From Physcia stellaris (taxonomy: Eukaryota > Ascomycota > Lecanoromycetes > Caliciales > Physciaceae), in contig JABSSW010000018.1 in NCBI GenBank assembly GCA_018902385.1, positions 62,001 to 126,000 of the forward strand: a stretch of DNA of 64,000 nucleotides, read 5' to 3'. Both the position numbers and the translations under genes were made by a program. The notes below the pieces were generated by a model. That model was not told where the DNA came from. It did not search any database and saw only the letters and a list, made by a program, of their open reading frames with translations. Positions 1 to 64,000 of the stretch are shown here, one piece after another. Numbering within the stretch: the first letter of the stretch is position 1; each line of letters opens with the position of its first letter.

Positions 1-1
1 C

Positions 2-942
2 AAGATCGAGAACCAACAGGGAGTCAACAATTTCGATGAGATCCTGAAGGAGACTGACGGTGTCATGGTCGCTCGTGGTGACCTTGGTATCGAGATACCT
101 CCAGCCCAGGTATTCGTCGCTCAAAAGCTGATGATCGCCAAATGCAACCTGGCCGGCAAGCCTGTCATCTGCGCAACTCAAATGCTGGAGTCAATGACCA
201 ACAACCCACGTCCTACACGTGCTGAAGTCAGTGACGTCGGTAATGCGGTCCTTGACGGGGCAGATTGCGTGATGTTGTCGGGAGAGACGGCCAAGGGAAA
301 TTACCCGAAAGAGTCTGTTCAAATGATGGCCGATACCTGCCAGCTAGCCGAAGTTGCTATCCCTTATGTCAGCCTTTTCAACGAGCTACGTGATACGGCC
401 AAGCGACCTGTAAGCCTTGTGGAGTCGACTGCGCAGTCTGCTGTTAGCGCCAGCCTGGAGCTCAATGCTGGGGCTATCCTTGTCCTTACAACTAGGTGAG
501 TCGGTCCCTCTTGTTGAGAAACAACACCATTGGGAATACGTTTCACTGACACGATATGCAGCGGCCAATCAGCCCGCCTAGTCTCCAAATATCGTCCGAT
601 CTGTCCGATTATCATGGTTACCCGTAACCCTACAGCCGCTCGTGTAAGTCTCCCCACTATTCGTTCCGGCGGTTGCTGACTTGACTTTGACAGTATTCCC
701 ACCTCTACCGTGGTGTCTATCCATTCATATACCCTGAGCAGAAGCCCGACTTCTCCAATACTGATTGGCAGGAAGATGTCGACGGCCGTCTCAAGTGGGG
801 TCTTCTTCAAGCCATCAAATTGGGCGTTCTGAACCACGGTGACAACGTTATCTGTGTTCAAGGCTGGCGTGGAGGCAAGGGTCACACGAATACTCTACGT
901 ATTGTTCCTGCAACAGAAGATCTTGGTCTGTCTGGGGAGTAA
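2..942 (+). CDS. Pyruvate kinase, C-terminal part (5' end outside window)
   Basis: Glycolytic enzyme converting phosphoenolpyruvate and ADP to pyruvate and ATP in the cytosol. The window opens inside the gene. Three exons are visible, 2-495, 562-643 and 694-942, giving 274 residues, about the C-terminal half of a roughly 530-residue fungal enzyme. Family motifs read directly: [10 protein letters not shown] in the active-site barrel, [19 protein letters not shown], and [14 protein letters not shown] at the first junction in the C-terminal regulatory domain. Both introns are GT-AG (66 and 50 nt) and the joins restore conserved residues, so the splice calls are firm. The paralogue or isoform and the start cannot be seen. 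Confidence 0.97.
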
Positions 943-1787
943 AGGCCGTTGACGAATGCATGATCACTTCATGATGCGATGGAACAGCGTTCTGGGACAA
1001 ATTTAAGCTGGGAAAAATGAGCGTAAGCACGATTATGACTGTAGATTCTTAGTGGTTGAAGAAGCTTGCAGACTTTAGAGTAATAGAGTCTAATGAATAC
1101 CGAAATAAATCGCGAAAGCAAAGATGTTTTAGAATGTGTAACGCCGATATTGAATGGACGATTAGTGAACACATCCTTATAATTGGAACTTTTAAATTCC
1201 GAGTACCACTAGTCCTTGCTCTCTGTGCTTTCTGCTCGATCTCTCAGAAGCAAGCTACTATAAATTGACATTACACGATCCACGACCCTAGAGTATCGTA
1301 ACCGCCAATTTATCGAGATCCATCAAGGATATATCAAGACTTAAGATTGGAAGAATGATCCTTGCCTGTCCTTAGGCATGCCCGTTACTGCCATCACGTC
1401 TCTCCAATCCCTTATTGTAGTTCGTCATAAATGTCATTATGGCGGCTAGAGTTTTTGTCGTGTAACTCTAGTTGGCATCTTCCATCGATGCTTGGAGATC
1501 AAGTACTTTTGCCGTAAGATGACCCCCGGCAGACTCTGGAGCTGTGGATAGGAATGCCCTATTTGCCTGCATATTGACCGCCTTCTCGTAAAAACGCATT
1601 GAGTTGGAAGACGAGCCTTGTGTGCCTCCCACAATTCATCAATGGCTGCCCAGGATGCCGACTTCTGCGACGTCAATGTCGTTCAAAGAATAAGGGTCTC
1701 GATGAGTAGCTTTTCTTCAAGCTTTGGCCTAGTGATAGGATCTCCCCTGATCGACAGATTGAGTCTGTAGGCCCTCGATTTACGAGG
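943..1787. other. Intergenic, convergent ends; coding-like remnant on minus strand
   Basis: Between the stop of pyruvate kinase (+) and the stop of the TLC gene (-). No complete gene is seen. The minus strand from about 1787 to 1467 reads as protein-like text (for example AAIDELWEAHKARLP, then MRFYEKAVNMQANRAFL), but it is interrupted and changes frame, so it is either an old coding remnant or chance. The rest is AT-rich 3' flank. Confidence 0.5.
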
Positions 1788-2709
1788 TCACTTCTCCTTC
1801 TTCTCGGCCTTTGGCTCGGGTTTATCGAACCGCTTTTTCACGGTCGTCACCATCTTTCCAAACCAGTAGAAATTCAATCCACTCAGTACGGTATTGCTGA
1901 CGACATATGCCACGGCCAGCCAAGACGGCACTGGGTTTTCGCCTCTGGAAGAGTAGGCGGTCCAGATATCTCGGTACATGTTCACAGACTGATATGAGCC
2001 CCAAACGAGACGGCTTCCTCCGAAGCTCGCAAGAAGTGCGATGCCATTGACCAATTGAGCTTTAGTACCCGTCATGCCGACCTTGTCCATGAACCAATGG
2101 ATGTTGAGGAAGGGCGTTGAGAGCTCGTAGAGGATGAAATTGATGCCATAGTAATTGACAAAGGGTCGCTGTTGCCAGATGTCAGCAAGCCTCGAGCGCT
2201 ACCATCAGTACCGTTCATGACAGAGACTCACGAATCCCAACGATGTCACCGCCAGCGCACTCGCAGCATGAATCAAAGCCCCCACCCATGCACATCAACA
2301 TCTTTGATACTAGCCATCAGATCCCACAGAAAGTACCCCGCCGCAAACCCCTGCACCATCCCCGACGACCCCGTATACCCCCACACCCTCTGGCTCGCAT
2401 TCATAGCCCGCCTTTCCTTGTCGGCGAAGATAACCCACAGCGCAGCGGAATTGATGAAGCAGGACTGAACCATTGACACGAAGTGGACGTTCCAATTGAT
2501 CTTCTTTTTCCGGGGCAGTTGGGGGTAGGTACGAGGGAATAAGCGCGTAGAGACGTAGGGCGAGATGATGACGTTGACGAACTCGTAGAAGCAGAAGGCG
2601 GGGAGGATTTCGTGGGCGTGGAGGGGGAGGGTGCGGAGTGTGAGGGCGGAGGCGAGGGGTTGGGTTGCTTTGGTGAGGAAGGAGGGGGTGGGTGGAGGGG
2701 GTCGCGCAT
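1788..2709 (-). CDS. TLC-domain (TRAM-LAG1-CLN8) membrane protein, frame broken twice at G/C runs
   Basis: Multi-pass membrane protein of the TLC family, probably ER or Golgi; substrate unknown. Exons 2709-2232 and 2168-1788, with a 63-nt GT-AG intron. Recognisable text includes HEILPAFCFYEFVN, RVWGYTGSSGMVQ, GYFLWDL, RPFVNYYG, LNIHWFMDK and a lysine-rich C-terminus ending KAEKKEK. As written, the frame breaks twice: between the start MRDPL and FLTK (runs of five G on the plus strand at 2684-2688 or 2697-2701), and between VHGWG and ALIHAA (C5 at 2279-2283). Adding one base at each gives 861 nt, 286 residues, in frame with both exons. The start at 2709 fits the MRDP start I recall for related proteins; no in-frame ATG lies upstream in the downstream frame. 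Either the assembly undercounts these runs or the gene is a very young pseudogene. Confidence 0.8.
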
Positions 2710-3038
2710 TTTCGAGTGGTCGAAGAAGCCTGCTTGACTTCCAGGTGATGAAAATGCGGGTTGTTGTTGATCATTGAGGTCTTTAAGATCAGTGGCGCGG
2801 AGTGTCGCTTGATATCACGTGCCTGGGGTGATCTGCGGATCTGCGACGCTACTGTAACGAGATTTCCAAGCTCTTAAATCAGATCATTAAGCTCACCGTC
2901 ACCGTCGTCCATACCACTCCATTTTCTCTTCGCTAAACATCAGAAGGGGCAGTCTGTACTAGACGCAAAGTCCCTCAGGCAAACCGTTCAACGGCTACCC
3001 AGCCTCTGAAGACCTCAGTAGGCGGAAATTCGGTCACG

Positions 3039-3541
3039 CTACAATTCTGCACTTTGTCCGCCTCGTGTTACCACAGTCGCGAGTTGAACGTGCCCTTTGG
3101 ATGCGAAGTATCTAGAAATCACTCCTTTAGAACAATTGTACTCCCAATATGCCATCAAGGCCATATAGTAGTCCAATTGGGACTGTGTGGCCTTTTGGCG
3201 TTGGTGATTCATCTCAACCTTTTGAACGTCTTTCAATCACAGACTAGTTGGGCTGCTAATCGATCAATTAAAGTCAAGGACGCTCACAGCTCACGTTTCT
3301 CTAGATCATTAAAGATGCAACACCACGACAGCCATTGAGCTGTACTGCAGAGACTGGCTAATTGAAGGCAGGCGTTGGCAGAGCGTGACCTCAGGTGAGC
3401 CAATAGTGCTATTTCCAAAGCCTGGGACTCCGATGCAAGGCTTACGATTGGAAAGCATGCATGTCCTATGTTCCTGTACACAAGAACCAATATCTCACCC
3501 AATCTTTGACAATCACCTCTAGACATCCGCACTGTCTCCAT
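3039..3541 (-). CDS. Possible two-exon small gene, unrecognised
   Basis: Two minus-strand open frames can be joined by a GTGAGC...AAAG intron (3230-3294, 65 nt) with matching phase: exon 1 3541-3295, exon 2 3229-3039, 145 residues. The product begins METVRMSRGD, is rich in Cys, Leu and Ser, and matches no family I know. Support is only the consistent splice phase. Codon use is not clearly coding and the frames may be open by chance. Confidence 0.22.
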
Positions 3542-4271
3542 CGTCTTCAGATTTCTGCTTCACTGTGTCCATTGTTTCCAGATATTTGCATCACCCTGTA
3601 GCCATGCTCCAATTTCTGCTGTTCCTTTGCAGGTCATCATGTCGTTAGTTTGCTATGTCTCGTATCTTTGTCCATATTCAGCTTCGTTATGACGATGAGC
3701 AGTAGCTCTTGAGAGCCGAGCTCTTACGCCATTTCAGACCTTCTATTTAGCTGTGGACCAAAATTAGATGAAGGGTGCCATGCACCATGATGGCCTGAAG
3801 ATGGCAACGGAGCTGTTCAGGTAGTGAGTCCATACTGATCTTCAAGACCTTGCCGGGCGGCGACTTCAGGGGTATACCAATTCGTACAAGCCACCTCCTG
3901 TGTATCATTTGTAATAGTGAATATCCTTATCACCATTATTCAATATCCAGATTCGCTCTATCTTGAGCTCTAGTGTTATAGTGTTGCACTAAGGTCACCG
4001 CATGTGTCATCTAGGTATACAGATCATTTGAATCAAACGCTTGACTCTACACACCGACCTTGTCTCTCCCACTAGGACTTCACTCGGGCCACACGATTAA
4101 GTAGTGTCATGGCCCAGGGTGCCACGTACTAATGTGTGAGATAGTACTTCGACTTCTTAATAGCCTTCGGCCCTCTCCGAGAACTTTGACGGTCTCATTG
4201 CCTTTCAAAGATCCTCAAAAATCAGCGAAGGGTGTCTCCTGATCCAGCCACCGATAATTCGAAGCACAAAC
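3542..4271. other. Intergenic, promoter side of the F-box-like gene
   Basis: No open frame of note and no repeat recognised. It presumably holds the promoter and leader of the gene starting at 4272. Confidence 0.5.
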
Positions 4272-5786
4272 ATGACGACTTCATTATCTAACGACTCTGA
4301 GTGCGCCACAGCCAATTACGATTTGGAGAACCTTGACGACAGTTTGAAGGGCTTACTCATCACCGCCTCTGCACGCGTACTTAACATTGCTGAGATTAGA
4401 GAAAATATTATGCTACAGCTAGATCCTTCCACTCTGCTCAGATTGGTCTCGGTCTCCCCTGCGGCGCTAGCAACATTCGAGCGAGACTCTGCCAATTTCT
4501 TTGATACAGCACTAAACAACAGTGATATCTCATCACGTAGGTGGGCGATTGCCATACTCGAGGCTTATTGGAAGCGCCCAACCGAGGACCTCCCGAATAC
4601 CTGGACACATGATGGCCGACCTCTGGAAACAGAGCTGGACATCTTCTTGAACAAGTTCGTCAAGTTTGGCGATGATCAGAGCTTGCCGGAAGATATCCCG
4701 AAGTCTCTCGAGTCTTTACGCAAAATAGCTTCAGTGCATGACGCTGCGTCAGACCTGCTAGCATCACATCTCTGGACTGGTATCGAGAACCCTGAGATGT
4801 GTGACATTAACCCCGCAAATATTTGGAAATCCTTATGGATCTATCAACTTTATTGTGAGCTTTTCCATCGACCGGGCAATGCATCGTCTCCAGATGTATT
4901 GTTTCCGTCGGTGCAAGCGCAGAGGAAATATCTGCGTATCATCCGGGGTGACTATGACCATGGGTTCCTGTATTGCCTTTGCAGTGTCTATCGAGACTTG
5001 TCTAGTTTTCTTGCCGGGCTGTTCTATGACTGTTGGCCAGAGGAGTTTTGCAAAGTATACAAGAACCACAGTCAGCGATCCGACGCGTTATGCCAAGGCA
5101 ACACATTTGCTGAGAAAGACTGGCCATATAGCAAGTTCGCATATACTATCCATTCTCCGGGGGTATCCGCGGAGGTAGAGAGAGCACACGAGGACCCAAG
5201 CAGCAGCTTCTGGTCTAGCAAAAAAGTGGTATGGGACACACACGGTGAATTCTTCAAATATATCGACTACCAGATGTCAATTGGTTTACCATACGTTGCC
5301 CAGATGTACCGCATGAGCTTGGCCAACGACTTTTCAGCTTGGGAGGCTCAAAATTACCGCACGGACTCCTTTTTCCCACAGGCGTACGACGCTTTTGGGG
5401 TGGGTCATGCTACTCTCCGTATCACGGCGAGAAATCAAGGCTTTTTACTTGAGCCGGTAGAGGATGGTGCGAAGGGATATCACCTGACCATAACAGTACC
5501 GGCGGCCTCTGGTGACGACTACTTTGCTCGATCGAAGGAGCCAATCTTCACAGATGGAGAGTTCACACCATTGCATTTGGGCAATCTAATGAGACTTGAC
5601 GAACGGATCGAGGAAGAGGCGACGGGAGCGAAGACTGCTGGTGATGGGACGAACGAAGAAGCTTCAACCAAAGGACATTCGTATGAGAAACTTAACAAGA
5701 ACCCCGGTCAGAAAGGATTAGGATGGTGGTCAAGTCTGACGAGACAGGGTCTCGGCTTGATAAGAAAGGACCGGAAAAGCAAGTGA
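4272..5786 (+). CDS. Hypothetical protein with weak F-box-like N-terminus
   Basis: Single-exon frame of 504 residues starting at the first ATG after a stop. Residues about 37-75 (LNIAEIRENIMLQLDPSTLLRL, shortened) resemble the F-box pattern used to bind Skp1 in SCF ubiquitin ligases, but no LRR or WD substrate domain follows. The middle is Trp/Tyr-rich (for example IWKSLWIYQLY, YDCWPEEFCKVYKNH), suggesting a folded globular domain. The C-terminus is charged and low-complexity (ERIEEEATGAKTAGDG) and ends in a basic tail, IRKDRKSK. Such F-box-like orphans are common in ascomycetes. That it is a gene is well supported by length and composition; its function is not known. Confidence 0.8.
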   Translation: MTTSLSNDSECATANYDLENLDDSLKGLLITASARVLNIAEIRENIMLQLDPSTLLRLVSVSPAALATFERDSANFFDTALNNSDISSRRWAIAILEAYWKRPTEDLPNTWTHDGRPLETELDIFLNKFVKFGDDQSLPEDIPKSLESLRKIASVHDAASDLLASHLWTGIENPEMCDINPANIWKSLWIYQLYCELFHRPGNASSPDVLFPSVQAQRKYLRIIRGDYDHGFLYCLCSVYRDLSSFLAGLFYDCWPEEFCKVYKNHSQRSDALCQGNTFAEKDWPYSKFAYTIHSPGVSAEVERAHEDPSSSFWSSKKVVWDTHGEFFKYIDYQMSIGLPYVAQMYRMSLANDFSAWEAQNYRTDSFFPQAYDAFGVGHATLRITARNQGFLLEPVEDGAKGYHLTITVPAASGDDYFARSKEPIFTDGEFTPLHLGNLMRLDERIEEEATGAKTAGDGTNEEASTKGHSYEKLNKNPGQKGLGWWSSLTRQGLGLIRKDRKSK

Positions 5787-7313
5787 AAAGTCTCACTGTG
5801 ACGACTCAAGAAAGCGACTTCAACGATTTAGCGAAGTGTGGTCGGCTTTCCTGCCAGTTTATGTTTTTACGGAAGCACAAATACTTGCCTCCCCGTCCCT
5901 TATGTAGGCATGCAGACGCTGTCAATCGGTGCTTGCAGAGTGGACTTCTCACCACTCGGGCTATCTTCAGATCATTGCCGCATTCTTTCTTTATATATGT
6001 GCAAAAGCCATGGTATTTTACGTCTGGGTTGTAGACCTCCTGCCGAGCCAGCTTTCAGAGTCGCCATCTTGCACTATCTCTACGGCTGGGTAATGGACCG
6101 AGGAAACCCTCCGAAAGAGGTGAAAACGATTGAAGGAGGGTAAGTCCCCAAAGAGTGAATGGGGGAGGTACTCCAACGGAGAGAATAAGAATGAGGAGGA
6201 GAAAAGCAGAAGCGATGAGCTCCTTTGTTATTGGATGTTCAGGAGGATATTGTTATCTCCATGGAAAGCTTATCCCCTAAATATCACATCCTTCCCTCCT
6301 AGCTTTGAATGAGGAACCCTATCTTCCCCGACCACCAAGCTAATGCCTCGCCATTTCCCGACTAGTACTCCTATTCCTGCACGAACGGTACGCTTTCCAA
6401 AGAAGTTCAGATGTCGTTTGTTCGCTCCAAGGGAACTCGAGACGCTTGTTTTCTCTTATTGTGGTAAGGCTGAATTGCATATCCTCTCTAATCTGATCAT
6501 ATCATTTACCGGTTTGGTTGATGAGCTAGTCTATTCGTTAAGAGAAGATCAATACCTTCTCTCCAAATCCATGCACTAGAAGCTCAAACCTAAGGAAGGA
6601 GAAACCCACTTTACGTCTTAGAAAATGTACGTGTATGGGAATGCTTCCATGAACACTATGTGACTGAATCAACTTCTTCTGGGTTTCATGGAGAATAACT
6701 GAGGCTGAATCCTATTTTCTGGTCATGGGATTAATAAAGTTCAGCCTCTATTTTCGTTGAGGCCGAGGCCTGCTGTTGATCCCAACATCTCAATCGATAT
6801 CTCTCGAATAGGAGACGCGGGCTTTTACTATATATTCTTCTCATCAATTTTATATTCCCTTTTCAATAAGCTCATTTAATAGTATCGGGCCATTTTCGTG
6901 AATCAGTCTTCTCATTGCCTTCCAAGTCTAAGTCCTCTCCTTCTCGACAGCGGCCCCCTCGCAGCGTTTCAGAGACCTCATCTCCTCATCCTCCCTCCAA
7001 CTTTCCCACCCCACATGCCAGCTCCAAACTCCCGAAGCCCTTCCTCATCATCCGCTCCACTTCCCCTATCTCCACAAGTTCATCTATAGACAGAATTTTC
7101 CGTCTGATACCAACTATGGCTCCCTCTCAGGTAATCAGTGATGGAGATCGTCCAGCAACGCCCTATGGGTGACCTGAGTGACTGGCGACAGAAAGGGGAG
7201 AAGGATAGGTTTGTGGTTAGATCTATTGAAGGGCGGCATGAAAAGGGAGCAGGTATACGAGTCCTTAGTTAAGACTACAGTGATGATTCTGAAGAGCACT
7301 CACCAATATGTCA
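5787..7313. other. Intergenic; CT-rich promoter-like tract without a clear gene
   Basis: Small open frames only. From about 6900 to 7110 the plus strand is strongly CT-rich, as in fungal core promoters, and ends in CCAACTATGG (ATG at 7116) followed by CAG/GTAATC, which looks like a first exon of five codons and a splice donor. No convincing downstream exon is found before the repeat at 7314. Confidence 0.4.
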
Positions 7314-7560
7314 TGGTCTGGCAGCAACTGGTGCTAATTTTTTTTTGAATATACCGAGAGATCCACGATTACCCGACTTAGGACGAAGGCAGAAGCTGAT
7401 GCTTCTTTCATGTCGTCTTCATATCATCTTCATATCGTTTTCATACGCCTTGTGCCAAACACGGGTACGCGTCTTGTCATATCGGATGTATTGGTGTCGA
7501 TGCTTGGGGGAGGGATAGCACCACACCAGACCATGAGATAATATTCCGTGTCCGCGCTAG
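7314..7560. repeat. Dispersed repeat, copy 1 (relative of 63181-63420)
   Basis: Shares ordered blocks with 63181-63420 in the same orientation: TGGTCTGGcAGcAA...TGGTGCTAAT, CGATTACCCGACTT, TTGTGCCAAA.ACGGGTACGCGT, and TAGCACC.CACCAGACC. Blocks are separated by diverged spacers. Many differences within blocks are C/T or A/G changes, as expected from repeat-induced point mutation, though I could not quantify this. No coding capacity is visible. The limits are those of the recognisable similarity. Confidence 0.7.
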
Positions 7561-8077
7561 AGATATATGGAACAAGTAAGACTTGCATGCAATCATGAAC
7601 GTGCCACAGAACGTACTTTAGGTCAAGAGCCTCCATCAATCCTTTGGTCCATCTATCTAGCGTCTGAGTGCTTTGCCTTGATGGAGTTGAGTGCCAATAC
7701 TTAAGCACGACCCAGGACCGAGAAACCTCGTAAAGCCTAGTAATGGAGTGAGGAGTTACGACGGGTCAAGTAATTGAACCTTCAAGGCTACTCATACGGG
7801 GATTTTCATGCCTTCTTGCAACCGCAATTCCACGGTTTAGCCAAGTGTAAACGGCGTTTCTGCGGTTTAAAACCTTTTGAACGATTTAAATCCGATTTAA
7901 TCCGGAACTTACCGTCAAAAGCGCCACCCAAGGCCCTGCGTACTTACTATGCAGCACTGACCAGCAAAAACACATCTCAACATATGCCAAGCCATATCTG
8001 GGTCCAGCAACAAACGCATCCAAGGGGTCCGCGCCATTTCCCACGCTATTCCCAAACATTGCACCAACACCATCGGC
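7561..8077. other. Intergenic, upstream of secreted-protein gene
   Basis: No gene seen. It contains AT-rich stretches such as GATTTAAATCCGATTTAATCC near 7880 and presumably the promoter of the gene at 8078. Confidence 0.45.
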
Positions 8078-9148
8078 ATGAAGACCTTCCTGTTGCTCAG
8101 CGTTACGCTAGTGACGCATGCATTCACGGTTAATTTCTACAAATCACCAAACTGCGCTGGCGAATTCTTGAATTCCTACACGGGAGATCTGAGCAACACT
8201 TCTTGTCGCCAAGATGTGGGCGAAGCAGGTGGTGCAGTAGTCACGAAGACAGGACCGCTTGACGATGGTGCCGCAGTAGCGTTCTATTCGACCGACGACT
8301 GTGATCCTGACCACCTCCTCTCCCAAGCGGACGCTGGATGTATTAGCGTTACCGACTTCGAGAGCGATTTCCGGTCGTTCAACGTCGTTGGCGGAGTCAA
8401 CCAAAAGGGAATGAAGATGCGAAGTGCTCCGGACACCCAGTCACCACATCCCTCGGATCCAGTTGACGATCACTTATATGAACGCATGGACGGTGAGAAG
8501 CTTGAGGCTAGATCAGATCCAGGCACTCTTGCGAACGCGAGGGTTCGGCAGCATGGAGAAGTCTCGGAGTATCTTGGCCAGATGTACAAATGGCATCAGG
8601 TCGCTGAAGGTGCATGGCGCGGCATCAACGTGGAAGATTGGGACGATGATAAACACGTCATAAACAATACCAAGCTCAAAGATACTCACTGCCTCATTCG
8701 GAACAATTCTCCAAATCAGGATGCGCGCCGTTCAGATTCGAAAAAGCTTTCACTGACCAACTCTCACAATCTCGAAGAACGTGACTTTCTCTACGGTGCC
8801 TGCAATTTTGTCAGGAGTTGCGCCCTTACCGTCTTAGCCGGGACGCAATACACCGTTTCCGCGGTGGTCTCAGCATTCGTGAGCAAAGCCCTACAGGTTT
8901 CTGGCATCATCAACCTCTGGGAATTGTTAAATCAGCCCTCGAGCAGCATCCGAGTATCCCAGTGTTCGAGCTCGAAGTCGGATGCCGAAACAATAGCTAG
9001 CATCCTCAAAGACTTTGCAGAGTCAATATCTGACAGGGCTTTTCAGGCCACAATGGAGTATAATGGTGTTACCGGTGTGATATCAGTAGGGGCTGCACCC
9101 ACGGGCCAGAGGGGTGATGGGGTCACCTGTGGTGCTATTTTCGACTGA
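8078..9148 (+). CDS. Predicted secreted cysteine-containing protein, unknown function
   Basis: Intronless frame of 356 residues. Residues 1-16 (MKTFLLLSVTLVTHAF) form a typical signal peptide. The first mature domain, about 17-100, has four cysteines (C26, C43, C75, C88) in a beta-rich text with VNFYKSPNCAGE and AFYSTDDCDPD, a layout common in small fungal secreted domains. A charged linker with possible KR/RR-type processing sites leads to a C-terminal domain (about 240-356) with further Cys at YGACNFVRSC, VSQCSS and GVTCGAIFD, and a hydrophobic Ala/Val-rich stretch. No catalytic motif is recognised. It could be a cell-wall, defence or effector-like protein; this is inference from secretion and cysteine content only. 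It is followed by another secretory-type frame and, further on, a small Zys3-like gene. Confidence 0.75.
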   Translation: MKTFLLLSVTLVTHAFTVNFYKSPNCAGEFLNSYTGDLSNTSCRQDVGEAGGAVVTKTGPLDDGAAVAFYSTDDCDPDHLLSQADAGCISVTDFESDFRSFNVVGGVNQKGMKMRSAPDTQSPHPSDPVDDHLYERMDGEKLEARSDPGTLANARVRQHGEVSEYLGQMYKWHQVAEGAWRGINVEDWDDDKHVINNTKLKDTHCLIRNNSPNQDARRSDSKKLSLTNSHNLEERDFLYGACNFVRSCALTVLAGTQYTVSAVVSAFVSKALQVSGIINLWELLNQPSSSIRVSQCSSSKSDAETIASILKDFAESISDRAFQATMEYNGVTGVISVGAAPTGQRGDGVTCGAIFD

Positions 9149-9841
9149 CCCGAGCACTGGCTCGACGAAGCTGAGGCGGAGCACTAAATTTGGTGCAGTA
9201 TTGCAAACTGGTACAAGGACGAATTTATGGATGTAGGCCCGGTGAGCATGAGACTATCGGATCGATTGGGCATTAGAGGCTTTCGAAGACATCGAGACAA
9301 TACAGGGATAATTACCTCTAGAATCGTTGAGTACGATCTTACGATAAGTCAGTGAAAGTTCCAGGCACTGTTGCGGCCAATCACCTAGGGATAGACGGTT
9401 GGAGAGACATGTGGTATATCATATATATCCGAAAGTAGAAAAGACGTACTGATGGTTTCAAAGAATTTACCGTCATAATGGACAAGAATGAGTAGCGTAT
9501 ATCTGGCTCCATCTATCAGCATAGTGACGAAGTTAGCTTGATATACTAAAGATGACTGAGTCTTGGGATTGATTGTCAGCTCTATTTAGAGTCACGTTTC
9601 GAGCTCCCTGACAAACAGTCAGTGTCGAACATGGAAGCAAACAAACCACACACCTTTCCTCATCTCCTTCTTATCCTCATCATCACCAACAGCGGACCTT
9701 GACCTCCACCTATACCCACGAAGAACAGCCGATCTTTAGCTCCTGGCCCCAAAAAGACCAAGACAATCGTCTCAAAATACAACGAGAAAGTACAATCGAG
9801 AAAGATTCCTGAACTTACACACTCACACCTATCCAGAGCCG
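9149..9841. other. Intergenic
   Basis: No gene, RNA or repeat recognised. The last 200 bases are C/A-rich and may be the leader of the small frame at 9842. Confidence 0.5.
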
Positions 9842-10225
9842 ATGCCTCCCTCCCAGCCCTCCACCCTCATCCCCCACATAATCTCCCTCTCCCTCATCCT
9901 CCTTCCACGAGCTCCTCCCGTCACAGCAGCTCACTCATTCGCGACCCTCCCCTCCAGCCGAAAATCAGCATCACTCCTTACACCCACCACATCTTCATTC
10001 CCCCTTCCCACCATTCGCCCAGCAGCCATCATCCCAGGGCACGCTAGAGGGTACCTAAACCTGGAGGCGCTTTCGAGAACAATCATCACCCTGGCACTCT
10101 GCGCGGGCGTTGTGGCGCTGCTGCTTGTGGCCATGGCGGGTTTGGGGTGGGGGGTTGATGTTGGGTTCCGGGAGATGGGGTGGGGGTTGGGCGGGAGGCG
10201 GAAGAGGGTGAGGTTTGTGGAGTGA
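9842..10225 (+). CDS. Small predicted membrane protein, unrecognised
   Basis: Open frame of 127 residues. The N-terminus has a signal-anchor-like stretch (IISLSLILLPRAPPVTAA) and residues about 78-103 form one strong transmembrane segment (IITLALCAGVVALLLVAMAG). The end is basic and Arg-rich (GGRRKRVRFVE), suggesting a cytosolic tail. The middle is Ser/Pro/Thr-rich. No family is recognised. Only the signal-plus-TM layout supports coding; GC-rich low complexity could also give it by chance. Confidence 0.42.
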   Translation: MPPSQPSTLIPHIISLSLILLPRAPPVTAAHSFATLPSSRKSASLLTPTTSSFPLPTIRPAAIIPGHARGYLNLEALSRTIITLALCAGVVALLLVAMAGLGWGVDVGFREMGWGLGGRRKRVRFVE

Positions 10226-11613
10226 TTGTCTCAAGGGCGCTGGACGGGGTTCGTGGTGAGGGATGATGGTAGTACATGATTGTTCGAGGGGGAATGGTCG
10301 AGAGTGTAGGGGAGAGCTGGGTCTTGGGGTTTTTGGTGGATAGCGTGACGGGCTCGGAGTATTCTATATTTTTAGATCAGCTTGTGTTGGCTTTGTTTGC
10401 TTGGTGTGAGATCGTAAGGAACTTACTGAAATGAGGACCGTCATGTCTCTCGATTCAAAAGCTGTCATCAGTCCAGTGACTTAGGCGTCTCACAGATCTC
10501 AACCGCGGTGGAACTTCTTATATCGATCCGAGTAATGGTTTCGGTAGCATCGAGTCTCATCAAAGTCGAAGGCCCAAGTCAGTTCCTAGCCGACAGAGGA
10601 GTAAATCTTCGTTTGCTACTTGCGCATCGACACAATGTCCGTAGCGTGGCAATATCTCCATATGAAACGTACCTTATCAACCTCTGCGTACCTTTTCTAT
10701 CTCTTTATCGGTTGGGTAGGTCATTACCTCCCCCTTGTCCAGAGTCTGGAAACCACGGAACGGTTTTCTTCATCTGCATCCCCAGCGTGAGTGCTCGGCG
10801 TCAGGTCAAGGGGATATAACGCACTGGGCACCAAGCTTCCGACTCCTCTGTTTAATAGGAAATAGGGTAGGGGAAAAGAGAAAGAAGGAGAAGGGCGGTT
10901 ATTTGCATCCAGATCCTTTGATTGATTGAAGAGGGAGACATGAATCACTGACTCTCTGGTTTCTGGAATGGAGTGAAGACAGGGCAGCACCACTGGATAG
11001 ACATTCTTATCTTCATTCGTCCTCTGAATGAAGAAAGTGAGCATTGAAATTGACGTGGGAGTACGTATTAGGGTAGCCAGATTTGAAGGATGGAATTAGT
11101 ATGCCTACCCATTTTGATATTTGGGATCACATACGTTATACAGCCGATTTATATCCGTTCCCAAAGCCTGCAGTACCATATTCCCAAGTCAAATCCTCAT
11201 CTCACTTCCCTTGGTGCTCTGCCCGGCTTTGTACACCTCCAGGGTGAAGTTTTCTCGAAAGGGCAAGAGGGGAAAGGGCCGTTTTCGAGAGGGATACGAT
11301 TGGATGGGTCCAGCAAAGGGAGGTTCGCGGCTTCACTTGGTTTGATTCACCTGTTTGAGGCTGGGACTCACCGCTGTTAGCTTGGAAAAGCATATAAGAA
11401 GGCTTTCTTGATCCTCTCTTTCTCTCTTTCCTTGATATAGTCAACCTCCGAAACATTTCATACTTGGATACTAGTACCCGTCTACGGTCAAGGATAGGAC
11501 GCTCTCCAACTATCGAATCTGAAGCTTGTAAGTAGTATTCCTTCGCTTCATGGAAGATATGGGAGACTCATCTTGGAGCTAGAAACAAAGAGACAAATCT
11601 CACCTACAACAAG
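10226..11613. other. Intergenic, promoter of Zys3-like gene at right end
   Basis: Only short frames without recognisable content. A pyrimidine-rich stretch near 11400-11445 (CCTCTCTTTCTCTCTTTCC) lies about 200 bases upstream of the ATG at 11614 and is the likely core promoter or transcription start region of that gene. Confidence 0.5.
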
Positions 11614-11925
11614 ATGCATTTCATCAAATTCTCCACCTTCGTGGCCATTTCGTCCTTGATGACCACCGCCGTCGCTGGGCCTGTGGCATACGGAATCTGT
11701 CAGGCTGGGTGTGCTACGGTAGCCACCGCATGCTATGCCGCCGCTGGCGCTACTTTCGTGAGTTGACTTTGGCTTCATAAGATGTGAAGCGAAAGGCTGA
11801 CATGGGTTACGCAGGGCACTATAACGGCAGGCGCGGGCACGCCCGCTGTGATTCTCGGATGCAACTCGGCCTTCGGCGTCTGCTCGGCCAAGTGTGCAGC
11901 GATTGCGTTGCTGCCGACTCCATAG
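11614..11925 (+). CDS. Zys3-like small secreted cysteine protein
   Basis: Two exons, 11614-11757 and 11815-11925, with a 57-nt GT-AG intron, give 84 residues; both exons are too short to stand out alone. The N-terminus (MHFIKFSTFVAISSLMTTAVA) is a signal peptide. The mature part reads GPVAYGICQAGCATV, ACYAAAGATFGT, PAVILGCNSAFGVCSAKCAA: a glycine/alanine-rich core with six cysteines spaced C-x3-C, then C, then C-x6-C-x3-C. This is the pattern of the fungal family named after the Chlamydomonas zygote-specific Zys3 protein; the molecular role in fungi is unknown. The junction (GATF/GTIT) matches the family text. A second, unlike secreted gene lies 3 kb upstream. Confidence 0.85.
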
Positions 11926-12123
11926 GATGCCAAATCTATGACGGAGCCTCTAGAGAACAGGGGATGGGTGGTGAGGGGAGGGTTTAGAGCATGACTTAAG
12001 CACACATATACTTATAAGAGATGGAGGACAGAAGAGAGTGAGGGGCTTAGCAGATTTTAGGAGGGTGAGCCTGCAGATAACCTGATTGAGGACACCGACA
12101 AGCATAGGCTACCTTGATGATGG

Positions 12124-13384
12124 TCATTCCAAACCTTTGAAGCCCATGATCCCATTCCCTACATTCTTCCCCTTACTCTTGTTTCTCTTCCTTCTCTTCT
12201 TCCGCTTTCTCTGCTTCTCTTCCTCGTCGCTACTCTCCTCTTCATCGTCGTCTTCACTGTCATGGGCTTCACCTCCGCCATTAGTAATACCATCAAGATC
12301 CGCGTCCTGAGCGTCAGAAGTCGGAGCCTGTTCCCAGACCTTAACCACGTCCCCTCCACCACTGACCATCCTTCCACCCATTTCGAACCCCAAGCCTAGC
12401 ACCGGCTCGAGCTCATGATGTCGGATCTCTCCCATCAATTTCCCTTTACCCTTCCCCAATCGTACGATGTTGATACTACCATCACCCATCCCAGCAATTA
12501 CCCCTCCATCGGAGCAATCGAGCCGTCTGCTCAGCTCTTCGGGGATAGTACACAGTACATCGGCTCCCTCTCCGTCTCTGCCGCCAACGTGGATGCGTTC
12601 TGGCTCATCATCCCATTTCCCTACATCCCATACCCGCAGCACACCTCGCTCGGAGCCCACCACTACTTTATCGCCTACAAGCGTAGAGCTTAGCAGCTCT
12701 TCTTCGAAGTCTTCGCTCTGTATTTGTACTCCTTTACGGAGGTCGGTGATAGCTATGGTCGTATCGCCAGTTGTGAGGAATTGGCGGGGTAAACCGCTTG
12801 TAGAGCGTTCTGAGGGTGGGAGAGGCGTCAGAGAAGAAACATAATCTGCGTGCGGGTTGTGCGTCTGCTGAGGTTTGGTAGGGATGGATGGTAGGCGAAG
12901 ATCGTAGAGGTGCAAAGCGGAAGAATCAGTCGCGAGGAGGAGATGCTGCGGCGTAGGACTAGAGAGCAAGGTGGGAGGGTCTGGTTCTCCGCTTCAAATC
13001 ATAAGCATACTTTGTTAGCCTACGTGCTTCCTGGACGTAGAATGGAAGTCATTGGAAGTCATACTCGTGCAATGGAATCGCAATCTTGCTCACCACCCTT
13101 CCCGTCTCAGTATCTGCGCATTTCACTAATCCATCCGTGCCAGCTGAGATCAAGTACTGCCCGTCGGTACTGAAAATTAGGTATCGACAGCTGCCCTTAT
13201 GTCTGCGAGTTTTCCAGAGGGTTTCGATCAGACCCTGCCCATTTTCGTTTAGTGAAGGTGGGGGCAGGCGATCCAGGAGGACATGACCGGTCGCTAGGCC
13301 TAAGGCGAGGAGAGATCTCGTTGGGTGAATGGCAAGAGCGAAGAGCTCAGCCGGGAGGGGAAGGGCACAGAGGGGGGTGAACAT
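12124..13384 (-). CDS. JIP5: WD-repeat protein JIP5 (WDR55-type), nucleolar
   Basis: Seven-bladed WD40 protein implicated in ribosomal RNA processing in the nucleolus. Exons 13384-13065 and 12991-12124 with a 73-nt GT-AG intron, 395 residues. The N-terminus [21 protein letters not shown] matches the JIP5 start (one blade pairing [14 protein letters not shown] with [21 protein letters not shown]). Later blades include [36 protein letters not shown] and [15 protein letters not shown]. The C-terminus has an acidic stretch ([15 protein letters not shown]) followed by a strongly basic tail ([17 protein letters not shown]), typical for nucleolar targeting. The splice join LHD/GEPDPP is phase 2 and consistent. 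Confidence 0.9.
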
Positions 13385-13785
13385 GCCTTTGGTGGTGCCT
13401 GGGGTTGAGATGACTAGTGGACAATGGAGGAGGAAGCTGCAGGGATAGGTCGTTCAATGTTTAGGGTTATTTAACCGGGAAATGGAGGCAAGAGGGACGA
13501 AAAGGGGTTTCTATCTCTCAGAACTTCATCAATTTTGTTGTCTATTGTTTTCTAGAATTCCATCGCAATTCCCACGACTAGATCAGTACGCCAGTAAGCC
13601 AAGTGATCGGAAGTTCCCCGAATCTCCAACTTCAGACTGATCTCTACCTCATGGGCTCGTTACCTTGTTGAGTCCTCCTTGCTACCCTCTCCGCGACCTT
13701 CTGCCGTCCAACTCACTTGCCTCAGGGATGATCGTGGGCCTGAACACGAGAGTGGGCAGGAAAAACACATATCAGAATTAGGCAT
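13385..13785. other. Intergenic between JIP5 start and zinc-finger gene end
   Basis: About 400 bases between two minus-strand genes; it should hold the JIP5 promoter and the 3' end of the zinc-finger gene. Nothing else is recognised. Confidence 0.5.
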
Positions 13786-15868
13786 TCAAGTTCGCCCAGG
13801 GTGAGCGGCGTTGTGAGTAATTCTCAATCTTGGCTTTGAGGGTGCTGGTCCTTCCTCTCCCGAAGGATCTGATGCTGCTCTGTTCTTAGCACGCTGTGCT
13901 CGTGGTGACTCTTCAGCATGTTCCGCGGTAGTAGAATCACTACCTTCAGCAGTCTCTGCATCTTCTGCTGGTGCGACTGAGGAAGTCCTCCTTGCACGTC
14001 TGCCTCTCTGGGAAGGTGGCTGTTGGGCTGATGCAGCTACATCTGCTGCAGCTGCTGGCGCAGACTCTTTGACGCGTTTGTTTCGGGTCTTCGGAGCAGG
14101 TGGTGCTTTATTTGATTGTCTCCCTTTTGCTGTAGCTGCGGGCCTTGCTTGCTTAGTACGTCTACTTTGGGTCTCTTGCGCAGGTGGTTCTTCGGCCGGT
14201 TCAGTTGCTCCTACTGCAGCTGCTGGCCTTGCCTGTTTGGCACGTTTGCGTCGGGTCTCTTGAATAGGTGGTTCTTCGGCCAGTTCAGTAACTCCTGTTG
14301 TAGCTGCTGGCTTTGCCTGTTTGGTGCCTTTGCTTCGGGTCCTGCGAGATTGCGGGCCTTCCTCAGGTAGTGGTTCTTCTGCTGCTGCTGCCGATTCTGG
14401 CTTCTTAGTGCGTTGATCCTTCGGTGTTTCACTTGGTGAAACAGGGGGTGGATCCTTGGCTAATACCTCTGTTGGCGTCTGCCGAACCTTGGCGATAAAA
14501 CCTGCAGCCACAGCATTTTGCCCAGTAGATGAATTACTGACTTCCGCCAAACCTTTCTCTGGAATCTTTGTCTTGCCTTTCTTCCTGTTATCTCTCTCTC
14601 TTTTGGCATCATTTGGACTAGTGGCAATGAAGTCCTCGACTCTAGTCTTGCAACTACGCGCGTGATTTTCCTGAGCTCCTGCACTTTTGTGACCTTGGGC
14701 AGTCCAGCAAATGGCACAATATATTCGCTCTCCCTCATTCGGCTGATTCTGTAGGTGTGGCGCATTGGCCTGCTCTGTCTGTATTGGGTTATCCACGCCA
14801 GCCCCTGAAGGTCCAGCCGTTGGTTGGTTCGCATTTGCCGAATTCTGACGATCTAAATCTGCACTAGCAGCAGTCTGAGTGCCCTGGGTCTGCTTGCCGC
14901 CCTTCTTGCTCTTCATCTGGGTCGATGACGCCGCTGGCGGAGACTGTTCATGCATTCCTTCGTGTTCTCTTCGCATCTAAGATTCTTCAGCACAATCATG
15001 GTGTTTGGGACGAATTCAAAGTTACCTGGTCACTCATATGCCCAATATTCGCATGACATCCAGGATGTAGACAAAAATAATCTCTGTCTGAGTAGTGGAT
15101 ATGCTCTCGCATGTGGCGAGTGACTTCCTCCAATGCTGTCAGCTACAGGCCAAGTCTCAGGTAACAATGTAACATACCACCAATGATGGGAATGCAGCTC
15201 GATCCGCAAGATCAACCGTGCATCCTGAATAGGGACAGATCTCTGCCTCCAAGGAGTGAAGATTATCTTTATGGTATTCCTGCAGGTGTTGCCGCTGGGC
15301 CTGTGGCCTGTATCAACAAACACGTACTAACAATTCTACCATTCCAGGTCCTGTACCTCGCTGTTTTGGCCGGTCCAGTCTTGACCGCAATATGGACATA
15401 AGAGCTTGTTATTGTGCTCTTTATAATGCCTCATCCCCTACCTTCAGTCAGTAATTGAATTAGCTTTGGAGAGAAATATCCAACCTCTAACGTGTCGGGT
15501 TTGAGAGGCTTGTAGCAAACCCGGCACCTTTCTTCATGCAGCAATACGTCCTCCTCATTGGAGATTACATATGCCTTCACATGTTCCCACTCTGTTAATG
15601 TGGGGACCCGATTGCGGATGGTTGGAAATATTGAAGCTCCTTCAATTGGATTCGCCCAAGAGGCTATCCCGACTGAACTATTACCATTGGCACGGGCTTC
15701 TTGGTTGTTGTCGAGCGCTTCATGTCCATCGGTGTTTTCGAGTCCAGCTTCTTGTTGGTCGTCCAGCGATTCTTGTGGATCGCCCACTTCGGCGTCTTCA
15801 ACGTCGGAATCGGGCGCATTGACTGATCGCGAAGCTTCTACAGCTCGTCTACGAGATTTTTTAGGCAT
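13786..15868 (-). CDS. C2H2 zinc-finger protein with basic Ala/Pro-rich repeat tail
   Basis: Exons 15868-15357, 15300-15178, 15127-15026 and 14976-13786. With one base added in the C4 run at 15435-15438 (plus strand) the total is 1929 nt, 642 residues. Without it, exon 1 stops after LLTEGRG; a weak 47-nt intron (15438-15484, donor GTTGGA) is the alternative. Zinc-binding pairs are C115/C118 and three C2H2 fingers: CPYC (158-161) with H176/H181, CPYSGC (193-198) with H217/H221, and CLHPGC (231-236) with H251/H255. The fingers span the last two introns. Residues after 350 are a disordered tail with about three 28-residue repeats (KQARPAA...EEPPAQET) encoded by an 84-nt tandem array, rich in Arg/Lys. 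A nuclear DNA- or RNA-binding role is inferred. Homologous family not identified. Confidence 0.75.
14101..14345 (-). repeat. In-frame 84-nt tandem repeat inside zinc-finger gene
   Basis: On the plus strand GGGTCTCTTG recurs at 14169 and 14253, exactly 84 nt apart, within longer similar text (GGTGGTTCTTCGGCC, GCTGCTGGC.TTGCC). About three diverged units encode (K/R)(A/T)KQA(R/K)PAA followed by a Glu/Pro linker. The period is a multiple of three, so copy-number change would keep the frame. Confidence 0.8.
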
Positions 15869-18800
15869 ATTTTTCTTTCAGAGCTTCAATGGTAAAGAGC
15901 TCGAGGTATGATTAATAGGGGTCTGGGGTGTGCAACGCTTGAGAACGAGAATTTTGACAATTTGCCCCAGTGAACAGGGAAGAACAGCAGCTCTAATGGC
16001 AATAATGAATGACGGGAGAATTAAAGGAGAAAGCGACAGAGAGATTCGGTAAATAGCGACGGGAGCCGTTACTGCGGAATGTTGCCTCAATGTTAAGCAG
16101 CATTCCGCTACAGTGCATGCCACAACTAGAACCCACACATGGCGAGCATCGTTCTTGCACCTAGCTCTAACATAATAGATACTATTAATCGCAGACTAGG
16201 AAGTATCCTAAATCTTCAGTCTCGCACGTAGCTACTGGGTACATTGTCTACCAATGTTGTACTTATCATGAAACTATGTGCATGATCCTTTCAAGTGATT
16301 GTGTTATGTTGATAGGTGATAGACAAAGAAAGAGCAGTGAATTGAAATTTTGGCCTCTGCAGTTTGTACTGTGCAGCTTGCAAGGAGTTCTACAAAAGCG
16401 CATATACTCATGGGCTTCCAAGTGGACTGAACCTACGGTCAATATGGCGTCGTAAGTTCGCTGTCGTTTCCGCTGGTACTGGGAATCAGTCGAGCCAGTG
16501 GTTCACAAAACTGCCCTTGTGAGGAGGCAGGATATCAGGCGCAAGATGTTTCATTTAGATGTCCGCAATCGCGTCTAGCAAGTAGAAAGGAGCGGATGGT
16601 GTGTCCTTTTAGGAGATAGAGCCTGGCAAACTCATCGCTAAGTACAAGCGATCCAGGGAGGGTAAAGATATCCGTAACATGAATGTTGACAAGTGTAGGA
16701 GGTGGTCAAGGATGTGCTCGCTTCGAGTCTGGCTGGAAGCTTGCTTTGGCTGGCTGAAGATCGTTAGTGGTTTTGCTGATCGCATTTTATAAGATTTTCA
16801 AGCGCGTATCTAACGCGTAAGAAACGCCAAGCTCTTTAGACGCGTAGTCGATTATCTCCTTCCACTCATCGCCCACTCAGCCACTCTTTGAGTGCTGGCC
16901 CAGGGTACGAAGATGGTGTGAAGGCTCACGGGATTGTATCTTACTTTGCTGCTTCCCTCACTCATCCCTCGGGTGAAATACTGCCTTTAATTGGGATTGG
17001 CAGCAGCACATCCCAACTCCAAGATTGACGAAAACACACGCGGCTGTGTAATCTGCAATATGGCGTCTGCCGGCATCAGGGAAACCGTGCTTTAGACTTT
17101 TGCCCCGCAGTGTACCTACGGCATTTGTTTCCTGTCTCAGTGATTTGAGTGGAGGATTGCTGTAGCTCAAGCTCCAGAATGTTGGTGGCTGACGAAGGAG
17201 TTGAGATCCCTCAGTCCTACATGCCTGTTTCCTCAGAATTGAATCCATACTTAACCCTGGTTGTTGACCAGTCTCATCCACGGTTCTTTTCGACACTCCC
17301 AACATCTCGTTGTGGATAGCATTCGAGATTAGAATTGTTTCCTCGGCAGCAAGGAGGTGAAGGCTGGTTGGTGACGTTCTACGAAATGGTACTGTTGATG
17401 TCCACTGCATTGAAGCACGATGGCTATACGCCATGCATGGACCCAAAAGAGCGCTCAAATGCCGAGTGGTGACCTTGCAGACTGCAAATGCGGCCGCCAT
17501 GCGAAGAACAAGTCATAGGTAAAGGCTTGTATCAGACCCTCGAGAGTTTCAAATCGTCTCATTGCGAGAATTTCGCCCACCGTTTAAGAATCTGCAATGA
17601 TGACCTTCGGTCGTACAAAGCAAGCAAACAACGGAAATCCTCCTTGCGTTCGGATGTTAGTCGCCACGCGAGGACACATGGATCAGCAACGCCCAATGCT
17701 TGCTTGTGGAGACCCTGTGAGAAACCGAGCAGGTTCAAGCTCAAAAGATATCTAGTGTGTAGTTAGATGAGCAATTGAAATCTAAAATGTTCAAATTGAT
17801 GTGTGTTCTATTGATGTGTGTTCAAGAAGCGCTGATGTCGATAGCAAGATCCGTGCTCTGATTTGAAATTACGACTAAGGACCCAACAAGGCGGTATAAG
17901 AGAGACAGGGAGCGGTAGAGTATCTGCAGTGTGCACACCTCTAGTCTGCATAAGCAGATGTGGAATCAGGGAACACGGCCGACTCCTGAGGCTATGGGTC
18001 AGGCTGCATGAAGCTGTCTCGCTGTGAAGCAGTGAGCGAGTTAGGATCCGAGTAGACGTGTTCGAGAGCCGCCTTTTCATTTTAGTAGGATGAGGGCGAT
18101 TGATGATCATGTCGTAACAGCTTGGGCCTGCAGAACAATAGGTCGCGCGTAGGGCGTCCCCTGCAGACTGCGCATGAGCAATCTTGCCCAGTACTATTGG
18201 CTGGCTGTGGTACCAGATCGCGTGAGACGGCAATTGATAGCATCAATCGAGATGACGCCTCAGGTAGAGGATGTTTCCTGCTGAGACTCGGCTGAAGTTT
18301 GATCTTATTAGTAGTAGGTAGATAGCGGTCGGCCAACGCACACGCTGGAGAAAGGAGGCCAGGCGTAGAGGGTATGAGCCTATTGAAGAGGCAAATTGAC
18401 GAAACGCGAGCGAAGCGACCAGCCAACAGGGGAGGCCAGAGGCGATGGGAGTAACTGGAAAAGGCATTGGGGGTCTCAGCAGCTAGAAGTTGCAGCTCCA
18501 GGATAGGCCACAGGCTCGTCGGACTTTCCACCTGTCTAGCTCCGTGTCCCCTGCTCCCCAGCACGCTAAACCCCATCGGTCCCCCTGCACCTTCGAATTA
18601 GCCGTCTCTCCCAAATCTTGAACTTCTGGCTGCCAGCCTCAAGTTCTTCTCTTTCTCCTCAGTTCTTTGGAAGGCCATTGACGCCGACCTCTTTCCTCAC
18701 TCCCCACCTCCTTCCCCCCTCACTCCTCTCCTCTCCACAGTTGCCCGAGAGCTCACCTCTGCCAGTCATACAGAGGTGCAGACCGGGCTTGGGGGTCGTG

Positions 18801-20129
18801 ACATGTACCAGATTGAGTCCGGGGGCACTTTTCTACTCCAATCCCTTTCAATTACTCCAAGAGTCTCGGTTTCACTCATTGGCGCCTTGAAGACCTAGAG
18901 CAGACTGTCTTCGGGTCTCCACACCCACACTGTCCTGGTCAATCTGAAGAGCAGTCTTGCATCTTACCTTGTCTTCACTCGATCGGACCACTTCATCGCT
19001 CAGTATCTTTGTCAATTGAACAAGGTCAATTTTATTCGGCACGACACTGGATAGCTGCGATCACAAGTTCCTGGAGGATTCTTCTCGTCAAAGGGGGAAA
19101 AGGTGGTGAGTTATAAGTCAGTCCTCCAACCTGCATTCCTCATCAGCCCCCGCGAGGGGCTCTGGACCCCCAGCATACTATGGAGCACCATCACGATTTA
19201 CTCCTTGAGACTTGAACCGCCATTTCTATCTGTATTACTATTGGTCAGGCCATCGGCAATCAAGTCCTAAGGACTCCGGCCTCACTTGACTGGCAACAAT
19301 AAGTTCATTTGGATGAGTCAAAGGTCGACAACCACACACGATATTGATATGATGGAACTTGTACACGAGCAGAACTCGAATACTTTTCACCTGCTGCCTA
19401 CCTTACCATCAATCACGAAAATATCGCGCCGGGCCGCGCCAAGCTATAACTCTCTGGCGATCGACTTTGGAATACATGATCAAGGAACTCAATGCTGTAA
19501 CACCATGTGAATGTAGTCTTACTGACTTCTTCATCTTTCCAGCAGACATTCGCGAAGCCTGTTGAGTCGAGATATCTTGCGAAGAATTTAGTTCAACCAG
19601 GTAAGAGCTCTATTCGTCTTGACCATGAAGCGAAATACTGATCGATCGTGTTGAAGAACGCGCCTAGCCTCACTAACCTATCTCCCCACATTCTCCGTGG
19701 TACCCTATTGCCTAGCGATTGGAGGCGTTAGCTTGACCTCACCTAAGAGGATCGGAGTCGATCATTCCTGGGGCAAGCGATCTTTAATTGCAAGGGGACA
19801 GCTACTGGTAAGCCTACCCATTCCTAATTCTTCATGGCGGAGAGTCCCTTTACAGACCACTTGGCTTGCTCAAGGGCTGACATGTATTGCAATCAAGTTC
19901 CAGATCTTCCAAGTTTATTAAAAGTAGCATTGCCAGACTTCCACAGTGGACCTTCTGCCGTATCCGCGTAGCATATTTCTTTTTTCCAACTATTTACGAT
20001 CCTTCACTCCGCAATTTGTCGAGTCACTCCTTAATAATTCTTTGACCCTAATTCTTTTTCAACCGCTCAACGCCAGACCTCGTCAGGACCTAGCAAAACC
20101 AAGTATCTATAGCATACTGAGCAATCGCT
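15869..20129. other. Gene-free 4.3 kb, promoter and likely long leader of the cyclin gene
   Basis: No convincing gene. The largest frames (for example 16958-17500 minus, 18082-18576 minus) have no family match and unlikely composition. A 13-bp direct repeat (TTGATGTGTGTTC) lies near 17796-17824. From about 18600 to 18780 the plus strand is CT-rich, like a strong fungal promoter, 1.4 kb before the cyclin ATG. Several short upstream frames (ATGs at 19286, 19359 and others) and a GTGAGT donor near 19106 suggest a long, perhaps spliced leader with upstream ORFs. Confidence 0.45.
18600..18790 (+). promoter_or_regulatory. CT-rich promoter-like tract upstream of cyclin gene
   Basis: Dense pyrimidine tract (CTTCTCTTTCTCCTCAG, CCTCCTTCCCCCCTCACTCC) on the coding strand, typical of the region around transcription start in filamentous fungi. 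No gene starts within 1 kb downstream, so it may serve the cyclin gene at 20130 through a long 5' leader. This is inference from composition. Confidence 0.35.
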
Positions 20130-21382
20130 ATGGCATATTTTGGGCAGCCTCGTGGGAACTACTTTGACGATTCTCATGATGACCAAGATAGGATCATACG
20201 TGGCGGTATCCGAGAACAAGAGAGTCAATTGAAGCGACAGAGGCAAGCTGCCATTGCGGAAGAGCTGTCGATGATAGCCAGCGACGAATATCGGGACGAT
20301 CATTTAGAGCACATGGAGGTCATGGAGGTCAAGCTTTCCGGAGTGCTGAATGGAAATTTGTTTGCTGACCTATTGAATAGCTCGAAACCTTGCCAGATGT
20401 TGCCTCGATAGAGGTGCAAACAGAAATTCAATGGTTCATGCGTCCATACCTTCTTGACTTCTTAATTGAAGCTCACGCTGCCTTCGACCTACTCCCCGAA
20501 ACTCTTTTCCTGGCCGTCAACCTTCTAGACCGCTACTGCTCAAGACGCGTGGTGTACAAGCGTCACTATCAGCTTGTAGGATGCTCTGCCCTTCTGATCG
20601 CTGCCAAGTATGGCGACCGAAAGGAGAACGTACCAACCATCCGGGAGCTAAAGAAGATGTGCTGCGCACTCTATGATGAAGAGATGTTTACCCAAATGGA
20701 ATGGCATGTGCTTCAGACTTTGCAATGGATCATTGGTCATCCGACAATCGATAACTTCCATCAAGTCGCTCTAGAAGGTTTCGAGTACGACGCTGAAGTC
20801 GAGCATATGGCGACGTACATTTCGGAGATCGCCATGTTCCACAAAGAGTTCATTGGAAAACGGCCGTCGGACATGGCCCGCTCCTCGCTGGCACTGGCTC
20901 GGTGCATCCTCAATCGTCCTATGCCCGTCCAGTCGGACTGGTCTTCAAAGTACGACTCACAGACCCTAATCACGTTGTCACAACATCTCCATAGGCCATC
21001 AACTGTCTTGTATCGTAAGTACGCATCACCGCGACTTGCTAGGGTATCGTCGGTCTTGGAAGGATTCCTTGCCTCGCAGGCATCCGTTGCGAGATGTAAC
21101 GTTGCACCACCAACGCCTCCCTGTGAGGTATCGTTGAATCCTCTAACAAAACCCGGTGTTCCCATTACTCCAACTAAAGGACAGCAATTACCGAATATGA
21201 TGAATGGATGCTTAACACCTCCAATCACTCCAACCAACGTCGAAGGTTTCCCGAACTACAACACCAATGCTGGAGCTTACCGTCCGATGACACCATCATC
21301 TTCTGGTAACCATACTAATATGTCGCGATACAATGTGTATCAAATGCCAGCGCCGACGTACACGCTACCACCAATTCTGTAA
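20130..21382 (+). CDS. G1/S-type cyclin (Cln/Puc1 family)
   Basis: Regulatory subunit of the main cyclin-dependent kinase at START, acting in the nucleus and cytoplasm. Exons 20130-20327 and 20381-21382; the 53-nt intron uses GTCAAG as donor and ends GAATAG. Product 399 residues. The cyclin box begins at the junction (LETLPDVASIEVQTEIQW, MRPYLLDFLIEAH) and continues with LAVNLLDRYCS, LVGCSALLIAAKYGDR and MEWHVLQTLQW, residues about 67-195. The second cyclin fold follows to about 270. The tail is Pro/Thr/Ser-rich with many TP sites (GVPITPTKG, LTPPITPTN, YRPMTPSSS), likely kinase targets and instability signals. Text such as MRPYLLDFL.EAH is characteristic of fungal G1 cyclins rather than B-type. 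The long upstream gap points to leader regulation. Confidence 0.92.
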
Positions 21383-22815
21383 TCATCTGCCATATTGAAA
21401 CCAGCCTACGTGGAGCCTTGGATCTAATAAAAACGGATACCAACAACCTCCAACGAACGATCTGGGGCATCTGTTGTTGAGCATTGTTCCAACACTGCTG
21501 CCTATGGACCCTGCGCCCAAAAAAATGTATCATGATCTCTGTACTCAGTGCGATTTAGCGACTTCATCAGCCTTGCATTGCTAGCGTTTCGCATACTTCC
21601 CTATGTTAGAGCGAGGGTACATTCGGGAAACCCATCACCATCATTCAGTCGTCTTTCAGCAGCTCGAAGTAACCAAAATAGGGGAAAGGTTTCCTAAAAA
21701 AAGCACACACAGCTGCCGGGAAAAAATGGTCTTTAATGGGACCTAGGTCATTTCCGGCGTTGGATATTCGATCCATCACATATTTGTGTGCTTGCGGTGG
21801 ATATCTCGCCTTAGGATAGCGTATCTTTTCGATTTGCTGAGGGATGGGAATATGCCGGAGCGGTGAAGTACATGGAAATCCCAGTTTCCATTGCTTTCAC
21901 GAGAAGGGGTTCCTCCCCCGTCTTTGCTCTTCCATTGCTTGCTTTTGCTTTGCTGCATGAGAGATAGAGATACCCCCCCTGCAAATCCAACTTCGCTAGC
22001 CACCGCCGCGTTTAATGCCCTGCACACTTACCTGTATGTACATTAAGGGGTGGCGGAGGTGGTTATAGCTACACACACGCTCACTTTAATAATGCAATAT
22101 GAAATGAAAGAAGGATCAGTGCTGGCTTTTCGTCTAGAAATATGGGCTCTGTTGGGTGAGTTCGAGGCTAAGTGTCCCTCTCGCTTATCTCCCCATGTCT
22201 TGCTTTTGTCCAATGTGATTGATGCCTCTCTTCCTATGATCTACTACGCCTATTTCTCATCCTCTTGAGTAGCATTGTTTCCCGTACTCCAATCCAATTC
22301 ACCCTTCCACAATCTATAGAGTCCACCAATGAGACCCTCATCAACAAGGTACTTTTGACCTTACACCCATTTCCCAATCTGTCGATCCGTATCTGCCCTT
22401 CCATTTCCAGGGCTAGATATTAATAAGCATGTCCTCCAGTCACCGTCATCGCCCCGCCTTTGGGATCTGGGTATAGTACACGTAAGTAGGTTCCGGTCCT
22501 CGTGCTTTTTCTTTGGGATGATGGCTGTTGGGAATCTGGATCTGTGTGAGGTGAGGTCTGCACTTACAGAGAAGAAAAGAGATGGGAATGGTGCTGGGAT
22601 AGAGACTCAAGTATGAGGGTCAGGGGTTAAGAACCGTGGAGAGGAGAGACTGCGAAGAGGGAAAGCCATCATCAAGCTTCCCTGGACTCGGGTGAATTCA
22701 GGCCATGAACAGAGTATTTTCATTGCTTGTATGTCAGTTACTCGTAAATCTTTTTTGTCATTGTTCGTAAATCCGCTACATGGGGTATCAACCAACAGTC
22801 AAGCAAAAACCCGCT
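21383..22815. other. Intergenic between convergent cyclin and kinase genes
   Basis: Two gene 3' ends face each other across 1.4 kb. Only short frames; a C8 run lies near 21972. No RNA gene or repeat is recognised. Confidence 0.5.
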
Positions 22816-24930
22816 TCAAATAGCCGCCCAAACACTGCTTTTGGGTACACACAATATCCCCCTCCTCGAAAACCCCCACAACGTAGATACATGCAGCAAC
22901 AACAGAACAGCCATGACCAGCGTCCCTGACTCCGGTAAGAGAAGATCCACAGTCGCCAACGCCAGCAAGGGATAAGCGACTTTCGGGTTCGCGGCGACGG
23001 GGCTGCAGAGTGTTGTCACGGAGACCACCTTCAGGAGAAAAAGGACAAGTTTGATAGTCTGCTGGGCACGAGGCGCGCTGACGCCCCGATGTCGCCCAGC
23101 CAGCGGACCTGTCAACGGTGGCGGTGGAGCCGTCAGCTGCGGTACGGGATCCAACCTCGTTGGGGACGGGAACTTCTCCCTCAGCACCAAGCTTCCCCCC
23201 GGACTCGTCGGCGGACTGTTCTCATCCACAGCACTACTGTGTGCATGGATGCTCTGCCCCTGGCTCTGACTCGAGCCGAAGCGCAGTTTACTCAGCCCAC
23301 CGCCAGGCCGCGCTGCGAAGCCCGTCGACATTTTCCGTGGCGGAGTGGGCGGCATCGGACTTCGTGCTCTCGAGACGGGGCTGTCGAGCGGGGAGATGCG
23401 GCTGCTGTTGCGGAGGTCTTCGTACATGTGTCCTGCTGACGAGGGCCGGGAGTCGATGACTTCATCCAGCCCCGAGCCGGTTTTGATGCCGAGCAAGATG
23501 TCTTCTGCGCTTGGCCTCTCGACGGGGTCGAGCGAGAGGAGGCGACGGAGGAAGGTGTATAATTTCTCTGGGAGATCGGTGCGGAGTTTCCGTTCTTCGT
23601 GCAGGCCGCCCCAGGAGGTTATCTCGTCGCGGAGCTGATCGAGGTCTTCGTCCATGTCCTCGGCTAGGGCGTTGGCGTTGCGGTAGGGTAAGCGGGCGAA
23701 GCAGAGGAAGTACAGGATCATGCCCAAGGAGAAGATGTCCGATTTGGGCGTGAAGTTTCCATATCGTCCAGACGGTTCGCGCTGGAGGACCTCTGGGGAG
23801 CAGTACGAAATCGTGCCTGTTGCACCGGTGGATTTGCGGACCATGTTCTCGATCTGCACTTCGCCAAAGTCGCTGACCAGCACGCGTAGCCCATGCCCGT
23901 TGTCGTGAAGGAGGCAATTGCTGGGCTTGAGGTCTCGGTGGATGTAGCCGTTTACGTGGAGGTGGTTGAGACCTGAGGTGATGTCTTTGAAGAAAGAGTA
24001 GATTTCTTCAAACTGGAGTGTACGACCTTGAAGCTCAATGGGTGGGTTTATTTGGTGCCGTGAGCGTCTTCGGGCCTGCTCCTTGAGGCTTTGTGGAGAG
24101 CCAGAGGTTTTGCCTGAGTTGCTGATGTAGTTTTGAAGATCACCGGCGTTGCAGTACTGCTGCAGGATAAATGCGCAGGGGACGCTAGGGCCGAAGTTTG
24201 AAAGCTTGACGTCTTCTAACCAGACGTGTCGGTAGGACACCAAGTGCTGATGAGAGAGGTACTGCAGTAGCTGTACTTCAACAAGAACCTTTCTCAGCCA
24301 TTCGTGATCATCCCCAACTGGTACCCGCTTGCATGCAAAATGACCCAGAACTACCCCATCCAGCAAGTGTTTTACTAAAAGCACCACGCCTTTCCCACCC
24401 CTGCCGAGCTCCCTTTCTTGCACAAAGAAGCGCTCAAAGTAGCCTGGGCTGAAAGCTGATGACGAGATTCCCGAAGGAGAGGGCGGGGATTGCACAGGGA
24501 TATCTGTATACCCTGGATCTGAATAATTGACCGAGCCAGATGTTTGCCGAGACCGGACGGGTTGTACTAGCCTTCGACGAGGAGATGGTGGTCTTGCCGC
24601 ATCGGTGCTTGGCAAGCTTTGATGTAACATACGAAAGTATTCAGGACTGACAAAACCGGCGGGGGCATTCGAACCTGATCCGCCGTGTTCTCGACTTCGT
24701 GGTCCTTCATCGTCTCGGTAAGGGCGGTGACAGTAGGGGCACTCGGTGAGGTCAAGGTCAGTCTGGGCTGAGGTATTGCGGAGAACTAGTTGCTTGGACA
24801 AGGGATCGTATACAACAACTTGGTCATTGTGACGCCTTTTGTTAGGGTCAGCTATGCTTTGGATCCTCCGAGTTTCCAAGGGGACTCACAATACGATCTC
24901 TCTGTTCGTAGCGTAGGGCACAATGGACAT
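22816..24930 (-). CDS. IKS1: Serine/threonine protein kinase, IKS1 family
   Basis: Exons 24930-24890 and 24835-22816 with a 54-nt GT-AG intron, 686 residues. The first exon encodes MSIVPYATNREIV and splicing joins it to RHNDQVVVYD, as in IKS1-type kinases. A CPYC pair lies near residue 47. The kinase domain (about 155-450) shows the glycine loop ELGRGGKGVV, lysine in FACKRV, HRDLKPSNCLL, DFGE and GTISYCSPEVL, with an insert rich in basic residues after the hinge (KEQARRRSRHQ). It is therefore probably active. The C-terminal 170 residues are Ser/Pro-rich, then two hydrophobic segments (TIKLVLFLLKVVSVTTL and LVMAVLLLLHVSTLWGF) that look membrane-embedded. Yeast Iks1 is a poorly understood kinase linked to drug and copper sensitivity phenotypes. 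Confidence 0.92.
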
Positions 24931-26055
24931 CGCATTGGAAAGCCCGTCGGAGTCCATCAGCTCTCGAATTTGTTTATTGACAGCCCTGGATGCGTGGAGG
25001 ATGACATGATGGACATGTCAGACACTGCGATATTGACACAGATGGTCAAATCAGCAACGGTTTCTTCGATGTTACTGTTGCCATTTCTTGACACGCCAGG
25101 CATGAGAATGATAATATGCACGTCATGTTGAGTTGTCCTGCAACGAAACTCAACCGCACTCTCCGCTTTCTCCGCAACGATTCCGCGCTCGTGCACCGGC
25201 CCGTTGGTGCCGAGCGGTTTCCCCTCCGTAGCTTGGCGTCGCATGGCAACCAGCATTTTTGCCTTGAAATGATCGTAGCGAAAAAGTAATCTAGTGACTC
25301 GAGAGTTTGAGAGCTTGGAAGATAGCTACATGATCGGCATGGGCAACGTAACGAAGGACTGACAGAGCGTCGCAATATTCTGCAAAACTTGGTCCTCGAG
25401 ATCGTCCAAACAGGTGTCTGCTTTTTAGCGAACCAGCGCCTTACCTGCCATATCTACCATGGATGAAGGACATTCGTCAATAATAATGCGTACTTAGTCG
25501 CTTCACTGTTAATCACCTTCAGCCTTGTTTTCCAGGAAACGGGAACAAGTTTAGGCTGGTGTAGCCCGGTTTCGAGCTCAACCGAGTTTTGGTGGTTGAT
25601 GCAGACTCGGTGATAAAAGTCCCAGCCCCGCTGTCGACTATCCAGCCTTCGAGGGAGCATCCAACGGCCAATCCATTTCACTTTTAATCCACTGGTCGCT
25701 TGCAAATCTCCCTCTTACCTTTATCTCTTCGGCTTCACGTTCTCTGTCCATACTTACCTACCCTTTGAACCTTTCGCGCGGTCAGCATTGCTTGCCCCAT
25801 CTTCACCATTCAAGCCTCCTACTGCGACCCCACCGAATAGATAGGTGGAGGATTCTGCCCGCTTCTGTGCATTCACTCGAGTACATATTCGCCAACGAAG
25901 CCTGGAATCATTTCCGCCCAACTCAACACTTCTTCCTCTAGCCAACCAAGTCCTTGAGCCGTCCCCCCAACTACGAGCACAATCGTTCGGCTGCTAGCCT
26001 TATACCTTTTCCATCAGCGCGGTTGTCGCACCTTCCTGCCATCAATACCGACAAG
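24931..26055. other. Divergent promoter region, IKS1 (-) and MARVEL-like gene (+)
   Basis: 1.1 kb between two start codons. CT-rich stretches (for example 25705-25780 and 25925-25950) precede the plus-strand gene. No additional gene is recognised; short frames here lack family features. Confidence 0.5.
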
Positions 26056-26784
26056 ATGATCGCCGGAATATTCTTCAGCTTCTTCCGAGTATGCCAACTG
26101 CTCACTCTCATACCGGCAATGGGCATGCTCGCATACTTCGTCAACATATACAACAAAGCTAACCGGCTGACACCAGACTATGTCTTGTAAGTCCATCCCC
26201 AGGCCTCCACTTCATGCTACATCTTGAACTAACACAGATACCAGAGTCCTCTTCATAGTCTCCACTCTCGCTGTAGCATGGTGCCTCCTGACCCTAATCC
26301 GTCGCAAATCCACCCGACGATCTGCTCACTTCGTCTGCTTTGTCGATGTCTGCTTTATTGGCGCCCTGATCGCCGGCGTATATTACCTCCGCTCCATCGC
26401 CAACGCCAATTGCACCAGCTTCTCCAATGACGGAAACGCCTCTCTCACCATAAGCACCAGTGGCATCAGTGGGAACAACGGGTTCAATCTCAACACAAAT
26501 AAGGAGTGTGCCATGTTGAAGGCGTCATTCGCCTTTGGAATCATGAATATTATTCTCTTTGCCATCACGGCATTCTTCTTGATCTTCATGAAGAGGCAGG
26601 AGAAGGAGGTGGTGGTTAAGGAGACTTACCGGAGGAGAAGCCATGACTCGAGGTAAGCTTGACCATACCGAACACACTTTTGTGGATTCTGGACTGACGA
26701 TCTTCATCCAGGCGTGGACACTCACGGAGCGGATCGGGCCATCACCGAAGCTCAAGGGATAGCCGCCGGAATTACTACGTCTAA
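26056..26784 (+). CDS. Four-TM MARVEL-like membrane protein
   Basis: Exons 26056-26186, 26245-26652 and 26712-26784, introns 58 and 59 nt, GT-AG, 203 residues. The upstream in-frame Met at 25954 adds a polar segment absent from such proteins, so the start MIAGIFFSFFRV is chosen. Four hydrophobic segments: residues about 3-28 (FFSFFRVCQLLTLIPAMGML), 44-62 (LVLFIVSTLAVAWCLL), 72-92 (HFVCFVDVCFIGALIAGVYY) and 145-170 (ASFAFGIMNIILFAITAFFL), with a longer Asn/Ser-rich loop before the last. The tail is basic (ETYRRRSHDSRRGHSRSGS). This is the layout of fungal MARVEL-domain proteins acting in plasma-membrane organisation; the specific role is not known. The second intron's acceptor (CCAG/A) restores VLVLFIV. 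Confidence 0.8.
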
Positions 26785-28867
26785 ACCCAACGACAGCTCT
26801 TGATCTAGTGTTTTCTAGCGAAGCGGGAAATGGGGGGCTTTTGGAGTTAGCTTGTCATACCTTCCATCTATGTCATTATTGACTGCAAGGCTTGTGGCTA
26901 TCTAGCACATTGTATTCACGGAGTCATATCGAGCAGATTGAGCGTTTCCTGGAGTACAGGCATCTAGCGAGCGGGAAAGGAACAGAGATATCCAACGGTG
27001 GGCAGAATGAGGCTTTTTTGTAGGCTTTTGAAAGCGAGATGCTGCTACTCAATGAAATCGTTGTTATGACTGGTAGCTCAACTCTACTACATTGTTTGGG
27101 GAGGTTTCTGGCTCCCGCTATGACTGATACCTTGGCAACAGATTGCCTGAACGAACCTTTTGACACATTTCAATCGAGCATCGAGAACAACCCGACCCTG
27201 TTCAGGTAGACATCACGGTTTTTCCAGGCGGGGATCTACTGCTTTCGATAAGGTGGTGAGGGAACATCGGTTTTGTCCATAGCTATTAGGGAAATGTATC
27301 TGCGCTTCCCTACGGCCACCATAGAAGGAATAACGTTGGGCGATTGTCTACCTCCAATGCCACATAACCCCCATCAAAGCCTCCAACTCGACAGGACATA
27401 AAGGACAATCGCCTGTTTACCATACACAGGGACCAGGATCTGTGAATCGCGACTAACAGCACGATGATATAATTCTCGGCTTTGGGGGTGAGTAATGTCC
27501 GGCCATCAAAGCCCATCAATCAAATTTCCTAGCTTGCGTTTCTCCATGACAAGGCTTTCCGAAGGGCTTGAGTCCTTCAAGTTGGACGATGGGATGCGAG
27601 ATGGGGAAGGATGGGATAAATGAGGAAAGGGAGAGGAAAACGTTTTGCTGAGTTCTGGCAGGGTAATATGGACTGCGAAGGGGATATGGGGGAATTCGAC
27701 TGGAGTTTCTAGAGGGGGAGCTGGGGGAGCGTTTGTTGTTCTCCGTACGGGCTCCGCGTGGAAGGAAAATATGTGGGTATATTCTCTACAATCCTTCGAG
27801 GTCCCCGTCAATAGAACGATATCGCGAGGGTGTGGAAGTTGAGTTGAGGAGGAGATCAAGAAAAGAGATATCACTATCAAAATTCAGCATCAAGGTCCTG
27901 AAAATGGGGATGGTGTCCATTAGGATCGGCATGGGGTGTAGCTTGGATTCAGATCAGGTTGGCAGAGCGGTGGAGGTCCATATATGCATGGGGCCAGGTT
28001 CAAAGCAAATGTATCCCTGAATGAGAGGTTATTTTTTTTAATTGTGGAACATATCTTGCTCCGTAGCTGCATCTATCATGGAGAGCAAATAGTGAGGCAC
28101 GGTAGTTGCCTACCTTCTCGAGTCTCCTTCACAATTTCCTATGAGATAAATTAGAGTCGCTCGAGGCTTCTTGCTCAGAGAGAATTGAGAAGCGGTCAAG
28201 ATATAGTACATTGGAGTGCTGTGTATTGGGAGCGGTGCCTTTTCGAAGTGAATACATATTGGGGATGCTTTGGACTGATTGGCTCAACCGGACAAACTGG
28301 GCCATACGGTGTTTTGAAGAAGTAGGCGTTGGAAGTCGAACAGAATGCAACTCCAACGACTTTGGATTCTTGACGGAGGTTTTCTGAGACTCAATGAAAG
28401 TTTCCGTTGATACATTGTTCAAAGCAGATATGTCCGTAATACATTGGAAATGTATTAAGTGGTTTTCTCAATCTCTGTTTTTGAGCTAAACTTAGAAGGG
28501 GTTTTCGTGAAACTTTCGATGGATGCGGGAAGGAATGCATTTCTAATGCATTATACTGTCTTGATAGACTACACCAGAGCGAGGTTTCCGTCGATGGACT
28601 GTCGAAGATAGAGGACATTGTTGGGAGACGGTATGACGGATTGGGTTACTGGAATAGATTGTTGCAGATGTTGGGAAGCACCCTGCGCAAGCACTGTTGT
28701 GATAGGATTACTTAGACAGTAGTGCGGCATATTGGATCCCTGATACTAATGGACTACATGGGTTCTATATTGTACATGAGGTGCACTTACAATTATTGAG
28801 TTCTTGGAACATGCGAAGAATCTCTTTCACTTCTCCTCCTTTCTATTTCTCCAGGTGTACACAACTC
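26785..28867. other. Intergenic between convergent genes; scattered coding-like text on minus strand
   Basis: 2.1 kb with no resolvable gene. On the minus strand several short frames look protein-like: near 28618 (MSSIFDSPSTETSLW), 28422-28129 (NTQHSNVLYLDRFSILS), an ATG at 27932 (MPILMDTIPIFRTLM) and 27880-27506 (Ser/Pro-rich, ends KRKLGNLIDGL). I could not connect them with consistent splice phases. They may belong to one unrecognised multi-exon gene or be chance. Confidence 0.35.
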
Positions 28868-31096
28868 TTATCCCCCCAACTTCAGCCCATACCTTCTCAA
28901 CTCTTCCTCTCTCAGCTTCGCCGGGGCTCCCACCATCTTATCCCCACCGTCTCCCCCCTTCGGAAATGCAATGACATCCCTTACACTATCCTTCCCCCTC
29001 ATCAACGCCACCAACCTATCGAAGCCGAGCGCAAACCCTGCATGTGGCGGACATCCTGCTCTGAGCGCCTTGATCAAATGCTCGAAATCCTTCAGTCGCT
29101 CCTCACTCATCTGGAGTACCTCGCGTAAGACGAAAAGCTGAAAATCTGCGTTGTGGATACGCCGCGAGCCGCCACCGAGCTCTACCCCGTTGATTACAAG
29201 GTCGTAATGGTCGGCAATTACAGACAGGGGCGAGGTGTGGAGTAATTCTACATCTTTTCGGGTTTTGGGCGAGGTGAAAGGGTGGTGCGTTGAAGAGAGG
29301 CCGGCGGCACCGCCTTGGCCAGGTTCCGCTGCTGAGGTGGAGGTGGGCGTGAAGAGGGGGAAGTCGATGATCCAGACTGGGGCGAAAAGTGCTGAGGGTT
29401 TGAGCAGGTTTTGCTTCATGGCGGCCTTGAGAAGATGGGTGCGGATATTGCCGAGAGGTGTGGAGCCGCCGGTTAATGGGGCGTTAGGGCGTGCTTGGAG
29501 GACTATGATAGTTCCTTCGTCTGGAGAAAGGAGGGACTCAATTGATGAGGCGGATTCGAAACCAAAGGCTGAGAGGCCACGAAGCGGAGCCAGAGGGTTA
29601 TATACGAACACGCCAGGGGCGCCAGAAGGATTAGAATGAAATGTCGCGGCATCCGGGGAGTCTAAGAAAGACTTGATGAATCGCTGACTGCTTGAAACTA
29701 CATCATCTTCTCCTATCTCAGAAGACTCGTCGAGATCCAAAGTGAAAGCTTCGATTATGGGATCTTGGATATCAGTCAATTTGCTGATGAGGTCCGCTGG
29801 TAGTAGGTGCTCGACGCGGGAAATTTGGCTGGAGAAACGCAGATCTGGCTTATCCGAGCCATAGGAAGACATTGCCTTAGAGTAAGTCATTGTAGGAAAA
29901 CAAGTCGGAAGCTCGATATGTAAGAGGTCTCGCCAGAGTGTTCTTATGAGGATACTGATGTGGTCCATGACATCAGATCCGGTTGCGAAAGACATCTCCA
30001 TATCGAGCTGCGTGAACTCCGGCTGTCTGTCTGCACGCAAGTCTTCATCGCGAAAACATTTGGCAATCTGATAGTATTTCGGTATACCGCTTGCCATCAG
30101 TATCTGCTTGAATTGCTGGGGACTCTGCGGCAGCGCGTAAGCCAGCCCTTGCTGTCGAGTAGGGACAATAAATTCCCGAGCTCCTTCGGGGGTGGACTTG
30201 AAAAGCAGAGGGGTCTCAATCTCCACAAAACCTTGCTTGTCCATCTCCTGCCGAGAGATCATGGCCGCCTTGGAGCGAAAGACCAGTGAGTCCCGAAGGC
30301 TTTTATCGGTCCGTACCTGTAGATGACGATCTTCGGCACTAAAGACATCATTGACAGTCCCAATCAAGTCTTTGGGGAAGTGATTGAGAGGCTTGATATC
30401 TAGAAGTAGAATCTCAACGTTCGTAATTTTTTGACCTTGTTCAAACGTGCCGTCTCCCGCTACAGGTCTTTCCTTGACGAGGCCTGTTACCACAACAGGA
30501 GCATTTGACTCAATCTGTTTGAGTTGGTCGAGTGCTGCTCTCGTTGAATCATGTGATTTATTTGATCCTTTCGGAGACGCAACAATCTGTACACTCCAAT
30601 TAAGGGACTTGTCGAAAAGAGGCACAAAAGACAAAACCCTTGACAGATCCACACGATTACCGAGATACCCGTGAAGGACTACCTTCGGCGATTCGCCCTC
30701 CGCACGAATCTCCGAAAGGTCTTCAATCTTGTGTGTTGCTTTTGAAAATTCTACTTCTACAATTTCAGTACGCGGTAGATAGCAATGGAAGCGGTTTCAA
30801 ATAAATTTGAATTCTGAGATATACATACAAGAGTTATTCAATATAGGAAAAGAGTTCGTCGAGTTTGGAAGGCCATCACGCCGTTGATCTTCACGCTCTT
30901 GGACCTGAGCTTGATGGAAGAATTTACGACCAGAAGGTTTTGCTGAGGTACCGAGATGCTCAGTATCCCCATTTTGCTTTCTAAAGATACGTGGGTTTAA
31001 TACTGTAGTTGAGTGAAATATTTTGGAGATCTCGATATAGCTCGTCCGAACACTTTGTAGTTTTCTCACAGCCCCTGAAACGGGCTTTAGAAGCAT
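28868..31096 (-). CDS. MSD1: Mitochondrial aspartyl-tRNA synthetase
   Basis: Class II synthetase charging mitochondrial tRNA-Asp. Exons 31096-30829 and 30753-28868; the 75-nt intron has donor GTATGT and acceptor GAAG, joining NNS-L-EFSKATHKIE in phase 1. Product 717 residues. The first about 70 residues are basic and Ser/Thr-rich with no acidic cluster (MLLKPVSGAVRKLQSVRTSY), as in a mitochondrial presequence. The anticodon-binding OB fold covers HGYLGNRVDLSRVLSFVPL. Motif 1 region: SKAAMISRQEMDKQGFVEIETP; motif 2: CFRDEDLRADRQPEFTQLD; motif 3: GFALGFDRLVALMRG. The bacterial-type insertion lies between motifs 2 and 3. All catalytic motifs are intact. It faces the AP180 gene divergently. Confidence 0.95.
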
Positions 31097-32378
31097 TGTG
31101 CTACTTCTTCATCACCATAGAACGTCCGACCATGCACGAAGAAAGTTGATTGAAGTGTACTCCATTGTCTACCATATTGGCAAGAGATTTGCTATGGCGA
31201 AGTCAACAGCTAGCTAGCCGAATGGCGAGCCTCAGACCGGGCAGAGGTTGATAATTTGACCCTTTGGTATTAGCCTCTAATTAGCGTGACACTAGAATTA
31301 CATACAAATTCCATGCCTGCGATTCTTTGAATGTTCTCCTCATCCTTCCAAGTTTTGAACATGTCAGTCAACCCTTCATGCGGTCTACTTGCTCTTCTCT
31401 GCTAACATCATGACCAGATGATGAAAGCCTGGCGTGTAATATATGATTCGATTTCTCCCTAGCTGGTGGCTAGCTCTCCCTTCACCGGGCTTGAGTGGCT
31501 TCCATCAGCGACAGGAGGAATTATGAAATCGGCGTTCGGCACACACTCCTTGTTACAATGACGGACGCGATGAAGGCATCTCTGACCCTCACTCTTGGAA
31601 GGCTCTTTGCGTGTTTGCTCGATGTGTAACAGGGCTTAATTCGCGGAGCAGGTGGCTTTTTGCGGTCTTTACGGGGGACCAAATAGCTATGTACATATTG
31701 AAAGAATCCAACTTGTTTCTTTACGCTTCAAGAATATTACCACTATTCAACCGGCATCAGGAAACCACTGAAGGTGACTTGAACTCCTCTCAGCAGCAAA
31801 CTCGCAGGCGCAATGGAGGCTTACACGTGGCAAGCCTCATGAACGCTAGGCGACAGAATGAAAATGAAACCATCAACAATCTACCAGCTCGCATGCTCTT
31901 AGAGCTCTGTATATAGATGGCCGGACGTAACAATGGCTTCACAGCTGTAACATGGCCACCGTTGGCTGTTTTTGTTTGAACGGTGATGCGGGATGATCGC
32001 ACGAGGACCCTGGTCCTCAAAACTTTGCGTGCGGTCAGACAACTCAGAGCTCCCTCGTTACATGTATGTTTGCCATTTATGCGCCCTTTGGTGACCCCCC
32101 GGATTGATTTTATCACATCCAACATCTTCACTGCTCCTGTTTATAATTTAGCGTTGGAGCATCTATTGACTTCGGCTGTCGCGCCCCACTCGCTTATGTC
32201 GCCTTCACCGAAGGTCGAGATGCGTCACAACCAAGAGCTTCGATGAGTATTCCGATGACAAGCTCGAAGCCTGAGTGTCGAGACCTGGATTTCACGACCT
32301 TTCCTCTCCGTAACTGGCTCGCCACCAGCCCCACCTAACAGATACCTCCCTGCTGGTCCTTGCCTTTCATCAAGTGCT
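31097..32378. other. Divergent promoter region, MSD1 (-) and AP180 (+)
   Basis: 1.3 kb between start codons. Short frames only (for example 31611-31916), no family features. No repeat recognised. Confidence 0.5.
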
Positions 32379-34585
32379 ATGTCGGGGTCTTTCGAGAAGT
32401 CAGTGAAGGGTGGTACGAAGATCAAGGCATGAAAGCTTTCTGCGGAACTCCCAAACCGTTCGCTAATGTTTTGATCAGCTCGCGGCACCAAAGTCAAAAT
32501 ATGTCGAGCATATTCTTGTTGCAACTCATGCGGGAGATGCGGGCGTCGCAGAGATATTCCGAGCCTTGCAAAACAGATTGCGCGACTCCACATGGACCAT
32601 CGTATTCAAAGCTCTCATTATAATCCATCTCATGGTACGGGAAGGGGAGCCCAATGTCACCTTGAAGTACATCTCCGAGCAGCCATCCAAGTTAGCTATC
32701 AGTAACTTTTCCGACGGTACGTCTCCTGGTCACAAAGAATTCGTCCACATGCAAGGTCATTGACGCATGTTGGTGAACAGTCCAGGTCCAAGGCGCGAAC
32801 ATAAGGCACTACCATACGTATATCTTGACGCGAGCCAAGGCATTCCGAGATACGAAGCTCGACTGGGTCAGAGAAGGCCAAGGTCGACTAAAGAGACTGA
32901 CGGTGGATAAAGGATTACTAAGAGAGACGGAAGCTGTGCAAAGCCAAATTCAGGCTCTAGTAAAATGCGATGTAGGTACAAAGGCACCGAAGCTGCTAGC
33001 CTTTAAGACTCCATGCTGACTGGCTATCAGCTGCTCAGCAGCGATGTCGAGAATGAGATCACTCTCACTGCGTTCCGCCTGCTCACCATGGACCTATTAG
33101 CGCTTTTCCACATTATGAATGAGGGTACAATCAACGTGCTAGGTAAGACATCAAATGCCGCCATTGAAGCTGACTCTGTTGGCTAATCCGTGACTGGCAG
33201 AACATTATTTCGAGATGTCGAAGTACGACGCAGAAAGAGCACTTGGCATCTACAAGACCTTCAGCAAGCAGACTACTAAAGTAGTTGAGTTCCTAAGTAC
33301 AGCTAGGCAATATGAACATTCCACGAGATTAGAGATACCCAAACTCAAACATGCTCCTACCAGTCTGACTTCATCGCTAGAGGAATACCTCAATGACCCT
33401 GACTTTGAGATCAATAGAAGGCAGTATCTCGCGCAACAGGAGGCTAAAAGGGGCCGTAAAGTTACAAGTAATGGGGTGTCAGAGCCATCCGCAGCGGCGG
33501 CTGCTAAGCAGCCAGCGTTGGGCAAAAGTGAGGTCGACAAGAGCTTTCCGGAACCCAGAGCTGCACCAGGGGCCTCCAGTAAACCTGAGATCAAGGGTCC
33601 TGCACCTGATCTGATAGATTTCTTCGATTCGATAGAGCAAAATCAAACTCCGATGGCCACTCAGCCTCAACAGCAGAACCCAAACCTCCAAGCATCGCCC
33701 TACCAGCAGCAACAGCAACCTAATTTCTTTGGCCAATCTGGTGCACAGCAGCAGCAGACTTCTGGATTCGGTGGCAGCAATCCGTTCGGCCAAGCGCAGC
33801 AGCTACAGCAACAGTCCGCACAACCAAATTTTACCGGATCAGGATTCGGTGGCTTCTCACAGCAGCCTTTTGACCAGCAGCAGAGTCAAGTCGGCATGAC
33901 CCAAACCGGAGTCTCACAGTTCATTCCACAGCAGGCATTTGCGCAACCTCAAGGCCAGATACAGGATAATGTTAACGGATTCAATCAACAGCAGCAGTCA
34001 TTCAATCCTGGCCAGCAGCAACCACAGCAACAATCTTCTAATCCCTTTCGTCAATCCATGTTCGCTCAAAACACCGGCATATCAAATACATCTCTTCCTA
34101 GTAACCCATCCGTCACTTCTCCTATAGTCCCTCAATCGACCAACCCCTTCGCCCGCAATCCCACAGGCCAGGCGCCGAATCAGGCTAACAGTTCGCCTTT
34201 CCAATCGCCGCCACCAGGTCAGTCTTTCGGAGCACCACAACCATTTCCCTTTCCCCCTTCCAATCAAACGCAACCCACGCAAACGCAGTCATTTCCACAA
34301 CCTCAGTCACAGCAGCCTGCGCCTCTTCAGCCAACGAGAACAGGGACGAACCCTTTTGCCCGCAATGTCGCATCACCCCCGTCTCAACAGCCAACCCCTC
34401 CACCCCTCGTACCCAACCAGACCGGTAGCACAAACCCCTTCCGGCAAAGCATGTTCGTCAATCAGCAAACAGGGCAGGGTTGGCAGGCTTCGCAAGGTAC
34501 CATGGGCGGTCTTGAGAATCTACCAACGATACCTGTTTTCCCACGGCCAGGCCAACAGCAGCAGCAGCAACAGCCGTGGTCATAA
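32379..34585 (+). CDS. ANTH-domain clathrin assembly protein (AP180/YAP180 type)
   Basis: Binds PI(4,5)P2 and clathrin during endocytic coat assembly at the plasma membrane. Exons 32379-32426, 32479-32716, 32781-32971, 33031-33142 and 33201-34585; 657 residues. The ANTH domain covers about 1-270: SFEKSVKGGTKIK, then LAAPKSKYVEHILVATHAG, FRALQNRLRDSTWTIVFKALI, EGEPNVTLKYISEQPSKLA and RLLTMDLLALFHIMNEGTINVLEHYFEMS. The lysine-rich KGGTKIK/KSKY surface binds the phosphoinositide. The first intron (32427-32478) is GC-AG. A linker (DLIDFFDSIE) resembles a clathrin box. The C-terminal 240 residues are Gln/Pro/Asn-rich with five NPF motifs (NPFGQ, NPFRQ twice, NPFAR twice) for EH-domain partners such as Pan1/Ede1. 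All phases agree across five exons. Confidence 0.95.
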
Positions 34586-34884
34586 GTGTAAAGTAATGTC
34601 TATTGATTAATGCATTGGCATCGGCGCTATCGGAGTTTCTTGCATAGGACATACATCACCATGCCGGCTCTTTGCGATGGGATTGGGATCCAAGCGAGCA
34701 GATTTCCTGCTTGTGGAGCTACTGTATATTTGCAGCTTTTAACCATCGGCTTGCCGCATGAGCTTGCTTAACTGGTCACGATAGAGCCATTAACATCATA
34801 AGTATACAGTTTCCATTCTCTCGGAGTCGTGACAATGCATGTGAGCGCCGCGCCGATGCTATATAATGTACCAAACACTTCCTG

Positions 34885-35982
34885 TCACCAGCCCAACCAT
34901 CCGCTAATCGTATCACCCACCGTCGCCTGCCCCTTTTCTCTCCGCTCTTTCCGCGCTTGCTCCCGCGCCGTCATGAGCTCAGTGACTCGTTCCGCAACCC
35001 CGACATCTGCCTCCGCTTCCGCGCGCATAGCTCGCTCCTCCAGCTCTTTCACCACCTGCGGCTGGTTCTTTGTGCGTTTCTGCAACTCCGCGCGTGCCGC
35101 CTCTGTGAGTCTTGGCCCTTCCTTCTCTGCACCTGGCTCAACGGGGGCGCTCTGATCGGGTATCGGATTTGATGAGGGGGATGGTGCGGGTGATTGGGGG
35201 AGCGGGGCTGGGAGAGGAGAGATGGAAAGGAAGGAGCAGGCTGTCCGGCTTCTTTGGCTGCTTCGATGGCTTTTTCTTGGTCCAGCATGCGGTGGTAGAG
35301 GGTGTCGGCGTGCATCTGGATCTGCTCGTCGACGTGGGCCGGGCGGTCGTGGGAGGATAGATAGCCCAGTGCTTTTAGGAATTTCTGGTGTGCCATATCA
35401 GCTTCGTTGACTATTGCTCGCCAGTTCCTTATCTCCATTGTATCATAGAATTGTCTTATTCGACGTTAGGAGACATACGTTCTGCATCAAGTAACACCTC
35501 TCGAAAGCCTTGTTCTCCGCCCTACACATCGTCATCCTCGACTTCACCCCACCAGTCGACCAGCACTCGTGCACCGCCGTCTGCTCCAGCGCGCAGTTCT
35601 CGAGAGCTGCCCGCCCGATGTCCGCTTTTCGCTGCTTGTAGCCTTCGAGGACATCGAGGAGGCGCTCTTGGTCGGTTTTGGTGCTGTTCTCGATCTCGTG
35701 TAGGGGTTTGTAGGTCGACCAGAGATCGGCGTAGCGGCCATCCGGATAGAGAGATTGAGGGGGTGCGGCGGATGTTTGGGAGGGCGAGGGAGAGGTTGTT
35801 TGGGTGGATGCTGAGGCTGTGGTATTTTGTGGAGCTGTGGGTGGAGGAGACGGGGCAGAGGACGGGCTGTATTTCACGGGGGACTCTTTTTCGAGGAAGG
35901 CCCGCAGGCTGGGGTCGAGGTCGCGGAGGGGGTCGCTGTTGGTTGAGGGGGGTTCTGAGGGGGTGGAGGAGAACCAGCCCAT
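34885..35982 (-). CDS. Twin-CX9C protein of DUF3128 family, frame broken once in exon 2
   Basis: Exons 35982-35479 and 35384-34885, 94-nt intron joining MQN/KFLKALGYLS. The start at MGWFSS is preferred over the Met nine codons upstream. The core has ENCALEQTAVHEC and MTMCRAENKAFERC, two C-x9-C pairs as in CHCH proteins oxidised in the mitochondrial intermembrane space; mitochondrial location is inferred. Flanking text (YKPLHEIENSTKTDQERLLDVLEGYKQRK and SHDRPAHVDEQIQMHADTLYHRM) matches the fungal DUF3128 pattern. In exon 2 the frame leaves the conserved reading after PSLLSQP and resumes as PIPDQSAPVEP...VVKELEERAMRAE...GDTISGWLGW. One extra base in a G run of the plus strand (35176-35180, 35196-35200 or 35204-35207) restores 1005 nt, 334 residues. 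No GT exists nearby to offer an intron instead. Confidence 0.8.
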
Positions 35983-36358
35983 TGGATATAGTGTTTCACT
36001 GTTGGTCACAGAAGTGTGATTTATTACAGTGACCCACTCAGATCAAACCTAGCGTCTCCTCCGAACATTCAGCTGGTGTGAAGTCTACTATTGAAGTAAG
36101 GTAGATGCGGAGAAAAGGTGATGCCAAGACCTGGCGTGGAATTGGGCTGCCCTTGCACGGTTCCCTGCAGAAGCTCGAGGACAAGGCTGATTCCACGAAT
36201 GCAGGCAGACATGTGAAGTGGGACGGCTTGCAATGCTTCTCTTCCTCCCTTCCTCTCTTACGTTTTGGATTTTTGGTTTTCTTACCTCTCGCCAATTGTT
36301 GGGGAAGCGCGAGCCATTATCTTGAACTACAATTTCATAGGCATATCAAGAAGCCATC
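35983..36358. promoter_or_regulatory. Short divergent promoter, twin-CX9C gene (-) and calmodulin-like gene (+)
   Basis: 376 bases separate two outward-facing start codons, so the two genes probably share regulatory sequence. A CT-rich stretch (CTTCTCTTCCTCCCTTCCTCTC near 36236) lies about 120 bases before the calmodulin-like ATG. No specific factor site is claimed. Confidence 0.5.
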
Positions 36359-37140
36359 ATGGTATGAAGCTTTAGAAAATTTAGCATGGAAATGTGGTCG
36401 CTAATATGTTCTCATGTAGACAGCAGCATTGGACGCTGAGCAATTGTCCGATTTGAAGACAGCCTTCTCGCTCTTCGTAGGTTTAGCCTAATGGACAGAA
36501 CAAATTATTGTCTACTAAAGGCCAGTCTTGCATAGGACCACGATGGCGATGGTAGGTGCCATTCTCTAATGCCTCGAAACCTCGCAACTCTCAGATCGGA
36601 GGCTGAGTCCGTCGTTCAGGGGAGATCACAGCTGCCGAGCTGGGAAGTGTAATGGAGTCTCTGGGGCTCAAGCCTTCTAAGACTGAGCTCGGAGACATCA
36701 TGAACGAGATTGATGTCGATCAGAGTGGCACAATCAGCTTCGATGGTACGCATTCCTTCTGCGTAGAACAAGCAAGATTTCTGTCGAGTTATCAATGATA
36801 GGACCGTGGCCTTGCTGATCATGTGAACAGAATTCGCTACTATTATGGCTCAGAAGGTCAAGGCATCAGATTCGGACGCAGAGCTCCGAGCTGCCTTTGA
36901 AGTCTTCGATAAAGATGGCAGTGGCACCATCAACGCGCAGGAGCTGTTCCAGGTGATGAAGTCCATTGGCGAGGACTTTACAGAAGCACAGATTGATGAG
37001 ATGCTCAAAGAAGCGGATCATGACGGTAACGGGACAATTGACTGTGAGTGTTTTCCCTTTTACAGCTTCCGTTCACCTCTGTAAGGCCATTGCTGAAGGA
37101 AATCGCTGCAGATAACGAGTTCGTACAGCTCATGAAGTAA
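36359..37140 (+). CDS. Calmodulin-like four-EF-hand protein
   Basis: Calcium sensor of the calmodulin superfamily. Six exons: 36359-36361 (ATG only), 36420-36476, 36536-36551, 36620-36745, 36831-37043 and 37112-37140; 147 residues. All four calcium loops carry the canonical ligands: DHDGDGEITAAE, DVDQSGTISFDE, DKDGSGTINAQE and DHDGNGTIDYNE. Length and EF spacing are those of calmodulin, but the text differs clearly from the near-invariant fungal calmodulin (for example TAALDAEQLSDLKTAFSLF at the start), so this is either a fast-evolving calmodulin or a second, calmodulin-like gene. The initiator Met alone in exon 1 is a well-known calmodulin gene feature. The small 16-nt exon 3 is required by the first loop. 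Confidence 0.93.
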
Positions 37141-37866
37141 TGCTGGATGGGAGAAGTTATTGGATTTTATTGTAGTTGGATTAATCTAATGATATGGTCT
37201 TCGTCGTTTCTATTTCTCATGGCTTTGACATCCGTTGAAGAGCGTCTGTTGTTATGAAGGAGTTATTCCACGCCTAGGCCGCTACTAGAGAGAGACAGTT
37301 GATTTCAAGGAGCTCGACTACTCACGAACCTTTGGTGAAAAACACCGCAAATCAGATACCTGATGGCATGAGGATACTTAAGAGGAAAATACTGTCTGCA
37401 AGTTCGTGACGGAAAAGCGAGATGATGGTGTTGAGAGACTCACAATTTACTTCGGAGCTCTCTTGTCATGGACCTACGTTTGAATGAAAGTTTTGGATTG
37501 GTTGAAGGCACTTCCCATTAGTAGTGCTTCCGTTTTACAACTTCAACACGCAGTCGTTGTCCATGATTCGAGTACAGGCCGAGCGCTTGTTCTAGAAAGG
37601 ATCAGTTTGTGCCTCTGTCCTAAGTCGCGGAGAGGATCCTGGAACTTTGAGGCAAATCTGGATGCAGCAAAGTATTTATACTACAACCCTAAATCGTGTG
37701 TTTATGTTAACCCTAAATGTTTGGGATACCGAGCGTCCGAGGTCCTCAGATTCCCTTCAACCTCAGACAGCACAGATGCTGTTGTATCGCTGACCCAGAA
37801 GTCACGCCCAGGCAGTATGGCGGGTGGTGAGTTCAGCCTCAGACTGCAATAGCAGGTAAGGAGTTA
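37141..37866. other. Intergenic
   Basis: No gene recognised; the frame at 37484-37852 has no supporting features. AACCCTAAAT occurs twice 24 bases apart (37685 and 37709), resembling the telomere-like telobox motif but too short to mean more. Confidence 0.45.
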
Positions 37867-39917
37867 ATGAGCATAGGTCGAGAAGAGCGTCTGATGATGC
37901 GCCAGCGTGGTGCAGGGTGCGTTTCCAATCACTTTTCGACGGTGAACCTATGAGAAGCTGATCGCTAAAAACTAGCCGTCAAGTAAAAGAGTTTGGGTTT
38001 GATCTCGTCCTGCCAGGCCAGTCGATATCACCACTGAAGCAACGAAAGTCTGGGAGATCTCGAAAGACCCCCCAACCTGACCTTCCACCACCAAATCTAC
38101 CACGCAGGACACCAGAGCAAGCACCAGTGTCCAATTCAGTACATGCAAAAGGGAAGCGTGAGGCTGAGTTGAACACAGTCGAAGATTGTGAGGGTGATCA
38201 GGACATTCTTGGCTCAGACCCATCAGCTGGCCATGGCGAGGCAGTTGACAGCAGGAAGCGAAAGCTTGAAGAAACCGTAGATAGAGAGCAACCCCTGACG
38301 AAGAAGAAGCGTAAAACCACTCAGAAACTGCGCAAAGAAGACACAGCTATAACCCGGAAGGGAAGGCATCGGAAGCCAAAGTCCGCTTCAACAGAATCAG
38401 ATGAACCTTTGGGCCCGATGGAAGCTTGCCCTCCCGGAGAGAAAGCCACAAACGCTGAGGTTCTTCCAGCCACTGGATCAATAGACGAAGCAAAGGGCCA
38501 AAAACCTGGTCCCGATGTGACCCGCAAGCTTAGGAACGAGACGTCGATGCCATCGAAACCCATCAGACTTCCAAAACAGCCTCACAAACCCAAGGAGAAG
38601 AAGGGTCAAAAACTAACGAAACAGAAAAGAGGGGAAGAGACAGAGCTTGCTGGTGCTGAGGTCGATCAAGGATCGCTACGTCGGAATGAACCGAGCACAC
38701 AAGCAGTGGCCCCAGCAATCGCTCCTGTCAAGAAGCGGAAGAAGCGGAAGTCTGTTGGACAGCTATTTACACAACGGCCCAAGCGGCCTTCAGTTGGATC
38801 ACCGGATAAGTCCTCCTCTTCGGGGCGGAAGGACACAACTTCAGATCTTGTCAATGAGTTGTTAGAGAGCACGATCGTTTCTTCCCCCAGGAAGCGTACC
38901 AAAGACTCTGAGCAGGTACCAAAGCTGGCGAAAACTTCACGTGTTCGGCCCAAGAGGAATGCCGAGCATGTCGCCGCAAAAATTCCTGACGTAGTTCCAG
39001 AGGATCAAGCTTCAACCAACGAAGTGAAAACAGCGCTCGAGCAAGCAACCGAAACATCTGTGCCCATAATTGAGACGAAGGCTAGAAAGAAGCGCAGATC
39101 TATCACACAGCAAAGAAAGCCAAGAATAAAGGTGGCTACAGATGTAAAAATACAAGAGGCAGACTCAAAAAGGCCAAAAGCTGAGGCCCAGTCCATTGCT
39201 ACTGCTCCACCAATTTCGAAAACTATAGAACCAGAACCCCGACAGAGGCAGCCCTTATCCAACATCACCAACTCCATTTCTGGCCTAACTCTAGTTCAGA
39301 CAGAGCCAGAGGGAACTGGGATCTTGAATGAAGTTGCCGCTCCTGCAAAGAGGAGAGGCAGGCCACGCAAGGGGTCCACCCTTCAGAATGCCGACACCTC
39401 GGAGTCTCGGGATAGCATCGTCAAACCTGCGGCAAAGCCCAGAATAACCAAATCTTTACCAAAGAAACTCGTAACGGGCCCCACAAAAGTCACCAAAGCT
39501 CCCATTAGACCCCGAAAAATCCTCAAACACCCAACCCCTATCACCGTCATCAATTCCACCAAGGCTCTTCCCGACGACCCAGATGCCGACTCCGATGACC
39601 CCCTTTCAGGCCCAAGCAATGTCAAGTATAAGAAGCCCATCAAGTATCATATGGACGAGCTGGCCCAAGATGTTCCGGAGACTCTCGAAAAGGAAGCTAA
39701 CGATCCAGGGATGATCCCGAAAGCGGCAAAAGGGAATAAAGCGTCGACGCAGAAGGGCAAGGCTATACCGAAGCGCGGAGAGGAGCTAACGCCACAGAAG
39801 AAGGGAGTAGACGATGAAAAACGGAAAGCCATTGAGCAAGAGGAGATTGAGGAGCTGCTAGGAAGCATAGGCAAGGCTTTTAAGAGAGGAAGAGAGATGG
39901 CTGCCAAGGGGGCGTAA
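37867..39917 (+). CDS. Basic disordered nuclear protein with Ame1/CENP-U-like N-terminal motif
   Basis: Exons 37867-37916 and 37976-39917; the 59-nt intron has donor GTGCGT and ends CTAG; 663 residues. The N-terminus, MSIGREERLMMRQRGAG followed by RQVKEFGFDL, resembles the start of yeast Ame1 (RDTKLAFRLRG), which binds the Mtw1/MIND complex at the kinetochore. The rest is Lys/Arg/Glu/Pro-rich and disordered, with nuclear-localisation clusters (KKRKKRKS, RKRTKD) and an AT-hook-like RRGRPRKG near residue 495. The last 30 residues are a charged helix (KRKAIEQEEIEELLGSIGKAF). I do not see the coiled-coil C-terminal domain expected for Ame1, so the kinetochore assignment is tentative; another chromatin protein is possible. 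The downstream large frame itself has no ATG start, so the upstream exon is needed. Confidence 0.65.
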
Positions 39918-42410
39918 GATGAAATAGTGCTTGGCCCTAACTCACCTGGAACACTTTGTCTCTGGATATGCTACACGATATGATAGATGGAATGAGAACC
40001 GATCTAATCCAGGCCACTTGAGGAGTGAAATATGCCCTTGTGGTGCTTTAAGGATATCGACTGATAGATTGATATAGCTCGCTGACCACTAGGCTAATGG
40101 CCTGGCACGAATCGCTACTAACTCTAGCGTCTGTGTCCGCCTCGAACGCTTTCTCGATTTCAGCATCTACTCGACATTGTTTTCCACGGGTAAAACCACA
40201 ATTTCCACTGGAAGGTATGATAGATTGATCGACATAATCGTTCCCTCGTATAACTCAACACGAGGCCACTGCTAGGCTTTTCGGAGAACCCTGCCTTTTC
40301 CTAACGTGAATAAAGACCGTCCGAGAAGATAGATAGCATGATGTGAGCCGCTTTCCCCCTTCTGAGTCCTAGCTACTCGAATCGCCCCCTATCTTGTCTC
40401 TATTCATCTCCTAATCGTATGTATCCCATTCAACGACAAAAATTGACCTTCAGTTTATCTAGAGTTATCTCCTGTTAGACGGTCATTATCCGTAGAAGAA
40501 CCTTTTCCCGCTCAAAGACTTGTGAAAAGAACGAGTGATTCCAGAAACGATAACACGAGATATGCATAGCCCGCTAAGTTCCCAAAGTGTTGTAAACACC
40601 AACACCAAAACCCATAGAGAGAGAGAGAGCAAGAGCCCAACTCCGAACCCCCCCAAGCAAACAGAACCAAAAACCGATCCGAAAATTCGACAAAAGTCTA
40701 CTCCCACGGAAGAAGCCGGCGGGGCTTCCTCGGTGGGAGGTACACAAACCCGAGTCAAGCTCAAGGGTTTCCAGTCTCGTCCGTGGTGGGGATTCGAACC
40801 CGGGCATTCCACGGGGGTGCGCTTGTCTTTCGCGGTCAAGCGCAGTGTTTGTTATAACACCGCCTTCCCCTTGGGAGGGAAGGCAGCTTACCCACTGGGC
40901 CACTGTCTTGTACCCTACTGGTACTTCGAGTAACTCGGGTTACCCTACTTCGCGCACGCCATGGATTTGGGGGCTTATTTGGATATTTATATTTTTATAT
41001 CTTTCCTTGGGGTCCAATATGGATGTTTCTTACTGGGAATGATTTTTTTGTTTCTCTTTATGCATTTCGTATGTGGTCGTCAGATTCGAGTACGCTCAGC
41101 TGTCCTTGACTGCAACAATGTCTCAACACAGTCCCTCGGCCCAACAAACATAAAAGGAGATTCCATCAGCTGGAGTTGTCCTCCACGACGCTGCCCCCTT
41201 TTCACAGGAAGAACAACCAACAACATATGGTCCTTTCCCAATCCAAAAAAACCATCTTCGACTGATCTAGAACTAGACCTACCCCTTATCAACTTCCCAT
41301 ATCCAACTCCATCCAACGAGAAACCACCACTAATCATCGCCACAGAAATAACCCTTACTCTCTACAACACCGAACTCATGGACAAAAATCGCTTCATATC
41401 CCAGACGTCCTACCGCTGCATTCTGCTCCTAGCACGCTATCCCATCCTGTGAGCATACCTCCACACCCCGTCCTCTGGCGAGCGAACATCGACATATCCC
41501 ACAAGCCCACAGCTTCCAGCTAACATCGCCGTAAGCGTGCCTGAAAGTACGATACACGAAACGCAACCACATAAGAACGAGACTAAACTCAAAAGGCTAG
41601 AGGGAGACGGAGAATCTCAAGGGCCCACCCTCTTTTTACCTAGTAGCATCGCCAAACGCGTGTATGATCTACGACTTTGGACTCGCGGCATGGGTGGGAA
41701 ACGCTAATTCAGTCGATAGCACGTACTAAGAAGATCAAAGAGTCTAGAGCGGAAGGGTCTGACGGCTTTGAAATAAGTTTTCGAATATCCGTCTTGATGT
41801 TTGCAAGCGGGGTGACTCTTGGGCTTGGATTATCGGGGGTCTAGCGGAGGGCAGCGGTAACATGAGTTGGAAGTACTACTTCGTTTGGAGGACTTGAGGG
41901 GTGGTTCTCAGGATGGGGTAGTGTTTCCTTGATGGGTAGTTGGACCGCATGGGTCTGTTTTGAGACGTGATCTATGATACGTACACCGTGGACCTCGATC
42001 TGAAATATCTATCTCACAAATTGCACAACAGGGAAAATGTCGATAATGTTGGAGCCAAGCAATGACATCTTGAAGGTTCGCTCCTATGAGAAGTAGTAAT
42101 TGATGGTCGGAACTCTTAATATTTTCTGACCTATTTAACTATTCTTCCTGAGATCATAGTCGGAAGGACATGATAATCCGCATAGGAGCTTAACAACTGA
42201 TCTCTTTCGCTATCAGGATGGTAACCAAAAAGGAACCAGGACCCGCAGATTGAATGCGGTGGAGTTTTCTCCCTCCATGGGAACTCCGGACGCCTCGCTG
42301 CACGGTCAAATTTGGTAAAACTCCAATCTCATGAGAAACCCGCTGCCGAATGCGAACGCTGTTTGAACCATCTTTTTACCCCTTTTCTGAACGCCTAATA
42401 TCTGTGCGAG
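39918..42410. other. Gene-poor 2.5 kb holding a tRNA-like hairpin element
   Basis: No protein gene recognised. 40614-40630 is a short GA microsatellite. 40701-40902 holds the hairpin and tRNA-like element listed separately. The AT-rich stretch 40975-41065 and the remainder contain nothing I can identify. Confidence 0.5.
40701..40909 (-). other. tRNA-like, hairpin-rich element (possible SINE or tRNA relic)
   Basis: On the minus strand TGGCCCAGTGG (40902-40892) fits the RNA polymerase III A box and GGTTCGAATCC (40800-40790) fits the B box, 92 bases apart. A cloverleaf does not form: the acceptor ends do not pair, only three of five T-stem pairs form, and the would-be anticodon loop lacks U33. 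The segment is GC-rich with three inverted repeats: 40701-40717 with 40723-40739 (15 of 17 paired), 40819-40825 with 40837-40843, and 40862-40869 with 40877-40884. This looks like a tRNA-derived short interspersed element or a decayed tRNA with intron. No second copy is in the window. Confidence 0.55.
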
Positions 42411-44676
42411 TCACAGACACACGCCCCAGACACCGCGCCCTCCGCTCACCCCTAGCCAATCATTTCCTCTCGACGTCAAGAAGCTCTGTGGTGACCAGCT
42501 GAGGTTATTGACCTCATAATCACATTGCCAGCTGCAGGTTGGGCCTTGGCTAGCACCTTCTGCACCTGTAGATGCGTGGCCTGGCTGAGCTTGAGAGCCA
42601 TTGGCATTAGGAACTGTGTTCCCCACAAGATTGGCTGTTTGACTCGAACTTTGATTTAGCAGGTCCCAAATCATTACAAGGCTATCGTCGCCACCTGAAG
42701 CGAGTGTACCTCGCCTGGAAGGCGACCATTCGATACAATTGATCGGAGCAGCGTGTCCTCGGAGTTCGAGAAGAGCCTGTCCTGGTTGACGGACATCAAG
42801 GATGCGAATGCTGTTTGAGTCCTGGGAGAATGTTGCTAGGAGGTGCGCGTCGTGAGGAGAGGCTATTGAAGATTAATAGGGATCGCTAGACAGGACAACG
42901 AGTAATAGCAAATGGGTGAGGCAACGGCTCCACATACCTGCAAGCCGTAGAAGCGGAGGGGCGTATGACATGGTTTGCTGTGCAGTCGTTGGTGACATGT
43001 TGCCCGGACTGGCTGCTGTTAGATGGCATCGATATTAGCATCTGAGAACATTACCGTCAATGTTTCGTTAACTTACACTTGTCGGCTTTCTCCGAAGGCT
43101 CGTAGATTATTGTACTGTGCTCAAGACTTCGGAGATCGAACATCCGTACACTGCCATCAGCTCCGCAACTTACGAAGACATCGACGCTATTCGCGCAAAA
43201 CCGCACATCGAACACCTCTTTGTCGTGGGCTATGAGTTGTGTCTTGGCGGTTAGGGTCGGTATGTCCCATATGGTACATGTTGTATCTATACTCGAGGTA
43301 ATGATCAGGCTTGGAGAAAGATTGTTCCAGTCAAGCGAAGTGAGGGGAGCTGTATGCTCCGGAGATTTCGAGTTCGAGAGCAAGGCAAGCGGAGTAAGTT
43401 TCTGAGGAGGGGCTTGAGAGCTATTGGAAGAACGAGATATGGAGTTGGTCTGGTGATAAGCTGGCTGCGAAGGCAATGACCACAGGCGTAGATGGTCACC
43501 CGATGTTGCTAGAAGATCTGTTGACTGCTTTTGTGAGGACGCTGGCTCCCATAATATACGCGTAACAGGGTATGAATGCGTAGCTTCGGTAGTCTTGACA
43601 TATTCAATACCGTGTTGGGGTGCTTCTGGATCGGGATCAGGTTCGTCGGAGACAATGGTATCCAGGATTTGGATCTCCGTCAAGTGTCAGGACATACGCT
43701 ACTAAAGCTGGGACAATTCAAGGCTATGGCTTACAAAGTTGTGTCCATCTTCGACATAACTTCCTATTGCCATTTTCCCGGCTCCTTCCCCTGAAGACTG
43801 ATGTGGTACAGGCCACTTACACCAGTCGAAAGCGTACACCGGCCACGGTGCTAAGTAATTACTATTCGTCGCGACAGAAGGATAGCCATCGCCAGTAAGA
43901 GGGTTAGCACTCTGTGGGTCGTCTGCAAGTCCCCTGATATCTGCCAGTCCTAGGGGAGAGTATGCGCCTCCGCCCTGCGGTGTTTGGGATGTAGTATAGC
44001 GTTGATTCGGCGGTGATGCAAACTTGCTGTTTTCGGGCGTGCTGGTAAAAGGAACATACTTCTGATGATCGAGGCCGGCCGGGCTGGATCGAGAGTAGCT
44101 GTGAGAATGGCTCGAGACTGATGGGCGTGTAGGGGGGTGTTGTTGGGAATGGCTGGATAATTGAGGCAGCGTAGGAACAGCGGACGGAGCTGTGTTTATA
44201 GAAGACGCCCCAGGTCGGCCTGGCTGTAAAACGCCAGGTAAAGAACTATTTGCGGCAACGTTCGAGTAGTTCGTGCTTTGGGGAGTGGCTTGGTGAACAC
44301 TTATGCCTGGGGCAGATCCACTTCCATATTCTTGCGTGGCATGATAGAGTGCTGCCGCGGCAGATCGCCCCTACTGCTGTGCCTGCTATCCATCTCTTCG
44401 AGCGGACGACCCTCGACGAGTACGTCTAGGCTGGATGTAGAGGTGTTGACAATATTCGAGCTTGATGGCTCGGAGGCCGCAAGCGGGGAGGCGCTGAACT
44501 GCGCACGTTTCCCTCTGCCTTCTGCTGGTGTTTGATCTACACGTTCCTGTCCCTTCACCTCTGCAGCATTGGAGGTCGCTTGTCCTTGATCTGCGTCTTA
44601 TTAATCTTTATTCAGATCGAGTGAAACTCGAAATCAAAAGAAAGAGTTGGAGGAATTGGGAAGGAGAACTTGCCAT
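42411..44676 (-). CDS. WD40 protein of the WDR68/DCAF7 (AN11/TTG1) type
   Basis: Scaffold WD40 protein; relatives bind DYRK kinases or Cul4-Ddb1. Exons, 5' to 3': 44676-44670 (tentative), 44596-43735, 43674-43077, 43015-42938 and 42862-42411. The first about 230 residues are Ser/Pro/Gln-rich (TPAEGRGKRAQF, RSAAAALYHATQEYG). WD blades follow: WPVYAFDWCKWP, KMAIGSYVEDGHNFIQIL, PVTRILWEP, LLATSGDHLRLWSL, PLTSLDWNNLSPSLIITSS, FVSCGADGSVRMFDLRSLEHS, LLATFSQDSNSIRILDVRQPG and INCIEWSPSRRGTLASGGDDSLVMIWD. One base is missing at the C4 run 44368-44371 for RHSSRG to continue into RSAAAAL; a 53-nt GTACTC intron is the alternative. With the added base, the exons total 1998 nt (665 residues). The 5' end (MANADQGQ, weak donor GTTCTC) is uncertain. 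Confidence 0.85.
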
Positions 44677-45054
44677 GGTTGTATTCCTGTTTACTGCCCT
44701 GTACTTCAAGAGAATGTCAGCACCAAATGGTAGAAGGCGAAGTTCCTTAAGATAAGACACCCTGAAGGTCGAGTACTCACAAGTCGCTGCAGTTGCTAAG
44801 ACATCCAATCGCCTAAATTTGCTTGCAGTTGGCTCTGCCGGAGTTGGGGCCCGATGGTCCGGCATCCTTGCCAGTAGCCTGAAGTAGCCTGAAGATAGGG
44901 GGATATATCCAAGAGTCGTTTCAACGATCGAGAATGTGCACAACAATGCAACTGAAAGCAATAATTTCTTTTTTTTGTAATTCTGAGTAGGCTAAAGATA
45001 GTCCCTTGAATTGTGTATTTGAGACCAGAGGCAGCTACAAGGAGCTTCATTGTC
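44677..45054. promoter_or_regulatory. Divergent promoter, WDR68-like (-) and PPAT (+)
   Basis: About 380 bases between the probable starts. A T9 run lies near 44970. The minus-strand limit depends on the uncertain first exon of the WDR68-like gene. Confidence 0.4.
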
Positions 45055-46259
45055 ATGGCTTCAAGTGAGCCAAAATCACCGTGGCTCCTGTTATTGCCAT
45101 CAGCTCCTTCCAATGATTCATTTGACAGCCTCAGAGCTGCTTACAGCAAGGCCATCAATCAAACCGTTCAATCCATTTCTACTGTGTCAAAGATCTCAAA
45201 GATTACTCATCGATTGGATATCGCAATAGCCCACTCTACAAAAAGGTCTGCCAAAGACGATCCACCAGGCTCTCATTACTCTGAGCTTCAGGGGCTACTT
45301 GGGAACTTGTACAAGCTTGTGTGCATCACATTCGCAGAATTAGAAGTTGGCATCGAGTTTGATAATGACGTCGATGTAAGGATTATTCTACTTGACAGTA
45401 CCCAGCGTCATGGAGTTAGTATGTTCAATGTACAGACGCTAGCCACCTGCTATCAGCCCTGGAAACACGTCTCCTCCACTGAGGATACCCAAGGAGAAGA
45501 ATTACTCAAATCCTTCCACCATCTGAGGAAACCCTCCAGTGCTAGTTCTGCCCCGGGTCTCGATGTTAGTCAGGTTGATGCTGGTACAGACGCCTCTAAT
45601 TTGGGATCTCGCCAGGACGAAGAAAGGATATCTACAACCAATACCGCCAAACGTCATTATTCGGTCGCTGTGGGCGGAACTTTCGATCATCTGCACCTTG
45701 GTCACAAACTTCTACTGACAATGACTGCCCTAGTAATCGAGCCCGATAAAGAGCGCCCTCGGACATTGACAATAGGTATCACGGGGGATGCACTTTTGAA
45801 AAAGAAGCAATACGTTGAGTATTTGCAAGACTGGGATCAGCGACAAGAGAATGTACGTGACTTCCTCCTGAGCATCTTGGGACAAGATCCAAGCGCAGAA
45901 CCGACGGGACGGAGCTACGATACAGAAACGCAGGCCCGTTCTGTTCGTGAGGAATTGGAAAAGGGCCTAACGATCAATTATGTGGAGATATTCGATCCTT
46001 TTGGGCCGACAATTACGGACGAAGATATATCAGCCCTGGTAATCTCGGCGGAGACCAGATCTGGTGGCAAGGCCGTCAATGATCGACGAGTAGAAAAAGG
46101 GTGGGCATCACTCGAGGTATTCGAAGTGGACGTTCTCGATGCTGGGGTATCGAACGAGTGCGGCTCAAAAAGGTAGACTTCGAGGACAAGATCAGCAGCA
46201 CAGAGATTCGACGCAAGCTGCATCTTCGTCATGCAGGCGGCTCTGCGAAAACGGAATGA
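45055..46259 (+). CDS. Phosphopantetheine adenylyltransferase (Cab4/CoaD-like), frame broken near 3' end
   Basis: Fourth step of coenzyme A synthesis: ATP and 4'-phosphopantetheine to dephospho-CoA. Start at 45055 (MASSEPKSPWLLLLP); the Met at 45013 is less likely. The first about 200 residues are the fungal N-terminal extension (LRAAYSKAINQTVQSIS). The nucleotidyltransferase domain starts at SVAVGGTFDHLHLGHKLLL, with the HxGH-type ATP motif, then LTIGITGDALLKKKQYVEYLQ and ISAETRSGGKAVNDRR. The conserved end DFEDKISSTEIRRKL is in another frame: one base added to the G4 run 46144-46147 joins VLDAG to it and gives 401 residues ending AGGSAKTE. A 26-nt GT-AG removal would also restore the frame but is shorter than normal introns. 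Confidence 0.88.
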
Positions 46260-47519
46260 GAAACGAATGTCGTCTGACAGCTCCAAGGAAGGACGAATGC
46301 GGGACAAGAGTTCAGAGAGCATAGGCAAAGGATGGTGTGACATCGCTTCAGAGTTTGAAAGTAATCCATGATGTTGCATGCTGCAGCAAGGGTCGTATAT
46401 GTAAGTCGCTACACCCTTACCTACACGCACTGTTTTGGCTTCATCTCTGCAGCAAGCCCGCGTTTTGAAGGAATCACCATTCGACGAACAGACTCGCTTC
46501 AGGCAGAGGATTCCTAAAGTTGAGATCGGGATCATTTAGGTCCGTGCTCAACAATGTCGGGCAGGCGTGCTCTTGTGGCTCTTGATTACGGCGGCCAGCA
46601 GAGGAATGCCATGTCGTCTTTAGCTGCAAGCGCCGTGGTCTAAATATTATTCGGCTAAACGATGCATCCAAGAGCCAATGATGCGGGGTTACCAGGGAGT
46701 ACTTCTCTCCCTCCACGCTGGCTGGCCGATGCTCTTGCTCAATGAAACGTTTTTCCGATCGTCTGAACTCTCGCTGTCTGGCTTCGTGCTTTAGACGCCC
46801 GCTTACCTTCGGCGAACGAAATCGCCCTGCCTCCCCCATCGGTCGGGACCGAGCTAGGCCCAGATGGGTCACTCATGTCAGTGGAGTCTCCCCTATCCAG
46901 AACGACACAAGGAAGAACCGAAAAAGGTTATCCGGTATGCACGATGCATGTGTAAAAGCTAGATTCTGCATGGCTAGATTCTACATCCCCAAACGCTCGC
47001 CTCCGTATACCCTATCTGTGGCTTGTGCTCGCAAGCCAGGCGTGCTTCTTTCTTAAACATCACAGACCCCAATGGACTACCCAAGCTCCTCTCGGCCCCT
47101 AAGATATGTCAAAATAGCTTGCATGCGGGAGGCACATCCCGCTGGATGAATTTCAGTCATGTGACTTTGTGGAGGGTGAGAGCTTCTCCCAACTGGCTGC
47201 TATTGTTTGCTGGATCCCTTGTGCAATGTCATTGCTGCTCTTCTACTCGATAGCCCATTTGTCCTGTAGCGCCGTAACGCTGCTTTGGTTGTTGTGCATC
47301 AATGTACCGCCAGAGGGTCTTAGAGTGCACCCGTGCCCAAGAAGATGCGCTGGCACATTGTCGTCTGACATCCTCTTTCCCGCTTTCCATATTCTGCTAC
47401 TCTTCTTAGCTTAGATAAGCCCTTCCTTTCCTTGATGATATCCTCGCCCAGGGTCATCTCTAGCAACCAAAGACGAGAATTTGCGAGCCGTTCTTGTACT
47501 TGCTAGCGGATCGTTCAAG
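46260..47519. other. Intergenic
   Basis: No gene, RNA or repeat recognised. Short frames on both strands lack domain features. The right end should hold the F-box gene promoter. Confidence 0.5.
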
Positions 47520-49152
47520 ATGACACCGACCAACGGACTGCAAACTTTCTCGAATGAATTATTGAAGGAGATACTTGATCAGATTGACGCTGATCCCGAG
47601 CAATGTGTAAGCATTGACCGCCGGGCGTACCTGTCCGTTGAGAGCTTCCGACCACCGAGCCCGCCATTACCATCACGCGCACAGGATATTGGGAACTTCA
47701 GACTGGTTTGTAGAAGATTCTCCGAGAGCGGTGTCCCGTACCAATTCACCAGGATCGCGACACGATTTTCCGTATCAGGCTTTAGACGTGAGGATCTGAT
47801 ATGAACAGCTAAAGGCAATACTAACGGTTGACAGGCCTTGAGAAAATCGCCAACCGGGATTATCTAGCCAAGCATACCAGGAAATTCAGCTATTTGATGC
47901 CAATTTTCTATATTGAAGGTGAAGAAGAGTATGGAAATACCTTTTCGGACAACTACTGATACATTCAAAAGGTAGACCGAACATGGGAGACATCCTGCGT
48001 GCGGCGCATGAGGCATCGCATTATCTCGACTCTACAACTTTCGAGACAAAAGCTAGAGACCAAACAACGCTAGTAAAGACGCGAGAGGATCTTCGGGTCC
48101 TCAAAAAGGCCATGTCGGCTTTTACGTCGCTACAACATGTTCAGATACTCAGGCTTCAGGATGAAGGTGATTGCCAGCTCCTGGACTTTCTACAAGAAGG
48201 CGAGGCTGGCGGTGCTCGCGCGATAGATCTACGATGGACGCCTGCGTGCTTCCATGCTACGAAAACCATGGGTGAAGCACTCGTGCATGCGCGATCACCA
48301 TTCAGTCGCTTCTCCGGCCCAATGATGAACACTCAGAGTGCGCTTGCCATAGGAAACAGCATCCCGCATTTGGTCCCAGTGCTCAGCTCTCGACTTACTT
48401 GCCTTGAACTCCACTTCGATGATGGCCTCAATCTAGACGAAAAATTGAGGGCAATATCGCCCTTTTTTGACACCGTATTTTCAGCAGCCAAAAGCTTACA
48501 AGCGCTGCATATCGGCTTTCCATCGCATTCCCCGCTAGGCCTGGGTCTAGAAGAAGTCTTCCACAACGTCCAGTGGGAGAAATTACGAGCTTTTGGGATC
48601 CAATCATGGCGACTAGACGCAGAAGAGATAATCCAGATGGCGAGGCGTCATAGAAGAACGCTTCGAGGATTACGCCTACGAGACGTGCTACTTAAAGAGG
48701 GAAGTACGTGGAAAGATGTGCTGACCATGCTTCGTGAAGAAATGGATCTCTTGGACTGGGTCAGCCTGCGTAGAGTAGATTACTCCAAACACTTCGACGA
48801 GCTATGGAGGAATAGTATGGAAGTGCCAGATGATCCGCCAGGAGGCGCCAGCGACAGCGATGATGAGGATAGCTTTTCAGCTCGATGGAGTATGCCAGAG
48901 GACGAGGGAATAAGCGAAGCTGAAGATTCGGATTACCAAAGCAATGCAGATACAGACAATGGTCCCGAAGCGAATGACCTAGCATTGGCGCCCGATACCC
49001 CTATATCGCTACCGTTCTGCACCTGCTCCCGCAGTTCTTATCCTGCCACCGCTGATGATCTAGGTGACAACGGGGAATATGTCAACTATCAACAACGCAA
49101 AATGTGGGAGAAATGGGTGGTAGGGCGGTGTCCTGAACATAGCCCCAGTTGA
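47520..49152 (+). CDS. F-box domain protein
   Basis: Probable substrate receptor of an SCF ubiquitin ligase. Exons 47520-47787, 47835-47918 and 47972-49152; introns of 47 and 53 nt with CTAAC/ACTGAT branch-like sites; 510 residues. F-box region at residues about 7-80: LQTFSNELLKEILDQID and, after a loop, IGNFRLVCRRFSESGVPYQFTRI. The next text (RRLEKIANRDYLAKHTRKFSY and MPIFYIEG) spans both introns and is typical of a large fungal F-box family. The middle has LRR-like helices and strands (HVQILRLQDEGDCQLLDFL, RLTCLELHFDDG, LRGLRLRDVLL). The tail is acidic and ends with a Cys-containing segment (LPFCTCSRSSYP). Substrate unknown. The first exon alone looks like a short frame; splice phases support the join. 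Confidence 0.85.
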
Positions 49153-49403
49153 AAGAAACTGCAATCAGGAGTGGGCAACTAAATTCCAAAGATGCCCCAT
49201 TGAAATAGGATGCCCAATCTGAACTTCAGCTTTAAGTCACCTTGAAGATAGGCTGGGTTTTGGCTTAAACAAAGGGGCCTATGTCCATTGACCCTGACAC
49301 CGCGATAGGAAGACAATTCACCTTGAAACGAGTTTTCACTGAGAAGTGCCCTCCGCAGGTTCGGTCATGCCTGTCCATTGGGTAGGAGGAGCTAGTCGAG
49401 GAT

Positions 49404-49962
49404 CTAGCTCGTGTGCCAGCCTTCCAAATTCTCGACAATGGGACTGCGACCACTACGGGTGATTATCCAAACGACATCTTCGTCACCATCGTTCACTTCC
49501 TGATGCTCGGCAAAAGCAGGAATCAGGGCGAAGTCGCCAGGACCCAGTTCCTGGCGCTTCTTACCCCCTTCTGAAATAACAGCACCTCGTCCGCTAGTTG
49601 CGTATACAACGGTGTCTTGCTCGCCATGATGGTGAATCGCCGACGCCGTATGTGGTTTTGCAAGCATTACTACATCGCGACGATTAAGCGAAACGTGGAG
49701 AGCAGCTTAGGTGGAAGAAGGCCGTACCCGAAGCACAAAGCTTGTCAGACATATCGACTATCGCACTTTGCCGAATCCTTACTTCGTGATTTGGAAGTTA
49801 GCCTTTCCACTCTCGGGTAAGCATCGGGTAGCATGACAGATCTTGCGACTCGAGGACAATCCGTGAGAGGTTTAAACCGCTCCGAAACACGTACATGCCC
49901 TCGGTCTGACCACCACTCGTCTTCAGACTGGATGCCTCAACCTTTTGAACTTCTCCTGGCAT
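49404..49962 (-). CDS. Small single-domain cupin protein
   Basis: Exons 49962-49895, 49777-49728 and 49669-49404, introns of 117 and 58 nt, 127 residues. Joins give TEGMIRQSAIVDMSDKLCASVMLAKPHT, matching fungal cupin proteins. Metal-binding cupin motif 1 is HHHGEQDTVVYATSGRG with two usable His and Glu; motif 2 is PGDFALIPAFAEHQEVND with the final His. The beta-barrel is short, so this is a monodomain cupin; substrate unknown (dioxygenase-like or sugar-binding relatives exist). It is divergent from the cytochrome b5/acyl-CoA dehydrogenase gene with 554 bases between starts, so co-regulation is possible. Confidence 0.88.
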
Positions 49963-50516
49963 ACTGGAGGGGAGGATGGTGAGGAACAGGAAATGGGAAA
50001 TAGGCTGGAGAAACGAAACAATCTCTAAGTTAGTGAGTTAGTATCAATTTGCAAAGTTTGACCAAGAAAAAAAAACAAGCACAGGACTATGTACATGTAA
50101 GTAGCAACAACAATGATGTAAACTATTAGAGCGTCATTCGTGCTTCCGGAGCATGTTTCTCCACGTGACTAGTTCCAAGGTTCGACTTTAGCCGAGGCTT
50201 TACAGCCCGAAGTTGATGAGCACGTGTGCTGCCAGGATGTTATGTATAGCTATGATTTGGTCACGCGTGTAGATTTCGTGTTCGCCGAGGGATGAAGTAG
50301 AATAATTCACCGAAATATAGAAGCTAAGCAGACATGGTGAAGCAATGTCGACTCCGAGGTTGCGGAGAATACTGTAATGGTCGGCCGGGGGTGGCTTAGC
50401 ATGTGATAATCGTCAAGACACCTTTCGATACTCCTTTCCTCTTTACTCTGACTTCCACTGTTCTTCTTCAAAGCTTTCCCTCCTATTTCACTCCGAATCT
50501 ACAATCACGAATCACT
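49963..50516. promoter_or_regulatory. Divergent promoter with two CACGTG E-boxes
   Basis: Separates the cupin (-) and cytochrome b5/acyl-CoA dehydrogenase (+) starts. CACGTG occurs at 50162-50167 and at 50221-50226, the second inside the near-palindrome AGCACGTGTGCT. CACGTG is the core bound by fungal bHLH factors such as Cbf1-, Pho4- and SREBP-like proteins. Which factor acts is unknown. Confidence 0.5.
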
Positions 50517-52458
50517 ATGGCGAAAACATTCTCTCAGAGCGACGTCGCCGCACATAAAAAGCCCGACGATCTCTGGATCATTGTAGACGAAGATGTTTAC
50601 GACATGACCAAATTCCAATCCGAACACCCAGGTAAGCTTACTGTCGACTATGAACCATTATTACAGAAGACTGATCTGATACAGGGGGCCAGAAAAGTAA
50701 GCAGACCGCGCCCTTTCGATTAGAAGACCAGGCGCAATTGACTTATGGAACTTAGTTCTTCAACGAGTCGGCGGTAAAGACGCCTCAAAGCAGTTCTGGA
50801 AATACCACAATGAGAGCATTCTCAAGAAATACAAGGGTCAATTGCAAATAGGATCTCTCAATTCCAAGAAACAGGATGCCCCACCCACGCCTCCGCCGTC
50901 TCCTCCGCAAAAGAAGGAGCCTTCTCCAGAAGCAGCCCAACCCTCCCCAGAGTCTGGCACTGTCGCTCCGACACCGGCTAAGGAGGCCGAGGAACTGAAA
51001 GAGTCCATGGACCCATACGGAGATTTGGTTCCATATGCAGATCCTTCGTGGTATCAAGGGGTACGTCACATGAAGTCCTTGTACTTTACCACAATTACTA
51101 ACAGAAACGCCGCAGCAACACTCAGCATACTTTAATCTGACTCATGAAGCGCTCCGTAAAGAAGTCCGGGAATGGGCCGACGCTGAGATAGAACCAAATG
51201 TCACCGAGTGGGATGAAGCTAAGCGGGTGCCCGACACAATCTACAAGCAGATGGGCGAACGTGGCTATCTGGCAGGTCTTATGGGTCTTCACAAATACCC
51301 TACCCACCTCACCAAGCATCGAGTCAGAAGTGTGGGTCCAGAACAATGGGATCTCTTCCACGAACTGATTGTCACGGATGAATTATCAAGAGCTGGAAGC
51401 GGTGGCTTGGTCTGGAACCTCGTCGGAGGTTTTGGGATTGGCTGCCCTCCGCTTGTGAAGTTCGGCAAGAAGCCTTTGATTGAGAGGATAGTGCCAGCCA
51501 TTCTGAACGGCGATAAGCGAATATGTCTTGCAGTCACGGAGCCGGACGCTGGCAGTGATGTGGCTAACCTTACGTGTGAGGCCAAGTTGACCGAAGACGG
51601 TAAGCATTATATCGTCAACGGCGAGAAGAAGTGGATCACCAATGGTATTTGGTGCGACTATTTCACGACTGCCGTTCGCACGGGTGGTCCTGGCATGAAC
51701 GGAGTATCTGCTCTTCTTATTGAGCGTGAGCATGGTGGCGTTAGCACAAGGAAGATGGACTGCCAGGGTGTCCACTCGAGTGGAACAACCTACATCACCT
51801 TCGAAGATGTAAAAGTGCCCGTCGAGAACTTGATCGGAAAGGAAAACCAAGGATTCAAGGGTACGTGCAATGGCTCAAATACTGGAGAATCAATGCTGAC
51901 CTCTTTCCAGTCATCATGACCAATTTCAATCACGAACGTATTGGCATAATAATCCAGTGCATCCGATTCTCACGGGTATGCTACGAGGAATCTGTCAAAT
52001 ACGCCCACAAGCGAAAGACATTTGGCAAGCGACTTATCGACCACCCCGTCATCCGCCTGAAGCTCGCGCACATGGCTCGCCAGATAGAGGCCTCCTACAA
52101 CTGGCTCGAGAATGTCATCTATCAATGCCAGATGATGAACGAGACTGAAGCGATGCTGAAGCTTGGAGGAGCCATTGCCGGCCTGAAAGCCCAGTCTACC
52201 GTGACCTTTGAGTTTTGTGCTCGTGAGGCCAGCCAGATCTTCGGTGGGTTGAGTTACAGCCGTGGTGGGCAGGGAGCAAAGGTATGCTAAATTGCGGAAC
52301 ACATACAGTTCTACCCATGTACTGATCTTCTGTAGGTTGAGAGGCTTTATCGAGATGTGCGAGCCTACGCTATTCCAGGAGGTAGCGAGGAGATCATGCT
52401 GGATCTCAGCATCAGACAGGCGATGAGAGTACATAAGATATTGGGTATGAAGTTATGA
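50517..52458 (+). CDS. Cytochrome b5 / acyl-CoA dehydrogenase fusion
   Basis: Flavin enzyme oxidising an acyl-CoA, with an N-terminal haem domain as possible electron acceptor. Exons 50517-50631, 50685-50696 (12-nt micro-exon), 50756-51060, 51116-51860, 51911-52281 and 52336-52458; 556 residues. The cytochrome b5 domain (1-75) has LWIIVDEDVYDMTKFQSEHPGG and QFWKYH, giving both haem histidines; the first HPG(G) is completed by the micro-exon. A Pro-rich linker (PPTPPPSPPQKKEP) follows. The dehydrogenase domain (about 140-556) has the signature ICLAVTEPDAGSDV, KKWITNG, IFGGLSYSRGGQG and the end GGSEEIMLDL containing the expected catalytic Glu. Such fusions are common in ascomycetes, often peroxisomal; no clear C-terminal SKL is present (ends KILGMKL), so location is open. 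Confidence 0.94.
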
Positions 52459-52639
52459 AGGAGGTCATTGGCTAGTGAATGACTTTTGATGAGTGAGCGT
52501 TGAGTTGAGTTCGGCCTTGGAGCATCGGCGGCGGCGTGTCATGGCTTCTCGGTAGCTATCCATCACTGGTAGCGTGTAAATAAGGCATTCTGGACTGGCG
52601 ATCCCGATACGTGTTGATCATGTAGCATTTGACTTTGAT

Positions 52640-53591
52640 ATGAGCCGTTCTCAGTGTTGCGTGACATTTCCTTCCCACCATAAGAACCCCCAAGCTTGCA
52701 AACCGCCTTTTCCCACGGACACCTCAAATTCGAGCAATCAACCTCCCACAGATCAGCCATACAGACTCCGCCAACAAATTTGGTTACTCGAAAGATGGCA
52801 ACGCCACCGCGCCCCCCTCACAGAAAGCGAGCTCAAAACCCTCGAACAAACCCGCCAACGCCTAGCCCAACTAACCAACACCCTATCCGCCCTCCAAACC
52901 TCCCTCACCCATTCAGACCCTTTACCACCACCGTACGTCTCCCCCCTCCCTTCCCCCCCCCCAACTTCCCTCCCCATATTCACCACCCCACACCCGAGCT
53001 AACATCCACAGCAAAACCCTAACAACCCAATCCGCAATCCTCTCCACCGCCCTCGCAGCCTACGCCTCGCACCTCACGACCGCAGCCCCGCTGCTCACCC
53101 GTCTGGCCGCGTACCCGAGCGCCAGCTTCCCGGGACGGGAGGTGGAGAAGGTGGGGCTGGTGCAGAACCTGCTAAGGAAGAAGCTGGGCGGGGAGGCGGA
53201 GGAGTGGGTTCAGGAGGAGGGTTTTGGGTGGGGGAAGGAGGAGCTGGTGGAGGGGGAAGGATGGGAGGAATTGTGGGCTTGGGCGGGGCCGGAGGCGAAT
53301 CGGGCTGCGAGGGGGTATCGGTGGGGTGTTGGGGCGGTGGGGGAGGAGGGCGGGGATGAAGAAGAGGGGGATGAAGATGAGGAGGAGGAGGATGAAGATG
53401 AAGATGAGGCGGATGAGGAGGAGGAGGATGTTATGGAGGTTAGTGGACCTGTTGCGGCTGGGGCGGGGGAGAGGCCAGGCGTGGTAGGAGTAGAGAAAGC
53501 GGTAGGGGTAGCAGAGGAAGTCAGGGAGCCGTTGCCTTTGGAGGATGTCCTGCGGTTTATGACTACGGGACGGCAGCCGGGGATGAGATGA
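52640..53591 (+). CDS. MED8: Mediator complex subunit 8 (Med8)
   Basis: Head-module subunit of the RNA polymerase II Mediator. Exons 52640-52932 and 53009-53591, 76-nt intron, 291 residues as annotated. Family text: ELKTLEQTRQRLAQLTNTLSAL, then across the intron QSAILSTALAAYASHL, LAAYPSASFPGRE and LVQNLLRKKLGGEAEEWV. The C-terminus is a long acidic low-complexity region (GDEDEEEEDEDEDEADEEEED). The start is unclear: the ATG at 52640 gives an odd 60-residue leader in frame, whereas the ATG at 52795 (MATPPRP) would continue naturally into LTESELK if the C6 run at 52812-52817 had five C. The gene is convergent with the PQ-loop gene, 107 bases apart. Confidence 0.85.
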
Positions 53592-53698
53592 TGAGATATT
53601 CACGAAGATCGTTGAAAGCTGTCACTTCAGTAGACTCGAGGCATGGCAGACAAAGATCAAACTCCATTGATTCCCTATATTGACCGGACTTTGGAACA

Positions 53699-54662
53699 CT
53701 ATCCTCGTTTCCTAGTCGTGGGTCCCTTGGGCTTGGTCGAAGCCCCCGTACTGGATCCCATTGCGATCTTCTCCGGCTCCTTCCCGATCTCTGCTGCATG
53801 GCTGGCCGTTGCAGGACTCTTCCAGTAGTACACCATCTGTGCGGCCAGTACGGCGTTGAGCGCGAAGCCCGCAAGGAAGCCATATAAGATCAGCTTATCG
53901 TCCACCTCCTGCAACGTCGTAAACACCCTCGCCAGCGATCCAAGTAGATAATTGAAAACCTGTAGAGAACAACCCGTTAGCACTCTCATAGCTCCGCTCC
54001 TCCAGCCCCCCATCCTCTCCCCCTGTCCCTAGAAGTCCCACCGGAAAGAAGGGGAAACTCACAGCAAAAGCACTCAACTGCCCCGTCCCGCCCTCCCTCC
54101 AAACGGTCCAGATCTGAGGCACTTTACTCGCCACGCCCAAATTCCCCGCCACGGCCTGGACATACCCCAGCTCCCTCGCGCCCACAACGCCCTCACTCAT
54201 AAGCGCCCAAAGCCCCGCGCCCAACGCAGCCACAAATCCCCCAGCAACCCTATCCCTGCCGCGGAAATGCAGCACGAGCACACAGATAACGGCATTCTGC
54301 ACCGCGATCAGCGCCGTCTCGCCGTAGGTGCTGAAGGGAAACCCCTGGCGCGCATTGTACGCCAGGCTGGCGACGAAGCCGCACGTTTCGAGGAAGTAGG
54401 AGAGGAAGCTGACGCCGGCGGCGGAGCGCGAGGTGGCCAGTTTGAGGATCTGCGGGATCTTGACGATCGAGGAGGCGCTGATTATGCCCACCCCGAGGGC
54501 TTTCGAGATGAAGAGTTTGAGGCAGGGGGGCGAGGTGAAGGGGTCGATGTCTAGGATGAGGGTTTTGTAGCAGTGCGCCCCGAGGAGGTTGGTCCCTAGG
54601 GTGGTGATGGGGCCGGGCAGGTTGTGCGTTAGGGGTTGGAGGGTGCTGCGGAGGATGTCCAT
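53699..54662 (-). CDS. PQ-loop protein, mannose-P-dolichol utilization defect 1 (Mpdu1) type
   Basis: Multi-pass ER membrane protein of the MtN3/PQ-loop superfamily; Mpdu1 is required for use of dolichol-phosphate mannose and glucose in glycan assembly. Exons 54662-54063 and 53959-53699, 103-nt GT-AG intron joining LSAFA/VFNYLLGSLARVF, 286 residues. Two PQ motifs: SIVKIPQILKLATSRSAAGVSFLSY and SKVPQIWTVWREGGTGQLSAF. Between them TM segments ALIAVQNAVICVLVLHF and GFVAALGAGLWALMSEGVV; after them DDKLILYGFLAGFALNAVLAAQMVYYW. The tail is basic (GPTTRKRG). Length agrees with the family. Confidence 0.93.
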
Positions 54663-55088
54663 TGTGGGTGAGGAGATTTATTACACGATACGCGGTTCGT
54701 GGGGATGGGGGTGGAACATGGGGTATCGTTGTCGTGATGTTTGTTCTTTGCGTCGTTGACAAGTGAGAGTGGGAGAATTCTGTCGAGGGTTGAGGATTTG
54801 TAGACGTAGCAAGTTGTCTTATTTCCATCAGCACCATATCAGAGAAATTTTTGGGTAGCCACTACAAGGATTTCAAGAGCTAAGCTCAACTGGAAGGCCG
54901 CTCAAATTAGGTAGGTAGTTCTATGGTATAGTACAAACGCATTCAATGCGTATCTATCTCCCTTGGTTGAACCCATCGGTGGCCCATGTAAATGCCATCT
55001 GCGTCGCTGCTCATGCTTGCGGCGCCTGTAGCAGCACCAAATCGATTGCTGATAAGACAGTTTGAATCGAATTGAAAGAATTACCACC
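54663..55088. other. Intergenic between Mpdu1 start and Rpn2 end
   Basis: About 430 bases on two minus-strand genes; it should contain the Mpdu1-type gene promoter. Nothing else is recognised. Confidence 0.5.
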
Positions 55089-58000
55089 TCATTGCTCCCC
55101 TTCCCCTCCCTGGTTCTCGCTCTCGTCCTCGTAGTAATCGAACGGTCTTGGAACCTCTGCTTCCTCTCCGCCCTCAACATCTTCATCAACCGCATTCAAT
55201 ACACCTGCTGCTTCAGCTGCGCCTCCTGCTTCTCCTCTCGTTGCTGCCGGAGTTTGTGGTGGATTGAAAGCGGCATTGACTCGATCTTGCAGTGTCTCGG
55301 GTGCAGCTGCTGGCTTTACAACCTTCCTTGCTTTGAGCTCAAGTAGCGACTTCTCTTCCGAGGGTGTGGTATCTGTCAGTACTATAACACCCCCAGTTGG
55401 CTTTACCATAGTTAGTACGAAACACAAGAAATAATCCAACTGCACACTCACCTTCTTGATGGGCTCATAGCGTCCCTTGGGGAAGCTGATAAATTTCCTC
55501 TGTGCAGGAAGCACGCGTGACATGTTTTCCAAGTCATATCCAACCTTTTCTTTCTCCATTCTCTTTTTCAAACCCCCATCCTTAGCGTCTTCACCTTCTT
55601 TCTTCTCAGCGCCATCGTCCTTCTCTTCCTCTGTCTTAGTAGCTGACTCATCAGTGTCCATTTTATCACCTAGGCCACTGGTTTTAGGGGTTGTAGGTGT
55701 CTGGTCAATATCCATGCTCTCCCGCCTCTGTTGCTTTTCCTTCTTCTGAGCTCTTCGCTTGGCTTGAGCAGTAGTCGATAGAACGGCCGTCTTGACTTTC
55801 TCAGGGGCATCCTCTGTCTTGGTTTCTTGCTCGGGAGGATAATCAAACAAGCTCGGACGGGTGGCACTATAAAACTTGAAGCTAGGTACTTCCAAGTCCT
55901 GATCGACGCCAATTATAGACGTTGGTGTAAAGCTCAATGATAGAAAGTGCGTCAAAGGAAACCAGTACCAATACTGAGTGAATACAGCCATGCCGACAAT
56001 CGCGGCCATGTTCAGGTTTCCAGTCTGGGTTTGTAAGCTGATAGTGCAATTCCGCCCGCCAGCATCTATGATCCCTAATGATATGGCGCTGCCGAATTTT
56101 GTCATTGCATCCTCATGACGGTCGCTGATGGCTTTTTGGAGAGTTTTCCGTATGGTTCCAACCTTAGGATTCATTGCCTCGTTTTGCTGGACCATAATCA
56201 TTGAAAGTGCAATTAGAGCTCCTTGTCGTACAAAATCTGTCGGATCCTTGATCATTGGTTCCAAAAGATCGATAGCCTCATCCAGTCCGGTGCCAGCGCA
56301 AGAAATACCCAAGGCCATGGCAGCACCATACCGAACATGCGGGTTGTACGACTCCGACAGTAGCTCGACCATACGCGGAACACTGCTAGGCTTTCGGAAC
56401 AGAATAAACCCAAGGCTCATGACAGCCATACGGCGGACATCATCGCTGACATCGCTGACTGCAACATGTAACAGCTTTCGTACAGCTTTGTTGCTGCCAG
56501 TGCCACAGTATGCTAAGGCAAGAGTCTGAATTCCTCCATATCGGAGAATCGGATCAGGATCTTCGAGTAGCCCATTCACAAGCTCATCGGCGGCTTCCTG
56601 TCGGCTGTACATGATCAAAGCCATTCCCAACGCAAGTCCTCGGACTATCTTCTCGTGCTGAGTATCATGTGCATATTGAATCATGTCTTCCAAAGCTCTA
56701 ATGTTGCCTGTTCCCAGCATGATCAAGCCCATAGCGATACCTACTGCCTCGCCATTGAGTGCCGAGTCTGTGTAGAGAACGTTCTTCAGATCCTCATAGA
56801 TACCTTCGTCACCGGTAGCCATGCCGGCAACCCCCAATCCGAGAGCACCGCCATGCTGTACGACTTCCTCCGTAGCTCTTCTGAAGTGATTCCGGATGAG
56901 ATCAAGCGCAAAGGTTTCGTGATTCGCGTAGATAAGCCCAAGCGCATAGAGTGAGCCGCCTTGACTGTAGGCAGAGCCAGTGTTTGTGCCAGCTACTTGA
57001 TCTTTAGGCAAATACGGGTCAAGCAACTTTTGACCCTGCCCAAGGTTGCCACGATGAATAACGCCCAGAGCCGCCGTTGCCGTAAATTTGGACCAGTTCA
57101 CCGCTTTACCTAACCATTCCAGGTTGTCACGAAAGAACTTGTCGTTCGTAGTTCCCGCATGCATAAAAGCGTTTGCCAGTGTCACAGCAGTATGGAAGAT
57201 GGAATTACGTGCCTCTAAGCTGTCCTTGATCTTATTCAAAATGGCCATATCGGTGTGATTGTTTCGATAGAGGAATTCGAGATCGAGCTCTATCGACTTT
57301 GTCCCCTGCAGTATTGTTCCTATGGATTCAAAGGCCTTCTGCGCTTCTTCCGACATGGGCTCGGATTTTTCAGGGGTCTCATTGATAGACGACAGTGGCG
57401 CTTCCCCGTTAGTTGCATCCGGAAGCAGCTGATCGGTCTCTTTGGAAGGCTCGCCCTGGTCATCTTCTGTCTTCTCTCCATTTTCCGCTGGAGCCGGCGG
57501 TTGTGGTAGCTCTTCCTTGACTTTCTTCAGGAACCCTTGTGTACTATTGTCGTAGAGATCGAAAGCTATCTGATACGCAATGGCTAAAGATTTTGGATCG
57601 CCTTTCTTTACCAGCTGAGCAAGCATATCCGACGCCATCTTATGTTCGTTGAGGTATACAATGCATTTTGCGATGGAGAAGCAGTCGGGAGATGGTATGT
57701 CGTGCAATAAATCCAGAATGAGCCGCAACAACTAGGTGATGATTACATGTCAGTGACATCCCATTTAGTGGACTAGCTGGATAAACATACCTCGTTCCGC
57801 AGCGATCGTTCTTGTACAACGTTCATGCAAATTTCCAGCAGGTATTCCAACAAATCCTCTCCTTGCGCCGATTTTGACTCGGAGAATCTCTTCTCATGTT
57901 TTTCGTCCTCGGAAGCACGTTGTATTGAACGCCGTAAAACATCCAATTTTCGTGCTTCTACGGCGATCCCAACCACCTGACGATATCTTCCCTCTCGGAA

Positions 58001-58642
58001 ACAGCGTTCGAAGAGCTGATCTATAATTTCCTGTAGCTGCTTTTGCATTCCTGTTAAAGCTGCAATCGAGGGTGGAAGGGAGCCGGGAGCATTCCCTTCG
58101 CCACCTTGCATCGACGGATCAAAGGTGTTGGTGCTATCTTGGCGGCTAAGCAGAGATCTTGAGGGCAGCGTAGATTGTGAAAAGGGTGTTGTTGGAGAGG
58201 TGAGACTAGCCGAAGTACTGGAAGCTCCATTAGCAGTCGATGGAAAAGCGGTCGTAAGCTTCGATGGCGGTTGAGCTGTGATGGCGGCAGCACCTGTATC
58301 GGAGAGAGCAATATACGTGTCGACACATTTTGATATTATCGTGTCCTCGAACTCTCCATTGTTATCCAAGTCGAAAAGTTTGCCGGCGCCGAGGGCGAAG
58401 ACCATGCTCTCATTGTACTCTTGGAGATTGTAGTAGACTTTGGCGGCAACCAAAGCCGCAAGCTGACGTTCTGGAAACGAAGTGTCTTCGTAGAGAGCCT
58501 CTATCTGACCGATGGAGTCTACGACTTCCGTCCATAGCGAGTCAATTTCTTCGTTTAGTTTCCGTAGCGCAAAGACCTGTAGCTCATGATCCGGCTCGTA
58601 AAGAAAGCCGACAACGCCGGACGCAGACGTAAGCCCCACCAT
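55089..58642 (-). CDS. RPN2: 26S proteasome regulatory subunit Rpn2 (PSMD1)
   Basis: Large scaffold of the 19S base, holding Rpn1-type toroid repeats and the Rpn13 site. Exons 58642-57791, 57731-55452 and 55400-55089; introns of 59 and 51 nt; 1147 residues. The start MVGLTSASGVVGFLYEPDHELQ fits the family; the upstream in-frame Met is rejected. The N-terminal helical part has LWTEVVDSIGQIEALYED. The central PC repeats are visible as GLIYANH, GLGVAGMATGDEGIYEDLKNVL, LGLALGMALIMY, GIQTLALAYCGTG, RYGAAMALGISCAGTG and GSAISLGIIDAGGRN. A charged insert (KKEKQQRRESMDIDQ, EEEKDDGAEKKEGED) precedes VGYDLENMSRVLPAQRKFI. The last exon begins PTGGVIVLTDTTPSEEK after the in-frame 51-nt intron (55401-55451), which contains a perfect TACTAAC branch site. 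Confidence 0.96.
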
Positions 58643-59485
58643 AGTCGCCTTGTCCTGTTTGAGAAGTTCGATGAAGTTCAACGACTGAGGTGGTGATGAG
58701 TTAGATGTATGGCTGGCGAAATGACCGCAGGGTGTCTCAGTCTCTCCTCGATGGTCACAAAGCGTTGGCACCAAAACCCATACGCACTGGTATTATAATA
58801 CACAAGGAAGGAAACGATGTGAAGTTGAAGGGCAGGAGCCGTGTAGGCCTTGGACTTGAGGCGAGGATAATGACTGAGCAGATGAACCAGAACGACACGA
58901 AAGGCAACCGCTTCACACACGTCAAACCGACCGTAGGGCTGAATTAGACCACCATTTGGCGGCTTGGCAGTTTTTGCCGACGAGACAGAAATCACATTAT
59001 TGATTACAGTAGGCAGGCATTACACGATGATGAATATTCCGACAGTCCAAACATAGTACATACCTTCGCAAGATCATCCGAGCCTAGATCGTTCAATCGG
59101 TATCAATGGTCTGGGAGACTTACTCTACTCGTGGTAATTGCAAGCCACACCAGATGATGAGCCAGAGTTACCGACGCGGGTGAATGTTCAAGCCATCGCG
59201 AAGGGAGCAACAGCAGCAAACAAAAGAGTGCTTGAGCGGTCCAGATCGAGGATTATCATAAGATCGACATCCGAAAAGGACGGACCCAGCTCTCGAGCCT
59301 AGCAGCTTGTGCCTCAACGACCAGATACTCACCCCCTTGAATACGTCCACGCAATCATCTCGCGCCATCGATGGGGACTGGTACTTGTAAATGACCAAAG
59401 CCTCATGGTCGATAAGGGTATAATTCAGTCAGAAGATCTCCTGTGGAAGCGAGACAAAAATTAGAGAGGCGTCTGAGAAGAGGAA
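58643..59485. promoter_or_regulatory. Divergent promoter region, Rpn2 (-) and Cet1 (+)
   Basis: 843 bases between start codons. No clear match to the yeast proteasome element GGTGGCAAA was found by eye. It may include transcribed leader of either gene. Confidence 0.45.
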
Positions 59486-62311
59486 ATGGATATTAAATCT
59501 ATTATTGATGCGGACCCCTCAACATCAACACCCAAGCGTCTGGCACAAAATAATAGAGACGACAACAGGCATGAGATAAGACCTACATTGCAGACTTCCA
59601 CCGGTAGCTTTCAGAGTCCCTACGGCGTACCGCCCCCTGTCTATAATGTATCCCGTGATGGCAGACCTCCACAGCCTCCACCTCTTCAAGCCCCCGGACA
59701 CAACGACTTCCGCTCCCCAAGCGTCTCTTCATACCATTCAATACAGTCCCCTTACCAGCCGACACCTACTTCTGCGGTAAGCGGCGGCCAATATCCGTTC
59801 CCGCTGAATCAACATCAAAGTCCTTACGCTGCCCAAGGATCTCACTATTCGCAACGTGATGGGCATCCAGTGGGACCTCATCAATCTCCAATGAATGTCA
59901 GTTACTCTCAGTATGGTCAACCAACTCCAATGCCACAAACTCCCACGGCTACAACGCCCGGTAGCTCGCAAACATACTATAATCAAGGCCGGCCTCCTTC
60001 ATCCCATTCAGTGACAACACCAACATCAGCGCAGCCTCAGGCGCCCCAGATCCCACGCCAAAGCCCTTCAACTTCCCATGCTCAGATACGTGGGCAAGCC
60101 CAAAGTTTCTCAACACAGCAGTACTTATCTCAACCCGGCACTCCACTAGGACCGCCAGCTAATTTTGCCAGATCGAGTACAAACTTGCGCAGGGAGTCTC
60201 CTGGCTCATACGGTCATAGCCGTAATCACTCTGGGGGATCGTATAGCCACAACTCCATCTCTGTCCCGTCACCTTCTACAGAGCATCCTGGGTCAGCTTT
60301 CAACTCACCTTCCACGATCGGTCATAAGCAAGCACAGTCAAGCGGTCGTCGCCATTCCACCAGTCTCGACCGCGAAAGAAGTCTCAGTGTCAGTCCAAAA
60401 ACGAGACTGCCGAGCCAGACGAAGACTGATATTCTAAAGGGAGCAGCAGATCCTTATTATGTGCAACGTGATTTATACAGCGCCGGTACGAGAGATTCGG
60501 AACACTACAGATCAGAAACTGGGAATGGCCATGCACAGCCAGCGAATCAAACGCCTTCGAGATCATTCTCGCTCGAAGTGAGTGGTATTCTCAACGCACC
60601 GATGGTCAGCGAGCACGACAGGCAAACAAAGGAATTATCCGGAAGCGCGACTACCATATCTCCACAAGTCATTACCCCACCAAATCGACCTCCTTTGCAC
60701 ATGAGAATACCCTCACAGTCGGATTCACGAGATATGCCTGATGCAGTGCCCAGTGATGTGACCCCAAGCAAGCTTCACTCAACAGCACAGCAAACCATAC
60801 ATGACCGACAATCACTTCACATGCCCCGTACCGCAACCGAAATCGCATCGTTTCAGGATCGTCCGACTCTGAATCCATCTCCTCACCAGGCAGACTCGAT
60901 GCCGTCAATTCCTTCACAAGATAAGATGTCGGCTTCTGTGCAATCAAAGCTGGCAGACATGAAAGCCGAAGACAAGGAATCTCCCGCCTCAGTTAATCGG
61001 TCCTCCGCTCGTAAAAGGCGCCGAGAGGAACCCATTCCTGTGTACGCCCAGTCTTCACGTAGCGGACCAAGCAACAACCCGTTTCTGCTAGGAAAACGGC
61101 CAGTCAAAGCTACTCCTCCAGTAAAGCGTGAGCAATCCATGGGCAATGACCCATTACGCCAAACACCTGCACAAGCGTCAAGACCTGACATGAACGGTCA
61201 TACCATCCCCAATAACGACGTGCAAATACCTACAGCTCATCCTCCAGTACCCAGAGGTGGCTTACTGGGCCCGTGGGAGCCCAGCATATTGAACCACATC
61301 CCCTATGAAGAGGTGACCAAATTTGTCTCCGATTTCTTATTCAATGAAGTCGTTTTGAGGCATGACGTGGGGGTTGCGTCAAACAAAGGTGTCCACAGTC
61401 AAGCGGCGGTCCTAGAAATTGAAGCCAAGATCGGTCAGCTCAAGGACACGGCTTATGGGACCCGCCTTCACTTGCCTGTAATGTCTGAATGTGTTTTTTG
61501 CGTGACTGATCCCAAGTATAAAACGAAGTTCGAAAGTTCAATGACCGAGGTATGTTATCATTGTTTGTTTTTCAATAAACTCGCAGGCGTCATTAATTCT
61601 CAGCTAGACTCAACATCGTGAATTAAACCGCTTCTTGAATCAGGCCCTAGTAAATTCGAAACCCCAAAATGCAAAGACAGCTTCAAATTTGGCCCACAGG
61701 CGCGTCCAAATGGATTACGCACACACCTACGAAACCGATACGTTCTATCCCCTTTCCCAAGCCGGTATCCTGACTTTGCCAAAATCAATCCGAACCCAGA
61801 TCAACCCACGCGACAGATTAGGGCAGTCAGTCAGGGTGACAACGAACAACAAAACTGGTCAGCTCATCGCTCAAATTATCAAAGTTCGCGTCGCCAATTT
61901 GGAGATTTACAGCCCAGGAACCTTGTTCGACTGGCGCATTAGCGTGAACGTTGAGATGAAAATTGAAGGCGATTTTCGGCAGCTGATCGAGCCAGGAGAC
62001 GTAGGAAAAACTAAGCCGCCTAGGAATAAAGATCGGCTAAGCTATAAGCATTCCCAGTATCAGATTGATTTGACGCAGGTTACTGAGGCTGATGTAAGTC
62101 CTTCGCTGCTCTTTAGATTGGTTCTATGTAATGAAGCTAAGTTGTATGTCAGGCATCTAAAAAGCACGAGCTGGAAGTCGAAGTCGCGAGCCAGGAAATT
62201 CGGACACAAGGCCAACTCGCCCTTGATGGTCAGCCTAATCAATACGAAGAACTCGTCAAGGGCTTCGTCGATAATGTCAGAATTCTGGTACGGCATTGCA
62301 AGCCTGAGTAA
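59486..62311 (+). CDS. CET1: mRNA 5'-triphosphatase, capping enzyme beta subunit (Cet1 type)
   Basis: Removes the gamma-phosphate from nascent pre-mRNA, first step of capping in the nucleus. Exons 59486-61549, 61608-62093 and 62153-62311, introns of 58 and 59 nt, 902 residues. The first about 560 residues are disordered, Ser/Pro/Gln-rich (SYSQYGQPTPMPQTP). Then come a nuclear-type basic cluster (SARKRRREEP) and the tunnel-fold catalytic domain from about 600: VLEIEAKIGQLKD carries the first metal-binding Glu pair, SSMTE/TQHRELNRFLNQ spans intron 1, and VRVTTNNKTGQLIAQIIKVRVANLEIYSPG, DWRISVNVEM, NKDRLSYKHSQYQIDLTQV and HELEVEV the second Glu set. The acceptor TATGTCAG/GCATCT was chosen because it keeps HELEVEV in frame. 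The ATG at 59486 is the first in the frame (MDIKSIIDADPS). The long low-complexity N-terminus is usual in Pezizomycotina. Confidence 0.94.
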
Positions 62312-63180
62312 TAGGTACCATGCTTCAACATATTAATCGTGGCGGATTCGCTGAGCTGGCTGGTACAACAGAACAGCAAGCCAGCAAAGTGATGAGCTTT
62401 GGTCCAAGCTCCCAATCTTACTTTTTCACAGCATGACGTTTTTATTATGGATTTGGAGAAAGCGCCTTTTTGATTCTTCTTTTACAAGCTTACTTAGGTT
62501 TAGGCCTGTTTATCTTTAGGATCTGGGATGTAGGACTAAATGTGATACCCCTGAGAGAACGGAGATGTGCTTTGGAGAATTTCTCTAGTCCCGAATTAGC
62601 ACTATGAAGGACTTCGCAAAACATTTGCCCATTGTAAGACGTGTGATTTTGGAGTCTATCTTTCTTGACGAGTGAACCAAGGTTATGGCGTGTGTGTCTG
62701 ATATGTTAATCGGCTGTTTCATAGTGCTGTCAACGCGAAGCTTCCGAGGTTCATGAGGAGACAAAAGGAACAGACCCTACAGCGTGGTACACAACGGCAG
62801 GTAAGCCTATTGATCAGGCGAAATTGGCTCACGCTCTCTCTAACACTATCCAGCCCCGGCAATCTAAGTGACTTATCGGAAGCTTCAATTCATTAAGACA
62901 GTTGAACTTGCGCGGACCCGTTTGATGAAAAAGACAGAAATCAAGAAATGTGAACTAGTAGACTACGGAAGATCTGCTGGTGATCTTGATGAGTATTGGC
63001 ATGAAAATGTGCTGCAAGACAGGAGATGACGATGAATTCGCGATAAAGTCCAGATCAACTTTTGTCAGCGAATCGTCTCCTCGACGTTTGGAAGAACACC
63101 TGTTCTGGCGAGGGACTGGTCATCTGACGGTAGGCTCTCAAGCTCGCGCTTCCGGTCGATCTCGATATGACGTTATCCCA
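62312..63180. other. Intergenic after Cet1
   Basis: No gene recognised. Short frames (for example 62980-63204) end inside the repeat and have no family features. Confidence 0.45.
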
Positions 63181-63420
63181 TGGTCTGGTAGTAAGTGGTG
63201 CTAATATTCGTGATGACACCGACAGATCTGCGATTACCCGACTTGGGCAGAAATCCTGAGATGGAAGTCATCTTGATGTCGGCTCATATGCATTGTGCCA
63301 AAGACGGGTACGCGTTTTGTCAGAATGGGTAGGCTAGGGACAATGCATCATGGGAACATAAGGTAGCACCGCACCAGACCCATGGGATAGACGGTTCTCA
63401 TTCGTGTTCATACGAGCGTA
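63181..63420. repeat. Dispersed repeat, copy 2 (relative of 7314-7560)
   Basis: Same order and orientation of conserved blocks as at 7.3 kb: TGGTCTGGTAGTAAGTGGTGCTAAT (shortened), CGATTACCCGACTTGGGCAGAA, TTGTGCCAAAGACGGGTACGCG, TAGCACCGCACCAGACCC. No coding frame runs through it. Family unknown; a non-autonomous or decayed mobile element is the likely source. Confidence 0.7.
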
Positions 63421-63750
63421 CTGCGTTCCGTAATCGCCGAGTATCTTGGCGATATCCGAGCACTACAGGGCAGACGAGGATTTCTCACATTGAACTCTAC
63501 TTTCAGTATGTTTGCCAATCGTGGCGGTGCAGCGGCCCAGATCCAATTACAAAGGACTCGTTGGCGAGGCCACCTGCTCACATATGTAAGACGTCCGCGT
63601 GCAGGGAATACCACATGGGACTACGAGATAGGATCCCTCTGAATCTTCGTTGACTTATAAAAGCTATAGCTCGTTGTGGATGAGGGGACGAGATGCATAG
63701 GTGCAATAGACTGTGAAAATACATGTATCCAAGAATTGTATTCACCCTCC
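63421..63750. other. Intergenic or repeat flank
   Basis: Nothing recognised; similarity to the 7.3 kb copy is not evident beyond 63420. Confidence 0.4.
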
Positions 63751-64000
63751 TCACCCAGTCGGGCCAATTCTTGTTTCTGTTCCTTTGTAACATTCTTGCG
63801 TCCTTTGAAAGCTGTTGGGTTCATTGCCTTTGTTGGTTCGCGGCAGATCTTGTTGCACCCAATCGCGCAAACCTTCTGGTGTAGACACATCGTAGCCATC
63901 GTGATGCACGAGCATAGCCTCGCGGTCTTCTGGTGCAAATTCAGTCTGTGGGACTGGAGCCCCTCTCCAGGGAGTTGCCTCCACCATTAAGAAATGCGCT
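63751..64000 (-). CDS. Coding-like fragment running off the window, unrecognised
   Basis: The minus strand is open from the window end to a stop at 63751: SAFLMVEATPWRGAPVPQTEF, then EDREAMLVHHDGYDVSTPEGLRDWVQQDL. It has the balanced composition of a real protein. A second frame overlaps from about 63830 to 63621 (MNPTAFKGRKNVTKEQKQELARLG), also protein-like, so the true 3' end may lie in that frame or the fragment may be decayed. No family recognised. The 5' part is outside the window. Confidence 0.35.
   Translation of the reverse strand, partial: AHFLMVEATPWRGAPVPQTEFAPEDREAMLVHHDGYDVSTPEGLRDWVQQDLPRTNKGNEPNSFQRTQECYKGTETRIGPTG

Follow-up and report, generated by a model that had tools for sequence, protein, structure and literature searches.

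In the PacBio assembly of Streptomyces leeuwenhoekii, C or G was omitted in runs of three or more, which led to frame shifts, and the omissions were corrected with Illumina data (PMC4487206). Nanopore assemblies of fungi show homopolymer indels with frame shifts as well (PMC7500977, PMC9453082, PMC5466710). The frame breaks described here resemble the Streptomyces case in that single C or G bases appear to be missing within runs, frames are shifted, and the losses are spread through the genome. They differ in that S. leeuwenhoekii is a GC-rich bacterium, and its 2934 inserted bases in 7.9 Mb are far denser (PMC4487206). The nanopore assembly of Drechmeria coniospora is closer in one respect, since there too conserved fungal genes have their frames broken at homopolymers (PMC7500977), and the same is described for fungal genes in the nanopore assemblies of yeast isolates (PMC5466710). 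The sense of the error is another matter. After polishing, run length in D. coniospora was over-predicted more than it was under-predicted (PMC7500977), and the yeast isolates gave mainly losses with R7.3 reads and mainly gains with R9 reads (PMC5466710), whereas here losses dominate among the breaks that were kept.

I propose that the frame breaks in the present genome are errors in the assembly consensus and that, very probably, the real genes are intact. One base would be dropped from the consensus in short homopolymers, chiefly G/C runs of 4-6, so that the deposited sequence would change frame while the organism's gene would be unbroken. The missing bases would then exist in the organism's DNA. 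As for platform, the signature looks like that of long-read data without short-read correction, which may be what the assembly was made from. Consensus error is favored because the five breaks in the window have the same sense and because others occur in unrelated genes on other contigs, and also because a second TLC gene is intact and there is published precedent. On these grounds, the systematic undercalling of G/C runs that an earlier, sequence-only reading had suggested is the best fit. What is observed are frame switches without a good intron, in genes that are expected to be intact, with weak intron options retained by WDR68 and PPAT. The practical warning is that near G/C runs a gene model from this assembly, a tally of pseudogenes, or the apparent absence of a gene is not to be trusted before correction with independent reads.

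Frame breaks and candidate introns in the window

The window is the whole stretch of DNA that was analyzed, 64 kb (G000:C18:62001-126000) of a genome of 43,974,083 bases in 147 contigs. Its short introns and its gene content, with genes presumed to be those for pyruvate kinase and for RPN2-like and Asp-tRNA synthetase-like proteins, suggest that the DNA is from a filamentous ascomycete. The TLC, CX9C, PPAT, GGA, Tsr3, and WDR68 genes are likewise named in part presumptively, by the likeness of their text to these families.

There is one rival to consensus error that has to be carried through the description of every gene: some of the breaks may be unrecognized introns that join the two frames. 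I consider this improbable, with a small chance of being right. Candidate introns were scored if they were of the form GT/GC-AG, 40-349 bases in length, and joined both frames without a stop, using splice matrices built from the genome's own predicted introns. Those predicted introns have a median length of 65 bases (n=189) and median scores of about 7.2 for the donor and about 4.9 for the acceptor. In the window, the scan was confined to chosen stretches of about 110-370 bases.

The TLC gene, on the minus strand, changes frame twice, each time one base short. Near its N-terminus (2668..2709, an interval bounded by eye), the frame of the start codon is different from the frame of the conserved text. 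On the minus strand this interval contains two C5 runs, 2684-2688 and 2697-2701, and no frame-joining intron within the GT/GC-AG and length limits was found in 2709-2600. The second switch, in the middle of the domain, is bounded by stops to just 22 bases (2273..2294), among them a G5 run, as read on that strand, at 2279-2283. By hmmscan, the Pfam TLC domain (PF03798) is split between the frames, positions 1-68 matching in the first and 79-197 in the next, and the top intron that might join them has a total of just 3.4. The genome contains a second TLC-domain gene (L023, G000:C74 near 121874-122341), which is open in frame. It is 72% identical in DNA to the window gene over 186 bases, has no frame change at either of the two positions, and has its N-terminal start in a single frame.

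The twin-CX9C gene, likewise on the minus strand, switches frame toward its C-terminus in a C-rich linker (35113..35243, from reading the frames, with the interval drawn by eye). The stretch contains, on that strand, a C4 run and three C5 runs, the break is one base short, and the top frame-joining intron totals 3.2. The WDR68-like gene, again on the minus strand, switches frame near its N-terminus, as judged by reading the frames, upstream of the WD-repeat region (44301..44371). Its stretch, read on the minus strand, contains G4 and C4 runs and is one base short; in the coding model, too, a base is lacking here, with the event located at 44363. Here the intron rival gains some ground from a weak option totaling 7.1, without a branch site. 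A search of the genome for a second copy of the twin-CX9C and WDR68 genes, conducted at the DNA level only, found none.

The C-terminal switch in PPAT, on the plus strand (46132..46176, from reading the frames), is also one base short. The stretch contains both a G4 run (46144-46147) and an A5 run (46167-46171), and either could be the one that lacks a base. An intron option with a total of 9.2, again without a branch site, speaks for the intron rival, but it would come at the cost of removing text that is presumably conserved. In PDB chain 3do8, an ISST motif is found shortly past the region that matches the frame change in PPAT, and a similar motif is found here in the second frame, a likeness read by eye, the aligner having left the two motifs unpaired.

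The intron rival has further support at the claimed break in a zinc-finger gene (15435..15438, minus strand), where the G4 run is usable as the 3' end of an intron. Two candidates, 15484-15438 and 15520-15438, both with a branch site, end at that run, and the totals for the frame-joining introns are 7.7 and 6.6. A gene model also has an intron at this site, though a longer one, 15491-15308. The shorter candidate (47 bases) would produce C-X2-C-X13-H-X3-H, a spacing close to that of another finger of the gene, C-X2-C-X14-H-X3-C. A Pfam search with both pieces of the zinc finger gave nothing significant. Since an intron could join the frames, a break at this site is not established. The sequence-only reading had counted six breaks in five genes, all near G/C runs whose coordinates proved exact and each repaired by one base. 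From reading the frames, five breaks in four genes stand, every one of them one base short as had been claimed, and the zinc finger is the one left in doubt.

Breaks elsewhere in the genome

The sampled DNA consists of the window plus 28 further 10-kb stretches, 344 kb in total. On this DNA, a coding model that treats frame shifts as events in their own right gave 69 such events, 12 of them with a score difference over 4. Once the frames had been read, five of the 12 were kept and seven were set aside. Those kept are the window's WDR68 event and, outside it, the events in L002, L015, L018, and on the minus strand of L017.

Two of the kept events bear directly on the intron rival. The break in L002 (near 1859, contig C1) and that in a GH32 gene in L018 (near 7384, contig C17) are each one base short, the first at a C4 run and the second at a C6 run. 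The text resumes within 8 and 17 bases, respectively, which between the hand-chosen anchors is too little space for any intron. Together with TLC and CX9C, where introns are absent or poor, these cases count against the rival.

The break in a GGA-like gene in L017 (near 590, minus strand, contig C16) is also one base short. The stretch lacks runs of at least 4, whether G/C or A/T, and its intron candidates score below 0. In L015 (near 8446, minus strand, contig C14) the break falls in TAF10 (PF03540). One frame matches positions 15-71 of the domain, and the next frame matches 74-102, though with a score below the curated cut-off. This break is one base over or two short and sits in a G-rich tract, where intron candidates score at most 0.7.

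One more break was added by eye and with the aid of Pfam, in the Duc1 gene of L019 (near 9150-9250, minus strand, contig C18, the contig of the window). Positions 2-41 and 52-141 of Duc1 (PF08588) are split between frames. The model scored this event at 3.9 and called it a loss. The mismatch follows an intron and adjoins C5 runs, and when the best-looking intron, of 100 bases, is removed, the remainder of the exon is one over or two short. There is one weak candidate for an intron that restores the frame, with a score of 5.0. The breaks thus fall on contigs C1, C14, C16, C17, and C18, scattered over the genome at more than one locus.

The events set aside are instructive in the other direction, for 4 of the 12 strongest read as short introns, in keeping with the intron rival. 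The event in L025 reads as an intron with good sites, though of 43 bases only. That in a Tsr3-like gene on the plus strand of L017 (near 2574) is a 53-base intron, with a total of 8.0, that mimics a break, and so does a probable 52-base GC-AG intron (donor 2.1) on the minus strand of L026 near 4170-4211. The event on the minus strand of L006 (near 6705) was put down to an intron whose donor scores just 0.6, a doubtful assignment. As for the rest, two events in L030 are shadows, given that the opposite strand carries a gene there, presumably BolA-like, and the event at 2715 in the window was judged a false start. A search of MFS transporters, in which 9 of 342 candidates were scored and all were open, is uninformative as to breaks.

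Run context and the sense of the shifts

Consensus error at G/C runs would make itself felt in where the breaks lie and in which direction they go. Nine break stretches, several with bounds set by eye, were compared in this regard: the five in the window and four outside it. Seven contain a G/C run alone, one (PPAT) contains both kinds, and one (L017) contains neither. The A5 in PPAT makes uncertain the assertion in the sequence-only reading that no break of this kind was seen at A/T runs. A random exon stretch of equal length contains a G/C run with a chance of 0.08 to 0.43 each, and the predicted exons (126 kb) contain 628 G/C runs of length 4 or more versus 742 A/T runs. The cases in the window were preselected by that reading; those outside are the more independent support. 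Across contigs, the breaks lie mostly, not exclusively, at G/C runs. Undercalling of such runs extends readily beyond the window to L002 and L018, but less so to L017, which lacks the run, or to L015 and L019, which have the other sense or lack two bases.

Eight of the ten breaks are one base short; in the remaining two, L015 and L019, there is either one base too many or two too few. If the doubtful L006 is included, itself one over or two short, the count is eight of 11. In simulations at G/C runs, the model detected a loss as readily as a gain, with 66 of 120 recovered in either case at a score difference over 4. Against a bias to losses, the full set of 69 events from the model, the majority of which are weak, divides about equally into 37 losses and 32 gains. 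An initial coding model, run on 264 kb and with little power, gave losses/gains of 3/1, 8/3, 12/10, and 15/20 as the penalty was relaxed. At a score difference over 4, the 344-kb model recovered one of the five window breaks. A test of frame agreement on the two sides of every homopolymer, itself weak and autocorrelated, did not clearly show losses to be more frequent at G/C runs. The density of breaks looks higher in the window, at 5 in 64 kb, than elsewhere, at 5 in 280 kb, a comparison of limited power.

Possible decay or restoration of the frame

Suppose that the breaks are real. They might then represent recent decay, in which one-base deletions struck several genes of the genome simultaneously. 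The TLC gene offers some comfort to this view, in that it has a second homologue and its loss might be tolerated. PPAT functions in the synthesis of CoA, and both it and TAF10 are regarded as essential. That these two are among the affected genes, and that PPAT has a single match in the genome (tblastn), argues against decay, as do the shared sense and the similar context of the window breaks across unrelated genes. I regard decay as very improbable.

Less credible still is the idea that the frame is restored by base insertion through transcript slippage or by programmed frameshifting at G/C runs. The shifts in the window do share both sense and G/C run context, as this idea would have it, but the runs are only 4-6 long, and G/C runs of such length, counted together, are common in predicted exons (628 in 126 kb). 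Moreover, the second TLC gene requires no shift, and such a run is lacking in L017. A new process of frame repair would be required if the DNA truly had the breaks and the protein did not. It strains belief that many conserved genes of the organism should really have their G/C runs so short, with slippage at these runs setting the frame right as RNA is made or read. Decay, repair at the level of RNA, and programmed frameshifting are all much less likely than consensus error. Viral or mobile DNA at the break sites may be dismissed on general grounds, as may a different genetic code, the breaks being switches of frame and not single stops.

Finally, one of the sampled stretches, L012, contains a homopolymer of 51 A.
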